DNA from: Lophium mytilinum
Taxonomy: Eukaryota; Ascomycota; Dothideomycetes; Mytilinidiales; Mytilinidiaceae
Assembly: GCA_010093605.1 (NCBI GenBank)
Contig: MU004184.1
Span: 391,897-455,896, forward strand
Direction of reading: 5' to 3'
Length of the DNA: 64,000 nt
A model generated the notes under the pieces. The model had not been told where the DNA came from. It ran no database searches and was given only the letters and a program-made list of their open reading frames with translations. Shown here piece after piece: positions 1-64,000 of the stretch. Numbering within the stretch: position 1 is the stretch's first letter; the number at the start of each line of letters is the position of its first letter. The translations under genes were made by a program, and so were the position numbers.

Positions 1-1573
1 TATATTATTTTTATATTATTATATAATACTACACCCCTGCGCGTTCTAATATATAACTATAGTTCTTTTCTATATTTTAGAAAATATCTACTTTACTTCT
101 ATACTCTATAATTAGTATACTTTATATCTAGTACTAAATAACCTTTATATAGCTTAGTTTCTACTCTATTATAACTTTTAAGTAGCTAACTAAGTATCTT
201 ATTAACTACTCTTTAAGCTCTAAGCTCTTTTAGGCCTAGTCTATAAGCTCTAAGTACTCTTAGGCCTACCTTACTTCTCTCTAGCTAAGCTAGGCTACTC
301 TTTTTTAAAGCTCTTATCTAAAGGCTATATATAGTAGAGATACTAGAAATACTATAAAGTAAATAGAGAGTATATTTAATATTATAGAAACTATAGATAC
401 TATAAAGAATACTAGATATAATACTTCTATTTCTAAATATATATACTAAGTTCTAGTAGCTATTATAGTAATACCTTTACTACTAGCCCTTTAAGAGAAA
501 TATTACTACTACTCTACTAGTATATACTATTAAGGCCTAGAATCTTATATATCTAGAGAACCTACTACTTTTATACTATTAACCTTAACTATAGTTTTAA
601 TTTTAGTAGTAGAATTTATCTATACCTTAGAATATATAGATAGTAACTATAAAAAGAGTAGTCTATCCCTATATTCTTTTACTAGGCTAAGTAGATACCT
701 AATTATCTATAGTAGAGACTAGACTACTATTAACCTAGATATTACTAATAGCCTAATTAGAATCTATAGTAGTATCTCTCTAGTTAATAGTACTCTTAAT
801 ACCTATCTATATACTATTTTTTACTTTTATATCTTTTATACCTTTTATATCTACTATAGACTTTAGCTCTATCTAGCTACTTAAGCCTAACTTAATAATA
901 GAATAAATACCTTTCTTAATAACTATATTATAGCTATAGACTTAGTACTACTATACTACTATATTAAGAAAAATAACTAATATAAATATATTATTCTAGA
1001 TACTTTCTATTTAATATATTACTTTTAGGTAATACTTATAGCTCTTAAAGATATCTAGAATAATATATAGTACTATACTAACTATAAGGCTATCTATAGC
1101 TACTTTAATAATCTAGAAAATAGACTAAAATTCTACTTTACCTTAGTATAGAGATAGTATACTACCTTTACTACTAATAACTTAGCTTAGTAAGTATAAG
1201 TTAAAAAGGGGGGAATTAAGCTAAGTATACTATTTTTATCTTTTATTACTAACTATATTCTCTCTTTCTATACTTAATCTTTTATATCTACTTATACTAG
1301 CTCTAATAGTAGCCTTAGATATTTAGTCTTAAAGCCTAGTATAATACTAGCTATCTTATTATTATATATATATACTTTTACTTAAGTAGAAGCTCTATTC
1401 TAGTAGAAGTTTTAATTACTATAAGCTTTAATTAAGTAGAAGTATTAGAAGTTATTAATCTAACGCTTCTAGTTATATAACTTCTAGAATATGCTAGTTA
1501 TATATAGACTTCTCCTATAGTATATATGGGCAAGTCCCCTTAAGTTAAATACAATCAAGGATTCACTTCAACA
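1..1573. mobile_element. RIP-degraded AT-rich block with retroelement end
   Basis: Extremely AT-rich DNA in which CpA and TpG are almost absent by eye while TpA dominates and CpG (for example gcgc) survives: the expected product of repeat-induced point mutation in fungi. No coding frame is readable. A purine tract near 1206-1215 followed by an LTR-like stretch suggests the 3' end of an LTR retroelement on the plus strand. The element runs off the left edge of the window, so family and length cannot be told. It is a heavily degraded fossil. Normal base composition returns over roughly 1530-1580. Confidence 0.75.
1217..1573 (+). repeat. Probable 3' LTR of degraded element
   Basis: The stretch follows a polypurine-like tract (aaaaaggggggaa) and ends in ttcaaca, the kind of CA end expected of an LTR. 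A tatatat box lies near 1520, about 50 bases before the end, where an LTR promoter would sit. Only one copy is in the window, so the LTR cannot be confirmed by pairing and its start is a guess. The final ~40 bases look less RIP-affected than the rest. Confidence 0.4.
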
Positions 1574-2188
1574 GTCTGTCGCGTGTCCGGTCGTCGAGAT
1601 CAACGACGCGGATGATGTGCGGGATACATGCTCCGAAATGCGGTGCCTCAAAACGATCGGATCGCTCGGCTTGCTCGCCGCAGGCTGATCTGGTCAATCT
1701 ACGGCAGGATTATCCAAACCAAAAGCCTTGGGTGGCGTACACGTGGGAGTTGGGCTTGTACTCTTAGTACCGCGAAGTATCCTGCCAAGAACGGGCAGAA
1801 GGGGTGCCTATCAGGCGAAAGATCTTCTGAAGTTGATCGTCGTTGGTCAACCTAGCAATGCTCTCCGTGTTTTTCCTTTTGCTCTAGTAGTCTGGTGGAT
1901 TAAAGACTCTTTGTTTATTCGCCAAGTCTGACAACAGACTGTTATCGACACCTAAGACCGTTCCAGCTTTCTGTACTCTCATGATCAGGAGCAGAGGATC
2001 GCGGGTAATCTTCGTAAGACCATTCGGAAGCTGGAGGAGGGGGCGGCGGAGGGAGGGTGGATCCAGCTCGAGGAGGAGGTCAGCCGGTAGAAGCTCCTCC
2101 ATATCGCCGACGTCGACATCGTCCTCGTTGTCCTCGCTCCGAGTCTTGACTCCGGTCTTCCAACTAAAACTTCTGCTTTCTATGAGCG

Positions 2189-2497
2189 TTAATTTATGCA
2201 ACGGAGACCACTTAAGGCACATACCTCGTGTCGCTTCTGTAAAGCCTCGTGATACTCACGATTCACATGCCGCAAGTAGCCTCCTCGTCTCATTCTCAGT
2301 TCGAGGTCTTCCTTCTTTACCCAAACAAAACGGAGAGACAGGAAGATCTCGACCGTTTCTGAGCCAACTGCAATGGGAGCTTCCACAATGCATCCGTTTA
2401 GGAACCTTCCGTTCATGAGTTTGACGCGCACATTGGCCGCTTCCACAGTCGAGAAACAAACGATGGCGATCCCATCACTCGAAGCAAAAATGAGCAT
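2189..2497 (-). pseudogene. RRM/UHM-type RNA-binding fragment
   Basis: A minus-strand frame of 102 codons carries a pattern typical of the second half of an RNA recognition motif: VCFSTVEAANVRVKLMNGRF followed by NGCIVEAPIA. The order (RNP1-like strand, helix, MNGR-F-G turn, VEA strand) most resembles U2AF-homology motifs of the Tat-SF1/Cus2 and SPF45 type. The first half of the domain is only traceable in another frame upstream, so the gene is broken or badly spliced. A downstream acidic frame (1884-2222, same strand) may be its tail. Function in splicing is inference from the fold; assignment within RRM families is uncertain. Confidence 0.45.
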
Positions 2498-2564
2498 GTT
2501 TCCACGAAACTAGACTGCATTGACGAGAACCTATCCGATGAGACCCTTGACATTCGTGCTGGCC

Positions 2565-2835
2565 ACTGAAACCTAAAGCAAAAAGGAAAGGAAGGATGAT
2601 CCGTCATGCTGGGCCCGTGACACTCCATATGCACAGGCTGATCGACAGAGATATTTCCGTCAACTCGCAATCATGGATCAGTATCACAAAGATCAGAAGC
2701 AGGCTATGCTTGCTCGAGTTGCTGAAAAGAACCCAGACGCCGCCACGACCTAGAACGCTAAACAGAGCCTGAAGGGGTGTGGGCGGACGGGGCTGGTTCT
2801 GGCTGGCCAAGGTCTCCCTAACACCATGTGCCACG
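2565..2835 (+). repeat. Dispersed repeat R1, copy 1
   Basis: This segment and 21568-21850 align over about 270 bases in the same orientation. Both begin ctaaa.caaaaggaaa, contain gatcc.t.atgctg.gccc, and later gacgccgccacgac. The plus frame reads MLARVAEKNPDAATT here and MLARITEKNLDAATT in the other copy, so a coding sequence was probably duplicated. Each copy lies near the inner edge of one of the two RIP blocks. Identity unknown. Confidence 0.55.
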
Positions 2836-2898
2836 AGAACAGCCCGGTCGAACCAGAGGTTGCCGGCCTGGAGTTGAGCTTAAGTTAGGTTTCTATAT

Positions 2899-3982
2899 TC
2901 AGCTATGGTTGTGATTTGGCGGAGTGACGGAGGGGAGGAACCGGGGGCCCGCGGCAGGGACGGGGTACTCTTGGTTGAGGGCCAACTTGTTCAGTATCGC
3001 GATCCCAAGCATTCGTTGTTGCATCTCAGAGCAGGAGATGACACATTTGCCGTCCAAATAGTTATTTAGAACACCATTGCGACTGACCAACGTGGTCCAG
3101 TGAGGCTTCTTCGGACTGTCCATGATGCCAGTATCGGTCGAGATGCGGTCGAGGCCGGCGCCGACACCAACGGCATGCTCGCTGTAGCGTCTGTAGGCAG
3201 AGAGGTCCTCCATCTGATCTTCCATTTCCTCAATGACAGAGTCGAACTCAGTCAAGCATAGGCCTCGAGTGGGGCCAGCGGTCTTGCGGCGATTGTAGGA
3301 CGGCGGCGAGCCTGTGGCTGAAGCGCGATACCGTGCACGCGCGTTTTCTCTGCAGCTTGTCGCAAGCGCGCGATCGAGGACGCCTCGGCAGTCTTGTCTG
3401 GTTTTCCACAATATGAAGCTGGCAGCTTGAGGCCACCCTTTGAGTCGTTCGAATTGCTGCTGACGTCGTCGTCGTCTTCCAAGAGCTGGGGAAGGCCACT
3501 GGTATCGAGAGTGGCCTCACCGAAAAGGATACTCTAGAAATCACGCCTAGGTCAACGCTCATGATGTCTCCAAGCGAGACAACTGGGTTCTTCGCCCATG
3601 TAGCTTCGATGCTCAGGTCCTCAGCCATATCAGCCATGGCAGTGTATACGGTCTTAGCTTCGCGTATGCCATCCGGAGTCGCGTCCTCGTCCGTCTCGGA
3701 TGTCATCTCGACAAGGAAGCCGGCGAAGCATTCTGTGGGGAAATAGTGGAAGGCAGGTGTAGAGAACGTAGTCTTGACCTCGACATTCTATCCACAGCCA
3801 CCGTTCTGCATGGTGGCGAAGTTGGTCTCGGGCAGGAAGAAGCCCTGGGATGGGGGTAGAAACGTGACAAAAGTGCTTTGGTGAGCTCGATCGCAGGTGA
3901 AAGCCGAGGGTCGGGCGGAGTCGATGTTCACAGACGTATCAACTCCCAAGATGTCCCACTCACTCCAGGGTTGCTGCCCCAC
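2899..3982 (-). pseudogene. Broken gene of unknown function
   Basis: One protein-like reading runs along the minus strand across about 360 codons but changes frame. From 3982 it reads MGQQPWSEWDILGVD and continues in the same frame past a TAG at 3788-3790 (CAG before a C-to-T change would fit) through MTSETDEDATPDGIREAK to about 3540. The signal then moves to the frame with EDDDDVSSNSNDSKGG (about 3480-3255) and then to the frame with DSVIEEMEDQMEDLSAYRRY, ending at 2899. So about two frameshifts plus one stop. No domain recognised; hydrophilic, no membrane segment. Host gene relic; an unrecognised intron instead of one frameshift is possible. Confidence 0.45.
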
Positions 3983-6900
3983 ACGCTACAGTCTAGCATT
4001 ATGACGGCGGCGCCGAGATCCAGGAACGTGGTCATCGCCGAGATATCCCACACAATACATGGTTGATCGGAGGCTCCGGTGGCCATGACCTTCGAGCCAA
4101 CAGATAGACAGAGGCTGAAATGGTCGTTGAGACGATGAAGTAGATGTAGGCGAGGTCGGGGAAGCGGAGGCTAGGCTGGCAGGAGGCAGTTTGGACGTGG
4201 CCGCGGAAGAGGAATTGATCCCGGGTGCACAGGAAAATGACGCCAGACGTTAAGATCGACCGTGAGGAGAAAGACGTTGCTGTCTGGATGAGGGGGGAGG
4301 TGCTGCTAAGGGCCAGGTGGTCTTGGAGAGAGTTAGGCGTGGGTATAAAGTGGAGGCAAACGCGAGCTTACGGGCCTCAGATAGCCTCAATGAAGGATTT
4401 ACCAGCAACAGAGCTAGTGACGGGGATCTCAGAGACGGTAGAAACGAAGCTGACATAGCGTGTCGGCGATGTAGTTCAAGCTGTCTCAATCCGCGGTAAA
4501 GTTCTGTTCCGGCTGCGTCTAGGCGAGCTTCTCTGTAGAGCTACATTGTCAATGCCTCGGTCGCCTGAACGGTATGAGTTGGTTGTCGCTCTGCTTAGTA
4601 CTTGGCTGAGTTCTGAGTAAAACGGTGACTTCGAGTGGACGTGACAAGAAGAAAGGCGTCAAGGAGGAATAGGTGGAAGGATAGGATGAGGTGGCGGACG
4701 GTTGAATTGGAAGCCGGGTTCGACTATTGAGAGCAATAGCGTCACACCCGTCTTCGGAGTGTCAGCGGCCTACAATGCGACATCCCAAGCTATCAATTGA
4801 GAAATTTGCTTAGCGGCGCTACAGCAGATAGCGACACCACATCAGACAGCGCGTGGGAAGAAGGAACTTGGTACCACCGAGTGGTGACTGTCGAGTTGCC
4901 CAATAGCGAGATGTAAAGCTGGCATGGTGAAGCATTAAGTGGTGGTGGGTGAGTTAACGTAGATAGAGCGGCTAGTGAGAACGTAGAGTGCCTTCGCCAC
5001 AGTGAAGTCAGATGTTCCCCACCAGGTCAACCCCCACCAAGCTCTCACAATCTTCACCCCTCAACACCAATCGGCCCATATATACCTTCATATTCTAGGC
5101 CTCTTTCAGCTTAAGGATCTGGCACTTAGGTGGCGCTTTAGACCAGTGTAACAATTGCTTGTTTGTTTCAAGTACTGTTGTATGTACTCTGCAAAACTCT
5201 GGTTTTCATAACCCTGGCACCTCGCGGCCAGGGCGAACTTTTGCTGGTTCGATTCGCAGTGAAGGTGGCTCTAAGGTCTTCTTTTTGTCCTCTTTCCTTT
5301 CTTTTCGACGCGGCGTAGTGGTCATTTATTACACTGGGCTCGCTTTGGGCATTTAAGTTACGGTCTTGGACCACGTAAGTATCCTACTTCACGTTCATCC
5401 AGCTTTTACCTCTTACAGGCCAGGCGTAGAGTTATTACGGTGTGCTATGAATGTACGCGTATTACATCATAACACCCTCCATCATGGCCCTTGGTGTTGC
5501 AGTATCTGCTAGAGACACCCGCTTCGACGATCGGCACCGGCCTTCGGTCTATAGCAAGCTCATCCGACACACACATCGTGCACATATCTTTTCTTTTTGC
5601 TTGGTTACCCTCTCCTCTCAGGAAGCTGAAACCAATAGCTGCGATTTCTTTAAAGTAGTTTATGAACTAGTAAGGTAAGCCTAACTTGTTAATTATTTTC
5701 CCTGCGCCAGATTCTTTTAGGAGTGTTTTAAGTAACTAAAGAATTTGCTACTTCTTAAAATGTCCTTGTTACTAGTTAATTGAGACGCTGCATGCCGCGA
5801 ACCAGCAGTCCGCATGTTATCCAGTTAATGGGAGATAGAGGGTTGTGCGGTTGGCTTATTGGGTAATTTTACGTAGTAGGAGCAGGCGCATAGAAGCCAC
5901 TAATAAATCTACGCTACTTCGATCGCCTATCACCCTGTCCCCAGGGTTACTCGTGATCCAAGAGATACGGGTGGGGATTTTTCGAGGCTATCCGGAACCC
6001 TACTACCGGCCCTAAATCCGCTCGACGTTCCTCTCCGCCACTGGGGCTTGGTTGGATGCTTGTTCCAGCTAATCTCGACAGTAAGGCAGTAAGATCTACA
6101 ATCGTGTCTTCCACTTTCGGCATATAGGTAGTGAGTCCAAATTAATAGATCTAGCCTTAATTGGTGGGACGATAGGTCAGTTCCTAGAGGGTATCAAGCT
6201 GCCTCCAATGCATCGCTCTTCCTTGAGTCAAATCTGTAGAGTAGGGAGATCTTCTTTAGGCTGAGGGCAAAAAAGAAGTGCCATCTCGCCACGGTGGGCA
6301 GGCTGCCGTGTGACCAGGTTCTAGTTGGAACTCTGTTAATACATCTCCGAAGGTGAGCTATGTGTGATATGCCTTCATCCGCTCTTCTCTTATAGAGGCC
6401 GAAGAGCATCTCTGAAAAAGTGGCCGAGGTTTGGGACTCTACCCCTGGGTGAGCTTCTGTTGCTAGTTGGTGGACTAGAAGGCCTTCTTACCAGTGAAGT
6501 TAATACATAGTGGTCCACTATTGTTCTTGTTTCTTAGTGTCTTCTCCGCCATCCTTTTCGCCTAGTATCCTTCTTCGACTTCTTGATTGGCGCCCCCACT
6601 GTGCCCCCGCGTTAATGAGATGAGATGGAATAGTGATTAGACTGAGTTTGAGGGAGAAATAGACTACGCCATGTTAGGGTACCATTTATGTCTCCGCCGA
6701 TATTTACCTATAGTCTCTAATTACTGGCTAAGTTTTGTCTGGCTTAAGTATGTATATTCCGTTTTATTATGTTGTTATATTCTCTACCCGTCTTGGGTGG
6801 GGCTTCCTTCTACTTCTTGTGCAGTATAATGTCTCCTCAGTCTCACCTAAGTAATTACTAGAACCTCCCCTAGCCCCGTTAGTTAATCCAGGTGAAGCGA

Positions 6901-8081
6901 CAGTGCAACATAGAAAGAGAAGATTGAGGTTGGTATGATTGAATTCAGCACCTTCCGTGGTCGCCGTGACTGTCAACCGGATCTCGATTGTCACCTTGCG
7001 AGAGTTCTTGGACGTGTCCTGAAAGAGCCTGTTGACAAAATGTCTCTTGTGGCTCAGCCTGTCGAACTTCCTCTTTAGACGACGAGCGTCTTGACCGCAA
7101 TCCGTGCCGTATGTCCTCCACTTTACCTAGTCACTCCCTTGCGGATCTCCCTGGACTTCCTCACCCCGTCGAAACTGATCTCCGCGCGCTTCCTTGGACC
7201 CTAGCTCTCAAAGCTCGCATTTGACTCTCGCATCTGGCTCGCCTGTACGCACTTTACTCCACCACGTCGTACTCCGCAAGAGACAGCACGGCCCAATTGG
7301 CGTGCTCAGTTTAGTCGTCGTCTCGTGTACCGTTGTCCAAGTGTGATGATACTGAGCATCTCGCAGGTCTTGTCGGACTGCGGTGGCCGCGTACAGATTA
7401 TTCTCTTTGGGGTCGGGCTTGCGATTGAGCAACGCGTTCAGACGTGCCTCATGCTGTGGGACACTGCGACACCCGATCGTCTTCCGTCAGCTCGCCTTCT
7501 TCCTTGTCTGCCTCCGATATTCCCACAATGTGGCCGTGAGTCGTATAGCTCTTGTGAGGGGTGAACAGCTGGAAGCTGGCGGTGTCGGATGCAGGAATTG
7601 GATGCGCGCGTTGCTGAGCTGGCATGAAGGGGTTTTATAAGAACCATGCGGAGGAGCGATGGTGAAGCCATTAATGCCGAGCGGAGGAGGAAATAGGGAT
7701 GGCGGCTGTCCATGGCTGTAGGACTGCTTTCAGGGGTCTCCGAACGGTGGACGAGGCGGACTCCGAGGCGGATTTGGCAAGCGGATTGGAGATCTTGGTT
7801 TTTCCTTCTTTTGAAGCTACACAACATGTCAGCAAGGCCAAATTCGGCGAGCGCCTGGGTTGCTGGCCATGTTGGCAAGACTAAGAGGCCAAGAAAAAGT
7901 AAGATAAGTCCTAGTCATACCTTGAGATTCGTCGTCGAAAGTGTTCAGAAAGCGACTGGATATGACTGATACTCCACTCGCCTTGTCAATACTCGAGCCA
8001 TTCGAGATCAGTGATGGAACTGCACTGGAGCAATTTGGACTGGGGCCGGATGGAGGCACCCTCGAAAGTGCGAAGCCTCAT
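3983..8081. other. Gene-poor stretch, scattered coding debris
   Basis: No frame longer than about 145 codons and none with a convincing domain. On the minus strand near 4030-4115 a short piece reads KVMATGASDQPCIVWDI, reminiscent of a WD40 blade, but it is isolated. Base composition drifts AT-rich around 5650-6200 and 6450-6770, possibly old transposon debris. At 7440-7880 minus-strand frames contain an acidic piece (ADKEEGELTEDD) too broken to call. Nothing else is supportable. Confidence 0.4.
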
Positions 8082-8518
8082 AACCCCATGGAGAGAACTG
8101 AATGGGGTTGCGTACAGCCACCAGATCTCCCGGTGCCCAAATTCAGAGAGACGCCGCAGAAGCAGATCTCGCACTCTATTAGGCTCTTCAGCGGGCGATC
8201 CTCGTAGTGTACCTGTCGGCTCTCTCCCAACATGGCGGCACGGTCGAAGAGATGATGATACTCGATTCATTGGCGCGTACGCGGTTCGTCGGTGCCATAG
8301 CTGTCTTGCTCGAGTTGGAGATGGTATAGCATAGCTCCGTGTTCGTATTGGCCACATAGAGCTAGTTGGCAATATAAGGCTCGACTATCATCATGCAGCG
8401 GGCGGTTGGGGGGTGGTTGTCGAGGCGGTTCAGAACGGCGGCAGCTCGGAGACGACTGAAAGGACCGGCCGGTGCTAAAGGTGGCGGTGGTACATGATCC
8501 GGGTATCGTGATGTACAC
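8082..8518 (-). pseudogene. Unknown gene with one in-frame stop
   Basis: A single minus-strand frame stays open for about 145 codons apart from one TGA at 8267-8269. The part before it includes QLALCGQYEHGAMLYHLQLE; the part after resumes without a frame change and includes AAMLGESRQVHYEDRPLKSL. Uninterrupted frame on both sides suggests a recent nonsense change in a host gene. No family recognised and no membrane segment. The true start is not defined; the first Met-like codon is at 8518. Confidence 0.35.
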
Positions 8519-9549
8519 TAGATCCTTGAGATGGTATTAAGGCCGGGAGCCCTGAAGAAGGTAGGTGCAGCTACTACACCCAGAGGTATCGCTTCTGGAG
8601 CTTGGTAAGTCTTAGTAAAGTCTGCTTACTAAGAGTGATTATACCTGATATCCAGATCACGTGACATCTTGAGCTCCCTGGCGACTTCGGTGTTGGGCCA
8701 CAAGTCCTTACCTTGTACTGTGATCCCGAGGCACGACTCGTGGAGGGTAGGAGAGCTTAACTCTCATTGAAGACGTTTGTGCAGTTCCACAGGTGCTACC
8801 GGTACCTAGTTTTGACAATGCAGAAAGCATCTACAGATATACCCGCCCTCTTTGAGCTTGGTTTCGCCCTCTCTACATCTCTATCCCATCCTAAACACAA
8901 CAGTCCTAGATGCTCATGCAAGCACACATACTACAGTCGGTCCATCGTCATTAACTCACCAACGTTTACTATTACTTTCATCTGCATCTAGCGGATATTG
9001 ACTCTGGAATTTGGGTATGAAACTAGGGAATTAGATGAGATTAAAAGAGCAGATTCACTCTTGTGTACAGTATTAAGATGATTATAAAATAGAAAGGTGC
9101 AGTTGGTTTAGGATGCGGCGATACCTCATCACTCCTCGTCCATCTTACAGGACCCGGACGGTCTCGGATGTCCTCCTTTCTCTCAGGAGACAGGATACCA
9201 GTTTCGATACTCGCGGTAGCGTGGAATTCCCGTCTCAGCGGTCTCTATGTAGAGAACTTGACGAGTTTAGCAATGGTCTTCCTAGTGACAGTCCGCCTGA
9301 CAGTGTTCAAAAGGTTAACCAATGCAGCCGCAGCAGCAGCAGAGCGTTTTCGTCTGGGCGTTTCCCTCCATCTTGATGCTGTCCACTAGTCTTGAAGGTC
9401 AGCGCCGGCTTCTGTGGCGCTAGGTTAAGTGCTAAAATGCACCTGCAGCATCTAACAAGATCCGAAAGTCGCGCTCTCCGGGAACGTTCCAACCGCCCCA
9501 AACTCGAGGTCGTCCTTCATGATGAAGGCGAAGTACGCGATCTTTTGAA
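8519..9549. other. No gene supported
   Basis: Short frames only. A minus-strand piece at about 9430-9550 (IIQKIAYFAFIMKDDLEFGA) looks protein-like and may be the frameshifted continuation of the gene at 9550-9985. A short CAG-rich run (9325-9345) is present. Otherwise nothing recognisable. Confidence 0.3.
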
Positions 9550-9985
9550 TTATACGAAAGGCTGCGACCCAGAAGGAAGCTTGAAGGTGATGTTTGTTCG
9601 CAATGCCGTACTTCGCCGGTTCGGAAGAGCCCCCTGGTGCTCTCCTTGATATCCTTCTTCTTTAAGGGAGCTTTTTATGCCCAGCCTCAGGGTCTCTAGA
9701 TTAGTCGAGAATACTAGCCGGTGGGGAGCAGTCATCGCCTTCTTAGCCTTCTCGAAGCTGCTGATGCTCTCGGTAGTCTTGATCGCGGCCATTCCGTTCA
9801 TGGGCACGTATGTCCGAACGACCTCACTGAATTGCTGGAGCTCGATTTCTGGTGAAACCTACTTCTCTGGTTTGCAATGCTGGCCTGCCAACGTCATGCT
9901 CATAAGGACTGAGTGAACTGCTACGGTGTTTTTGTAATCCTCCTGTCCGCTGCTAGCGATGACAAGGGCGTACATGATCTGCCTC
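9550..9985 (-). pseudogene. Unknown gene relic, one internal TAG
   Basis: A single minus-strand frame runs about 140 codons, beginning after a plausible 3' splice site (ctgac branch-like sequence, then caag) near 9985. It reads QIMYALVIASSGQEDYKNTV, then meets TAG at 9859-9861, then continues in frame with ELQQFSEVVRTYVPMNGMAA and RLVFSTNLETLRLGIKSSLK to a stop at 9550. TAG in place of CAG would be a RIP-type change. Not recognised. It may be spliced to the RGG-like frame just upstream (10072-10254), which would make one gene. Confidence 0.45.
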
Positions 9986-10071
9986 TTGGATTTGACAGAT
10001 GGTCAGTCCGGAGTCCGGGCTAGCCGCTCGCTTGCACTTGAGAGTGCCGTGAAAGGTCGGCGTACTGATCT

Positions 10072-10254
10072 CTACATCACTTCCGGGATGTTGTCTTTGG
10101 CAGCCTGCTTTGCAGTATCCTTCGTGATCTTCTTGACACCTCCGACGGGCGGAGCAGTAGCGGTGGCTTTGCCTCCACGACGGGCTCCACGGTTGGGGCG
10201 CGTGTCTCGGCGGGTCTTGAGGATGGCGGACGACCGGCTGCTATAGAATAGCAA
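10072..10254 (-). pseudogene. RGG-like N-terminus, Yra1-like
   Basis: The frame reads AILKTRRDTRPNRGARRGGK and then APPVGGVKKITKDTAKQ. The same pattern recurs at 53477-53640 (ILKSRRDCRPSRGGRCGGRD, SPVGNMKKTNKATAKQ). Fungal Yra1/ALYREF proteins, which hand mRNA to the export receptor, start with a short acidic-aliphatic motif, an Arg/Gly-rich stretch and a similar PVGG-KK segment before the RRM. No RRM follows here, so the call is tentative. An Arg-rich region of another nuclear protein is an alternative. Confidence 0.35.
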
Positions 10255-10560
10255 GCTGTTGGGCTAGAACTCTTGAGGTCGTGATCTACGTGGAGCGGGC
10301 ATTTCTAGGCGCGGCTGGTCATGTCTGATCCCGGGAACAACATTGGATTCATGGCAGCGGATGGATCGAGTGATTGCTAGTCAAGGAACCGCCACGACCG
10401 GTCTGCGCGAACACATCAGCGAGATACGTTCACAGGCGCCTTGCTCGGTGGTGATGAGTAACGAGAAGCTGGTTGTGAAATCGTCTTCGGCCCAGTGGTA
10501 TGGTGAGGAGCTGGTGCTCTACCTAATCAAGCCCGAGCCTGACGCGGAGACGTATGCCCT

Positions 10561-10854
10561 TCAGCTCCCAGTCGTCGAACCTCTAGACCAGAGAGTAACC
10601 CAGGCGGGGATCGGCATCGACTCGGACGCTGGCTTCGTTTGAGATTGCGGCAAGGTTGCTGAAACTCTTTTGATGCGCCGTTCTGATTTGTACTGGATCC
10701 GGCCCTTTGCGCGCAGACTGTCCGAGACTTGATCGTTGCCGTAGTCTTGCTCATTCGCCCACACCATGCAGGGTATCCGGAGGAGTTGATCTTCAGAGAA
10801 ACTCCACTGCCTCTCGACATCGGTGGTAACTGGGTGAGGAGGTTTCGGTCGCTC
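10561..10854 (-). CDS. Hypothetical protein fragment, possibly Myb-like
   Basis: An open minus-strand frame of 98 codons without an initiating Met at its upstream end, so probably an internal or last exon. It includes DVERQWSFSEDQLLRIPCMV, then GRIQYKSERRIKRVSATL. The W..sEDqLL start and the basic R-x-QYKSERRIKR end resemble a SANT/Myb helix arrangement, but the middle is not diagnostic. Ends at a TGA at 10561. Neighbours on the same strand are relics, and no partner exon was found. Confidence 0.35.
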   Translation of the reverse strand, partial: ERPKPPHPVTTDVERQWSFSEDQLLRIPCMVWANEQDYGNDQVSDSLRAKGRIQYKSERRIKRVSATLPQSQTKPASESMPIPAWVTLWSRGSTTGS

Positions 10855-10859
10855 TCACA

Positions 10860-11276
10860 TGCTAGTGCGTTGGCTTGGGTGAGGTACTGATGAAGGCTTC
10901 GCGAGTTTAAGTATGAAGTGCTAGGAAGCAGAGGGAGGGTTACGACTTGTAGCGATGGCTGTCGAGGTTGGGGCTGTGACTGGGTTCTGGACATGAGTAG
11001 AGGAGAGGAGGTTCGTGATCCAAATGAAAGTAACTTCGTTGTGGGACTCGGGCTCTACCTTAATCTTCTTCGCATAGACCGTTATGCCATTAGACAACAT
11101 AATCCTGCGGAGACTCGGACTGTTCGCAGCGTTGAGGCGTGGACCCACTGGGGACGGCAACTCTGGTTTGGCTCGGTAGACGGGGAGAAGAAGGACAAGC
11201 GGTCGATATTTTAGCGGGAGCTTGGATGTAACGCACGTGCGTAGGTTGCGGGCTATATTGATGATACTATCAAGAG
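10860..11276. other. No gene supported
   Basis: Only short overlapping frames on both strands. No domain, repeat or RNA gene recognised. Confidence 0.3.
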
Positions 11277-11534
11277 TCAGCCCAATTCCTTGAAATTGAT
11301 GGCTAGGTACCTGCCTTCATAGAGATTATCGAGATTGCGGTCATCAGTAAGAGAATGTATCATGGTACCCACACCTAGAGCACTCGATCTCCCCGTTAGT
11401 GAAAAAGAATATTCCAATCCACGGCGCCGAAATTTTAGAAGTCGTGAAATGGTGTTGTAGACCTGACCTCGCCGCTTAATGATCTCGCGAAGGCCTAGGT
11501 ACCACAATCGATGTACTCCTGGCAAAGAAACCAA
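11277..11534 (-). CDS. Hypothetical small protein
   Basis: An open frame of 85 codons on the minus strand, basic in its first half (LREIIKRRGQVYNTISRLLK) and ending in YLAINFKELG. Protein-like composition but no recognised family, no clear promoter and no splice partner. It could be chance. Confidence 0.25.
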   Translation of the reverse strand: MVSLPGVHRLWYLGLREIIKRRGQVYNTISRLLKFRRRGLEYSFSLTGRSSALGVGTMIHSLTDDRNLDNLYEGRYLAINFKELG

Positions 11535-11798
11535 TTACCCTCTTATAGTAGTTTTCCCGTAGCTCCCCACCACTCCTAGAAAGGTGGAAGCCAAGAAAGC
11601 ACACCCGAAAGTCTCACTTCATCTCCAGATGGCTGAGGTTCATTGAAGGAAGCCACTGGTACCATACGCACCATAGTCTCCCCTCTAAGACCTCAGCCAG
11701 CACAAGCACGTCCTTCAAGTGTGAGGAACCTCGAAAATCTCCCACTCATCCTCTTCAATCTCTCGCTCGTCCGTGGCCAGGACTGAATGGACAGAGTC

Positions 11799-12209
11799 CT
11801 AAGCCTGACTGCCTATACGAGGGTGGAAGGCGTTTGTGGTACCGGAGTTCTCCTGCCCTTCCAGACGCATATAGGGGTGTGGATTGCTAGTGCGGCGAGC
11901 TGTGCCCTCCTGCTTCGGATTATGCGCAAACGGGATGTGTGCACGTGCCATGAACACCTCGAGCTCCTTCGGGAGGATTTGCTCTGCTATTCCGCGACGG
12001 TGCCAGTAATTGATAAGGTCTTGCAGCTCCTGAAGCCTGCCTAGGGCTTTCAATTCCTAAGCTGAGAGTAGGAGTCCTCCCATCTCTTTTATTTCTCGGC
12101 CCCATCGCGCGTGGCGTTTCCGAGAGTTGTTCCGGCCTAGTTCTGACTCTGCTTTTGTATACCAATCTGGCATATACAGCATCCCTGTGGTGTTTACTTT
12201 GTGCGCCAT
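11799..12209 (-). pseudogene. 136-codon unknown gene with one TAG
   Basis: From an ATG at 12209 a single minus-strand frame reads MAHKVNTTGMLYMPDWYTKA, continues through RKRHARWGREIKEMGGLLLS, meets TAG at 12057-12059, and goes on in frame with ELKALGRLQELQDLINYWHR and LPKELEVFMARAHIPFAHNP to TAG at 11799. The length is an exact multiple of three with only one interruption. CAG to TAG would explain it. Helical, basic, soluble; not recognised. It could be intact if an intron removed the stop, but no good splice pair was seen around it. Confidence 0.45.
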
Positions 12210-13740
12210 TTGCGTGTTCGCCGCTGTGTGCTAATGTGTCCAACTCGATCGAGCCGACTCGCAATGTCTCGTGAAGGTTGACCATCCGTTCGGATCTCTG
12301 AAGAATCTTGGCCGACCCAAGCTTTTGGTGGCACTCTATCCTTGTGGGCGGACCCACCCTGGTGCGAACGGCCTATAGATCTCTCGAGCTCTGCAAGCCG
12401 TCGCGGTTTGGAGGGAGAGTGGACGGGGTTCTCGTGCTCTTCCACGGGGCGCGGATGCGAGCATGGCGATAGTGATTATGCCGAAGAACTTTGGCGCATA
12501 GCAAGACGCAAAACGGGGCCTCTTAGATCCGGACCTTGCAGAGACTAGGGATTGAAGGTTAGCGCCTCTGTCTGCAAACTAAAACGGCAATCACCGCGCA
12601 CGGGTAAAGTATACGTACTTCTCTTAGCCATACAGCTCTGCGGTTGTTGTGGGAAATGGGAGTGATGGTGATCGATATGGGAAGGGGGTGCTGGAGAAGC
12701 TGCGAGGACCCCTCCCGCTTCCATACTCTGCCAAGACACAGCACGTGATACCAGCGCGTGGCCCAAATGCTCACACTTAGGCTTCTGCAGGGAAGACTAT
12801 GACTCAGTATTACTGCATGAGTCTAGCATAGTATTAAGTTAACGAGGTGCCCAACCCTAGAAAGAGGTACATAATATCACTATCTTATAGATGTCCCTCA
12901 CCTATAACTATCACAATGCTGAGGTTGCTAGTCACCCGATTGACTCATTCACTTCCTATGCATTTAGCCTTCACTTCGTGCACGTTCTTCACAGTCGAGG
13001 CTAGACAGTCAAGCTAAGACATCGTCCCGAACCAGTGCATAGAAAAGTGGACCGCCAGTAAGGAAGCGAGTAAGATCATGGTCATTACCGTACTATCGAA
13101 ACCATATTTACGCAAGCTAAGCCATCCGAGAATATACTCCATCAAATCAACCTAGAACCCGTTCCACAACACTACCACGCCGCCCTACAAGTAAACTACT
13201 TCGAGTCGAGACATCCAAACGGTTCGCAAGACTTTAAGAAGAAGCAACACATCTGCGAACAGGACCTCGCCGGCTGTGAGATATTAGCTTAAGCAAAAGA
13301 TGAACAGCGGTAAGGTCACTCACCCTGTCGCATGAAATCCTTCAGGTGATGCTATTTGACATCGTAGGAGAGGTTGCCGATGTAGACGCGGCGATCCTGT
13401 TATAATGACTCCCGTAGATACTGCATTATTTACTCCTTGGCCTGCACGCGCGCCTCTGAACCGGGGGTCAGGGCTCCTCAAGACGCGCTATAGGACCTGG
13501 TGAACGAGGCGGCACCGCCCTGTGCGGCTGCGCCGGGGGATCAAAAGCTTCGGTCCGTACAACAAGTCTTAAATCCATCCTAGAATCCAATCGCAAAGCC
13601 AAGGGTACCCAAGACATGAGAAAGTAAGCTTGGAGAGTGTCGGCGTCGAAGAAGGCTAGGTTATTCCCGTCTCTCTAAACATGCAGGTTGCGTTCAAAGA
13701 GCATTAGGCGCGACTAAATAATAGCTTACCGGTGCCCCAA
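12210..13740. other. No gene supported
   Basis: Frames are short and shift often. A minus-strand charged stretch at 12210-12445 may be the frameshifted upstream part of the 11799-12209 gene. 12780-13740 holds no readable protein frame on either strand. Confidence 0.3.
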
Positions 13741-14035
13741 CCATGTTGTCTTCTCCATTTTTGCGACCTCGGAATTTAGGGACAGCCGCATTGTGTTCAT
13801 GACCACCTGAAGTTTCTTGTTTTCTCTCGCCTCCGGAGGATCCCAGGTCGTGTCTATTCATTCCAGGCTCTAATTAAGTTATTAGTGACTCATCAACCGC
13901 GTGCCTGTGTACCAGCTATGCTGTCTTGTCCATTTTGGCGGCATCAGATTTTCGGAATAGTCGCCGCATCCAGTCCATGACTACTTGGAAGTTCTCATTC
14001 TCTCTTGCCTCTAGAGGAATCCAGGCCCGTCTACC
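13741..14035 (-). repeat. Tandem coding duplication, ~175 bp period
   Basis: 13741-13860 and 13916-14035 are diverged copies about 175 bases apart. Read on the minus strand, one gives EARENENFQVVMDWMRRLFR and the other EARENKKLQVVMNTMRLSLN, so the unit was coding. The first continues KSDAAKMDKTA, the second SEVAKMEKT. This is a fossil of an internally repeated or tandemly duplicated helical protein. No whole frame remains. Confidence 0.5.
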
Positions 14036-14494
14036 GAGAGTAACTCTCATCACCAAGCATGGGCATTGTTGAAGTTGGGCGGGCAACGCGTCCCTTCGTC
14101 GTGATCGAGCATTGCGGAAGAGTCGGCACCGAGACTTTTCGGACCGTCTTCGCGACTGCTCACGGTCGCAAGACTGCGGCCGGATCCAGGATCGCGTCGC
14201 CAAAAGGATGGAGTGGCATCAAGTTCAGGGTAGGCTTGTTGACACGGACTGCCTTGCTGAGATGGACTGCTACGAGATCCAGGACCACCTTGCTAAAGGG
14301 ACGCACCGCCGCCAGATCTAGGATGGCTTTGCCGAGAGGTCCGACTGATGCCACGGACAGATGAAGTGTCGGGATAGTGAACTTCTTTCGGGGATGGGAG
14401 GCCGCTATCGTAAAGCACAGTGGTATAGGGAGGGTGCGGGTTCAGACCACGAGTCTCTGACAGTCGCAATTGCAGGCGGAGGGAGAGGCAAGAA

Positions 14495-14776
14495 TTAGAC
14501 ACTGCGAGACGCTTCTGTTGTTTGCAACACCTTCGGTCCACGAAATTCGGCGGTCATCGCGGGTTCTCGAGGCGGGAATCGTCGGTTTGCGGTACTGTTG
14601 GTCTGAGACGGGGTTTCCTTCGGGCCACAAGCAGCCTCGATCTTCTTCTGTAACTCGTTCGCGATCCAGTTGGAGCTCCACTTGTCCTCCTGGGCCAGCC
14701 ACCCTAGTAAATGTTTCATTGGTTCTGACTTTCGGTGCGACATTGCGGAACCCTCAACGCGGAGCCCACCGTCCAC
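14495..14776 (-). CDS. Hypothetical protein fragment
   Basis: A 93-codon minus-strand frame reads MSHRKSEPMKHLLGWLAQED followed by NWIANELQKKIEAACGPKET. The amphipathic, charged composition is protein-like and its C-terminal half is Pro/Thr-rich. No family recognised. Downstream at 14112-14321 the plus strand carries short IQD..AK repeats in another frame, so the local context is scrambled. A Met at codon 12 is as likely a start as the first. Confidence 0.3.
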   Translation of the reverse strand: MDGGLRVEGSAMSHRKSEPMKHLLGWLAQEDKWSSNWIANELQKKIEAACGPKETPSQTNSTANRRFPPREPAMTAEFRGPKVLQTTEASRSV

Positions 14777-14799
14777 AAAGCGTCAGATCTTGCTTTGGA

Positions 14800-15195
14800 A
14801 GACGGTGTGGAGAACTATGAGGAGGGAAATGCTGTCATTGCTAAGCGCATGTGGGGCGAAGTCGATGAGCTCGTGGTGGCTGTCAGCTCTTCTTTCAGCA
14901 GACGGTCGAGGTCCGGGCCGTCCTCGAGCGCAGCGTGTCACTTGCCGGACGCAGTTAAGAGCCGAAGTGAGGTCTTAATTGTGGTCTTGTAGGACGTCCG
15001 TGTTGAAGGAGAGGTGTAAGTTGAGGCTCGCAGCTCTTACGGCAAGTCGCGCTCGTGAGGTCGAGCGGTCTCGTCGTCGAGCTTACCTGCAGTCCTGATA
15101 CCACAGTGACTCGATCGCTATCTATATTAGTACCCTATAACTCAGAGACTATGCGGTTAGGATACTTACGTAACACGCTCGCCGAAGTTTCTTGA
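14800..15195. other. No gene supported
   Basis: No frame with protein-like composition beyond about 40 codons. No repeat or RNA gene seen. Confidence 0.3.
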
Positions 15196-15620
15196 CTAGT
15201 GCGGCCGAGGGGAGATCGCACGGATTAACCACATTTCGATCTTCATGGGACAATTGTCGATCTTGACACCATTCAGGCTCTTGTCCGCTTCATTAGCGGC
15301 AGTTCCGATCGCAAAGACGATGATTGAAATGAGTTTCCTTGGGCTCATCGCCCTCGTTGGCGTCGTTTTGTTGTGGGGGATCGCTCGGTGCATCCGCATC
15401 GTTCCCGTCGTTTTCCGGTGGAGGTTCGCTGGGCTCGTCGCTATGGTCGTTGTCGTAGCTCTCTGGAGTCTCGGTGCGTGCAGCATCATCGCCACGGCTG
15501 GACACTGACTTAGACAGAAGGTCGATTTTCTGCTGGTGTGAGAGTACAAGGGGTTGTAGTTGGGCAGCTGTTGTAGAGAGGGCGGAGTCTGGGCGATGAG
15601 GGCTATTTTGGGCCGCTGCG
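15196..15620 (-). pseudogene. Acidic repeat protein with RRM-like end
   Basis: A minus-strand frame open from about 15620 to 15293 reads LSTTAAQLQPLVLSHQQKID, then a repeated acidic segment: HSDEPSEPPPENDGNDADAP and SDPPQQNDANEGDEPKE. The signal then shifts frame and reads ANEADKSLNGVKIDNCPMKI before the stop at 15196. That last pattern (LNG-x-x-x-D-PMKIE) is the C-terminal strand of an RRM as in Yra1/ALYREF proteins. Whether both parts belong to one gene is unsure; an intron could replace the frameshift. A copy of the acidic module lies at 33003-33130. Confidence 0.4.
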
Positions 15621-16458
15621 GCTCACTTGTCCAATAGCTAGTGAAGAGTAGCGGTGGAGATACGCTGCGACTTCCTTCGGCAGCTTCACGGAGGTGGTTG
15701 TTCTGCTGAGCTTGAGCAATAGCGGCGACGCGGCGGGTGACAAGTCTCTCTGGAGAACAACAATGCAGCGCTGAAAAATTCCCTGGGCCAGGGAACAAGC
15801 CCCTCGAAGGCACCGGGGACGGAAGCGAGGATGCTAGGTGGCCACCCTGAGCTAGTCCGCACACTCCAGAAGTAGGCGGCAGACACGAGGTCATGAGAAA
15901 CTACTCTGAAGTAGCTGAAGAGGCAGCGCCTTCAGCAATATTGACATCCGAAGGAGATGGACGACGGAGCTAGAGGAGTCTTGCGTGATCGAGGGTGGAG
16001 GTGGGTGATAGAGGTGAGGTGGTTGGAAGTTGGTGGAAGCCGGTATGCAGACAGCGCGTGGTGGCCTTGGCGAGCGAAGACACTGGGCATTAGCCTTGTT
16101 ACTTCGGAACCATAGATGCTGATGCAGTGAGGGACTATAGAATATCGCAATGTCTACTGGACCTTGTCTAGCGTCTGAATAGACAAAGTGGGAGAGGAAA
16201 GGCAATGTCACCTCCCCAACCTACTATTAAGCTGCTCTGCTACCTTATATCTTTGCGAGTGGCTCCGGCTCCTTGCATGGGTTCTTATAACTTTAGAAGA
16301 AGCTGTTGGAAATTTCACGCAGACTAGGCATCCTAATTGGGACGTGATGATTAACACCTTGTAAGATGTGACAAGGGAACAGAAACATGGGCTCCATTTT
16401 TTTCTTGATTGCAAGATTCCCCCAAGCCTGTGCAAAAGATTCCGTCGAGAATCATCTG

Positions 16459-16764
16459 TTATGTCTGATTCATGCACCCACGGTATAGCCATGCCGTGGG
16501 AGCCTTCTCTCTCGCTCTCTGAGGACGTGCTCTGTGGGTATTTTGCTTGTTGGCGATGGTTTGAACGTCTATACGTAATGGGCAAGCGTAACTCTGGCTT
16601 TTGGCTGAGGGTGGTGGTGATGGGGAACGAGGAAGAGGAAGGAAGCTCAGGGGAAGGTCAATTGTTGTCGTCGTCGTGTCTTCGTATACGTAATCAACTA
16701 CTTCACTACCTCGATCCTTCATCGACTTCCGGATCACGAAGACATTGGCCTCGTCTCTTTTCCG
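16459..16764 (-). CDS. Hypothetical protein, 3' exon
   Basis: The exon opens directly after a plausible acceptor (gaatag, minus strand, 16765-16770) and stays open for 101 codons to TAA at 16459. It begins RKRDEANVFVIRKSMKDRGS and continues EVVDYVYEDTTTTTIDL, then a Pro/Ser-rich stretch. The composition is convincingly coding. The upstream exon was not identified. No domain recognised. Confidence 0.45.
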   Translation of the reverse strand, partial: RKRDEANVFVIRKSMKDRGSEVVDYVYEDTTTTTIDLPLSFLPLPRSPSPPPSAKSQSYACPLRIDVQTIANKQNTHRARPQRAREKAPTAWLYRGCMNQT

Positions 16765-16828
16765 CTATTCAATCTTCCTGCAGTATATGACCACTAGACG
16801 GGAGAGTCTCTTAACCGGACGTCGGTTT

Positions 16829-17265
16829 CAACCCGTACACAGCGTGTTTTCGGACTTCCGCAATGGCGTCAATCTCCTTGTACAGCTTCTCTTTGTTTTC
16901 CGGGTTCATCTTCGCCGTGGCTAGTGATCCGCCATCCCATCCATGATGTGAAGCGCGTTCCATATCTTCTTTTTAAGTGCAGCCCTATCTACACTCTCGC
17001 TTTTGCCGAATTCGAAGTCCTTCGCGCATGACAAGGGGTGGCCCTCGAACATTGCAGTTGTGAAGCGTGTTCGCCATTCAGCGATCCTGATATGCCTACT
17101 CGCCGTTGCCGCAGGGCATCACCACTAGCATCGACGTATCCCTCCGGAACATCTGTCTCTACTCGTACACAGCGTTCTTTCGGACCTCGGCAATGGCGTT
17201 GACCTCCTTGTACAGCTTCTCCTTATTCTCCGGGTTCATCACCGCCGTAACTAGTAATCGTTAGT
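16829..17265 (-). repeat. Duplicated coding module, 330 bp apart
   Basis: Two minus-strand copies of one module, starting from gtacacagcg at 16835 and 17165. They read MNPENKEKLYKEIDAIAEVR and MNPENKEKLYKEVNAIAEVR, then KHAVYG and KNAVYE. Each is preceded by an A/V-TA dipeptide context. Upstream of the second copy a tactaacga branch site and ttactag acceptor are visible. So an exon with flanks was duplicated in tandem. Both copies are now without a full gene around them. Confidence 0.55.
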
Positions 17266-17368
17266 AAGGAGCCCATAAAGATGATAGTTTATAGGACCGT
17301 ACCTTCGAAAACTCAGCGAACATTCTGTAGGCGATGTGGCAAAGCGAAAGCGCGTGGAACTGGCGTCG

Positions 17369-17884
17369 TCACCGGGTGAGGAAGTTCAGATGGTCAAGGT
17401 GAGAGCGAGAGGCGTCCGGAAGAAAGGTGAGACGAGCGGATTGGCTTGCACCAGTCCACCCGAACCTCCTGCTGCTGGGGCTTCTCTCGATCTGTCCTGC
17501 TGGGGCTTCTTCTCTTTCTGTAGCTTGGGCTCCTTCGTCCACCGTGTACCCAAGTCCAGCAACCAGCCGCAAATCTGTAACGAATGCCGCAGCCGGGGCG
17601 TTCATTGGCTTGGTAAGCACGTCTGAACGGTCCTGAGCCGGCTGAGACTCAGGCTGCTGGTCCTGTGCCGGTTGGGACTTAGGTTGCTGGTCCTGTGCCG
17701 GTTGGGACTTAGGCTGCGGAGTGGCCTTCGAGGAACTCCGGCTCTCGGCAAGGGCAACAGCTTCGTCCAGAGCATGCCTCGGCGTGGCTGGCAAGAGGAA
17801 CGCAAGGGCGAGACGCTGTGGTAGTAGAATTGGAGGCAGAGGTGCATTCGATCGAATTGTCGGACTGGTGGCTCCGTGATGCAC
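17369..17884 (-). CDS. Pro/Gln-rich hypothetical with 10-aa repeats
   Basis: A 171-codon minus-strand frame from 17884 to 17369. Its centre holds three copies of a ten-residue unit, SQPAQDQQPK / SQPAQDQQPE / SQPAQDRSDV, encoded by a 30-bp repeat whose length keeps the frame. Flanks are Ala/Leu-rich before and Ser/Arg-rich after. No domain or signal peptide stands out. Frame-preserving repeats favour this frame being coding, but start and splice structure are unknown. Confidence 0.4.
   Translation of the reverse strand: MHHGATSPTIRSNAPLPPILLPQRLALAFLLPATPRHALDEAVALAESRSSSKATPQPKSQPAQDQQPKSQPAQDQQPESQPAQDRSDVLTKPMNAPAAAFVTDLRLVAGLGYTVDEGAQATEREEAPAGQIERSPSSRRFGWTGASQSARLTFLPDASRSHLDHLNFLTR
17629..17718. 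repeat. 30-bp x 3 minisatellite
   Basis: Units start at 17629, 17659 and 17689 with ggtcctg.gccgg.tg.gac. The second and third units differ by about two bases, the first is more diverged. Confidence 0.85.
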
Positions 17885-18469
17885 AACTCGAGGCTCCGGG
17901 GCGACGCGGTACCACTCGTGCTGGTGAAAAAGGACATGAACGAGAGGCGAGCAACCGACAAGTGAAGGAGAGAGTACTGTTCAGGCGGTCGAGACTGTCG
18001 TGGTGGAAGCGTGAGGGTGATGAAGAGGAGTTCGCGGGGTGAGACCGCGAAGATTGGGAGTTTCTCTTTAGCCTTGGCAGCACCACTGACGTCTACGGGG
18101 AGGTACGCAGCGGGACGACTCTCTGTACCTCATCATAGACCACCGTTGAGCTTCTTTCACTCGAGCTTCCTGCATACGTTCACTTACTTGAAGTGAGTTA
18201 TCCTTTCCGCATTGTGGAAGTGAAGTGAGCGGCCAAACTATCTATATCAACACATGTTAGGACCGTATCTACCATCTTGTCAACCGATGATGCAAGAGAC
18301 TCAGTTTCATACGCAGTGTAGAACTTCTCCCATTCATCCGGTACCCATAGCCCCGGACAGCAAATAGGTCTTGGAAGCGTCATACCTTGGATGTTATATC
18401 CCAGCGACTCCTCCTCGGGTTAAGATTACACCCACTCGCTTTTCACGCCTTTCTGGACCTGACAGTCAG

Positions 18470-19164
18470 CGGTAACAGATATCCATACCACTTCGAACCA
18501 ACTTCAAATCACGACCGACCATCAAAGAAGAGGGGTCCTCCGAACCTACGCCCGCCGCTGTCGAAGGCCCCAGACCGAGTAATTCAACACCTTCTAACCG
18601 GGAATCTCCGAATCGGGAAGGACCTGTAAGGGCTTCCATCTTCCCAAAACCCATATCCAGAGCGCACTCTCAATCCAGCCACAACTTCCGGATACCAAGC
18701 AGTGCACCCGGGCCGAGCGCGGCTACGCGGGAGGCAGGGCCAGGAGAGGATCGAGGCGATTCGAGAGAGCTCGAGAGGTTCGACGGCGACGATCGAGTCC
18801 ACGCAACGGCCAGTCTGAGGCTCTGCTGCTGAAGCGCTCACCGGCCCCAGTCTGGCCTGTTCACGACAGCGGCAAGAAGTGCTTACTGCCGTCGCAGACA
18901 AGATCAAGCGGCTAGACGGCCAACGCAAGCGCGACGAGGACAGAGAGCGAGCGGCAAGTATGCAGCGTTGAGTCAAGGTAAGTCAGCTTCAAATCACCCG
19001 GCACAGTTAGGGCTAAACAGCATCTTGAGACAAGACCCGATACCCGGAATGTCGCCGTTGACATCTCGGTCGATGCACTGAACAAATCAATATCCTGGGC
19101 TAGGTACAGCCCTACTCAATCACAGAGGAATGCGGGCATCAGCCTCGAGGACTGGAAAAGATGA
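18470..19164 (+). pseudogene. Spliced unknown gene with frameshift and stop
   Basis: On the plus strand an open frame from about 18470 (after a gtaacag acceptor-like site) reads PTIKEEGSSEPTPAAVEG and later DSRELERFDGDDRVHATASL, Ser/Pro-rich and charged. Near 18825 the signal shifts frame and reads RQRQEVLTAVADKIKRLDGQ, RKRDEDRERAASMQR. A TGA at 18969-18971 interrupts, two codons before a consensus donor gtaagt at 18978. The intron 18978-19020 (43 nt, ctaaacag end) joins in phase to an exon reading HLETRPDTRNVAVDISVDAL, NKSISWARYSPTQSQ, ending with TGA at 19162-19164. A host gene with about two lesions. No family recognised. Confidence 0.5.
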
Positions 19165-21567
19165 TCTCACGACTCAGGCTCGGTGTCTATGGCGTTGGCA
19201 GACGAAGCAGATGGCTTTAAAGATGAGATGGAGCACACTCGACATCTCCTCCAGTTCGAAGGGTACCACTGCTGTTTGGCAGCTTCCACATATTCTTTGG
19301 ACACTACAGCAAAGTCGGCACGAACTTCATCTTGGCCAGCCCTGATCACATCACGTTTCTCTACGTTCACTCCTCCGACAAGACGCTGCCAAGGACGGAG
19401 CCTCAACCTATGAACATACCGTGTTGGAGGGCAGGAAACTCCTAGACTTTCGTGGCTGTTGGGCTAGGTGCGTTATATAAGCTCACGCTGAAGGGATCGC
19501 TGCTGTTCATCTGCCCGAAAGTATTGATGCAAAGATTGGCTGGAGAATTGTCTAGGGCCGGAAGCAGATACTATGCTATAGTTATTACTCTTGTTAAACA
19601 TCCGCTTAAATGGCTCCATCAACGACGGTCGGAAGTATCATACAGTGAGAATGCCAGTGTGGTCTCCGAGTAGATTTCCTTCTTTTATCTCTGTATCTAT
19701 CTCTGTGCTTCTGCGTCTTTCCTCAGAAGGCACAACGCATCACCATTAACGACGGGAATGAGGTTGCTGTTTTTTGCCCATTTCCCAGACCTTGATGGAG
19801 GAGCCATCTGGCATCTATCATTCATTAGGTACTCCAGGATGGAGTTTCCGGATACTCCTTTCGGTCAGACAAACTCCGGTTTGTACCAATAGCTTCTTTA
19901 GCCAAGCATCTCTCATGTACTCTAGTTCCACAGCAGCAAGTTCCGGGGAAACCTAGAGCAACGGCGCCCTCTTTACGACCCCAAGCGAGTCAACAATCAC
20001 CATATCGAAACTTTGGAGAGCAGCATTGCGTTTCAAACATCTTCACCCCAATGACTCGGCTCCTAGGGCAGACTTTTGGCCGTGCCATTTCTTTCGCCCC
20101 ACGCGCCAACATCTTCCCTTTCTCCAACTAAATTTCTCGTCGACTAACGCCTCCCCATACTCCATCTATCGAGCATCGCCACAGCCCCCCTGCCCAATGA
20201 TAGGGTATCTACCAGCTTCAATGTCTTTCGAGCATCGAGGTCGGGGTTTACCCAAACCAGACGATCCTTTCAACGATCTGACCATAGATATACGCCCCGT
20301 GACGATTCTTGCACAGTCAGCACATCGAAACTGGCAAAGCCCAGCCAACTCGAGATCCGGTGATCGTCCGAGCGGATGGTACCCATGAAGATCGCAGTAC
20401 CATTCAACCCGTAGCAGGAGCATGATTACTTGTGCGATGGACCAAGTTCAGACATGGTCAAAAACACTTCCCAGATAAAAAGCTAGCCGGGCTCGCCATT
20501 CCGCTCAGGTGCTGTGTCTCCCTTCCCCAGCAAGTCCTATGGTCATCGTTCCCTCGCCACCGGATGCCCCGGATCGTTGGATTGAAAGCTTTCTTGTCTC
20601 GCTGCCGAGACTTTCCCATCGCTAGGCCACGTGACAATGACGTCGGGGACCTAAATGATGGCGTTAATGGAAGATGGAAAAGGAGAGGCCATGTTCTCGT
20701 AAGATGACGATGGTCGTCCGAATTTGAAGCCTATTCGGAGGTTGTGGACCTGAATCGTTGATTGTGTTCGATCCAAAGGGCAGAGCCCGTATCTACTGCA
20801 GGAGAGGCTGCACATGACCGGCAAGATCAGAAGTCACGTGCCCGAGAGCTTCAAATGACTTAGTCACCTCAAGCGGAGGAGGGATACGTGGACTAGGAGC
20901 ACTGCGTGACACGGGTTGCGGGTGTCGTTAGGGATGGCGCTGAGACCTTGAGAGTTCTAGGACCGAATTGAAGCGTCAAAAGACGAGTACTCACCGCTTA
21001 TGATCAAAGGATGCGGACTGCAAATGCTGAGGTCGAAGGTCTCCAATCACAGACGGGCGTTCTTTACCTCCCTTGCGATACTCTAGGAGGAGACTGCGTT
21101 GGTAAAGTGCTAATTGTAAGATGTATGCTACAGCGGAGGAGGAGAGAAGGCAAATCTCCATTCGCCCGACTCCCTGAATGCTGCGGGGAACAGTAGCTTG
21201 AGCTCAATAGTGTCTACTATCTGAGTATGATGAGACTTTATGGCGGTCGATGCTCGGATGGACATTCGCGTTCGCAGTTCCACAGCTTGCAAGACATGGT
21301 CTCTGTTTAGAACAAGTGAATGTGGCGTTCGAGATGAATGTGATGAGGCTTATCTCAAGACACTATCAGCCACTTTCAAGTTCTGGAGATGTCAAGGTCT
21401 TCAATATATGAATCTACGCCTATTGAGATCAATGACCTCCTAAACAGACGTCACATTTTGTTGCGAGAATGCGACGAAATAAGAAATAGGTAGACTAGGG
21501 GTAACGACCAGCATTCCATCCTTACAATCGCGAGCAGATACGGAACCTACGACATTTCAAGGGGCAC
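19165..21567. other. No gene supported with confidence
   Basis: A plus-strand frame at 20217-20388 (MSFEHRGRGLPKPDDPFNDL) looks protein-like but has no partner exons. The rest carries only short, conflicting frames. No RNA gene or tandem repeat seen. Confidence 0.3.
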
Positions 21568-21969
21568 TAAAATCTAAACCAAAAGGAAAAGAAAGCGTGA
21601 TCCAGTATGCTGTGCCCATAACACCCCAGTTGTCCAGGCTAGTGGACAGAATTATTTTTCAACTGGCCTGCTTGGAAACCATTAAGCAGCCTCATAAAGA
21701 ACCAGAAGCAGACCATGTCACAAATGCTTGCTCGCATCACTGAGAAAAATTTAGACGCCGCCACGACTAGGAGCGCCAAACAGCTCCTAATGGTGAGTGC
21801 TGGACCGTTGCTGGTCTTGGAAGGCACTCATAACGCCATCAAGCACAGGACTGTAGGTTCAAGCCAGGCGTACCCGGCTTGGAGTTTGGCAGCATTCATG
21901 TTCCTCAATCCAGCCAAGGTTGTCACATCCCTTCGTAAGTCACCTGCTAGCGTCGGTTCGTGCACGTAA
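21568..21969 (+). repeat. Dispersed repeat R1, copy 2
   Basis: Partner of 2565-2835, in the same orientation, abutting the left edge of the large RIP block. The open plus frame from 21715 reads MSQMLARITEKNLDAATTRS and continues 84 codons, longer than in the other copy, through a hydrophobic region (AFMFLNPAKVV). It may be one exon of an unidentified gene family or of a mobile element's cargo. Confidence 0.5.
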
Positions 21970-21999
21970 GCCGTAAGCCTGATACGACGTAGCACCGTA

Positions 22000-24791
22000 T
22001 AAGGGGCCTAGATTTCTCGTTTATTAGCGTTTACCACTAAATCTAATAATAGCTACTTATAAAGTTATACTTAATATATTAAGAATCTTTAAAAAATTAT
22101 ATATAGCTTATTTTTTATAGTATTAAGGCTAGAGTAGGCTTAAAATAGGTAGGCTACTATAGCCTTTCTATTTCTAACAGCCTTACTATCTAAACTTTAT
22201 ATAGCTAGCGCTTATAATAGGGCTCTATATACTTTCTATAGAGAGATAAAAGGTACGCCTTATATCTAAATATAGTTCTTAAGGTCTTTCTTTATAAGCT
22301 GGGTTTTATTATAGTCTTAATCTAGTAGTAATAGTAATAGAAAGGCTATAATTATTATAGATAATAAAACCTTTTAATTACGTGCCTGCGGCTATATAGA
22401 TATATAGTAGAAAGAACTATATACTATATAATAAGCTACCTAATAGCTACTTACCTATAGCCTATATAATTTAGGCGGAATTAACCTAGTTTATATAGCT
22501 TTAAGAATATTATTTAGAGGCCTATTATACGCCCGGTATTCTTCTATATCTTTTAATAGCTAATTTAAATAAGATTCTATACTAATTATATATAGAATCT
22601 TTTATAGATTATTAGTATAGTATTTCTAAATATTTAGAATATAATTTTAGAGAGTATATATATATTAATAATAGCTATATTAAGTATCTAGAAGAATAGT
22701 AGTATTTAGATATATATATATATAATCTAGGTATTATAATAGCTACGCAGCTAATTATAAATATTAATACTCTCTATCTAGTTATTATAGTTAATTAAAA
22801 GCTAAGAAAGATATAGAAATTTAATAGAATTATTACTCTATATTTTAGTAATAAGCTTCTTTAATTACGCTATATAACTATATAGGCGGCGGTAAAGAAC
22901 CTTATTATAGTCTAATAGCTAAGTACTATAAGTAGTAGTTAGAAATCTTATAAGATTTTTATCTTACTATATAATTAAGAGAATATTCTTTTCTAAGCCT
23001 AGAGCTCTTATAACTACTCTAGAGAATAGATTAAAAGAAAGCTATAACTTTACTTTATCTATAGCTTTATACATAGCTAGATAATATATAGAGTTAGACC
23101 TTATAGTACTATAGATAGTAATTCTAATAGACCTTAGAGCACTAAAGAGATTAATATTAGTAAAGTAGTTATTATAGTAGAGGATATAGTACTATAAAAG
23201 AGTAGATAGTAATATATAAAGCTTAAATATAGCCTTACTAGTAGTATTAAAAGTATAGTTAAGAGCTTAAATATATTAAAAAAGGCTAAATACTCTATTA
23301 AATCTAGAGGTAAACTAGAAGGCATAGTAGTAGCTATATTAGTAGAAAGAAAAGATCTTATAGCCCTTAGAAATAGATTTTCTAGGTATCTTAATAGTAT
23401 AAGAGCTTTAGCTAGTAAAGCGCACTATTATCTTATTAATTAAGACTATAGATCTAGGTATAATATAGTATTAAAAGTTATTTTAGAGTATTATTATAAA
23501 GAATTAAAGCTTTTTAAATAGATATATATATCTTAGCTATTTCTTAGCTATACTAGCAGCGCTAGATATAGATTAATTCTATAAGTTTAATTAATTAGAA
23601 TATAAGCTTAAATTAAGCTTAGCTAGTTAAAATAATAGAAAGCTCGCCTAAGCACTACTACCTAGTAAGGTAATATTATTAGCCTTATACCTTAAAAACT
23701 TACTAGATAAATATAGAAATATCTTTTAATCTACTTCTACCTATAATAGCTTATATACCTAGTAATTATATATAATAGTTATTTCTTACTTAAATTCTAT
23801 ATATTCTCTATTTATAGCAGCCGGAAGACCCTAATATAGATAATAATTCTAACCTAAATTATTAACTTAGTAATACTAACCTTTTTCTAGAGCCTCTTCT
23901 TCTTTTCTATCTATTAGCCGGCTAAATTAATAGAACTATTATATAGCTATATTACTATATATATATTTATAGCCTTTATATAATACTTAAAAAGCTCTAG
24001 AAAGAAAAGTAGCTTAAAAATCTACTATAGTAAGTTCTATCTAGAACTAGAACCTCTAGAAAGATACTTATTAACTTTTTTATCTCTTTTTCTAGATATA
24101 TAAGTATTATAAGTATTCTTATTCTCTTACTATTCTTCTAGGGCCTTAGGTAGCCTAAATTACTTTAAATAGTATAGTAAATAGGCCTTAGAGTATATAA
24201 CTTTCTTAGTCTTAATAGTAGCTATAAGAAGGCTTATAGATATAGCGCTAGTAATAATTTTTAATAGAGTTTTATTAACTTAAGGTATAGAATTCTAGCT
24301 TATAGATATAGTAGGTAGATTCTTAATAAGTATAGACTTACGCGGCTTAGTAGTATTCTTCTTCTCTTTATTAGGCCTATATAGAAAGGTAAACTTATTA
24401 GTTTAATATATCTTAGCTATAAGCTTCTTCTTTTCTTTCTTCTCTTTCTTATTAGCTACTAAGGGCCTTAGCGGCTAGCCTCTAGTATAGAAATCCAGCG
24501 CGGAAATATAATTCTTAGAAATAATAGGTAGCTACTAGGTAATAGAAATAGGTATATATTATATAGCTAGAGTAGCTATATAGCTCTATAAGAAGCTACT
24601 AGATATAGTAGAGAAAGGGCCCTTTTTTAGTATATTTTTTAGTACTTTTAGTGCCTTTTTTAGGGCCTTTTTAGTTACTTTTTAAGCTTATAGTATAATA
24701 AGAGAGAGAATTATAGCTAATAAGTATAATAGATAAAGAACTAGTATATAAAACTAGCTATATAGAGTTTTCTAATAATATATAGCTATTT
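22000..24791. mobile_element. RIP-degraded AT-rich DNA, identity lost
   Basis: Base composition changes sharply near 21990-22010. CpA and TpG are nearly absent and TpA is in great excess, as in the first block. No protein frame can be followed. RIP acts on duplicated DNA, so this should be old repeat sequence, into which the Gypsy element at 24797 inserted. No terminal repeats were recognised. Confidence 0.6.
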
Positions 24792-24796
24792 ATAAG

Positions 24797-24998
24797 TATA
24801 ATAGATCTAGCTCTATATATATTATATGCCCTTAGCTATATTATATAAGCCTATGCGCTAGCATAGTTTTATACCTCTAGCCTATATTTAGCCTACGCTA
24901 TATAGAACCTCTATCTCTATATAACTTTATCTTTATAAATATACTCTATTTCTTATTTAATACTATACTCTATGCCTTGCCTCTTATAGTCTATAATA
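24797..24998 (+). repeat. 5' LTR of the Gypsy element
   Basis: 202 bp, about 92% identical to 32458-32659. It starts tataatagatctag and ends atagtctataata. The original TG..CA ends are probably masked by RIP. It is preceded by target duplication ataag at 24792-24796. Confidence 0.9.
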
Positions 24999-27900
24999 CT
25001 ATAAAGTTACTCTACCTAGCTACTATCTACCGGGTCCTTAAATTATAATCTACTGCTAGCGAACTATAATACCCTATAATTACCCCGCGCGGCTATTAAT
25101 ACTATAGCTAATAACTCTAACTTTAACTCTCTTAGTATAACTAGTATATAGAAGCTTTAAGACCTCCTTTTATAGCGCACTATTCTTATACCCTTAGACT
25201 TCTAGGCCTTAACTTAGAACTTCTAGAATACTAACACTACTAAGAAATTCTAGATAATTACTAGAAATTTATAGCGCGCGCGTAGCTATAATAATAATAC
25301 CTAAGATAATATTACTAAAGGCGACGCTATTCTTAAAGATAATAAGCTTTAGAAATACCCTAATTAACCTAACCCTAGTAGCTATATCTACTACCCTAAG
25401 ATGCCCGGCGCCTTTAAGACTTTTATTCTTAAAGTAAATAAGCTTATTAATTATTCTACTATTAATAAGTAAAATACTAATAAAGCTTCTATTATATATA
25501 AAGTTCTAGACGCTAAAGCCTTTATAGACTTTATTACTAAAAATAAGGTAATAGCCTTTAAATTAACCCGTTTATATAAAGCTAAAATCTATTAACTATA
25601 TAACTATTTTAAGCGTAATAAGGCCTCTATAGAGGCTTAGGCTAAGCTTAATAAGTAAGCTTATAATATAATTAAGTAATAAGATAACCGCCTCCGGGCT
25701 ATAAAAGATAATATTAAGTAGCTAGAAAAAACTATTACTAATATAAAATTTAAATACTAGTCTAACCTTTCCAACCTCTATAATAACTGTAATAATACTA
25801 TCTAAGATAAAAATAACACTATCTACGCTAGAAATGCTAAAGATAAAATTATATATAAATACGTTACTAATATAGTAGCGTTTACCGCCTAGATAGATAC
25901 TATTAATATAATAGTAGTAAAGTATATTACTAAGCTTAAGGCCTATAGAAAAGCTTTAGCTAAGTATATTACTAAGCTTAAAGCCTATATTAAGAATATT
26001 AAGAAAGCTCTTACTACTACTAAAGTCTATATTAACGGCCTAGAGAATACTACTATCTATAGCCCTACCGCCCGCACTAATAGCTCTCCCCCTAAGATTA
26101 CTATATAGCTTACCGCTACTATAAGCTATTAATATAAGCTTATAGCCTATATTATAGCTAAAGGTAATACTAAGCTAGACTATTACCCGCCTATTCTACC
26201 TAGCTATAACTACTTACGCAGCCGCTAGCAACGTAAACCCTTACTACCCCACCGCCCTAATAAGCCCCTCTATAGTTAATAGAACTATATATACTCTACT
26301 AGGGGCGGTAGTAGACCCCCCTTTAATTCTAGTAATAGTAATAATAATAAGAACTTTCGTAACTATAATCTAATTTATATTTCTTAACTATATATACTAC
26401 CTTATATAAAACTAGATAGTACTCTATTACCTCTATATAATATTAACTATAGAAGCTGCGCTAATTAGAATAAAAATAAGACTATACTATACCCCCCTAA
26501 GTATAATAGTAATAAAGCTAAGTATATTACCTAGTATTACTAGGTTCTTAGTAAGTTTATCTATAGTAGTTACCTATACTAATATAATAAAGGCTTCTGC
26601 CTCTACTTTCTTAGTATATATCTTACTAGTATACCTCTTAGTAACTATATAGCGCGGATAATAGGCTATTAGCCTTTTTATACTCTTAATAAAGCTATTA
26701 AGCGCCTTAATATTAAGAATCTACTATATAACTCTAAAGCTACTACTTTCTAGTAACTTAACTAACTAATATAGAGTAATAATAACCTTAATATATTCTA
26801 TATAAAGTACTAAGTACTTATAGTATAACTACTAAATTAAGAATACTATTAGAATATTACCGCGCTTAAGATAAAAATCCACCTAGGTATTACTAAGCCT
26901 GCGGGCGTTCTAGAAAAATATTATAAGAAGGGATATAAAGTTATTAATATATACCGCAACTAGCTTCTTAATTAGGCTATAGTAGACTATACCTAGCTAC
27001 GCTAATAATATAGTAACTAGCCTAAATAGTATAGCTAATAGCCTAATAACCTCTAGACTAGTAATAATAGCTACTATAGAGGCTACCGCGGTAATAAGCC
27101 CTAGAACCCTTCTAACTAGACCCTAATAGGTTAGTTCTAGGCCACTTAAAACTAGATTACTTAGAACTAAGGCTACTAAAATAACTATAGCTAAGAATAA
27201 ACCTAGACTATAATAAATGCGCCTAGCTAGAATTACTAGATATCTATACTATAGATATATAAAGTTATAAACTTCCCTATTAATATTTCTACTAACTAGT
27301 AGCGCCTAGCCCTAGGCTATCTTATAGATAACTAAAAGCATTAACTTATAAGTAAGAATTACTACTTCTACTACTAACTTATTAGTTATATATCTACTAA
27401 CTAGTAGTACTCTATAGAGCGCTCTATACTTACCCTATATAGTATTAGTATATATTCTAATAGTATTATAACTCTAGCCCTATTTATATATACTCTATTT
27501 ATATACGCGCCCCTATTTATATATACTCTATCTATATATATAGCTTCTATAATATTTACTCTAGCTTCTACTAAAGTAGATATTAATACTTCTATTTTAT
27601 CTAGAGGCGCGGGAGAACTATTTATAGAATACAGCTAATCTTAATACTAGAGCTACTTAGGAAATACTTAGTTCTAGATTATAGTCGCGATCTAGGGCGT
27701 ATTATTACTTAAGCAGTCTAATACTATAAAAATAAAGAATCTACATAGTTAAGAAGGTTAGTTATTTTAGCTACCTCTCTTAGTAATAATATTTAAGCGG
27801 GTTAAACTAATAAAAAGACTTTTTATAGCTTTCTAGTACTAGTAAAGATCTAGCGTTTCTATAAAGAATAACTACTAGATATAATTAAAGAATACCTTTA

Positions 27901-30900
27901 TAGCGATACTAGAGTAACTAATAAATTTATAGATACTACTTATGCGTACTAAATAAACTTTTCTATCCGCCCCTTACCTAAATTATAAATACTTAAATTA
28001 GCTAATAGCTCTACTATTACTAAAAAGATTACCTATAAAGCTTTTATTTCTATTACTATTTAGAACTACTAGAGCCGTAAATAGGCCTATATTACTAACC
28101 TTAGTAACTATAATATTATCTTAGGCCTCTATTAGTTCTAGTGCTATAACCTAGCTATTAATTAGGTTACTAGCAAGATTAACTTTATAAAAGAGAAATA
28201 TAATAGAATTTCCTATCTATATTACTATTACTATATAGATAATACTAATACCGCTATTATATATATAAAGGGCTTAGCTCTACCTAATTTTATATATAAT
28301 TATAATATAATACTAAAACCCTTTAATTTTATAGACTCTATATAATAAATAGGTATTATAGTCTACCTTACTATATGCCGCATGGCCGCTATTAAAGAAG
28401 ACTAGCTTAATAACTTACCTTAATATATTATAGCCGACCTTACTAATACCTGCAAGGATTTTTTAATCTATTTAAATTATCTTTAGATTATAGCTATATA
28501 GATAAGTAATATACCCGTCTACCTCTATAAACTAGCTATGCGCGATATTAAAAAGTTTATAGAAGATAAGTAATACTATACTAAGAAGAAAATATTTACT
28601 TAACTTCCTTCTAGTCTTTATAAATACATCTATATCTTTAACTAAGTTAATATAGATAGTTTACTACTATACTAACTAGAAATAGATTATAAGATTAACT
28701 AGGTTAACAGCGTTAACCTTACTAAGTTACCTAAAGCCCGCCTATACCCTATATTAGCTAATAAACTTTACATTATTAAGAAATAGCTAGATAATAATCT
28801 AGCTAAGGGCTATATTAGATAATTATAATTATAAGTCTCTTTACCTATTCTTCTTATCTATAAGCTAGGGGGCGGTATCTAGTTCTATATTAACTATAGA
28901 GCTATTAACGCCCTTACTATTAAAATACGCTACCTAATTCCGCTTATCTAGAAAACCCTCTATTAACTAGGTAAAGCTAAATAGTTTACTAAGCTAGATA
29001 TTATTGCCGCCTTTAATAAAGTCTATATAGTCCTAGGCTATAAATATAAAATAGCTTTTATAATATATTATAGTAAATATAAATTACTTATTATACCTTT
29101 TAGCATTATAGGGGGCCCTAGAACTTTCTAGTTCTTTATTAACTGCACGCTATATAATTTCCTTAATAAATTCTATATAGTATATCTAGATAATATTCTT
29201 ATTTATATAGAAGGTTTAAAGAAAGACTATAAGGCCTATATAGCTACTATTCTTAAATATTTAGAGGCTATAGGCCTATATATTAACTTATTTAAATACG
29301 CGTTTAACTAAAAAGAAGTTACCTACTTAGGCCTAATAATTTCTACTAACAGGATCTATATAGACCTAGAGAAAGTTATAGCTATTTTTAAATAGAATAC
29401 TCTAATCTATATTAAGAATATTTAAGCCTTTATTAGGCTATCTAATTTCTACTAGCGCTTTATCTATAGCTTTTTATATACTATTAAACCTCTTACTAAT
29501 ATAATAAAGCTCTAAGAAGAATAGAAGAAACCCTATTTCTTATAGATAGAGGCCTATAAAAAAGGCTTCCGCGCGCTTAAAAAAGTATTTATAGAGGTAC
29601 CCGTCCTTATATACTTCTAGTATAGTAAAAAGGTTTTTCTTAAAACTAACGCTTCTAATTATATAATAGCCGGCGTTATATTCTAAATTAGGCCTAATAG
29701 CCTTCTATACCTAGTTACCTTCTTTTCTTCTAAGATATTACTAGCTAAGTATAACTATAAGATCTATAATAAAGAACTTCTTACTATAGTTAAGGCCTTT
29801 AAAAAATAGAGACCCGAGCTTATAAGTGCTAATTCTAAAGACCTAACTAATATCCTTATAGATTACTATAATCTTAAGTAGTTTATAACTACTAAGAAGC
29901 TTAATTAATAATAGGCCTATTAGGCTAAATTTCTTACTAGGTTTAACTTTAAGATTATATACCGCCCTAGCGTACTAGAAGGTAAACCTAATAGCCTTAC
30001 GCGCCGTTTATAAGACCTATCTTATAGGCCTAATAATCTATAAAATTAATTTTAATATTAAACTATACTTAAATTCTATAATCTTAGACTAGAAGTTATA
30101 CTAAATAGTAAATTACTCTTACTTAATAACGCTAAGCTAAGTAAGCCCGGCGCCTATAGGCTATTTAACGCACTTTACCCGTATACTAAGCTACTTAAGC
30201 CTCTTCTAATAACCTTACTATAATTCTCTCTTAAAATATATTCTCTCTTTCTTTTATCTCTATAACTTACCCCTGCTATACTACGCAGCTATAACTAAAA
30301 CCGTGCTAGTAATAACAGTAATAGTAATAGAAGCGCTAATAAGAACTTTATAGCGCTACCCGGTAATACTAATAAGATTTTTATAGCTCTATTAGCTAAT
30401 AAGAACTTTATAGCTGCTAATAAAGTTATTATAGTATAGCTAGATTAAGGTAATAGTAATATTAATAATAATATTAACTATAATAATAATAACTTATAGT
30501 ACTTTATTAATAAGGCCTATATATGCCCCTCTTATTCTAAACCTCTATATAATTCTATACTATATAAACTAACTAACTTTATTTAAAGTAGCGCTTACTC
30601 TATTCTAAAAGCCCTCTGTAACTTTATTAGTAATCTTAATATTAATAGCTTTAAAGTATAGAATAACTAACTATACTATTATAATTATCTATATATACTA
30701 GCCTATAACTAGCTCTATACTAAGCTACTTAGCCTCTCTTATAATACTTCTATTACTAGCTATTCTAGTAAATATAGCTTCTATAAGCTACTTTAGTACT
30801 ACTACTTCTAGCCTAACTTCTATAAAGATATTAAGCGTTATATAGGTGCCTACTATAGCTATTACTAAGTAAAGGCTTTCTAAGATAAATAGTAAGAACT

Positions 30901-32457
30901 ACTCTATAGCCTTAATATACTAGATAAGTAATAGACTAAAATTACTATAGATTTTATTATAGACCTCCCTTCTTATATATAAAATAGGTAAATATATATA
31001 CTTATTCTTATTAGGGTTAACTAATTATCTAAGAAATACTACTATATTTCTATAATAGGCAACACTATTAAAGATATTACTAACGCCTTTATTTATAAAG
31101 TCTTCTAACTATACAGCTTATCTAAAGTTATTATTAGTAACCGCGGCGCGTAATTTATATCTACTATTTAGCGCCGCCTATATAAATAACTTAGCGTTAA
31201 GCCTAAATTCTCTACCGCTTTCTATTCTAAAACTAATAGCTAGACTAAGAACGCTAACGCTGTTATAAAAGCCTATCTATAATAGTTTATTTTATACTAC
31301 TAAAATAACTAGGTTAATTATCTTTCCCTTAGTAAATTTACTATTAATAACTATAAATTAGCCTTAATAGGCTTTACCCCCTTTTTTACTACTTATAGTT
31401 TCTACCCGCAATTAGGTATTAAACCCTATATACTAGTAATAGAGCGTGCTATAGTATATAATAAGTAGCTACTAGCTAACTAATATACTAATTAGATAAA
31501 AGAGATTCTTATAGAATGCCGCTAAGCTATTATCTAGGCTATAGCTGCCTAAGCTTACTTTATAAATTAATATTATTAACTACTACCTTATCTTAAGATA
31601 GATAACTTAGTCTAGTTTAACGCGCGTAATATTAAAACCTAATACCCTAATTATTTACTTAACTATAAGAATCTTAGCCTATTCTATATTACTAAAGTTA
31701 TTAATTAGAATTATACCTTTTAGCTTAATTTTATAGAAATATTACTTAAAGAATATTATATCTATAATATCTTTTATTCTTACCTACTCTACCTTTTTAA
31801 GCCCCGGCCTATACTAGAATAGAACCTAGCTCCGCCTCTACTAGTATAAGTTATTAACCCGCATAAAATAACTAATAATAAGCAAGATTATATTAATATA
31901 TAGCTAATTAACTTTATTATAGATAGCCGTTAGCTATAACGCGGCCGCTATAGTTATAAGCTATAATACTATACCTAGTATAAGGGCTATACTAAGCTAT
32001 AGATATAGTAGAACTAGACTAACTTTAGTAAATATAGTTTTAATAAGCTTATTAGTAAGTTCTATTACTAATACTCTAATACTAATAGCCCTTATCTAAA
32101 CTTTAGGCCTAACCCTAACTAGTAGTAAGTCCTTAATAAGCGCGTACTTATAATCTATAATGCGCGCGCTTATTAACTCTAATTATATACCTTGCGCAGT
32201 AATATTATAATATTATTTATAACTTAACTAAGACCTAGATTCTCTACTATATCTAGCTAGCTAAGCTATCTTAATAGGAACGCCTACCTTTATAATACTA
32301 TAAGTACGCCCCTTTCTTATATAATTTCTATTTAATTACTTATAACTATATTTTCTTAGTATTTTATTTTTTCTAGTCTATAGCCTTACTATATAGCCTT
32401 TTCTTTTTATATAGCCTTTTCTTTCTATAGCCTTTTTTTTCTATTTAGGGGGGGTAG

Positions 32458-32659
32458 TATAATAAATCTAGCTCTATATATATTATATGCCCTTAGCTAC
32501 ATTATATAAGCCTATGCGCTAGCGCAGTTTTATACCTCTAGCCTATATTTAGTCTACGCCGTGTAGAATCTCTATCTTTATGCAACTTTATCTTTATAAA
32601 TACACCCTATTTCTTATTTAATACTATACTCCGTGCCTTACCTCTTATAGTCTATAATA
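32458..32659 (+). repeat. 3' LTR of the Gypsy element
   Basis: 202 bp, paired with 24797-24998 and preceded by the tract ggggggg near 32448-32454. It is followed by target duplication ataag at 32660-32664. It retains more C and G than the 5' copy, so RIP hit the two LTRs unequally. Confidence 0.9.
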
Positions 32660-32664
32660 ATAAG

Positions 32665-32840
32665 CCCTAAGGCTATATACTATAATTCTAGATATTTTAT
32701 ATAATATATAGCTTAATATATAGCTTAATAGCTTACTTAATAGCTTTAAAAATAGAATATATTAATAATTTATTATTATAGTATATATAATTATATATTA
32801 GGCATTAGCACTTTAAAGGTCTTAGTTTAGTAGGGGGGCC
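32665..32840. mobile_element. Right tail of the RIP block
   Basis: AT-rich, CpA-poor sequence continuing the block into which the Gypsy element inserted. Composition returns to normal between about 32825 and 32880, after a ggggggccc run. Confidence 0.55.
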
Positions 32841-33002
32841 CTTACAAGCGCTAACTCCGGCTATGCGCTAATGCAAGACTAGACTGGGTGCTTTAAAATC
32901 GCACGACTTTTTTAACTCCCAAAGGGATAGCTAACTAACGACGGGAAATGACACGGGAGCACGGCGGTGAGCCGGGATACTCTTGGTGGAGGTCCAATAG
33001 GG

Positions 33003-33130
33003 TTATCATCATCATCTTCGGCATCGTTGTCTTTTAGGTGTGAGGTTCGCTGGGCTCGTGGCCATCGTTGTCGTTATTGTTTTGTTAATGGTCGATGGGT
33101 GCATCCTTGTCGTCCCCGGCATTTTGCGGG
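33003..33130 (-). repeat. Copy of the acidic-repeat module
   Basis: Aligns with 15340-15500. Both contain gaggttcgctgggctcg and later gtgcatcc..tcgt.ccc. Read on the minus strand, one frame gives ATSPANL next to a Thr/Asn-rich run, matching the same out-of-frame reading of the 15.3-kb gene. The fragment lies just outside the right edge of the large RIP block. No full frame. Confidence 0.5.
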
Positions 33131-35140
33131 GGACGGCAGATAGACCACCCTTGCAGTGCGCAGCGCCATAAAGAAGCTGAGTCGTACCCGGAGCATGCCC
33201 AGCTCTCACCAGTTATATATCCCATGGTGTTTCGAATGTGCCGCGAGTGACATACCCACCGCAAACATCACGGTGCTGCTTCGACCACAGAGTTTCAGAG
33301 TACTATGGTGGTACCACACTGTAAATCTCCACATTCACAGCTAGATCTAAATGTTCTCAGCTTCGTGGTTACCATAATAACCTACGCAAGAAAACGCTTC
33401 GTAGTCGCTCCGTCCAGCTGCTAGGTACTGTCGGCGCCTGTAATGACTCCATCGCTATATGGGATGATGTATCTACTCCTCTTTTACTATCGCTCCTTCA
33501 CGATGGACGACTAGAAATGCTGCTATGTTCGATTGCAGACGTGAGACGTATCAGGGTTGATAAAATTATCGAGCTCAAGTTTTGGAGATCCGGTGGATCT
33601 TCCGTCTCCAACCACGCAGTGCCAGCAACGAAGCCCGCATGCTGCTGACACCTGAAATGGTCCCGGAATCGCGGGAGAAACTTTGGCAAGGTAGGACCCT
33701 ATACCCTGTCCTAAATCATTTCGTTCCCCTTGACCTTCTCTTGTCTACTGCCACTTCACAAGATTTTCCTAACTCGAAGAAAGGACTTCGGAACTCCCTA
33801 CGACGGTAGTCCTCGGGTCTGGAATTATGTTTATGTGTTGGAGTAGGAGTGCCACTACGACGCGGCCAGTTGGAGTGACGGTGAAGATAACGCAACTGGT
33901 ACGACCAGATCATCGCTTATGATAGATGGGAATTTGGTATTTTTGGTATTGCGTGGAAGAGGAAGGAAGGGCGAACTATGCTGGATCTGTTGGGAAATTA
34001 GCTAAAATGTGTTTGGCAACCTGTAAGCTCACCCAGAGATTTCTCCAAATGGTTCCACAACCGACCTCAAGTTCGCACAGGCTAAATAGCATGTTCATGT
34101 CCTCGATAGCCCTCTCGCCGTCTTGCTCGCGGCAATCGATCCACACCCGCTCATATGAAGTAGGTAGGGAAGCCGGCGTTTTGAGCTGGGCGTTCCCTGT
34201 GTCATGAGTGAGAGCCCACGTAGCTGCGTACTGAGGAGGTTTCGAACCCCCAACGAGCGGCTCTGAAACTGCTGAAGGAGATTTGGTCGAAATAATCTCT
34301 AGATGTAACGCGCTGGGGCGGTTGCTAGATTCGTTGAGCCAAGAGCTCTCTCTGGGCGATGGTCAGTAAACCCCGATGAGTGCTCATGGTACGAGGAGAC
34401 GTCTGTCGGCCCCGGAAAGGGATTGTGAGGAATATTGTGATGCTAAGAGGGTCCGAAAAGAGTGATGGTATGGGGATTAGGCGACAGGGAAACATAAACC
34501 ATCGCAGTGAACCATAACAGAGCCACCGTTCCGTCAATTCATGCGCGCGGACTGTCTTGAGATCCTGTGGTCTTGCTGTGAGATCTCATAACGATATTCT
34601 GCATTATGATGCAGCTACGGGTGTTCAATCCCGTTCCCCATTTCCCAAATGTCGTAGCCGGCATCGTTGTAATCAGAGAGCTCAGCTTTCCGCTTACTCG
34701 CCGATTGAATGACGTGGACCTAGTACTGCGAAAGAAATGAGACGGAGATGATGGGCAAGAGGTCGCAGGGGTTGTGGCGGGTGGCGCGAACGATGCCCCA
34801 TCGGCGGCGCAGCTGCACTCGTACTTGGTGGTCTCGGAGGTCCGAATTCGGTCTTGCTGATTGCTACAGGCATATTAGTAGAGACGCAAAGATGGCGCTG
34901 AGTCGCCCGAGGCTGAACTAGGAGGTGGTAAAGCTGGATGGAGATTGTTAAGTGTTAAAACTGGTGATGATGTCGCGAAGCAGCACAGCACTGCCGGAAG
35001 TCGATTTTGTTTGGACGTATTTAGGGAGACTTAGAGACCGAGACCTTTACAGTAGCAGTGCATCTATTGCTGCACGTTAGTTCATTATCTATGGCGAGCT
35101 TTGCGTTGTGCAAAAAGAATGGTAGTCCAAAAAGGTGACA
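33131..35140. other. No gene supported
   Basis: Short frames only; none exceeds about 95 codons and no domain is recognisable. A box-B-like sequence near 34234-34250 was examined and rejected as a tRNA. Confidence 0.3.
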
Positions 35141-35146
35141 CGACTG

Positions 35147-35157
35147 GGGCTCGAACC
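35147..35157 (-). promoter_or_regulatory. Extragenic box B of the U6 gene
   Basis: On the minus strand the sequence is GGTTCGAGCCC, a near-perfect RNA polymerase III box B (consensus GGTTCGANTCC). It lies 23 bp downstream of the U6 T-run. In budding yeast the U6 gene likewise relies on a box B beyond its terminator to bind TFIIIC. No tRNA structure surrounds it, so the U6 role is the better reading. Confidence 0.75.
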
Positions 35158-35180
35158 TCAGCTAAGCAAAACAAAAAGCT

Positions 35181-35188
35181 AAAAAAAA
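35181..35188 (-). terminator. Pol III T-run terminator of U6
   Basis: Eight consecutive T on the minus strand immediately after the U6 3' end. Confidence 0.85.
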
Positions 35189-35291
35189 TATTGAAGCTAA
35201 CTCTTTGATAAAGCGTGTCATCCTTAGTGCAGGGGCCATGCTAATCTTCTCTGTGTTGTTTCAAATTGACCAAATGCCCGAAGGCGGAGGG
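35189..35291 (-). ncRNA. U6 spliceosomal snRNA
   Basis: The minus strand matches U6 throughout: 5' stem-loop GCCTTCGGGC, then ATTTGGTCAATTTGAAACAA, the invariant ACAGAGAAGATTAGC box that pairs with the 5' splice site, ATGGCCCCTGC (U4-pairing and stem I region), AAGGATGACACGC (internal stem-loop), and a U-rich 3' end. All catalytic-core segments look intact. Together with the TATA box upstream, the T-run and the extragenic box B this looks like a working gene. The exact 5' nucleotide is not determined; I place it at about 35291. Confidence 0.95.
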
Positions 35292-35307
35292 TCTTATTTT
35301 ATAGTGA

Positions 35308-35315
35308 GTATATAC
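35308..35315 (-). promoter_or_regulatory. TATA box of the U6 gene
   Basis: gtatatac on the minus strand about 20-25 bp upstream of the U6 5' end, the spacing used by U6 promoters for TBP/TFIIIB. A second A/T run (tataaaata, 35294-35302) is closer than expected. Confidence 0.6.
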
Positions 35316-35319
35316 CCTT

Positions 35320-35950
35320 AGAGCGGAGAGGGTCAGTGCGCGATTGTTTGCCTACCCCACCACATATTGTGGCCAAACAGCGCGCGAGATCTTCGACAGA
35401 CAGTTTATTATGCACCTCCGAGTCACACTTTGCGTTGGATATTACTGTGTGCGGCGTCGTCGTCGCCAGCCGCTGCGTGGCATTTGGTCAACGGTTCTCC
35501 GCCACTGAACCCGCTTTTGCGACAGATACGCCTAGGGCTTTTCACGCCCTGCTTTACGCATTCTTCACTCTAAAAAGAACCCTTTCTTAGCTTTGAGTGA
35601 GACCCTCATCACGATATAAACTGCTATAAAGTTGAGTGCGCGAGGAGTTCGACACGCCAGCTGAGGGCGGGCCAAAGATCCCAGGCCGTGTAGCATCACG
35701 CACCTCCACTAAAGCGCAGTAAAGTGGTCATAAGCCCGATGGTTCACGTCGGCGTGCTTGGATTTATCTTCATTGTCTTGGCCGTGATGTGCACCTTGTC
35801 ATTACTCTCTACTGATGGCGCTGTCTGCAATCAACCTATGCCTCGCACCAGTCTGTCATCCGCCAAACCAACCCTATTTGAGACTCCGCTATGCCCTCTC
35901 CATAGCCTCCAAAGCTGGGATTATCAAGAGACGCCTTCCATGCGCTCAAA
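35320..35950. other. U6 upstream region, no gene supported
   Basis: Two overlapping plus-strand frames (35336-35590) are Thr/Ala/Phe-rich without a recognisable domain, and a hydrophobic plus-strand start at 35724 (FIFIVLAVMCTLSLL) is antisense to better minus-strand frames. Nothing firm. Confidence 0.3.
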
Positions 35951-36804
35951 TCACTCCACCATATCCTCTTGTTTGCCCTCCGTGAGTGTGAGACGCCGAA
36001 ACGTCTCAAGCGCTCTCGCCTCCTCCTCGCCCGACAACCCGCGTCCTGTAAGATGTCCATTAGCCTCATGCAGCACATTACCGCGAGAAGAAAGATATAT
36101 GTGAGCCCATGACACCTTCACCGGCGCTATAGATAGCAAGGCAGTGCTAGCGCCGTGGTATCTCTGGTGACTCAGCCATCGCCAAATGCTGCCTCGACCC
36201 TGCCTGGCCTGTAGACGTCCCGGCCTGGTCTCCGTAGTACTACTTGAGGACTTACGCGCCGATCTCGATCGTTTGCAAAACGAGAGAAACGGCCGGACCC
36301 CCTCGCGCGATAGCTTTGTTCGATCTTGGCCCGCCATCTGGGAGCGAGGCTATGGGAAGCGCGGGCTCGGTCGATGCGACGGTGCCTGTTGGTAGGACTT
36401 TGGGTATTGAACGGAGGAGGAGCAGAAGGGGACCTACTTGGAGGTTCGAACATCGGGAGGTCGTGTTGTGAGGTCGCTTGCGTCTTCACCGCATTCAGCT
36501 TGCGTTCGCGCTTCTTGGATGCCTTCCGCTCTCTCCTAATGAAGCCGCGGAAGTTGGCCTGCTGCAGAGGCGTCGCTCGCATTCGTAGCACAGCGTCGAG
36601 CAGTTTCGCGTTGTCGTAGTTGAATCGGCTCTCGTCGTACAGGCGGCGCAAGGCTTTTCCAACGTTGGGTCTACCCCCGCTTTCCGACCTCTGTGCAGCT
36701 GAGTTGACAGCCCGAAGGACAAGGGCGTCTTTGGCGGGCGTCCTTGTAGGCGTCGGGGTGACAATGGGGGTCAGTGTATTCGAATTCCGCAGTTGACGAT
36801 CCAT
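35951..36804 (-). CDS. Hypothetical basic protein, probably two exons
   Basis: The first part (36804-36172, 210 codons) starts MDRQLRNSNTLTPIVTPTPT and includes YDESRFNYDNAKLLDAVLRM and FIRRERKASKKRERKLNAVK, a strongly basic helical region. The second part (to 35951) reads GLSGEEEARALETFRRLTLT, EGKQEDMVE before the stop. A ggctaatgg branch-like site and acatcttacag acceptor near 36060 fit an intron joining them, but the donor is unclear. The basic helix recalls the C-terminus of pogo/Fot1 transposases, but no DDE domain is present. Function unknown. Confidence 0.4.
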
Positions 36805-36809
36805 CTATG

Positions 36810-38233
36810 ATACATTAGTCTTTCAAGTAGAAGTAAACCCATTGAATTCGAGAAGGAAAGAACAACATGTGCAAGCCCAGATACAGCACCACCGTCGCCA
36901 GTGTGCAGAGCAGTACTGACTACGTGGTAACTCTAGGCGTTAGTAATCGCGGAAGTGCTACCCCGGCTCTGCTCAGCCAGCCTCTTTCGGGTTCAAACAA
37001 ATTCCGTGAGTGCTAGAGGACTCACGCAGTGACCAGAAAAGCATCACGCACCGACACTAGTGCCAACGCCCGGGATCAACTCCCCGGTCAGGCGCGATGA
37101 CTTTGTCTGATCTTGGCCTCCACCCGTCTGCGAATGAGTGAGGCTGTGAGAACCCGGACTCGATCGACGGTACGAAGCCTGAAAAGAAATTGAAGGGAAG
37201 GGACACGCGTCGGGGAAAGATCAAAATACGTACCGTAACTTTGAGCAGTCTCGTTGTGAGATTCGGGTTACTGCGTAGTCTGGAGGGATGTTTCGGAAAG
37301 ATTGTTGTTGTGCGAAGCCCTCGTCTTGAAAGTTAGTGTAGGTCTGTGCACAGTCGTCCACCGTTTGGGCCCGCTCCTAAGCATGTGTATATGATGACTT
37401 TGATGAATGAACTCGAAAGCCGGCGTCTCTTCCGGGTAGCGCCACGCAGCGTAGGCCAAAGAATCACGCGGATTAGGAAGAAAATGGGCTGGAGTTGGAA
37501 CTACTCTTTCTAGCGAGTTGCACCGGCATAGCGAATTTATGTGTCACGTTTTGACGCGTTATTCACGCATCTCATTCATCCAAGGCATATATGCTGTCTT
37601 AAAGTAACAAGATATTGAGAGAGAGAAGGTATTGGAATAGGTTTTAACGTTCCAACTCGGCCTCACACGGCATGGTGCTGTCTCCAATTTCCTCGCACTA
37701 CTCCGCCCGAAACCAGCTTTCAAAGTTCGAGGGCCATGTCCTGTCTGAATCCCTCTAAACGGTCTCCACGCCCCGTAGTCCAGATGCCTTCCAACCCCAA
37801 CTGGGCATCATGCGCATATCTAAATCAAGAAAAGTGTTAGCAGAATCGTATATCATGTTGACGAAACAAGACGCGAACAACACAGGAAGACAAATATGTA
37901 CGAGGTGGGCCGCCCGAACGGACTCCTTTCTAGCAGAGCAGGCAGCTGAAGCCGCGGTACGCCCTTTCGTCGCTCATCGTGCTCTTACGTTTTCAGGGCC
38001 CTGCTCTACCCTCATTAGACAGTCAGATCCGATCTTGCTTGCCCGTTCGCTGGTCAAAAGCATTCCCAACACCCACTGAGCACGACGATTTGGTTTAATC
38101 TTGGCATGACAGCCCAGAGCGAGAGCTACGAGAGTCGGGCTCGGTGGACTGAAGTGCCAGAAAATGTTCTTCTTGTCTTGCTCGTTCTTGGGAATTTTGT
38201 GGGAATAGCAAACATGGAAATGAAGACTCTTAC
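36810..38233. other. No gene supported
   Basis: No frame above 90 codons with protein-like composition. No RNA gene or tandem repeat seen. Confidence 0.3.
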
Positions 38234-38611
38234 CTATTTCGCGTATGCTTTCCTCGAATTTCTCAGAGGCGCGGCGGATGTCCTCGGAGAGAGTCGCGCT
38301 GAACATCATCACCTGCTTTTGTTGAGGAGTCGCACGGAATATCTTATCGCGGCGCATGTCTTTCAAGTGACGTTAGCATAGTCCATCGAAGGTTTGGGAG
38401 GGATAGGGTGAACGCACCGATCCGATCGAGCATCTTGTCGCATTCATCGAGGACGAACCGCTGGATGTTGCCTAGTCGTAGCTTCTTCCCGCGGACGAGG
38501 GCGTTCAGGCGGCCAGGAGTGGCAACGATGATATGCGGATGTTGATTTTTGTTCGTTGATCTTTGTTTGCGAGCATATCGATGTCCTTCTGCATGGGAGT
38601 ACCACCGTAGA
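38234..38611 (-). pseudogene. Sub2/UAP56-type DECD-box helicase fragment
   Basis: Two exons of a DEAD-box helicase core. Exon 38418-38611 starts after a tgcag acceptor and reads [17 protein letters not shown], then, after a frameshift, [17 protein letters not shown] and [13 protein letters not shown]. Intron 38360-38417 (58 nt, gtgcgt donor, gctaacg branch) joins in phase to [20 protein letters not shown] and [10 protein letters not shown]. Motif DECD (rather than DEAD) and the wording around it mark the Sub2/UAP56 splicing and mRNA-export helicases. Two residues are missing in MRRD--IF. Motif I (Walker A) and the C-terminal helicase lobe are absent, so it is a dead fragment of a paralog. Confidence 0.8.
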
Positions 38612-38870
38612 CTGCAGAAAGATTAGCAAAGATGTTTGACTGGGACCACCTACTGGCGCCATCGAGTGCGGAGCAGCGCTGACGCCAGGGTAACTATCCC
38701 GAAGTCGTCGCCGCCGTTGAAGATAAAGGCCGCTACCCCGGCTCATAACCCCGAAGGGCCTGAAGAAACACCATACTACACTTTTACCGCATTGCGGCGA
38801 GCTTTCGGACAGGGAACCACGGTGGCGACTTGTTGGATCGATCTCGGCAAGGGGCATAAGAGCTTAATGG

Positions 38871-39766
38871 CTATGGAAGAGCCAGGCTCGAGTGTCCGTA
38901 CCTTGCCTGTGTGGGATGGGGTGTAGCGTGGAAGGTACCTAGGCGGCTGACAACGGTTGAGAGAAGGGCATGAACGTACCATTGCTTGAAGCCGTGCTTG
39001 TCGACGCGAATCCGGATGACCAGGAGAGGCATCAATGTCGTCTTGATATGAAGTATATTGGGCAAGCTAGACTGCGCGGAAGAACGCCGGTTCTGTGTGC
39101 GCGGGTGATTTTCTGATGAATCTCTTCCAAATCCACACGCGGATTTGGCACAGGACAAGCACGGAGGAATTATTTCGATCGCATTCGACTGGCTGTCCTG
39201 CCTCGCGAAGATCTTGATATATCTCTGCGTCGGGCGAAGAAGGCCTGAAGGCCGGAGAAGTCGACGTTCTTGGTGAAGCGGACGTAGATCTTGTGGCGGT
39301 TCTCCTTGCCCTTCTTGACGTTGGCACGGCCCTCTTCCTGGTCGAGGTCTACATGAATGCGATGTTCCAGGCGAGGGGAGCTGGGCGGACATGAGAAGAA
39401 GGGGGAGGATGCCACGGCCACTGGAGTCAGGCCGGCGCCTGACTTGGGCTCGCTGTGGATGGCTGACGGGAAACGGTGGAAGTTGTACAGTGCCTGGTTT
39501 GGGGAAGGGCTTTCTGACGATGACTTCATGACGTTGGGCTCGCCAGTCCTTTTCTCCATGACCTTGCTGTGGAAAGGGTTGCTGCCGAAAGAGAGAATCT
39601 CCACAAGAGCAGCCTTATTCTTCCCGGATAGAGGCCGAGAAGGTCGAGGTCGGGAAGTAGCAGCTGAAGCCGCTCCACGTCTGGCTTGGAAAGTAATGAC
39701 GTGGGTCGCAGGCTGGTTGACAAGAAAAAGGCTGTCGAATGGCGATGGTGCGCACAATGCCATCAA
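38871..39766 (-). pseudogene. Argonaute N-terminal region, decayed
   Basis: The frame from 39766 includes ALVEILSFGSNPFHSKV and, after about 70 residues, HRIHVDLDQEEGRANVKKGK then HKIYVRFTKNVDFSGLQAFF. The sequence VDLDxExGR plus I-x-x-T-x-x-VDF-x-x-L-x-AF fits the N domain of fungal Argonaute/QDE-2 proteins as I remember them. The reading then shifts frame (AEIYQDLREAGQ; KSPAHTEPAFFRA resembling the following linker). PAZ, MID and PIWI domains are absent. Several frameshifts are implied. The call rests on memory of family patterns, with no search. Confidence 0.45.
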
Positions 39767-39769
39767 GTG

Positions 39770-40660
39770 GTGCCCATTTTGCTGCCATGCGTGCGTAGGC
39801 TAAGGAGACGGTATCCAAAAACTAGATCAAGAGGGAGTTGTTCTTGTTCAAGTGATGAAGTTGACGATTGAAGAAGATGTTTGGAGGATTTGTGTTGCCG
39901 GTCAAGCGATGACGCCGGTCTTGTGGTAGAAGATCGGTCACTGCCGAAGAAGCCCCGACTGGTCCAAAAGGAGGCGAGTATCGTCGATTGGTCTGTGAGA
40001 TGTCGACAAGCGTTCTGCCTTAGTAGTTGTTGCTATAGTAGCAACAAATCTGGACTACTTTGTACATATCGACATAAAAGGGAAGGGCAGCTGATTAGTT
40101 TGGTAAGCTGTGCATACAATGTAACAGGCAAGTCTCGACAGGCAAATTGCACGACGAGCATCTTATAACACCACGTAGGGATCTACTATCATAGAATGCT
40201 ATTGTCCTTCTTTAGTAGCTTTAGTTGAGGAGAGATCCAGTATATATAGATGCCTTAGAGCTACCAAAGGGAGAGGTAGCATGCGATGCCAATATCTAAA
40301 AGACGTCAAGGGCCATGGGGCAGCACACTAGGATAGTCAACGCACTGAGCGCGTGGTATTGACATAATTGAGGAATAAAGGAGAAAGATGTAGAAGAGGC
40401 AGCGCTGGATTTTAACCAGGGACTGATAGGACCGAAGGCATCACAAAGGGACTACATATCGCATTTCTTGAACCAAGTCTTGAAAACATGCACTCGGCAT
40501 TCTGCGTGTTCTTGTAAGCTGTTCGATGCTCCGTAAAGTCTACATCATCTGACCACTGCGACCCTATGACCCTTTACGCTTCCCCAATGTGTTCATTTGA
40601 TGCCAACTAAACACAAAATTGCCTAAACTACGCGTAGCGATTGAGCTTCTAAACGGAATA
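39770..40660. other. Intergenic, no gene supported
   Basis: Short frames only. Contains no recognisable RNA gene. The last ~100 bases would be the 3' flank of the BTB gene. Confidence 0.35.
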
Positions 40661-40661
40661 T

Positions 40662-41539
40662 TTAAGGACGTGAGCTGTTGTACGCCCTAATATCCAGGAC
40701 AGGAATCTTGGTGCTAGGGTCCAAGTCTCCAGGTAGTGTTGCGTACATGTGCGCACCGGCTCTCACCGAGTGCCCATGCCGTAGGTAGCAATTCGCTCTG
40801 TTCCCACCGTGACTCCCACTATGACTGTGAAACTCGCAGTCCCACCACCCTATGCTATTGGTGTTGTCGGCAGCCTCAGATAAGTCCCAGAACAGCTGTG
40901 GGATCTCGATCGGACTCCGGAAAACAGCTCTCAGGCCAACGCTGCCTAACCGAAACATCGCTTCGCGCAAAGGCGATCCCTCTGGAAGCTTGGTATTGGA
41001 GAATATGAGCTCGAGGTGGTCGGCGGTGATGAAGTGCCCGTCGCTGTATCGGCGGACGAGCTGGAGAAGAGCGTCCATGATGGTATCCTTGAACCAAGAG
41101 TCCAGAATTCGTTCGCCGAAGACATAGCAGTTTGCTAGAAGGGTGAACTCTGCGTCGAGGGTGTTCGGCGTTGGAGCTCCTGAAGTAGTATCGAGCCTAT
41201 CGGTGTACGCCCAGTACTGGTAGATGCCAAAGACACGAGGAGAGACATCCGGGAGCTTGATGATGCCTTGAATAGACTCTAACCATCCTCCTCGCAGCGC
41301 AGCTCGGAAGAACGCTGAAGTTTTCCGAAGCGTGTCCTCGTGGATGAGAAAGTTGATTCCGTACTCGTCGTCCGTGGAAGCTTTGATATGAACGGTAATG
41401 AGACGGCATGCTGGAAAGAACTACTATCAGCTAGTTGCCTTCGTCTAACAGGAATTGGACTCAACTTACTTCGCTTCTGCGCCCTCTTGCGGACAAACCA
41501 GGTGCTCCAAGCGGCTTCCGACCTGGTCATCCAAGGCAT
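40662..41539 (-). CDS. BTB/POZ domain protein
   Basis: Two exons, 41470-41539 and 40662-41410, separated by a 59-nt intron (gtaagt donor, ttccag acceptor), give 272 aa. Start at 41539 chosen because it opens the conserved part; an in-frame Met at 41632 would add 31 residues. Residues ~28-140 form a BTB fold: TVHIKASTDDEYGINFLIHE, TLRKTSAFFRAALRGGWLES, IKLPDVSPRVFGIYQYWAYT, then FTLLANCYVFGERILDSWFK. The RAAL-GG-ES and LPD-P-VF spacing is typical of fungal BTB proteins, which mediate dimerisation or Cullin-3 adaptor binding. The C-terminal half is family-specific, with a His/Ser/Gly-rich turn. It looks intact. It is divergent from the gene at 41880. Confidence 0.85.
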
Positions 41540-41879
41540 CTTGATGGAACTAGGATTCAATTGTGGGGTATGGGAGCTCGCGATGTTGTCAGCGTACGCG
41601 AAGTCACTTAATAGTCTCGATGGACAGAACACTAGCTGAAAGAAGCTCAGGCCCTGTTATCACGTGCTACAACACACTAGCGCCCCAGGCCGGATGAACA
41701 ACACCACAGTTCCACTCCTCTAACTTCGAAACAAGACACAGCTCCTATCGTCTTGAACCATCAGATCTTTCATCGACTGTACCTCGCCGCCATCACCAAT
41801 TCTACACTTCAAGCCTCCTCCGACGCTTCACAATTCTTCTCCACTTCACAACCGACGGCACATCGAGCTTGTCACAAGC
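41540..41879. promoter_or_regulatory. Shared divergent promoter region
   Basis: 340 bp between the BTB start (minus) and the coiled-coil gene start (plus). The right part is C/T- and A/C-rich, as often seen upstream of fungal starts. No clear TATA box. Bidirectional control is inference from spacing. Confidence 0.4.
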
Positions 41880-42302
41880 ATGGACAACTTCCAGAACGTC
41901 TTCGACAACGCCACGGCCGCTACCACACGCCGCCAAGAGTCTAGGACTATCGTCGAGACCTTGCTCACCCTACATCGGACGCGGGGTGCTCGAGCCGCCA
42001 GTCGACGCCTCCAGGACGCCATCGGAGGTGCTGAAATTCGTCAACAACTTGCCCAAGACGTCGAAAAACAACTGCATGCCGCGATGGAACAACATATCAG
42101 CAACCAAGACGCAGAGCGCCGCGCCCTCGAAACGAAGATCCGTGTGCTTGAGCACGTAGGCCGCCAAAGAGACATCGCCCTTGGGGCTCTGCAGCGGACT
42201 TGCGAGGCAAAGATCGTTGAAATCGCCACTTTGGAACGTATCCTTCGCCACAAGGACCGGACCATCGACGGGTTGAAGGGGATCATTCAGGACCAAGGCT
42301 AG
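41880..42302 (+). CDS. Small coiled-coil protein
   Basis: An uninterrupted 140-aa frame starting MDNFQNVFDNATAATTRRQE with A at position -3 (aagcatgg). From about residue 45 it is almost wholly helical and heptad-like: LAQDVEKQLHAAMEQHISNQ, ALETKIRVLEHVGRQRDIAL, IATLERILRHKDRTIDGLKG. No domain beyond coiled coil; no membrane segment. A dimeric structural or adaptor role is inference. No damage seen. Confidence 0.75.
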   Translation: MDNFQNVFDNATAATTRRQESRTIVETLLTLHRTRGARAASRRLQDAIGGAEIRQQLAQDVEKQLHAAMEQHISNQDAERRALETKIRVLEHVGRQRDIALGALQRTCEAKIVEIATLERILRHKDRTIDGLKGIIQDQG

Positions 42303-43160
42303 GAAGAGGCTTGGGGGAAGTATGGGCGATGGAGGGAAAGAAGAAGTTACATCATGGAGCGGAATGGTTGAGTTGATGGGAGTCTCTCGCCCTACGAAAT
42401 GCTATTCCTGAGGCGTTTCTTGTTCTTTCCTGGCTTACTACCGACGCCTTAATACAATGAAAGAACCACCCCGTGGCCTGCTCCCCCCCTTATTCTTACC
42501 TATGTTTCTGTGATGGGTGAGCGCTTTGAAACGCATACATTGTTAAGCAAGTTTTCTTCTTCCTTACCGCTGCTTGAGGTATCTTGACGCCTTCACAATC
42601 CTCAAGGAGGAAGCCTCTATAGCCACACTTTAAGTCTAAAGGTCTACAAAAGGCAGGCGACACAAGTGTTCTAATCCGATTACAGCTGCCTTGCTGTGCT
42701 GTATAGAGCCTGACCTGCATCATCTATTCTCTTGACATACCACCGTCAGGAGCACTCCAAAGCTTTCCAAATTCCCGAAAGATATGCCACGACCCTCGGA
42801 GTACAATCAGGAAACAAGTTTTTCGACGTCCGCTTTCAATGTCAGAACGGAAGCTTATTGCCTCCTGCTTGCATTGGGGGATTGAGATAAATAGATCGTG
42901 TCTCTATCCTCTTGGGAGCTTCAGAGCACTTCTCACACCATCAACTACAGAGCAGAATTCACTACAAACTGACGTTGTTAGCACACCCTTGCGATTTTCG
43001 CCACCTGAATGCTCCAATTCACCTCCACGATCCAAATCTACAAGGCCTTTCTAGTCTACTGCCTGCCTACTTAAAGCACAAAACCACCCTCGAGCTTTTC
43101 TAAAATCCAACAACCACATCCTCCCACCACCTACCTTCACATCAACACACCACACCAACA
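42303..43160. other. Intergenic region
   Basis: Short overlapping plus frames (42839-43103) are AT/His-rich and unconvincing. The last ~60 bases are rich in CACACCA/CAAC, a usual fungal 5' leader. Confidence 0.4.
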
Positions 43161-44153
43161 ATGCCGTTCCCTGACCAAATTCTCAACATATTCTCCAGCC
43201 CTAGCAGGCGTTCAACGTAAGTCGACTTCCACACAGACGCACTTTGCATTAACGCTTACAAAACCAGGACCCCCCAGACACCACAAGTACCCAAGACGCC
43301 CAAGTCGACACGGGCCGCTCCATCCATGTCGACACAATCCATTGTCGCCGTAATCCACACTGGACCCGAAGCAGCGCTCAACCAATCTCTTCTACGCCAG
43401 TCAAACGCCACCTCCCCATCCAAATCAGCACTGGCAATCACCATCCCAACCGCCATTGCGCCAGAGACACCGATCAACACCCCCTCTCAGCAGCAGGCAT
43501 TCTCTGCCACTCTCACCACTCCTCGGACCGGAACCAAGCGCAAGCGGGTCGATTCTACCGCCTCTCCTGGCCCTGAGAAGAAGTATGCACGCAAGTTCAT
43601 CTTCCACAAGGCCAAAATCCTCGAGCTCCCCGAAAAGGACGAGTTCAGCGATGTCGAGATCAAGGCTATGGTTGAAGCTATCCGTCACAACGAGGGCATC
43701 ATGAAGAAGTGGAAGGAGGGTATGATCAAGCATATCGATACCCATGAGCGAGCGCTCGCGATTCAGACTAGGATTGCGGAATGCATGGAGAAGAAGAATC
43801 TTGCGCAGGAGCATTATATCAAGGTTGAGCTGAAGTCGATGAAGGAGGCGAAAGTGTGGATGAAGGAGGAGCTTGCGAGCAAGAAGAGGGAGATTGCGAG
43901 GAAGAACCGGGAATTGGATGAGGCCGAGGAGAGGATCCAGGAGCTAGAGATGAGGCTAGAGCTGGAGAAGAAGAAGGGTAGGGAGGAAGACGACGACGAG
44001 GTGGAGGAGGAGGCGATGTACGAGACGGAGACGGACAATGAGGGTGTGAACGAGGATGAGGGAAAGAAGCAGCAGGGCGACGTGGCATTCCACAAAGAGA
44101 GTATACCAACGGAGGTCAATATGAAGGTCAATTATGGCTGCGGAAAGTTTTGA
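43161..44153 (+). CDS. Acidic/basic coiled-coil protein, 313 aa
   Basis: Exon 1 43161-43216 (MPFPDQILNIFSSPSRRSTT across the junction), intron 43217-43267 (51 nt, gtaagt..aaccag, branch attaac), exon 2 43268-44153. The start at 43161 is preferred over the internal Met at 43326 because the intron joins an open, in-frame extension. Residues ~40-120 are Ser/Thr/Pro-rich with a basic patch (TKRKRV, a possible nuclear signal). From ~145 on it is helical (VEAIRHNEGIMKKWKEGMIK; EIARKNRELDEAEERIQELE). The tail is very acidic (EEDDDEVEEEAMYETETDNE). Likely nuclear; function unknown. Looks intact. Confidence 0.8.
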
Positions 44154-44778
44154 TCCTACTGTTACGGTAATCTTGTCCAATGCTGGGCATCCAGCATGTA
44201 GAGCCTCCCCGCTGAAATAGCTAGATTTTGGAGGGGGGCCTAAATAACGAATTCCATTCTCATCTGCAACTGCAACATCACGAACCAGGCCAGAGATCTA
44301 TACTCCAGTAGGTTGAATTCACGGCTTCCTGATCCCGCTAGATACCGCTGTCAGGAGCATCCTGGTGACTGAATTGCTAGCCAGTCAAGAGGCAGCTCAG
44401 ATTCTGCGGTCTGGAACTTGACATCGCTTTCGGATTATCAACAATCTATGGAGGCACCTCTAACAGTGGCAGAATAGTGTGCAGAATCCTATGCCTGGTC
44501 AGTATAAGAACTGATTTCAGAGCAAGACGAGCTAGCGAATGGCATCTACAGCTAAATTGCCTCCATCTCTCTTACACTCTACTTTCTTATACCACTACTG
44601 GGGGTGTCCTCGGTAGGTAGCCAATCACGCATCAGTCAAGGTGGTCTGTGCTGATATTGACTTAATTTAACTTCACTGTCTCCGTCACACCTTCAAACCT
44701 CGCACACGACAGACCCGACGAAATTCACGTCTAATTCCCACTGCAAAAACGCACATAAACCACACCACATCTCAAATC
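44154..44778. other. Intergenic region
   Basis: No convincing frame. The final ~80 bases (caaacctcgcacacgac.. to the start) resemble a fungal 5' leader. Confidence 0.45.
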
Positions 44779-45335
44779 ATGTCGAGCAGCACTGGCACTG
44801 GCAAGCCTATGGAGGAGCACCTGGCGGCGGCGGCGGGAGAGCAGCTGCAGGCCGAAGGTAGGCAAATTTCAAGCCTGCTGAGTTTGACTGGCGCTGACGC
44901 ATGCTTATAGACAACGCCCATGCCTTGGCGGGCTGGATGGAGGGGCTGGCGCTGAGGCCGAAAGAGCCTCCAAAGCCGCGCAAGCTGAAGGTAATCACGC
45001 GTCGTACCCTCCTTGACGTAGCTGGCGCTGACGCGGTGTCATAGACAATGGCGAAGACAAGGGTGGTCCTGCGCGGGGCACGCTTCCGGCCGAGAGAGGA
45101 GAGAGAAGAGAAGAAGGCCGAGGAGGAGAAGAAGGAGAAAGGGGAGAAGAAGGAGCCGAAGAGGGGACGCTACGGGGAGAAGAAGAGACGCGCACTAAAG
45201 CTGCACCGCCGCAACGAGGCCCAGAGGAAGAGAGAAGAAGGGGAAGAAGGACAAGAAAGAGGTGAAGACCAAGAAGGACAAGAAGGAAAAGAAGCAACCG
45301 CGGTCGTGGAGAAGGGGGCCAAGCTTTCGAACTAA
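44779..45335 (+). CDS. Lys/Glu-rich protein, three exons
   Basis: Exons 44779-44857, 44911-44990 and 45045-45335 give 149 aa. Introns of 53 and 54 nt have gtaggc and gtaatc donors and ctgacgc branch sites, ending cttatag and gtcatag; phases 1 and 0 keep one frame. Exon 1 reads MSSSTGTGKPMEEHLAAAAG; exon 2 NAHALAGWMEGLALRPKEPP; exon 3 TMAKTRVVLRGARFRPREER, then a long K/E/R/G-rich low-complexity run. An alternative start is Met 45048 in exon 3. Such composition suits a nucleic-acid or ribosome-associated protein, but no family is recognised. Confidence 0.7.
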
Positions 45336-45379
45336 GTTGTGGGTGCTGGGGGAAGTTTGGCACGTGGAGGCCCCGAGTC

Positions 45380-45984
45380 AGGTGCAAGTTTGTACAATAG
45401 ATGATGATAAGTGGCCCCTCGGGGTCCTTCCTCGTGGCGGAATGTAGTCACTTTCTTTTCCGAATCCGTGCCATTTGGCGACATGCTTTGTGACGATGTT
45501 AGTACATGAGACCCCTAAATAGGTGGTTCTCAATATAATAGATGGTAGTTAAGGGCCCCTCTAGGCATTCAAGGGCCCCTCTAGGCACTCCTTGTAACGA
45601 ATTATAATATTTTTCTTCTAAGTTCGTGCCACGCATTGTGTTTGTTTTAGGACGCAATAGTCCCACGTTAGTCGCAATTTGTAGAATATGTACCAATTAC
45701 TAGCCTCTTAGGGTCCTTATGCCCTGCTATTTGTGGATGCTTTCCCCCTAAATGTACGCTATTCATGCCAGGCGCTGTAATGATTTAACAGCGTAATGCC
45801 AACACGTTCTGTTGGATTATGTACCTTTTTTAACGAGACAAAAGCCGTCCGAGGCACATAGAGTTACAAGTTGCAGTCACGTTTCTGCTCAAACTTCTTC
45901 CAAATCGTGATACGCGCTGTGGTGGTTCTTGTGCTAAGATTCACGATATCCAACTTCAGCGGGCTTGCACCGAATATCTCGGCT
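45380..45984. repeat. Degenerate repeats, no gene
   Basis: Loose copies of a ~130-150-bp unit containing tc.gtgcca and ttgt.gatg, including a perfect 20-bp direct repeat aagggcccctctaggca.tc at 45551-45570 and 45571-45590 (one mismatch). No protein frame. This leads into the 98-bp array. Confidence 0.45.
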
Positions 45985-46530
45985 TGATTAAGTGCTTCTT
46001 GACTTCTTCTTGCCGCCGTCTGACTGACTTCATGACCTCAAGTTCAATTTGTGCAGAATGTAAAGTTCGAGAAGGTGTTATTAGAAGCGAAGCATTTTCA
46101 CAGCATGTTGACGCCGTCTGACTGACTTTGTGGCCTCATGATTAATCCGCAGGCAATGTCATGTTTGACAGGGTTCAATTCGGCCCGAATAATCCATACA
46201 GCATGTTGACGCCGTCTGACTGACTTTAAAGCCTCATAGTCAATTCGTATATGATGTAATAATTGGGGAGGTTCAATATAGAACGAATAGATCATACGCC
46301 ATCTTGTCACCATCTGACTGACTTCATAGCTTCATATATAATCCATATACGATGTAATGTTTCACGAGGTTCAACTCGGAGCTACTATTCACATGCCATC
46401 TTGACGCCGTCTGACTAACTTCATGGTCCCATAATCAATTCGTATGCGATGTAATGTTCCGCAAGGTTCAATTCACATCGAACAATTCACCCGCTATCTT
46501 GACGCCGTCAGAGTGGCCTCAAGGCACAGC
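45985..46530. repeat. 98-bp tandem array, six copies
   Basis: The core ttgacgccgtctgactgact recurs at about 46013, 46111, 46209, 46308, 46404 and 46502: spacing 96-99 bp. Each unit continues with t.cctcat.....aatcc.ta..c.atgtaatgtt and a gaggttcaa.tc box. Copies are perhaps 70-80% alike. No coding frame crosses the array. Confidence 0.85.
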
Positions 46531-47566
46531 ACATGTCCGAAACGAGACGTAAACGTTCACCGAACGTAATACGGCCTCTGAATTTGATGATCGGATACCT
46601 CAAGCAAAGTTGGAACCGGCTTCAGACGAGCGCAATGGTGCTGTTGTGCTGCGTGTATCCATAATGCCCTTGGCCGCCTCAGAACCATTCAACGAGTCTG
46701 AATCGTGAATGTAAAGGCCCAGACATCGTAATCTAGACTCATGTTTTTTCGTTATGTAGATTGGACCTGCTCTACTGCCCGGGCATTATGAGAGCTTGGG
46801 TGCGTTGACTTTGAGGACAACGATAGGTCTTCCAGACGCCCCCGCTACTCCATCTTGTTTCAGAATACTATAGCATAAGCCTGGGCACACAGATTTATAA
46901 CGGATGGGCTCTAATACTGCTCACTCGACGCCACTGTAGGGAGAAGCCTGGCTACTCAGTATCTAGACGGTTAAGAGGTGGCCTAATATGCACCGCCAGG
47001 TAGGCTTTGATTCACGGCGGCGGCGACTATGTGGTCTCTGGCTTGCAATCCCTGGAAGCTTTCTCTCCTTGTAGAGAAAAGCATAGACTTCTCAGAACGG
47101 CGATGGCGCAGGGGGAAGTGGTGAGGATGCTGGTCGCCGTCGCGTCTCGTCGCGTTTTCGGCTTGACGCGTCCCACCAGCCCGCACGATCGTCCAAACAA
47201 GGGCCGTGTCTTGCGAAGACCATATGGAGCTTCTATATCATTCTCTTTCCGTTCTCGCTGCTATCAATTCGGGGGTGTGGGGCAAACAACACTGGTGCTT
47301 ACACAAAGTTGATCACTGTCCGCGCCACCTCAACACCATCACGAAAACAGTCAAGAAGTGAATCGGGGAAGTAAAATAGCAACACGGATACTGCATAACG
47401 GTTTCTACAGACACTCCCGTTGGGAAAAGCAAACGGCGCCTCTTCGACTAAGTGACAACATGATCCAGGCCGACACACACAAGCTCCCAACATGGCGTTA
47501 AAGTCATCACGATGCAAAGGCAAGACATCACAGCACCAGAAATGCGGAGAACAAGAAGCTGATTGA
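46531..47566. other. No gene supported
   Basis: Short frames only. A plus frame at 47007-47312 is Arg/Ser-rich and unconvincing. 47300-47560 resembles 56280-56400 in places and may be the upstream part of the repeated family F1. Confidence 0.3.
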
Positions 47567-48080
47567 TTGATTGATCGTTTCTTCTTCAAGGTCCCGCACA
47601 AGGCGAGAGGCTCAATGAAAAAATGGGTGACTAGGTCACAAGAGAGTTCATTGAAGGTGATCTGCCCATCCGAAGACAAGCCATCGACCTCCGCTGAAGC
47701 TGAAGACTCCGAAGAGACTTTGAAGATAGGCCGCCCCAAGAGAGAGAAGAAGATCCGGTCCAGTAGGAGGAAGAAAAGATGGAAGAAGTTTGTCGAAGTC
47801 GCCATCACCGTCGCCGTCGCCTTTACCTTGCCGTGCGGAAACAGAAAACACTGGGAGGAGTGACGTACCTGCGCTAAAGAGTCGAGAGAGTCGAATGGAT
47901 GGGCGGTCTGGCATGCCCTCCATACCCAGAGCCACGAGAGAAGACCATGATTCGAGAGGGTGTAAAAGTATCTTGTCGACGAAGAGTGTCCTGAAATTGA
48001 AGAGGAGTGATGTAGGAGTGAAAAGGTCGAGGGGCGGGCGGGTTGATATACTGGAGAATATTTGGAAGTCTTGGCGCTGA
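47567..48080 (+). CDS. Repeated family F1, copy 1
   Basis: Two overlapping plus frames. 47567-47863 reads DRFFFKVPHKARGSMKKW, then SSRRKKRWKKFVEVAITVAV. From about 47860 to 48080 the frame of 47790 reads RSDVPALKSRESRMDGRSGM and KSVLKLKRSDVGVKRSRGGR. Related sequence lies at 56421-56560 and 63919-63969. A short intron or a frameshift must join the parts. Basic Ser/Arg-rich character; no domain recognised. Shortly after the stop lies gactcatcagcgctag (48079-48094), shared with copy 2. Confidence 0.45.
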
Positions 48081-48408
48081 CTCATCAGCGCTAGACCGTT
48101 TAATCAGACCCGTTTTAACGAGGACTGGGGGTGGCCGCTCCAGGCAACAGGAGCAGCCTGCTTCACCTGCCATGGAAGCTTCCAGATCACAGGAGGGGTT
48201 CCGCTCCAGCTGGCCGCGCCGCGATACGCGAGGGCCGCCGCCGCCAAGCCTGTGATCCCGACTGGCACTCCCACGACAGCCAGCCTGATGCCCGCCTACT
48301 GTAATACTGAGTGTCTGACATGTGATAGAAGGCCTCAGTGACTAGCTTTATAGCATGTGTTAATAGAGAGTCTCGTCTCGCGTCGGTCTGGGGATATCTT
48401 CAATTTTA

Positions 48409-49044
48409 CTATGGAGCAGCAACTTTGCTAAGTAACTTTAAGTAGCTTCCCGGAGCTTGACGCATTACCGGTGCAACCTTCGTGTATAGTGTCATATAGC
48501 AGAGCGTAATCATGTCTTTGTAAATGATGCCTCGCGCTTGGGGAAGTTTATTGTGTGTGTACCACCAGGTTCCGACAAGTTGTTCACCAACGTTGATTTC
48601 CATAACTTGGCTACAGGCACGAGAACAGATCGTCCTGCTATAAATGCGGTAAAGGGGAAGTACTTCGATTTCAGGTCTTGAAGCCTAGAGAATGGGGTAT
48701 ATTGATTTAGTCTTAGCAATATAAAGAACACATTATGATAGCTAAAAAATACAAGGTTATCAGGGAATAGCGAGTATCGGGGGCCAACAAATGCTTTATG
48801 ACAGAAACAATACTTTAGAATACCACAGGAGATTTTTCTGGCCGTTTCGAGGACGCTATGTGGTCTTTTGGTATCGTGTGCGGTGATGCCAGGGCCAAGA
48901 TGGTGGCCGAAACCGAGGTCTCAGGGACGCCACCACAGCTCGACTTCAGGGCCTTGCAACGCAACGATGAGGATGCCAAGTCTATATAAAATGACTTTGG
49001 AACATCTGTCTTGCGATTGGAAAAGAGCAAGAGTATATCCTGCT
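48409..49044 (-). other. Protein-like frames, gene not assembled
   Basis: Minus-strand frames at 48409-48603 (EQLVGTWWYTHNKLPQARGI) and 48510-48731 (SRLQDLKSKYFPFTAFIAGR) look like one sequence split by a frameshift. A further frame from 49123 to 48815 (SVTEQDILLLFSNRKTDVPK) overlaps the first repeat unit of the array. No family recognised. Confidence 0.3.
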
Positions 49045-49860
49045 CAGTGACTGACGCCGCTGCCCATCGCTGCCTGGCATGCGTACGCAACGATTGACTA
49101 AACCCCCCGGTTTTGGGACGCAAGGTTGTTACATCGAGAGCCTCAAGAACTCAAGGAGATACTGCAGTCTTTCTCTTCCTGGCCTACAGATATTCCTTAA
49201 GCTATTTCTTCCCAGTGACGGACGCCGCTATTCCATCTCCGCCAGTCTCGTCCGCCGAGAGGTTGTCAAAGCTCTCAACACCATCCTCAAGCATCGTAAC
49301 GCCAAGTCCGAACCTAACTTAACGCCTTACCAGCCCTACAAATCATGCCGCTGCAAATTTATTTATGGATTAGTGCTGCCCAGCGACGAACGATGCTGCC
49401 CCAATCGCTGCCTCCGCCACCTGAGATTAGGTTCGGTGCTCAGGGCCGAGCCAAACTCTCAACACCACAGCTACCAAGCACCACAAGGACCACTCAGAGA
49501 CAACCTGAAGCTCGATCTATACCCCTACTGTGCAGGAAGAGGTGAGACAGATTTGCGCCTGGTCAGTGGCGGTTCGCAATCTCGACACCACGGTCTCAAC
49601 ACCATGACGTCAAGAGGGCACGCTGAGGATGAGAATCCCTTCCAGAATATCTCGCCCACTCTCCTTTGTACAAGTAACTAAGCTGACCGACCAACTGCTC
49701 AGTGACGAACAGCACTTCGTGCTCCACTCAGCCTCCGTCCCTCAGGGCAAGCTTGAATTCTCAATACCACAGAACCAGTTTGATCTTTGGCGTACCACGC
49801 ACCCCAAAGACACGTTTCTCAATGCACCCCCTGCTCACTACCGGAATGGACGTCTCCCTC
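49045..49860 (+). repeat. ~168-bp tandem array A, five units
   Basis: The motif cagtgac.gacgc.gct recurs at 49045, 49213, 49381 (cagcgacgaacg), 49564 (degenerate) and 49700, that is spacings 168, 168, 183 and 136 bp. Within units c.ctcaacacca recurs (49277, 49460, 49598, 49758). The unit is 56 codons long; a plus frame of 200 codons (49079-49681) crosses three units without a stop and includes RREVVKALNTILKHRNAK. Coding origin is likely but the frame is not conserved between units. Confidence 0.6.
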
Positions 49861-49931
49861 CCGATTCTCACGCGAGTCGCCAACCTCATACAACTACATC
49901 ACGAACCGCCTCCACACAACGATCTCCCCTC

Positions 49932-50201
49932 CTAAACCTCTTCACCTGGGACATCCTTCTCGCCAAGCTGAGAGTCCGCCTCATACCACAATGGCAGCCC
50001 GGGCTCCTCATCCTCTTCTTCGTCACAGAGGAACGGCCACCCGAATATCGAGACCAGCGCGGCCAACGCGGTGATAACCCCGTATTCTCCGCCCATCTCC
50101 GACGCGAGGATGAGAATTAAGATGACACCGCCGATGCCTAAGACTGCGGCAACGAGTGTAAGGATAAAGGTCCGCATTGTTGTATTGATAGTCCTTTGCA
50201 T
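49932..50201 (-). CDS. Small two-helix membrane protein
   Basis: 89 aa, or 81 if Met 9 (50177) is used. Residues ~10-30 (MRTFILTLVAAVLGIGGVIL) and ~40-58 (YGVITALAALVSIFGWPFLC) are clear hydrophobic helices with a short EMGGE loop between. The tail is acidic (DEEEDEEPGLPLWYEADSQL). The upstream 200 bases contain only C/T- and T-rich leader-like sequence. No family recognised; an acidic-tailed small membrane protein. Looks intact. Confidence 0.55.
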   Translation of the reverse strand: MQRTINTTMRTFILTLVAAVLGIGGVILILILASEMGGEYGVITALAALVSIFGWPFLCDEEEDEEPGLPLWYEADSQLGEKDVPGEEV

Positions 50202-50439
50202 GGGATCTCGAGACTGAAAAACTGGATATCAAGGTGGCCTACGTTGAAGCAGGAAGAGGGCGGAGGGACGGTCTTAGGATACTTGTGGGTTGTTGAGGTG
50301 GTGTGTGCGATGAGTGTTGTGGTGACAGGAAAGTAGTGGGTATGAATGGAGCTGATAGGCGGATAGAAGGTTGGTTCCGAGGAGTTGAGGAAGAGGGTAA
50401 GGTTTGCCCTTCGCTATGAATCTGATTCACCTGAATCAA

Positions 50440-51313
50440 GATTGCTTCCCTTTTCCTTGTACGGGGTCAATTCACATAGATGAGAGCCGGGGTCTAGAAG
50501 ACAATGGAGTGACTAGTGGATTGGTAGGCCTACGAAACAGATTGAAATGTTCAAACAAGATTGAAAGCCAAGCAAGAGAAAAGGAGAATGCCTTTACTAA
50601 AGCTGTTAGTATGCAATGAAGAGGTTTAGGCGCTCCCACAACGACCTACACCGAGAGTTAGGCACTGTTTGTGAGATATCGACGAAGCTTTGACATACTT
50701 AAGGACGTTGAAGACGCCGTGCATGCATGTCAGTCATCTTTCTCGGAGCCCACCCTACCTTAGACTGAGCGTGCACTGCTTATTCCCAGTGACGACCCCC
50801 CTTGTCATCATTCTGCCAGACATGCTGTATCCGAAGTGATAGAACAAAGCGCGTCTCTACTCCAATGCTTAAATGAAATATCGTACGTCGATCTAGAAAG
50901 GGTCGGGTCTCGATGACTGACAGACAGTGCGAAGAGGCAGGACTGAACGTGATCTTCGCAACCTTCCATAAGGCATTTCACTCGTACATGAAACCCCGCC
51001 CGAGTTCTGAAACGCTTAGTTCCGTTTCTACGTTCAAGACGAGTATTGGTAAACTTTAAGGATAAGAGCAACTTTGGTAAGACGTGCTGTGCCTTGTGCT
51101 CAGTAGTCCGATACCGCCGCCCTAGTAGATGTGCCTAGGAAGAACAGCTTGTCCCTCCGTAGCTATACTCCGCTGAGTCTACGATTTCGATGTTGTCGCG
51201 ATTGAATCACGATGTGAAACCTCGCCCGAGAGAATTTGACACTTTTCAGACTTTCAGCCCAATCGAGATCGGTCATGCAGCCGTTCTCGATCTGTATTTC
51301 TTGTGAAGGCGCA
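50440..51313. other. No gene supported
   Basis: Short frames only, no RNA gene or repeat recognised. Confidence 0.35.
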
Positions 51314-52041
51314 TCATATAGATGTATGAAAAGATAGATATCTACCGCGAGCAGTGACAAAGAAGAACCAGGAAGGACTTTGAAGAGTCACATCCCTCAA
51401 AGAGTGAAGATGCAAATGCGATCGTCTCCTCATAGCCTTTGACCCACCGAGCTCCTTCCCCCGAACCCATTCGTAGTGCTTGAATGACACCGAGCCGTCG
51501 GTGTCTCGCCAACATCTTTGGCCTCGACACCACGAGTGATCCCAGCGGAGACGAATGGTCGATCTCCAATACTCTAAGCAGGTCGCTGTGGGCTGATCAT
51601 GGAAGTTCTGCTCGTAAAGTAACTTCTTTTCTAACCCCTCCTCGTCTTCCTTCGCGGGCAGCTTCGCCAGCATTTTGCCAGTTTTACTCAAATTCGGGGC
51701 GCAAAACTTGATTCCACTGACTATTCGCTTTTCTTCCTTGGACTGGCACAAATCAAGCCGTCCCGGAGCCGCACTCGAAGAAAGGCGCTATGTGAGACTG
51801 CACGCCCGGTTGCGAATGCGCGTCTGATCTTTATAACCTGCAGTGTCGTAAGCGTGAACGACACCTCGCTCGCTCCCTTCCCAACCTTGCTCGGACTTAG
51901 TCGATACACAAACCCTGTGAATACAAGAAGTGAATCGACGATCCGTAGTGTCCCTATGGGGAGTGGTTTTGGAGATAGTTGAAGCCTCAGAGGCTGCGGA
52001 ATGTCTTCTTCATCCTTTTGATTCCAAGTAAAGGCAACCAA
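51314..52041 (-). other. Coding-like minus frames, unassigned
   Basis: 52041-51721 reads PLPIGTLRIVDSLLVFTGFV and SFTLTTLQVIKIRRAFATGR. 51751-51342 holds KLPAKEDEEGLEKKLLYEQN and, in another frame, HRRLGVIQALRMGSGEGARW. All are protein-like and on the strand of the coiled-coil gene at 52105-52939. They may be its downstream exons or a second broken gene; I could not find a consistent splice path. Confidence 0.35.
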
Positions 52042-52104
52042 ACATTAATCTTGTTGAAGCATACGTACGAGAGAAACCACGAAGGAACTTCTATTGCCAG
52101 AGCC

Positions 52105-52939
52105 TTACTGTACCAGGACAACCACACACCTTGAATCATTGTGTTCCAAGTCACCTTCACGCGCCGGCCACGCGCTGGCTCTGTAAGATTTCTTTCGCAT
52201 TTCTTCGCTCATCTTGCCCTCCACATTTGTGTCCCTCCCGCTTCCTCTGACAAGCTTCGGCCGAACGTGGATGAATTCAATTCTGGGGAATGGTGTCAGT
52301 GTGGCCGCAGTTGTGGGATGAGGTGGACCGATACGTACAACCTTGAAGTCCCAAGGGCAACTTCCTCCTTATTGTCCTTGTCTACCATCTCAACCTCCAT
52401 CGTTTCGATGCGTTGAGTCAGCTTGTCGAGATGTGCCTCCATATTCTCCACGGTCGGTTCTTTGTCCCCATCTCAGCCTGGACCTTGCCACTCTTGTTCT
52501 CTTTTTTGAACTGATCTGAAAGCTCATCCGCGATCTCCATGCGCTCCTTCAATTCTCTGTTTTTAATGTCCGTCTCATCTTCGTTGACAACCTTCTCGTT
52601 GACTTTTTCTTTTCTTAACTTCTTCGTGACCCTCTCGCGCTGTTCCTCCACGAGAGCGACCTGGTGCTCCTTGAACCTCTTGTCTAGCTCATCCACAACC
52701 TGCATGCGCTTTTTTAACTCCTTGTTATTTATCTCCTTCTCGCCTTCGTTGACAAGCTTCTCGAGGTTTTTCTCAAATCTGATCGCGGTTTCCTGGCGCT
52801 GTTCCTCACGAGAGCGGCTTGGTGCTCTTTGCCCAAGTCCCATCAGGTTCTGGAGCAATTCTCTTGACTTGGGGCCGGCGTCCTGGGGTCCAGAAGAAGG
52901 ACGCCCGCCAGCCATGATCCTTCCGTTAATTCCTGGCAT
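52105..52939 (-). pseudogene. Charged coiled-coil gene with one frameshift
   Basis: From ATG 52939 the frame reads MPGINGRIMAGGRPSSGPQD, then continuous coiled coil (FEKNLEKLVNEGEKEINNKE; RMQVVDELDKRFKEHQVALV; a diverged second copy RMEIADELSDQFKKENKS). Near 52470 a GGGG run appears one base short: coding moves to the frame reading EPTVENMEAHLDKLTQRIET and EVEMVDKDNKEEVALG. A donor (gttgta or gtacgt, ~52345) and ccccag acceptor then join in phase to IEFIHVRPKLVRGSGRDTNV and MSEEMRKKSYRASAWPAREG, ending TAA at 52105. The internal repeat RMxx(V/A)DELxxxFK suggests a duplicated helical unit. The frameshift could be an assembly error. Confidence 0.6.
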
Positions 52940-53326
52940 TTAAACAGTGGCTGATTCCTAGCTAGGGCTTTCGGGCATGGAAGCGCTTGTAGGGGAGGCG
53001 ACGAGTCGTTTGGAACCATGTATCTGCTTGATACGCGATTGCTAGGAACGAAGGCCCTTGGTTTATTATTAGCAATGCGGTCACCATGATCAGGCATTGA
53101 TATCGTACCTTCGTCTTCCATCTTCTCGAACTGCCCATGCAAGACGTTTCATCTTTACTCTTGGTACATGAGGCACCCTCTAGCCTATGGGCGGTGTAGG
53201 TTATGACAAACAGGGAGAAAAACCCTGACATGGCTTCGCGGAAAACTGTGCCTGGAACCGCGTCCAGACATGATCAAGCGTAGGGAGGCGATGCGAGTTA
53301 CTAGAAGCGGACGCAGGTGGAATATT

Positions 53327-53746
53327 CTAGGTCGGTTTGATCTTGGAAACGAGGAAGGTTGACGCATCCTGCAGTTCATCAACGTCGCTCAGCTGTGAGC
53401 TGCTAGCAGCGTCCATTTCCTCGAGGATCTCGTGTGTAGTGACCAATTTGCTGATGCTGATCTTGTTTTCGCTTGCTCAAATTGTGCCAGGCGGGACGTT
53501 ATGCCTTCCGGTCTGCTTCGCAGTAGCCTTGTTCGTCTTCTTCATGTTCCCGACAGGCGAAGCGGCGGTGATGTCCCTGCCTCCACAGCGACCACCACGG
53601 CTCGGTCGGCAATCACGGCGACTCTTGAGGATACCATGGAATGACTCCTTGCGTTTGCCGGTCGTTGTGGATGTAGGCGACGTGTTGTCTCCGCGGTCTG
53701 CACCCCCATGTGGGCCAATCCTCTTTCTGGAAGCTATGCTCCACAA
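53327..53746 (-). pseudogene. Yra1-like RGG fragment with acidic tail
   Basis: The frame 53746-53477 includes ILKSRRDCRPSRGGRCGGRD and SPVGNMKKTNKATAKQ, matching the 10.1-kb fragment. A second frame downstream reads NKISISKLVTTHEILEEMDA and SSQLSDVDELQDASTFLVSK to a TAG at 53327. The order (Arg/Gly-rich, PVG-x-x-KK, then SKI-x-VS-L) is that of Yra1/ALYREF just before its RRM, but the RRM itself is not present. One frameshift or intron separates the parts. The long plus-strand frame over the same place is its antisense. Confidence 0.4.
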
Positions 53747-54233
53747 AATCGGAGGCGCCTATGTCGGCAGCTCGAATTCCAAAGCGCTCGGCGTATCTGC
53801 GTGCTTTGTTTTTCTGATCGGATGGGATCCATGTATGAGACTGTTGCGGGACGGTCTGTTTTCGGAGGTGGCGTCGAGAGGATGCGGACGGCGATTCAGG
53901 GGGTTGAAGGGTCTTGTCGAGTACTCTAAGCTGCCAGTGCATCCATAAAGATGCATGGGATTTGTTCATTTCCAGCTCAACTTTTTTCTGCCCTGGCCCA
54001 GAGCCTAAGAGCGTTTCTTCCTCCGCGGTCGCAACAGGTTCTTCTTCCTTAAAAGTCAACAAAAGCAGTGGCCACCGCCCCCATTATCTCGCATTTTGTG
54101 AGGACAAGACTATGCTTAGACGGCTCGGGTAGCTCCAAGCTTTCTTTGGTATCTTACAATGCTATGATGTTCTTGAAGTATTTTTACGTGATTCCCTGAA
54201 ACAAATTTAGCGAAAAGTCGCAGAAGCGTCGAA
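53747..54233. other. No gene supported
   Basis: Short frames; a minus-strand acidic piece (KEEEPVATAEEETLLGS, near 54010-54060) is isolated. Confidence 0.3.
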
Positions 54234-54554
54234 TCAGCGGAAGTGAAGTCGACGGCGCCTGATGGCATTCCTCATGTAGCTTACCGGGAAGCTCTCATAT
54301 TCTCCTGATCTCCGGACGTAGTGTGGAATCGAATGGACCATTCGTTCCCATTCGAGCCAGTTGTCAGATGGTTCTGAGCGGCGCTGACGGGAGAGCGATG
54401 AAGGGGGAGGCGTAGTTGCAGAAGAGAGGCGGGGAGAAGGGAGCCGAGGGCGGCACAGTAGCTCTGTAGTTGATATGGGCAATTCCCGGGCGGTGATGGA
54501 TGTTGAGGTCTGGTGGCGTAAAATTCGTGGTGTTGCAACCGGTGGCTGAACCAC
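54234..54554 (-). CDS. Pro/Ser-rich hypothetical protein
   Basis: A 106-codon frame, Pro/Ser/Thr-rich for 70 residues, then NWLEWERMVHSIPHYVRRSG and FPVSYMRNAIRRRRLHFR at the end. The Trp/Arg-rich tail looks genuine. A second overlapping minus frame (54606-54364) begins MSSGALTSLALNPDQPLRGS and could supply the start through a short intron. Not recognised. Confidence 0.35.
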   Translation of the reverse strand: MVQPPVATPRILRHQTSTSITARELPISTTELLCRPRLPSPRLSSATTPPPSSLSRQRRSEPSDNWLEWERMVHSIPHYVRRSGEYESFPVSYMRNAIRRRRLHFR

Positions 54555-54654
54555 GCAGTGGCTGATCAGGATTCAGCGCCAATGACGTCAACGCCCCCGA
54601 AGACATAGCTTTGCCAATGTAGAAGACCTATGCACAGCTGGATTGGGGTTCTAT

Positions 54655-54706
54655 GTATGATATCGAAATGCCGGTCGCAGGTATGATATCGAAATGCCGG
54701 TCGCAG
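54655..54706. repeat. Perfect 26-bp direct repeat
   Basis: gtatgatatcgaaatgccgg (plus tcgcag) occurs at 54655-54680 and again immediately at 54681-54706 without a mismatch. The length is not a multiple of three. Perfect identity indicates a recent slippage or duplication. Confidence 0.9.
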
Positions 54707-55018
54707 TAACAGGCGTCAATTTTTGTAGCGCCGGACGGCAGCTGGCCCTTGTAGAGCATGATTGGCCCCCGGAGGTTCCTCAACGCCTCGGAGGGGCCTG
54801 TGCGTGGCGGAAAGCGCAGGCTTCTCGCATCGTGATGCTCTCTATGGTCTGATTCTGGAAGCGCCAGTTTTGGGGAGGTATGCCCTTGCAGTGGCGAGTT
54901 TAGGGAGACCCCAAACAAAAGTCACGATGCTGAAGCAGCGCGGAGCTCCTTTCTCCAGCATTTGGAGCTTCACGAGAGACTCTCTTCATGTCTGTACTTA
55001 TCTTCCTGCTCGTGAATG

Positions 55019-56070
55019 CAGTGACAGCCAGAGGTTTTGCGCGGCGGAGAAGCGCTCCGGACACGATGCGCAGCTCCCAGACAGGGCTCAAAGCTCCAAC
55101 TTGGGCATAGGTGATGCCTCTACAGCTATAGATAAATTGACGATCAATGCGGCGGCCTCTCGTGAGTGCTGCTTGTTCAATGACTTACTGACGGACGAGA
55201 AATGATGCCGTTTTCTAGTACTGGCGTCCCCGGCTCCTCTCAGGGCAAGGTCACGGCATCAAGGCTTTCTCTGAGAGCGAGGAGGATCGGAATGAGATGA
55301 AAAATAGATGACCTGCAATTTGTACGATCCTCGCAACAAAGCACATACTTCGTAACGCAGTGACAGACATAATTTCGGGCATTTTCCCAGCTCCGACAAG
55401 AGCGGCATATATCGAGGCGTGCACAGCAGCAACACTATGTGCCTAGGTGCCACCACCTACTGCAATATACACTCATCATGTCCTGCGACAGCTCTGCCGC
55501 TCCTGAATTGAGAAGCCTGTGATGCTGCGAGACAATGCCGCCCTCGCGCGAGGTGCCTGGACCGGGTTGACGCCGCCAACCTCAACACTACCGGCGATGA
55601 AGATCTGTCCCCGACTACAGAGAGCTATCTAGCAGTCCTTACTGAGTGAAGGATGCCCCGCGGAATTCATGATGCAGTGACAGAGACTATGTGGCGAGTT
55701 CAAATTCATGCGATGGCCTGCCTGTCTCCGGGTTTTGCGCGCAACCAAACCATTCCCGACCCTCACAATGCATCGCAGATATACCCGTAAAGCTTCAAGG
55801 ACGGCTTTTACTCGCCAGCTGGCCGAGTGTGTCTGTCAAGCCCTTCGCTGGCTGCGGCGCCGCCCGCGCACGAGAATGGTGGTTGCGCAGGTCCAACTCG
55901 TCACTGCCCTCAACACCATGGCTTCGCCGTCAGTCGCTGTGGCAGACGTAGCTCTGAGAGAGCTTCGAAGAGCTCACTCCTCTGCCTGTCGGCAGCATTG
56001 ACGGCTTGTCTCGCCGTGGTGCCACCCGCGCGCGCTCCACCGCCCTCAACACCACGCAAAGTTCCAGGAC
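55019..56070 (+). repeat. ~168-bp tandem array B
   Basis: Units marked by gcagtgacag or actgacgg at 55019, 55187, 55358, 55525 (degenerate) and 55675: spacings 168, 171, 167 and 150 bp, total 656 bp against 655 bp for array A. Further gccctcaacacca boxes follow at 55911 and 56047, 136 bp apart, as between the array-A boxes at 49460 and 49598. A plus frame at 55708-56001 reads VAQVQLVTALNTMASPS, echoing VVKALNTI of array A. So both arrays come from one ancestral repeated sequence. Confidence 0.55.
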
Positions 56071-56279
56071 GATCACCACTTGTATCCTGCAGATACATGA
56101 CTGCCATGTGGCTTCGCCATGCGGCACATCCAGAGAGCACGAAAAGCTTAGCACGCGTTGCCGCTTGCTCATGAGAGTCAAAGACATGATGGTCACCATC
56201 GGCATCACCATTGGAAACGGGCGTCGCTCAGCATGGAGGGAAAGCGATAGTCAGCATCACGTAGCGATTAGACGAATCG

Positions 56280-56761
56280 TGGGTGCAAAGCATTGATGCT
56301 GCGCATCAACAACTCCGGGCAGCAACACCAAGGCGGGGCGGCGACGCGTCCCTTCATCAAGTGAAACACCAAAGCGAACATCACGATCCAGCAATAGAAG
56401 TGAAGTACCAAAGATAGAGAAGCTTCTTCTTTGAAGACCCAGACAAGCTGAGCAGATCAATGAAAAAGGTTGAGGAAAGATCCTCGAGTTGGGGGTTCCA
56501 AAAATTCCCTGCCGATCCGAAGACCAGCAGGAGCGGTCAGGTTGGGTAGTTTTCAACCAGCAAAAGACACGGGCTCGGACGACTCCTCACTGCCACGCGT
56601 AATGCCCTGTGATGATTGTTAGTGAGAAGCCAGGAGAGGAAAGGATGGGGGAGGGGAGACTTGCCTTGCACTAGGATGAAGAACATAACTTGGTCCGGCG
56701 GCCGAGAAGGTTTTATAGCTGCCAGCCAGGCGCTAATCGAGTGATGACTCATCAGCGCTAG
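56280..56761 (+). pseudogene. Repeated family F1, copy 2
   Basis: The plus frame from 56421 reads SFFFEDPDKLSRSMKKVEER, then SSSWGFQKFPADPKTSRS and a TAG at about 56547. Further on, AKDTGSDDSSLPRV aligns with TENTGRSDVPALKS of copy 1. The segment ends with gactcatcagcgctag (56746-56761), the same 16 bases as after copy 1. It lies directly after repeat array B. No intact gene can be drawn. Confidence 0.45.
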
Positions 56762-56788
56762 GCAGTTTAACAGCAGGCAGTCTAATCG

Positions 56789-56844
56789 TGCCATGGTGCC
56801 TGGGGCCGTGCGGTCTTCAACGCACGGCCCCAGGCACCATGGCA
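56789..56844. repeat. Perfect 24-bp inverted repeat (hairpin)
   Basis: Left arm 56789-56812 begins tgccatggtgcctggggccg; right arm 56821-56844 is its exact reverse complement; the loop is gtcttcaa. The arms are GC-rich, so the stem would be very stable in DNA or RNA. A third copy of 19 bases of the left arm lies in direct orientation at 56867-56885. Confidence 0.95.
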
Positions 56845-56889
56845 GGGTACCTACACTACAGAGGGGTGGTGCCTGGGGCCGTGCGTTGG

Positions 56890-58370
56890 AGACCGCAGAC
56901 TTCCGCCACATTCCACGACATTCTACACCAAGCACGAGCTCCCCACCAGGTTTCCATAGGCCGGCTGCGCGGAGAGTGCCGGCATCGGTGGAAGTATCAC
57001 GTGAGCATCCAGCCTTTGTACCAATGCATAGGCCCTCAACCAGTACGTAAAGTAGGTGCACACATTTCTATGTTTTGTACTCCTCGACTCCATGAGCTAC
57101 TGCAGCGGCTGTCTCACCTCTCTATCCATGCTTTCTTACGAAGTGAAGTGTTCTGCCTTGAGAGATTAGTTATCTAGTAAGAAAAGATGAGATATTGCTT
57201 TCAAGTCTGCTTCTGCGACCATCCTGCGCGTATCAAAGAGTGAAAAGGTGTCCGATTAGTAAAAGAGCCTCTAGATACACAGTGAAATGATGTGGTGAAC
57301 TCTCTCTGCAAAGGGCTGGCGCTCCAGCAAGCAAAAACCGGTCAAGCCTGGGCACGGAAGAGCAAGCAGGAACCATGAGAGTCTAGAGGAGGCGACAGAA
57401 GATACAAAACGCCCTCATCTTCAAGTCCACCACATATTCTAAGAGCAGCAGCGAACAATCCATCCACGGAGTAGTCTCGCTGATCTCTTGGAGACGGACC
57501 AAGGCGCATTTTTTCAATCGTGTTCTAGCAATAGCGGCTGAGTAAGGGATGAGACTTTCTCGACTATGTCTATCGCTGACATGTGTTTCGGGAAAAGATT
57601 GTGGACTGTGTAGCGTGCTGATGAGCTAGGCAAGGCTTCGAAATACGAAAGGCAATGTTTGAGGCGGTCGGGAAAGCAAGAGATTGAGCTGTATCGCGAT
57701 GCTCGACTTTATGACCTAACTGTCTTATTTCTGACAGCACTGCGATGGTGAGCTGGACTCGTGAGGCAACTTAGAACGGTAGGATATCCAACGGGTTGAG
57801 AGATAATTGAAGGAATCAAAGCCATGATTATAGGCGTGCACACTACTAGGGAGGCCTACCTAAAGTCCGGGGGCCGTATACTAGGTCGTCAGACGCAGTT
57901 CCCGCCCGGCGTAATCCCTGCGGTCCGCGCCGAGAACTTAGCATTCTAGATCATGTTCAGCTGTTGATATATATACCGCATATCGTAATCCGGGTGCCAG
58001 GTTAGGAGCCCCCCAGCATTTGGTGTTCACGGTTTCTCGTGCATCTCGAGAGGTTCGAGAAGATACATTCAGTATCCTGGCAAACAATCGGGCAATGGAA
58101 GTCGAGAACGCGGATGACACAATCGAAGAATGATGCTATCTGAGGTCCCCAACACTCACAGTAAATATGTTTAAGATGTCGACAGCTGAACTAAAATGGT
58201 CCAAACCTAATTCATTGTAGCTCCTACCCTCTACAAAATGTAGATTGGGTATTCACGCCTAGCGCAATGGCAGATGCTCCTTGAAACCGCAAGCGCTCCC
58301 AACCTTGCACCATCGTCCTTTCCATGATCCGGTCTTCTTCCCATGAACTACTGATTCGGGCAGAGAAAGG
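56890..58370. other. No gene supported
   Basis: No frame above about 130 codons and none protein-like. AP-1-like or RNA gene signals were not convincing. The D-arm-like stretch near 58260 was rejected as a tRNA. Confidence 0.35.
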
Positions 58371-59180
58371 TCGCAACACTTCAGAAGAATCGGCCCAAAT
58401 TGTCTGTCATCTTCCTCCCATTGCATCTCCGACAGCGTAACCTAAGACACCGACTCCTCCTGAAGTCATCTCTCCGGGCTTTGGGCACAGGATTGTCGTC
58501 CCTAAGAGCTGCGATTCTTCTTCAGTCTTGTCTGTGTGTAGTTGAAGTAATCAGTCGTTGAGCGTCACATCCTATTTGACCCCAAATCCACCAGGCCGAG
58601 TCTCTCCCGCGCCGTAGTAGCCCAGATGTGGTAGCCTGACGAATATTTTCAAGTCTCGCCTTCGAGCTTGAGTGTCTCCAACAGTTCGGAGCTGAGAGGG
58701 TCGTGTACCAAATCTTCGTCGATCTCGTCAACCAGGAATACAATGTCTTCCAGGGTGGCTCACTTGCGGACATCGTCGAATGGGAAAGCGGGCAAGACAA
58801 ACAGGTTGTGTCAGACCACCGAAGGATGTCTTGCAGCGTGGCACTGCTGCGGAGGTCGTCGAAAGAGAAGCGAGGAAGACACGCCGTTTGTGGCAGGCCA
58901 TGTCAGCACTGCCAGACTCGCGCAGAAGAGGGAGAAGTCGGCCCATGATAGTATTTGCTTTGTCGTCTCCCTCCCATTTCATCTCCGGCGGGGTTGGCCA
59001 AGGTTTGAGTTCTTCCTCGAACTACCACTTAGGGCATCATATCGTCTTCTCAGAGAGAAACACACCACGGTTCGCGAGAAGAAGGGCGCAGAGTCGGCCC
59101 TCGATTGTCTTTACCTTGTCATCTCTCTCTAGCTTCTTTCCCGGCAGCATGGACGAGGGCGCTACATCCTCCTCGCGCAA
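58371..59180 (-). repeat. Coding-like degenerate repeats, ~156 bp
   Basis: The phrase cggccc..gat.gt.tttgc/cttgtc.tctc.ctcc recurs at about 58396, 58939 and 59095. On the minus strand it reads EMKWEGDDKANTIMGRLLPL and RDDKVKTIEGRLCALL in two copies, with a weaker EMQWEEDDR copy at the left. An acidic-aromatic repeat protein was probably encoded here. Frames are now broken. Confidence 0.45.
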
Positions 59181-60068
59181 ATGCTAGGTCGTCGTTCTCG
59201 ACGAAGTCTTTCTTGAAATTTGAGGCAGCTCATCATCGAGCGACCAGGCGAGCAAGACACCAAGGTTGTGCCAGGTCACAGTGGAACTCTCCGGCTCGCG
59301 CGGGAGAGCTTTGGAGGCTACGGATTGAGCTCAGCCGCCTCATTTGCCCTCCACACGTCCCGTTAGGCATCATTTGCCCTCAACTGGCGCTCATGCTATG
59401 TCCCCTGGCGTTCGGGGCCTTCGTTATTGAAACCGATTGTCGCGTATACCGGAGCCGAGCGGAGGATTGAGATTGAAGGGGGCCGAGAGGAAGGATTCGG
59501 CCTACAGAAGCGCTGTGATGATGTCAATCGTTAGCGGAGATAACGTGAATAATATTGAAAGGGTTTCGCTTACCGAAAGCTAAAACTAAGCATTACAATG
59601 GCCAGAAAGTGTTCTCGGTGCCGGAGTAGTCGGGACCATGCTTGCCATCCAACGGTGCTGTCCCCAGTGATCTTGACTACGAAAACGACAAATCTCGTGA
59701 CGTCTGCCGCGAACCACGTTCATTCACGGAGAAAGATCGTCATCAACTTGAACGATCAACTTGAATACGCGGCGTCACTTTCTCAATGAAGACGCAAAGA
59801 TCGAGAATGTTGGCAGCACCAATTTGCGCACGGTATAGGGAGAGCGAGTAATAGAAGCTATGAGAGCGACAATTCGTGAGGATTAGACAAGCCCTACTAA
59901 CTGTCTCGTCCGTCTCCCCGATCATCCTCCCTGAATTTTTGCTGTCGCTCGCAGTCTGTCGTTTCCGTGGGCCTCCTCGGTCTTTCCTTTCCGCATTGAT
60001 GAAAGCCTCAACGAAGCAGTTCACGTCTCCATCGGAATGCAGGAGACACTGCATAGGCCTTCTCCGTG
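59181..60068. other. No gene supported
   Basis: A minus frame (60072-59743) continues downstream of the Mei2-like relic with charged residues (VEAFINAERKDRGGPRKRQT) and may be its decayed 3' part. The rest is unreadable. Confidence 0.35.
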
Positions 60069-60920
60069 TCAATCAATCGGAATCAAACTTGGTCTTGAAA
60101 AATGTAAAAGAGCTACATTAATTAGCGCAATGTGATCAGAAGAGATGCATTTGTGGCTCACCTTCGGCGGGCAGCTCTTCAGCTTCCTCATAGGTGAGGA
60201 GTTGCGCAGCATCCTTGCAAGTGAGGACTTGCGCAGCTTCCTTGTAGGTGAAGATTTCCGAACCTTCTGGATCAGTGGCTCGAGGCCCCGTGAGGTAGCG
60301 TAAGATATCTCTGCCAATCTGGTAGTCGGACCGGCTCTCATGCTCGGCTAGAGACGACCTTCAAAGCATTCCAGGAATCGAATGATGTGGATTGGTGAGG
60401 TCAGGTTGAAGAAGGCATAGCCGACGTCGCAGTCTGATTTGCAGTCCATGCGCAAATACATGAAGTCAATCAGTCCTCGACAGCCGGTATCCCATAGCAA
60501 ACGGAGAAGTTGTTCCTGAGGAGTGTTAGTTGATGCTACACAAGCAAGGAAGAAGGTGCTTACATCAGTCATCTTGTTTGGGATATTGCGTAACATGATG
60601 GTAGTTGGCACCCGATTTGGAATCCATCCGAAGATACATGAAGTCAAGCAGTCCTCATCCCACAGCAACCGAAGAAGTTGTTCCTGAGATTGTTAGTCGA
60701 TGCTACACAAGCAAAGAAGAAGGCGCTTACATCAGTCACTTTGTTTGGAATATCCCGCAGCATGATGGTCTTTCGCACATCGGACCCATCCAGGATGTGA
60801 GCATAGGAGACGGTGTTATCATGAGCATTCCAGGTGCGTCCGTTTCGGTAGAACGCAATGAATCGGACGAACGAATCCTTTGCATACGACTTAGTTGTCC
60901 GGCCGGGTCGTGCGCGTAGT
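60069..60920 (-). pseudogene. Mei2-like RRM gene with duplicated exon
   Basis: The minus strand reads DSFVRFIAFYRNGRTWNAHD, then KTIMLRDIPNKVTD, intron 60684-60730 (47 nt), EQLLRLLWDEDC, a scrambled stretch, then PTTIMLRNIPNKMTD, a nearly identical intron 60516-60563 (48 nt), EQLLRLLWDTGCRGLIDFMY, CDVGYAFFNLTSPIHIIRFL, TAG at 60348. This is the Mei2-type C-terminal RRM (Pfam RRM_2), first half plus intron present twice. The first copy lacks about 11 bases and is out of frame after. Downstream, in a shifted frame, come AEHESRSDYQIGRDILRYLT and repeats TYKEAAQVL / TCKDAAQLL / TYEEAEEL, then intron 60113-60161 and a stop at 60069. At least three lesions; a dead RNA-binding paralog. Confidence 0.8.
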
Positions 60921-61408
60921 CATGGTTGGGGCTTGTTGGGTGGTGAAGTGGTGCGAGCAGCCCAACGAATTTAAGGTTGTAGGTGAGGAAGCGAGCTAGG
61001 CCTGCACGTGACCGCTGTCACTGAGCAGTCCCGCCCGTGACCCGCACGCTATTGCCTTTAATGTCTACTGAGTATGGCTCTAGTAGTCGCTGCATCTTCC
61101 TCCATATGTTTCGATACACTGGATGATTTTAAGAAGATTAAAAGAATCAAATTCACGAAGTCACACTCCTTCAAGATTCACGCAGGTAGGCATCGAAGCC
61201 TACTTCAAGACTTTTAGAGCGAACATATGAAATATTCACCAGGACAGATGCTTCTAAGAACTAATCTTTACCACTCTCTCCTTCAAATTGTCTGGCCCCT
61301 TTACCCTACGTGGCACGAACGCTTCTCATTTCAACTATATCTTCATTTTTCCTTTCTCAGCTATTATTGTCCGCACCATCCCGACAGCATCTCTAACATC
61401 CCGGCGAA
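60921..61408. other. Intergenic and 5' leader
   Basis: No gene. The last ~60 bases (ccgcaccatcccgacagc..) form a C-rich leader before the ATG at 61409. Confidence 0.45.
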
Positions 61409-61935
61409 ATGGCGTCCTGCCACGATCCATCGAGCTCCCATACCAGCCCCGATCGCCGCGCCCGCGCCATGTTGGCACCACGCCGGCAAACCCTGGGAGA
61501 GCTCGCTAAATCAATGAGCGTAGCCAAGACCATCCCTCTTCCACCCTTCGACGACGTAAGCCCCCAAAGCCCCTACTCTTGTCTAGCAATTGTTAATAGC
61601 ACCAATAGGCGGGCATCGTTGTCGCCCCACCGGTTCCCATCATCTCTACGGTTACCGTCAATGCGGCCTCTCCCACCGACCTCATCGCGCCCGTTGTTGC
61701 GCCGGCCGTGCGAACTCCGGCCATCACTCGGGAGGAGATCAACCTCGTAGCTGGTACGTTATGTTCCTCTCTTCTCTCTTTTGGGACGATAGCTGACTTG
61801 TGTGCTTTGTATGTAGCCCCTACCCTTGCCACGGTCTCGGCGCCGTCGCCTCGCCGTCGTGAGAGAGCTGGCTCATTGCGCCGCCTGCGTGACTGGTTGG
61901 CGCGGGTTTTCCGTGGGAAGAGTAGAGAGGAGTAA
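61409..61935 (+). CDS. Intact three-exon hypothetical protein, 136 aa
   Basis: Exons 61409-61555, 61609-61753 and 61817-61935; introns of 53 nt (gtaagc..aatag) and 63 nt (gtacgt..tgtag, with agctgac branch), phases 0 and 1. Reads MASCHDPSSSHTSPDRRARA, LGELAKSMSVAKTIPLPPFD, a Val/Ala/Pro-rich middle (AGIVVAPPVPIISTVTVNAA), then SPRRRERAGSLRRLRDWLAR and VFRGKSREE. The basic amphipathic C-terminus could bind membranes or nucleic acids. Not recognised as a family. All splice sites and phases agree, so I consider it a working gene. Confidence 0.75.
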
Positions 61936-62163
61936 CACCGGGGGTGCTCTGCTGCGTGTTGTGTCTGTAGGCGTAATGTGAAAGAGACCGTGGGCGGCCT
62001 TGGGGTTTTAGGTAGTAATGAGAATGAATCCTGTCTTATCGAGCATTTGATCTGCTTCTGACTGTGAAGTCTGACTGCTTGTGGCTGGTGCGCTGGATTG
62101 GAAGGTAGATCTATACGCTTTGACAATGCTGGAGTTTCTTTGGGTGGACAGAAGTGTTTGGAG

Positions 62164-62244
62164 GAAGATACAATGCCTAACCAGGTTGAGGAAGATCCAA
62201 TGCCTAACCAGGTTGAGGAAGATCCAATGCCTAACCAGGTTGAA
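62164..62244 (+). repeat. 27-bp x 3 tandem repeat
   Basis: Units gaagatccaatgcctaacca (plus ggttgag) at 62164, 62191 and 62218, nearly perfect. In one plus frame (62098-62313, 71 codons) it encodes PMPNQVEED three times; in another, KIQCLTRLR. It lies just past the 61409-61935 gene, so it may be 3' UTR rather than coding. Confidence 0.85.
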
Positions 62245-62410
62245 AAACTATGGTTTGATTATTGGATTTCTTTCTCGATATATGCATTGGATCCTCCCAT
62301 GTTGAAGCGATGAGTTTAGGCCCGTACTGGCAAGGCGCTAGCAGTATCTGAAACTCATTAATGTGCCAATTGTGATGAACCGAAACGTGTTTGTCCAATG
62401 CTGATAGCTC

Positions 62411-62824
62411 TTACGGATGCCTCGTGACATACTGAATATGATTCAGCGACATATCCGGATGGTTGACGTATACTAGGGCTTCGAAGTCAGAGCTTAGAAT
62501 GAAATCTTTAAGACTCCTACAACTTCCCGCAATTGAAAGGGCGGGAATCTGCTTAATCAACATGAGTGCGAGGTTCTCGATTCCCGGGTAGATGTTCTTG
62601 GATTCTCGCTTCCATGTTTGAACCCACATAGGTTTGTACAGGACGGCCCTCAAGCCCAGTACATGAAGCGTGCCCAGAGAAAAGGGCAATTGCATGACTA
62701 AACAGTGGATGGAGAGTTGTTCCGGGAGCTGAATTGCCGAAAGTTCGATGTGTGTTGCCACCATAACGGGGACTACTTGGACCGTCGCAGCCTTGCTCGA
62801 CTCTGCAGCCACGATGAACCACAT
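62411..62824 (-). CDS. Hypothetical protein, leucine-rich
   Basis: A 137-codon minus frame, MWFIVAAESSKAATVQVVPV at the start and IENLALMLIKQIPALSIAGS, LKDFILSSDFEALVYVNHPD later. The regular Leu/Ile spacing resembles the LRR-like region of fungal F-box proteins. Just upstream, in another frame, LPQLPLDVVHR resembles an F-box start. If so, one frameshift separates the two. No search possible; uncertain. Confidence 0.4.
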   Translation of the reverse strand: MWFIVAAESSKAATVQVVPVMVATHIELSAIQLPEQLSIHCLVMQLPFSLGTLHVLGLRAVLYKPMWVQTWKRESKNIYPGIENLALMLIKQIPALSIAGSCRSLKDFILSSDFEALVYVNHPDMSLNHIQYVTRHP

Positions 62825-62875
62825 CCAGCGGAAGCTGGGGGAGCATTTTGAGGAGCAGTCAAGTTCCCTGACCGT

Positions 62876-63290
62876 TCATAGCGGAATGGCCCCGCACTTC
62901 CATTGACAACAATACTCTTTCAGGTCATTGTCGATTGCTTGTCCGATTTCGATAGCGCTCTCTTTCATGCCTTTGGTCTGCCATTCTTCATCCCCCTCCT
63001 CCTTCAACATCAGCTTAGTCGTGTCCTCTTTATCGGTCGCGGCTCGGTAAAGACTTTGACGGTGTGATCTTATACTTAACCTTTGTCAGGTTCCAGAGAA
63101 ACATTGGGATTGTGAAGAGTCCGCTAGAGAACTGGGAACACCCACGACGACGGATCCCATTGCACTCAACCTCTTCATCTTCCCCATCCTCGTACGGATG
63201 TTTTCCGTTCCAAATCGTTCTCGCCACGTCAGAACGGTCGAAGCGGGGGGTGACAGAGACCGCAGAGAAAAGCATGCGGCGAAGAGGCAA
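62876..63290 (-). pseudogene. Unknown gene, probable single frameshift
   Basis: From 63290 one frame reads FDRSDVARTIWNGKHPYEDG, EDEEVECNGIRRRG, FTIPMFLWNLTKVKY. Near 63085 the protein-like signal moves one base and reads QSLYRAATDKEDTTKLMLKE, EGDEEWQTKGMKESAIEIGQ, AIDNDLKEYCCQWKCGAIPL before TGA at 62876. The last exon is convincingly coding. Either a frameshift or an unrecognised intron joins the parts. No family recognised. Confidence 0.45.
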
Positions 63291-63918
63291 CCCAAAGTAT
63301 CTTCCGAGAGGCTTCTATGTTTGAGCAGCATCAGCTGATCGAGGATGGAATCGGTTCGGTTGGGAGGAGAAGGAGAAGGGGGCGTGTTTTTCTGCGGTTT
63401 CTGGAGGAGGAACTTTCCAAGCGATCGGAAAGTAGACTTGCGAATTTTTGCTATGCATGCCTGTATTGTAGAGACGCGTCAGAGATGGAAAGGAGATGAG
63501 GAGGGGACATGAAACGGTGCTGATGACCTCTTGTTTATCCTGGAGCTCATGTTATCGAGATTTCGCACTCGGCTGGACTAGGAGGGAATCTTGCCGATGA
63601 GGACGTTCTGCTGTCTCGGTCAAGACGCGTCGCCCCAATGCCGTACTCTGAAAACGCGTCGGCTCGGCCGGCTGGTGGATGCCCACTTGAGGCCAACCTG
63701 GATTGCTTCATCATGAGGCTGATGTTGTTTGTTCATTGTGTCCCACCCGGGCAGCAACACTGCAAGTCATGTCCCAAGGACTTGTCGCAGCTGCGCTGGG
63801 CCAGCACTTCCAGCATAGCGGCGTAGTATAATTGTAGGATAGCAGCGTCATATGGTCGCAGAATAGCAGCGCCTTCGTCGTATCCTAACAGCATGCCACT
63901 ACAGCTGCATCTCAGAGA
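63291..63918. other. No gene supported
   Basis: Short frames only. gggcagcaacac near 63750 matches a segment upstream of F1 copy 2 (about 56312), suggesting this is the 5' flank of copy 3. Confidence 0.3.
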
Positions 63919-64000
63919 GATTTCTTCTTCTTCGACGACCCAGACAAGCTGAGTGGATCGATGAAAAAGGTGTGTGTCACCCGAGGTAGTGCAATATGGG
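63919..64000 (+). CDS. Repeated family F1, copy 3 (cut by window)
   Basis: The plus frame reads DFFFFDDPDKLSGSMKK and is followed at once by gtgtgt, a plausible 5' splice site (63970). It is the least damaged version of the motif in the three copies. The window ends 30 bases later, so nothing more can be said. Confidence 0.4.

What the first reader, a model, noticed from the sequence alone, without database searches (positions are those of the whole stretch)
2189..60920. A graveyard enriched in RNA-handling paralogs
Of the relics that can be named, nearly all handle RNA: UHM/RRM (2.2 kb), Yra1-like pieces (10.1, 15.2, 53.5 kb), a Sub2-type DECD helicase (38.2 kb), an Argonaute N-region (39.1 kb) and a Mei2-like RRM (60.1 kb). 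A U6 snRNA lies among them. Sub2 and Yra1 work together in TREX. Random duplication should not favour one pathway. Small numbers and my own recognition bias are the main alternative.
Basis: partly seen in the sequence, partly recalled or inferred. Interest (0 to 1): 0.7.

Follow-up and report, generated by a model that had tools for sequence, protein, structure and literature searches.

The report
One-way mosaic of RNA-gene fragments
This stretch of a fungal genome is stitched together from short pieces of the fungus's own genes, many of them RNA-handling genes and the readable pieces facing the same way, with spare copies of splicing-RNA genes among them; why that is so is unknown and testable.

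Summary
Outside its AT-rich blocks the window holds many copies, 45 to about 520 bp long, of genes scattered over the same 43 Mb genome. Sub2, Yra1 (three pieces), Argonaute, Mei2-like RRM and U6 are confirmed; "UHM/RRM" is not. The search adds an SR-type RRM gene, a QIP-like nuclease, an RRM/RanBP-finger gene and U4, but also TOP1, Mot1, a cyclin, a PHD protein, ProRS, a CDK and eleven unnamed donors. So RNA handling is over-represented (RRM loci near 3 of 32 donor places, 0.21 expected; the one control family, kinases, 1 of 32, 0.39 expected), not "nearly all". Donors recur in other graveyards (12 of 26). All 40 distinct pieces that lie in a donor gene of assigned strand (22 donors) have their sense on minus; another graveyard has 12 of 12 on plus. 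Introns are kept in 3 of 3 pieces spanning one, so these are not spliced retrocopies. Most likely a directional DNA-level capture; the mechanism is inferred. Separately, U1, U2, U4 and U6 genes are multiplied and carry introns in key pairing sequences; in U1, U2 and U6 some copies lack them.

The parts
1681..1847 (-). piece of CDK-type kinase gene (C24:215035-215196), 81%
   Evidence: (Pkinase)
   Evidence: no Pfam
3084..3528 (-). piece of PSP1-domain gene C12:796213-796658, 89%; 1 bp from the next piece
3530..3913 (-). piece of unidentified gene C15:424699-425125, 71%
7311..7706 (-). neighbouring pieces (2 bp apart) of two unidentified genes (C6:1158094; C13:1389602)
9154..9756 (-). Mot1 gene copy (C1:1648778-1649228) split by a 160-bp insert; 6 bp of donor sequence occur on both sides
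10013..10370 (-). PHD-finger gene copy split by a 187-bp insert, 168 bp of it Yra1 sequence (10085-10252)
10766..11012 (-). piece of cyclin-T-like gene C3:1290336-1290581
11441..12171 (.). pieces of C19:183215-183733 and C22:280549-280763 that abut with no base between
13238..13558 (-). piece of SR-type RRM gene C9:823651-823974, 84%
15150..15291 (-). piece of Yra1 gene C8:1098983-1099124, 76%
16816..17265 (-). two ProRS pieces with overlapping donor coordinates flanking a QIP-like nuclease piece (16938-17101, 91%)
17590..17782 (-). pieces of RRM/RanBP-finger gene C7:1848131-1848251
35186..35285 (-). U6 snRNA gene without intron; TATA-like box upstream, T run and B-box-like GGTTCGAGCC downstream; one of 21 copies
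38256..38611 (-). Sub2 piece with its intron retained; abuts 38612-38987 (C10:1646367) with no base between
39235..39382 (-). Argonaute piece, 93%; 8 synonymous and 2 other differences
39523..39614 (-). 2EXR-family gene piece C5:1098716-1098807
47505..48103 (-). snRNA-type gene: CTAGCGCTGATGAGTCA promoter element (48078-48101) and TTCATTGA 3' box; RNA not identified
52265..53137 (-). DNA topoisomerase I gene pieces with a QIP-like piece (52833-53019) set inside
53369..53669 (-). Yra1 piece, exon-intron-exon, 71%
56482..56616 (-). U4 snRNA (Rfam extent); the 5' exon lies upstream behind a 58-nt GC-AG insert; promoter element at 56745-56768
58514..59073 (-). two pieces, overlapping on the donor, of unidentified gene C6:367188-367669 (more at 13708-14027)
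60086..60851 (-). Mei2-like RRM_2 gene: three pieces, two overlapping on the donor, intron retained
63924..64000 (-). 3' end with 3' box of a U2-type gene that runs out of the window

Best explanation
The window is part of an accessory compartment in which core genes are copied as short, sense-oriented, intron-retaining DNA pieces and then decay. Shown: the mosaic, the recurring donors, the single orientation in this window, retained introns where they can be seen, near-blunt joints, and an excess of RRM genes. Inferred mechanism: during break repair or replication the growing strand repeatedly switches template onto the same strand of transcribed genes (for example the strand displaced in an R-loop). 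That would give pieces of a few hundred bases, introns kept, all facing one way, with jumps back on the same donor and frequent reuse of R-loop-prone donors, among which RNA-handling genes could be common. Pieces this short or diverged would escape RIP, which has instead marked the AT-rich blocks beside them. The U6 and U4 genes, with promoter elements, look like gene copies added to the same compartment rather than relics of the same process.
For: (alignments of at least 50 bp, E<=1e-6): 40 of 40 distinct window pieces inside a donor gene of assigned strand (22 donors, 15 of them with the strand fixed by Pfam or an RRM hit) have sense on minus. L072 has 12 of 12 on plus (5 donors), L032 6 of 6 distinct on minus, L038 4 of 4 and L027 3 of 3 on plus. 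Introns are kept in the three pieces seen to span one: Mei2-like, Sub2, Yra1. The 11 joints of pieces lying within 12 bp of each other have gaps of 0-8 bp or overlaps of 2-10 bp. The same donor is copied again with overlapping coordinates: Mei2-like, TOP1, C6:367 kb. 12 of 26 window donors have a further piece in other graveyards. C to T changes show no marked CpA bias in the pieces (0.119; other contexts 0.098-0.117), while the blocks at 1-2 and 22-33 kb have a composite RIP index of about 1 to 1.9.
Against: No R-loop, transcription or repair data exist here, and genic against intergenic origin of the pieces was not tested. Nothing excludes capture by a mobile element. The U6, U4 and U2 copies carry promoter elements upstream of the RNA and so did not come from transcribed sequence alone. 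At least four window donors (L014, L021, L028, L040) have no clear gene under the match and were not in the orientation count. L074 holds both orientations (6 plus, 2 minus) and L016 too (1 plus, 2 minus, the latter outside the donor gene). Low-pN pieces still show pS near 0.2 (2dlnL 9.8, two extra parameters), so the sources may have been diverged functional genes and not the resident ones.
Confidence: 0.33

Rival explanations
1. A mobile element of Helitron type or similar captured several gene fragments per copy, in the direction of its own transcription, and decayed.
For: Multi-gene mosaics with introns kept, nested pieces and one orientation; co-oriented capture in maize Helitrons is recalled, not seen in a call (the paper tried is not held).
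Against: No 14-mer recurs at four or more places in the sense-oriented graveyard sequence held, so no shared ends were seen (decay could hide them). One orientation holds from 1.7 to 60.9 kb. Pleurotus Helitrons are reported not to tend to capture host gene fragments (PMC4289320, passages). No RepHel search was made.
Confidence: 0.25
2. An accessory chromosome once carried functional, diverged copies of these genes (from a relative or an old duplication), later broken up and shuffled; the RNA theme reflects what it carried.
For: Differences shared by two or more copies are mostly synonymous (81 to 34) while unique ones are not (190 to 302), p 8e-10. The ten pieces with the lowest fitted age have pS of 0.09-0.28 at pN of 0.01-0.06. 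The QIP-like pieces in the window, L072 and L074 are almost non-overlapping parts of one gene.
Against: Shared synonymous differences are also expected from evolution of the resident gene. Shuffling at 100-500 bp would not keep one orientation. PSP1 pieces overlap heavily, and the QIP-like pieces in L017 and L054 overlap those of the window.
Confidence: 0.2
3. Reverse transcriptase switched between nuclear RNAs (unspliced pre-mRNAs) and the chimeric cDNAs were inserted.
For: Sense orientation, jumps on one template, nuclear RNA theme.
Against: Introns are kept in 3 of 3 pieces spanning one. A single run of tens of kb is implausible and independent insertions would not share orientation.
Confidence: 0.1
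4. The RNA enrichment is recognition and sampling bias: conserved, easily named nuclear genes, drawn repeatedly.
For: 11 of 26 donors are unnamed; small numbers; donors are not independent.
Against: The RRM test uses genome coordinates, not recognition, and the larger kinase family shows no clear excess.
Confidence: 0.2

Closest known systems
B chromosomes as mosaics of A-chromosome fragments (rye; PMC11549084, passages)
   Same: Many pseudogene-like fragments from all standard chromosomes; an Argonaute gene among the contents of the rye B.
   Different: Here the compartment includes the first part of contig C4, pieces are about 45-520 bp, one orientation over most blocks, and donors are reused with an RRM-gene excess; whether it is supernumerary is unknown.
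Gene fragments on fungal accessory chromosomes (Cladosporium fulvum; PMC10823647, passages)
   Same: Core-to-accessory copying in a RIP-active fungus; the paper cites copies under 400 nt or under 80% identity as usually escaping RIP.
   Different: There an 8.6 kb fragment whose genes decayed, possibly by RIP; here tiny pieces without a marked RIP signature.
Helitron-captured gene fragments
   Same: Co-oriented multi-gene mosaics with introns (recalled from maize).
   Different: No shared ends found; very long one-way block.
Introns in U6 and other snRNA genes
   Same: mRNA-type introns in conserved snRNA sequence; a 2017 paper calls U3 and U6 the only small structured RNAs known to be often interrupted by an intron (PMC5832005, passages); a Rhodotorula hasegawae U2 intron appears as a title in a reference list (PMC2586383).
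   Different: Here U1, U2, U4 and U6, and for U1, U2 and U6 copies with and without the intron in one genome.

Membership tests
Processed (reverse-transcribed, spliced) pseudogenes | introns removed | tested here: not met
   Introns kept in 3 of 3 pieces seen to span one
RIP-mutated duplicates | CpA-biased C to T change | tested here: not met
   CpA 0.119, CpG 0.117, CpC 0.101, CpT 0.098 over 47 alignments
Helitron-captured fragments | several co-oriented gene pieces with introns | tested here: met
Helitron-captured fragments | conserved element ends / RepHel | tested here: inconclusive
   No 14-mer at four or more places; RepHel not searched
Accessory or B-type mosaic of core-gene fragments | fragments from many core chromosomes | tested here: met
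   45 pieces from 32 places on 20 contigs
Accessory or B-type mosaic of core-gene fragments | dispensable, variable between strains | not testable with these tools
Uni-strand small-RNA cluster | target-derived pieces in one orientation | tested here: met
   40 of 40 distinct pieces
Uni-strand small-RNA cluster | small RNAs made from the locus | not testable with these tools
   no RNA data
U6 snRNA | Rfam model above gathering score | tested here: met
   82.9 bits, cut-off 44
U4 snRNA | Rfam model above gathering score; 5' end pairs with U6 | tested here: met
   80.4 bits, cut-off 46; first 30 nt after joining the exons pair with window U6 at -25.3, the stretch starting 14 nt before exon 2 at -19.2 kcal/mol

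The most novel reading that the evidence does not exclude
The one-way blocks are an RNA-based interference locus: read from the other strand, a single long transcript would be antisense to Argonaute, a QIP-like partner, Sub2, Yra1, SR and other RNA genes at once, so a selfish compartment could dampen the host's silencing and RNA-processing machinery while carrying its own spare U2, U4 and U6 genes.
Probability: 0.07. Interest if true: 0.93.

Novelty: new variant of a known kind. Interest (0 to 1): 0.7.

Why it matters
Mosaics of core-gene fragments are known from B and accessory chromosomes, but a mosaic whose assignable pieces face one way over 59 kb and which draws on a small, RRM-rich donor set points to a directional copying process or to selection on orientation, and either can be tested. 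The snRNA gene copies with and without introns at U1, U2 and U6 recognition sites, in one genome, make the old idea that such introns arise by reverse splicing inside the spliceosome (recalled) open to a direct comparison.

Tried and rejected
Random patch insertion at breaks as the whole story was my first reading; it does not predict one orientation, so it was demoted. Spliced retrocopies: rejected, introns kept. RIP decay of the pieces: rejected. Shared element ends: 0 14-mers at four or more places, 11 at three or more, against 0 and 10 in an orientation-mixed control. RRM_1 in the window: no place in the genome list. Rfam identity for the 47.5 kb gene: none at E<=1; its copy L039: none at E<=0.5. 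Identity of donors L010, L012, L030 by phmmer against the PDB: no convincing hit. L020's pieces in L016 and at 46874-46953 may be a dispersed repeat, so 12 of 26 may be 11.

Rows dropped: one search used 64 of the 129 rows; left out were 5 AT-edge repeat rows, 36 rows and 24 (U6, U4, snRNA-element and dispersed-repeat families and short matches to them). Of the 64, 19 lay in regions I judged graveyards (C4 below 470 kb, C23, C1 below 515 kb), leaving 45 pieces in 32 places; two of the 32 (C3:2050670, C16:810629) are snRNA promoter regions. The ranges called graveyards are my judgement. One search leaves out alignments under 50 bp and donors without an assigned strand (L014, L021, L028, L040); of its 42 window rows one is the same piece listed twice and one lies outside its donor gene. 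Strands of 7 of the 22 donors rest on the longest open frame alone. The chance figure (8e-18) assumes 100 draws from 10,000 genes and is only illustrative; its table was typed. The orientation test was made after the pattern was seen; L072 and the other loci had been fetched before.
Full report
What the window is. It lies at C4:391897-455896 of a 43.18 Mb genome in 24 contigs; that it is a filamentous fungus is my inference from its genes and RIP indices. Two parts are AT-rich with strong RIP indices (1-2 kb and 22-33 kb). The rest has about 50% GC. Searching 2001-22000, 33000-48500 and 48400-64000 against the own genome gave 129 match rows (48, 46, 35), 69-100% identical, on nearly all contigs. 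After leaving out repeat edges, snRNA families and a dispersed repeat, 64 rows cover 10,526 bases; without places in other graveyards 45 pieces from 32 places on 20 contigs remain. So about a fifth of the GC-rich part is assigned to donors; the rest is unassigned at this sensitivity. A 3 kb core control matched only itself; a 10 kb control was not scored.

Who the donors are. By Pfam and phmmer: PSP1 domain, cyclin-T-like, Mot1; ProRS, Sub2, Argonaute, 2EXR, PHD; SR-type RRM; RRM_2/Mei2-like, TOP1, RRM plus RanBP finger, CDK; QIP-like nuclease, whose only PDB hit is QDE-2-interacting protein, E 5e-11; Yra1, with THOC4/ALY hits. The names Mot1, Sub2, Yra1 and CDK rest on these hits plus my reading. 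Of 15 nameable donors 7 are strictly RNA-handling (QIP-like, Argonaute, Sub2, RRM/RanBP, Yra1, SR, Mei2-like), 2 transcription, 1 DNA, 1 chromatin, 1 translation, 1 signalling, 1 other, 1 uncertain.

Is the RNA theme real? Donor places within 2 kb of an RRM_1 place: 3 of 32, 0.21 expected, p 0.002; with the C23 graveyard 4 of 37, 0.25 expected, p 0.0003. Within 1 kb: 2 of 32, 0.12 expected, p 0.006. Protein kinases within 2 kb: 1 of 32, 0.39 expected, p 0.33. With an assumed background of 10, 15 or 20% RNA genes the chance of 7 of 15 is 0.0003, 0.004 or 0.018. So the enrichment is probably real but rests on few, non-independent donors and one control family.

The same donors recur. C23:100-110 kb and C4:222-232 kb draw on the PSP1, QIP-like, C14:883-885 kb and C19:180-183 kb loci; C23 also on C6:1158 kb, C4 also on the SR gene and Sub2, often by other parts of the gene. 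In 166 kb of sequence held (window plus 28 loci), 12 of 26 window donors have a piece other than the one for which a locus was fetched.

One orientation. One search lists 42 window rows (at least 50 bp, E<=1e-6), all with the donor's sense on minus. One piece is listed twice and one lies outside its donor gene; that leaves 40 distinct pieces from 22 donors, 15 of them with the strand fixed by a Pfam, RRM or phmmer hit, 7 by the longest open frame. Counting donors, p is about 5e-7 (about 6e-5 for the 15). U6, U4, the snRNA-type gene at 47.5-48.1 kb and the U2 end at 63.9 kb are on minus too. L072 has 12 of 12 on plus from 5 donors, L038 4 of 4 plus, L027 3 of 3 plus, L017 2 of 2 plus, L032 6 distinct of 6 minus, L054 1 minus; L074 has 6 plus in one block and 2 minus; L016 has 1 plus and 2 minus, the latter outside the donor gene; L033 none. 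Pieces set inside others (Yra1 in PHD, QIP-like in TOP1, QIP-like between ProRS pieces, SR between Mei2-like pieces in L038) keep the same sense. Two long open frames without donors at 43.2-44.2 kb (plus) and 40.7-41.4 kb (minus) do not share one strand; they look like separate genes.

Level of copying. Introns are kept in the Mei2-like, Sub2 and Yra1 pieces. The 11 joints found within 12 bp have gaps of 0-8 or overlaps of 2-10 bp, and several donors are re-read with overlap. In two split copies 3 and 6 bp of donor sequence occur on both sides.

Age. pN/pS is 0.39 over 42 window alignments and 0.35 over 24 elsewhere (frames from open reading frames, a few of which may run into introns), as for a decaying copy against a constrained gene. 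A model in which sources were already diverged by 0.2 at synonymous sites fits better (2dlnL 9.8, two extra parameters, 48 pieces, grid fit). Differences shared by copies are mostly synonymous, 81 to 34, unique ones 190 to 302 (one of nine donor sets gave no overlap). This is compatible with resident-gene evolution or with diverged sources.

snRNA genes. U6: 21 copies; U4: 6; U2: 7 full copies and 3 weaker hits of 41-47 bits; U1: 5 hits under the gathering score, E 1.7e-13 to 2e-8. Most U6 copies share a TATA-like box, the RNA, a T run and a B-box-like element (name recalled) but little of their further flanks; 7 of 21 have a 48-51 nt intron after ACAGAGAAG. All 6 U4 copies have an insert that splits the 5' end: it starts with a regular GT site in 3, with GC in 2 (the window's among them), with GTTCG in 1. 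All 7 U2 copies have an insert near the 5' end (6 matched by pattern, one of these with GTTCGT as 5' site; one read by eye), and 3 of 7 a second one right after GTAGTATCT or a variant of it. 2 of 5 U1 copies have an intron within ATACTT/ACCTTG. Splicing is inferred from sequence. A promoter element shared by many of these genes has 46 genome matches with up to 3 mismatches, against 0 for the reversed pattern.

Verdict. A real, strange structure, probably made by a directional DNA-level process of which the exact kind is open. My ten keyword searches showed B-chromosome and accessory-chromosome fragment mosaics; none was aimed at orientation, so I make no claim that the one-way pattern is unreported.

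Noticed in passing
L098, L100 (U1); L074, L083, L086 and four more (U2); window 56482-56800 and L078-L082 (U4); L050, L053, L054, L058, L059, L062, L065 (U6): Introns sit in recognition or pairing sequences of U1, U2, U4 and U6 genes; for U1 (2 of 5), the second U2 intron (3 of 7) and U6 (7 of 21) other copies in the same genome lack them.
   Followed up: partly
46 places genome-wide, in the window 48078-48101 and 56745-56768: A conserved promoter element (AAACNGNCTAGCGCTGATGAGTCA) and a 3' box mark U1, U2 and U4 genes and unidentified RNA genes.
   Followed up: partly
L094 (C4:136 kb): A U1-like gene whose 5' end reads ATACTTGGC instead of ATACTTACC (likeness by eye, no Rfam hit).
   Followed up: no
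window 47505-48103; 85% copy of most of it at C23:82744-83196 (L039): snRNA-type gene with promoter and 3' box but no Rfam match.
   Followed up: partly
L026 about 1741-2669: The resident Yra1 gene seems to have an intron of about 900 bases, as the yeast gene has an unusually long one (recalled).
   Followed up: no
L072:6447-6585: A dispersed ~136-bp repeat with 22 other places, set into a PSP1 piece with about 6 bp of donor sequence on both sides.
   Followed up: partly
window 46866-46996 and 46100-46509: A second dispersed ~130-bp repeat (6 other places) and a 98-bp tandem array.
   Followed up: no
window 40662-41420 (-) and 43221-44153 (+): Long open frames with no DNA match and no Pfam hit; they may be intact lineage-specific genes.
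   Followed up: partly
L017 (C13:1530686-1533845): A second QIP-like sequence (88% over 309 bp) beside a piece of the C14 donor gene; perhaps another small graveyard.
   Followed up: no
window 21925-23488: The edge of the AT-rich block matches C20:103.6-105.2 kb at 87% over 1.6 kb; an RIP-affected repeat.
   Followed up: no
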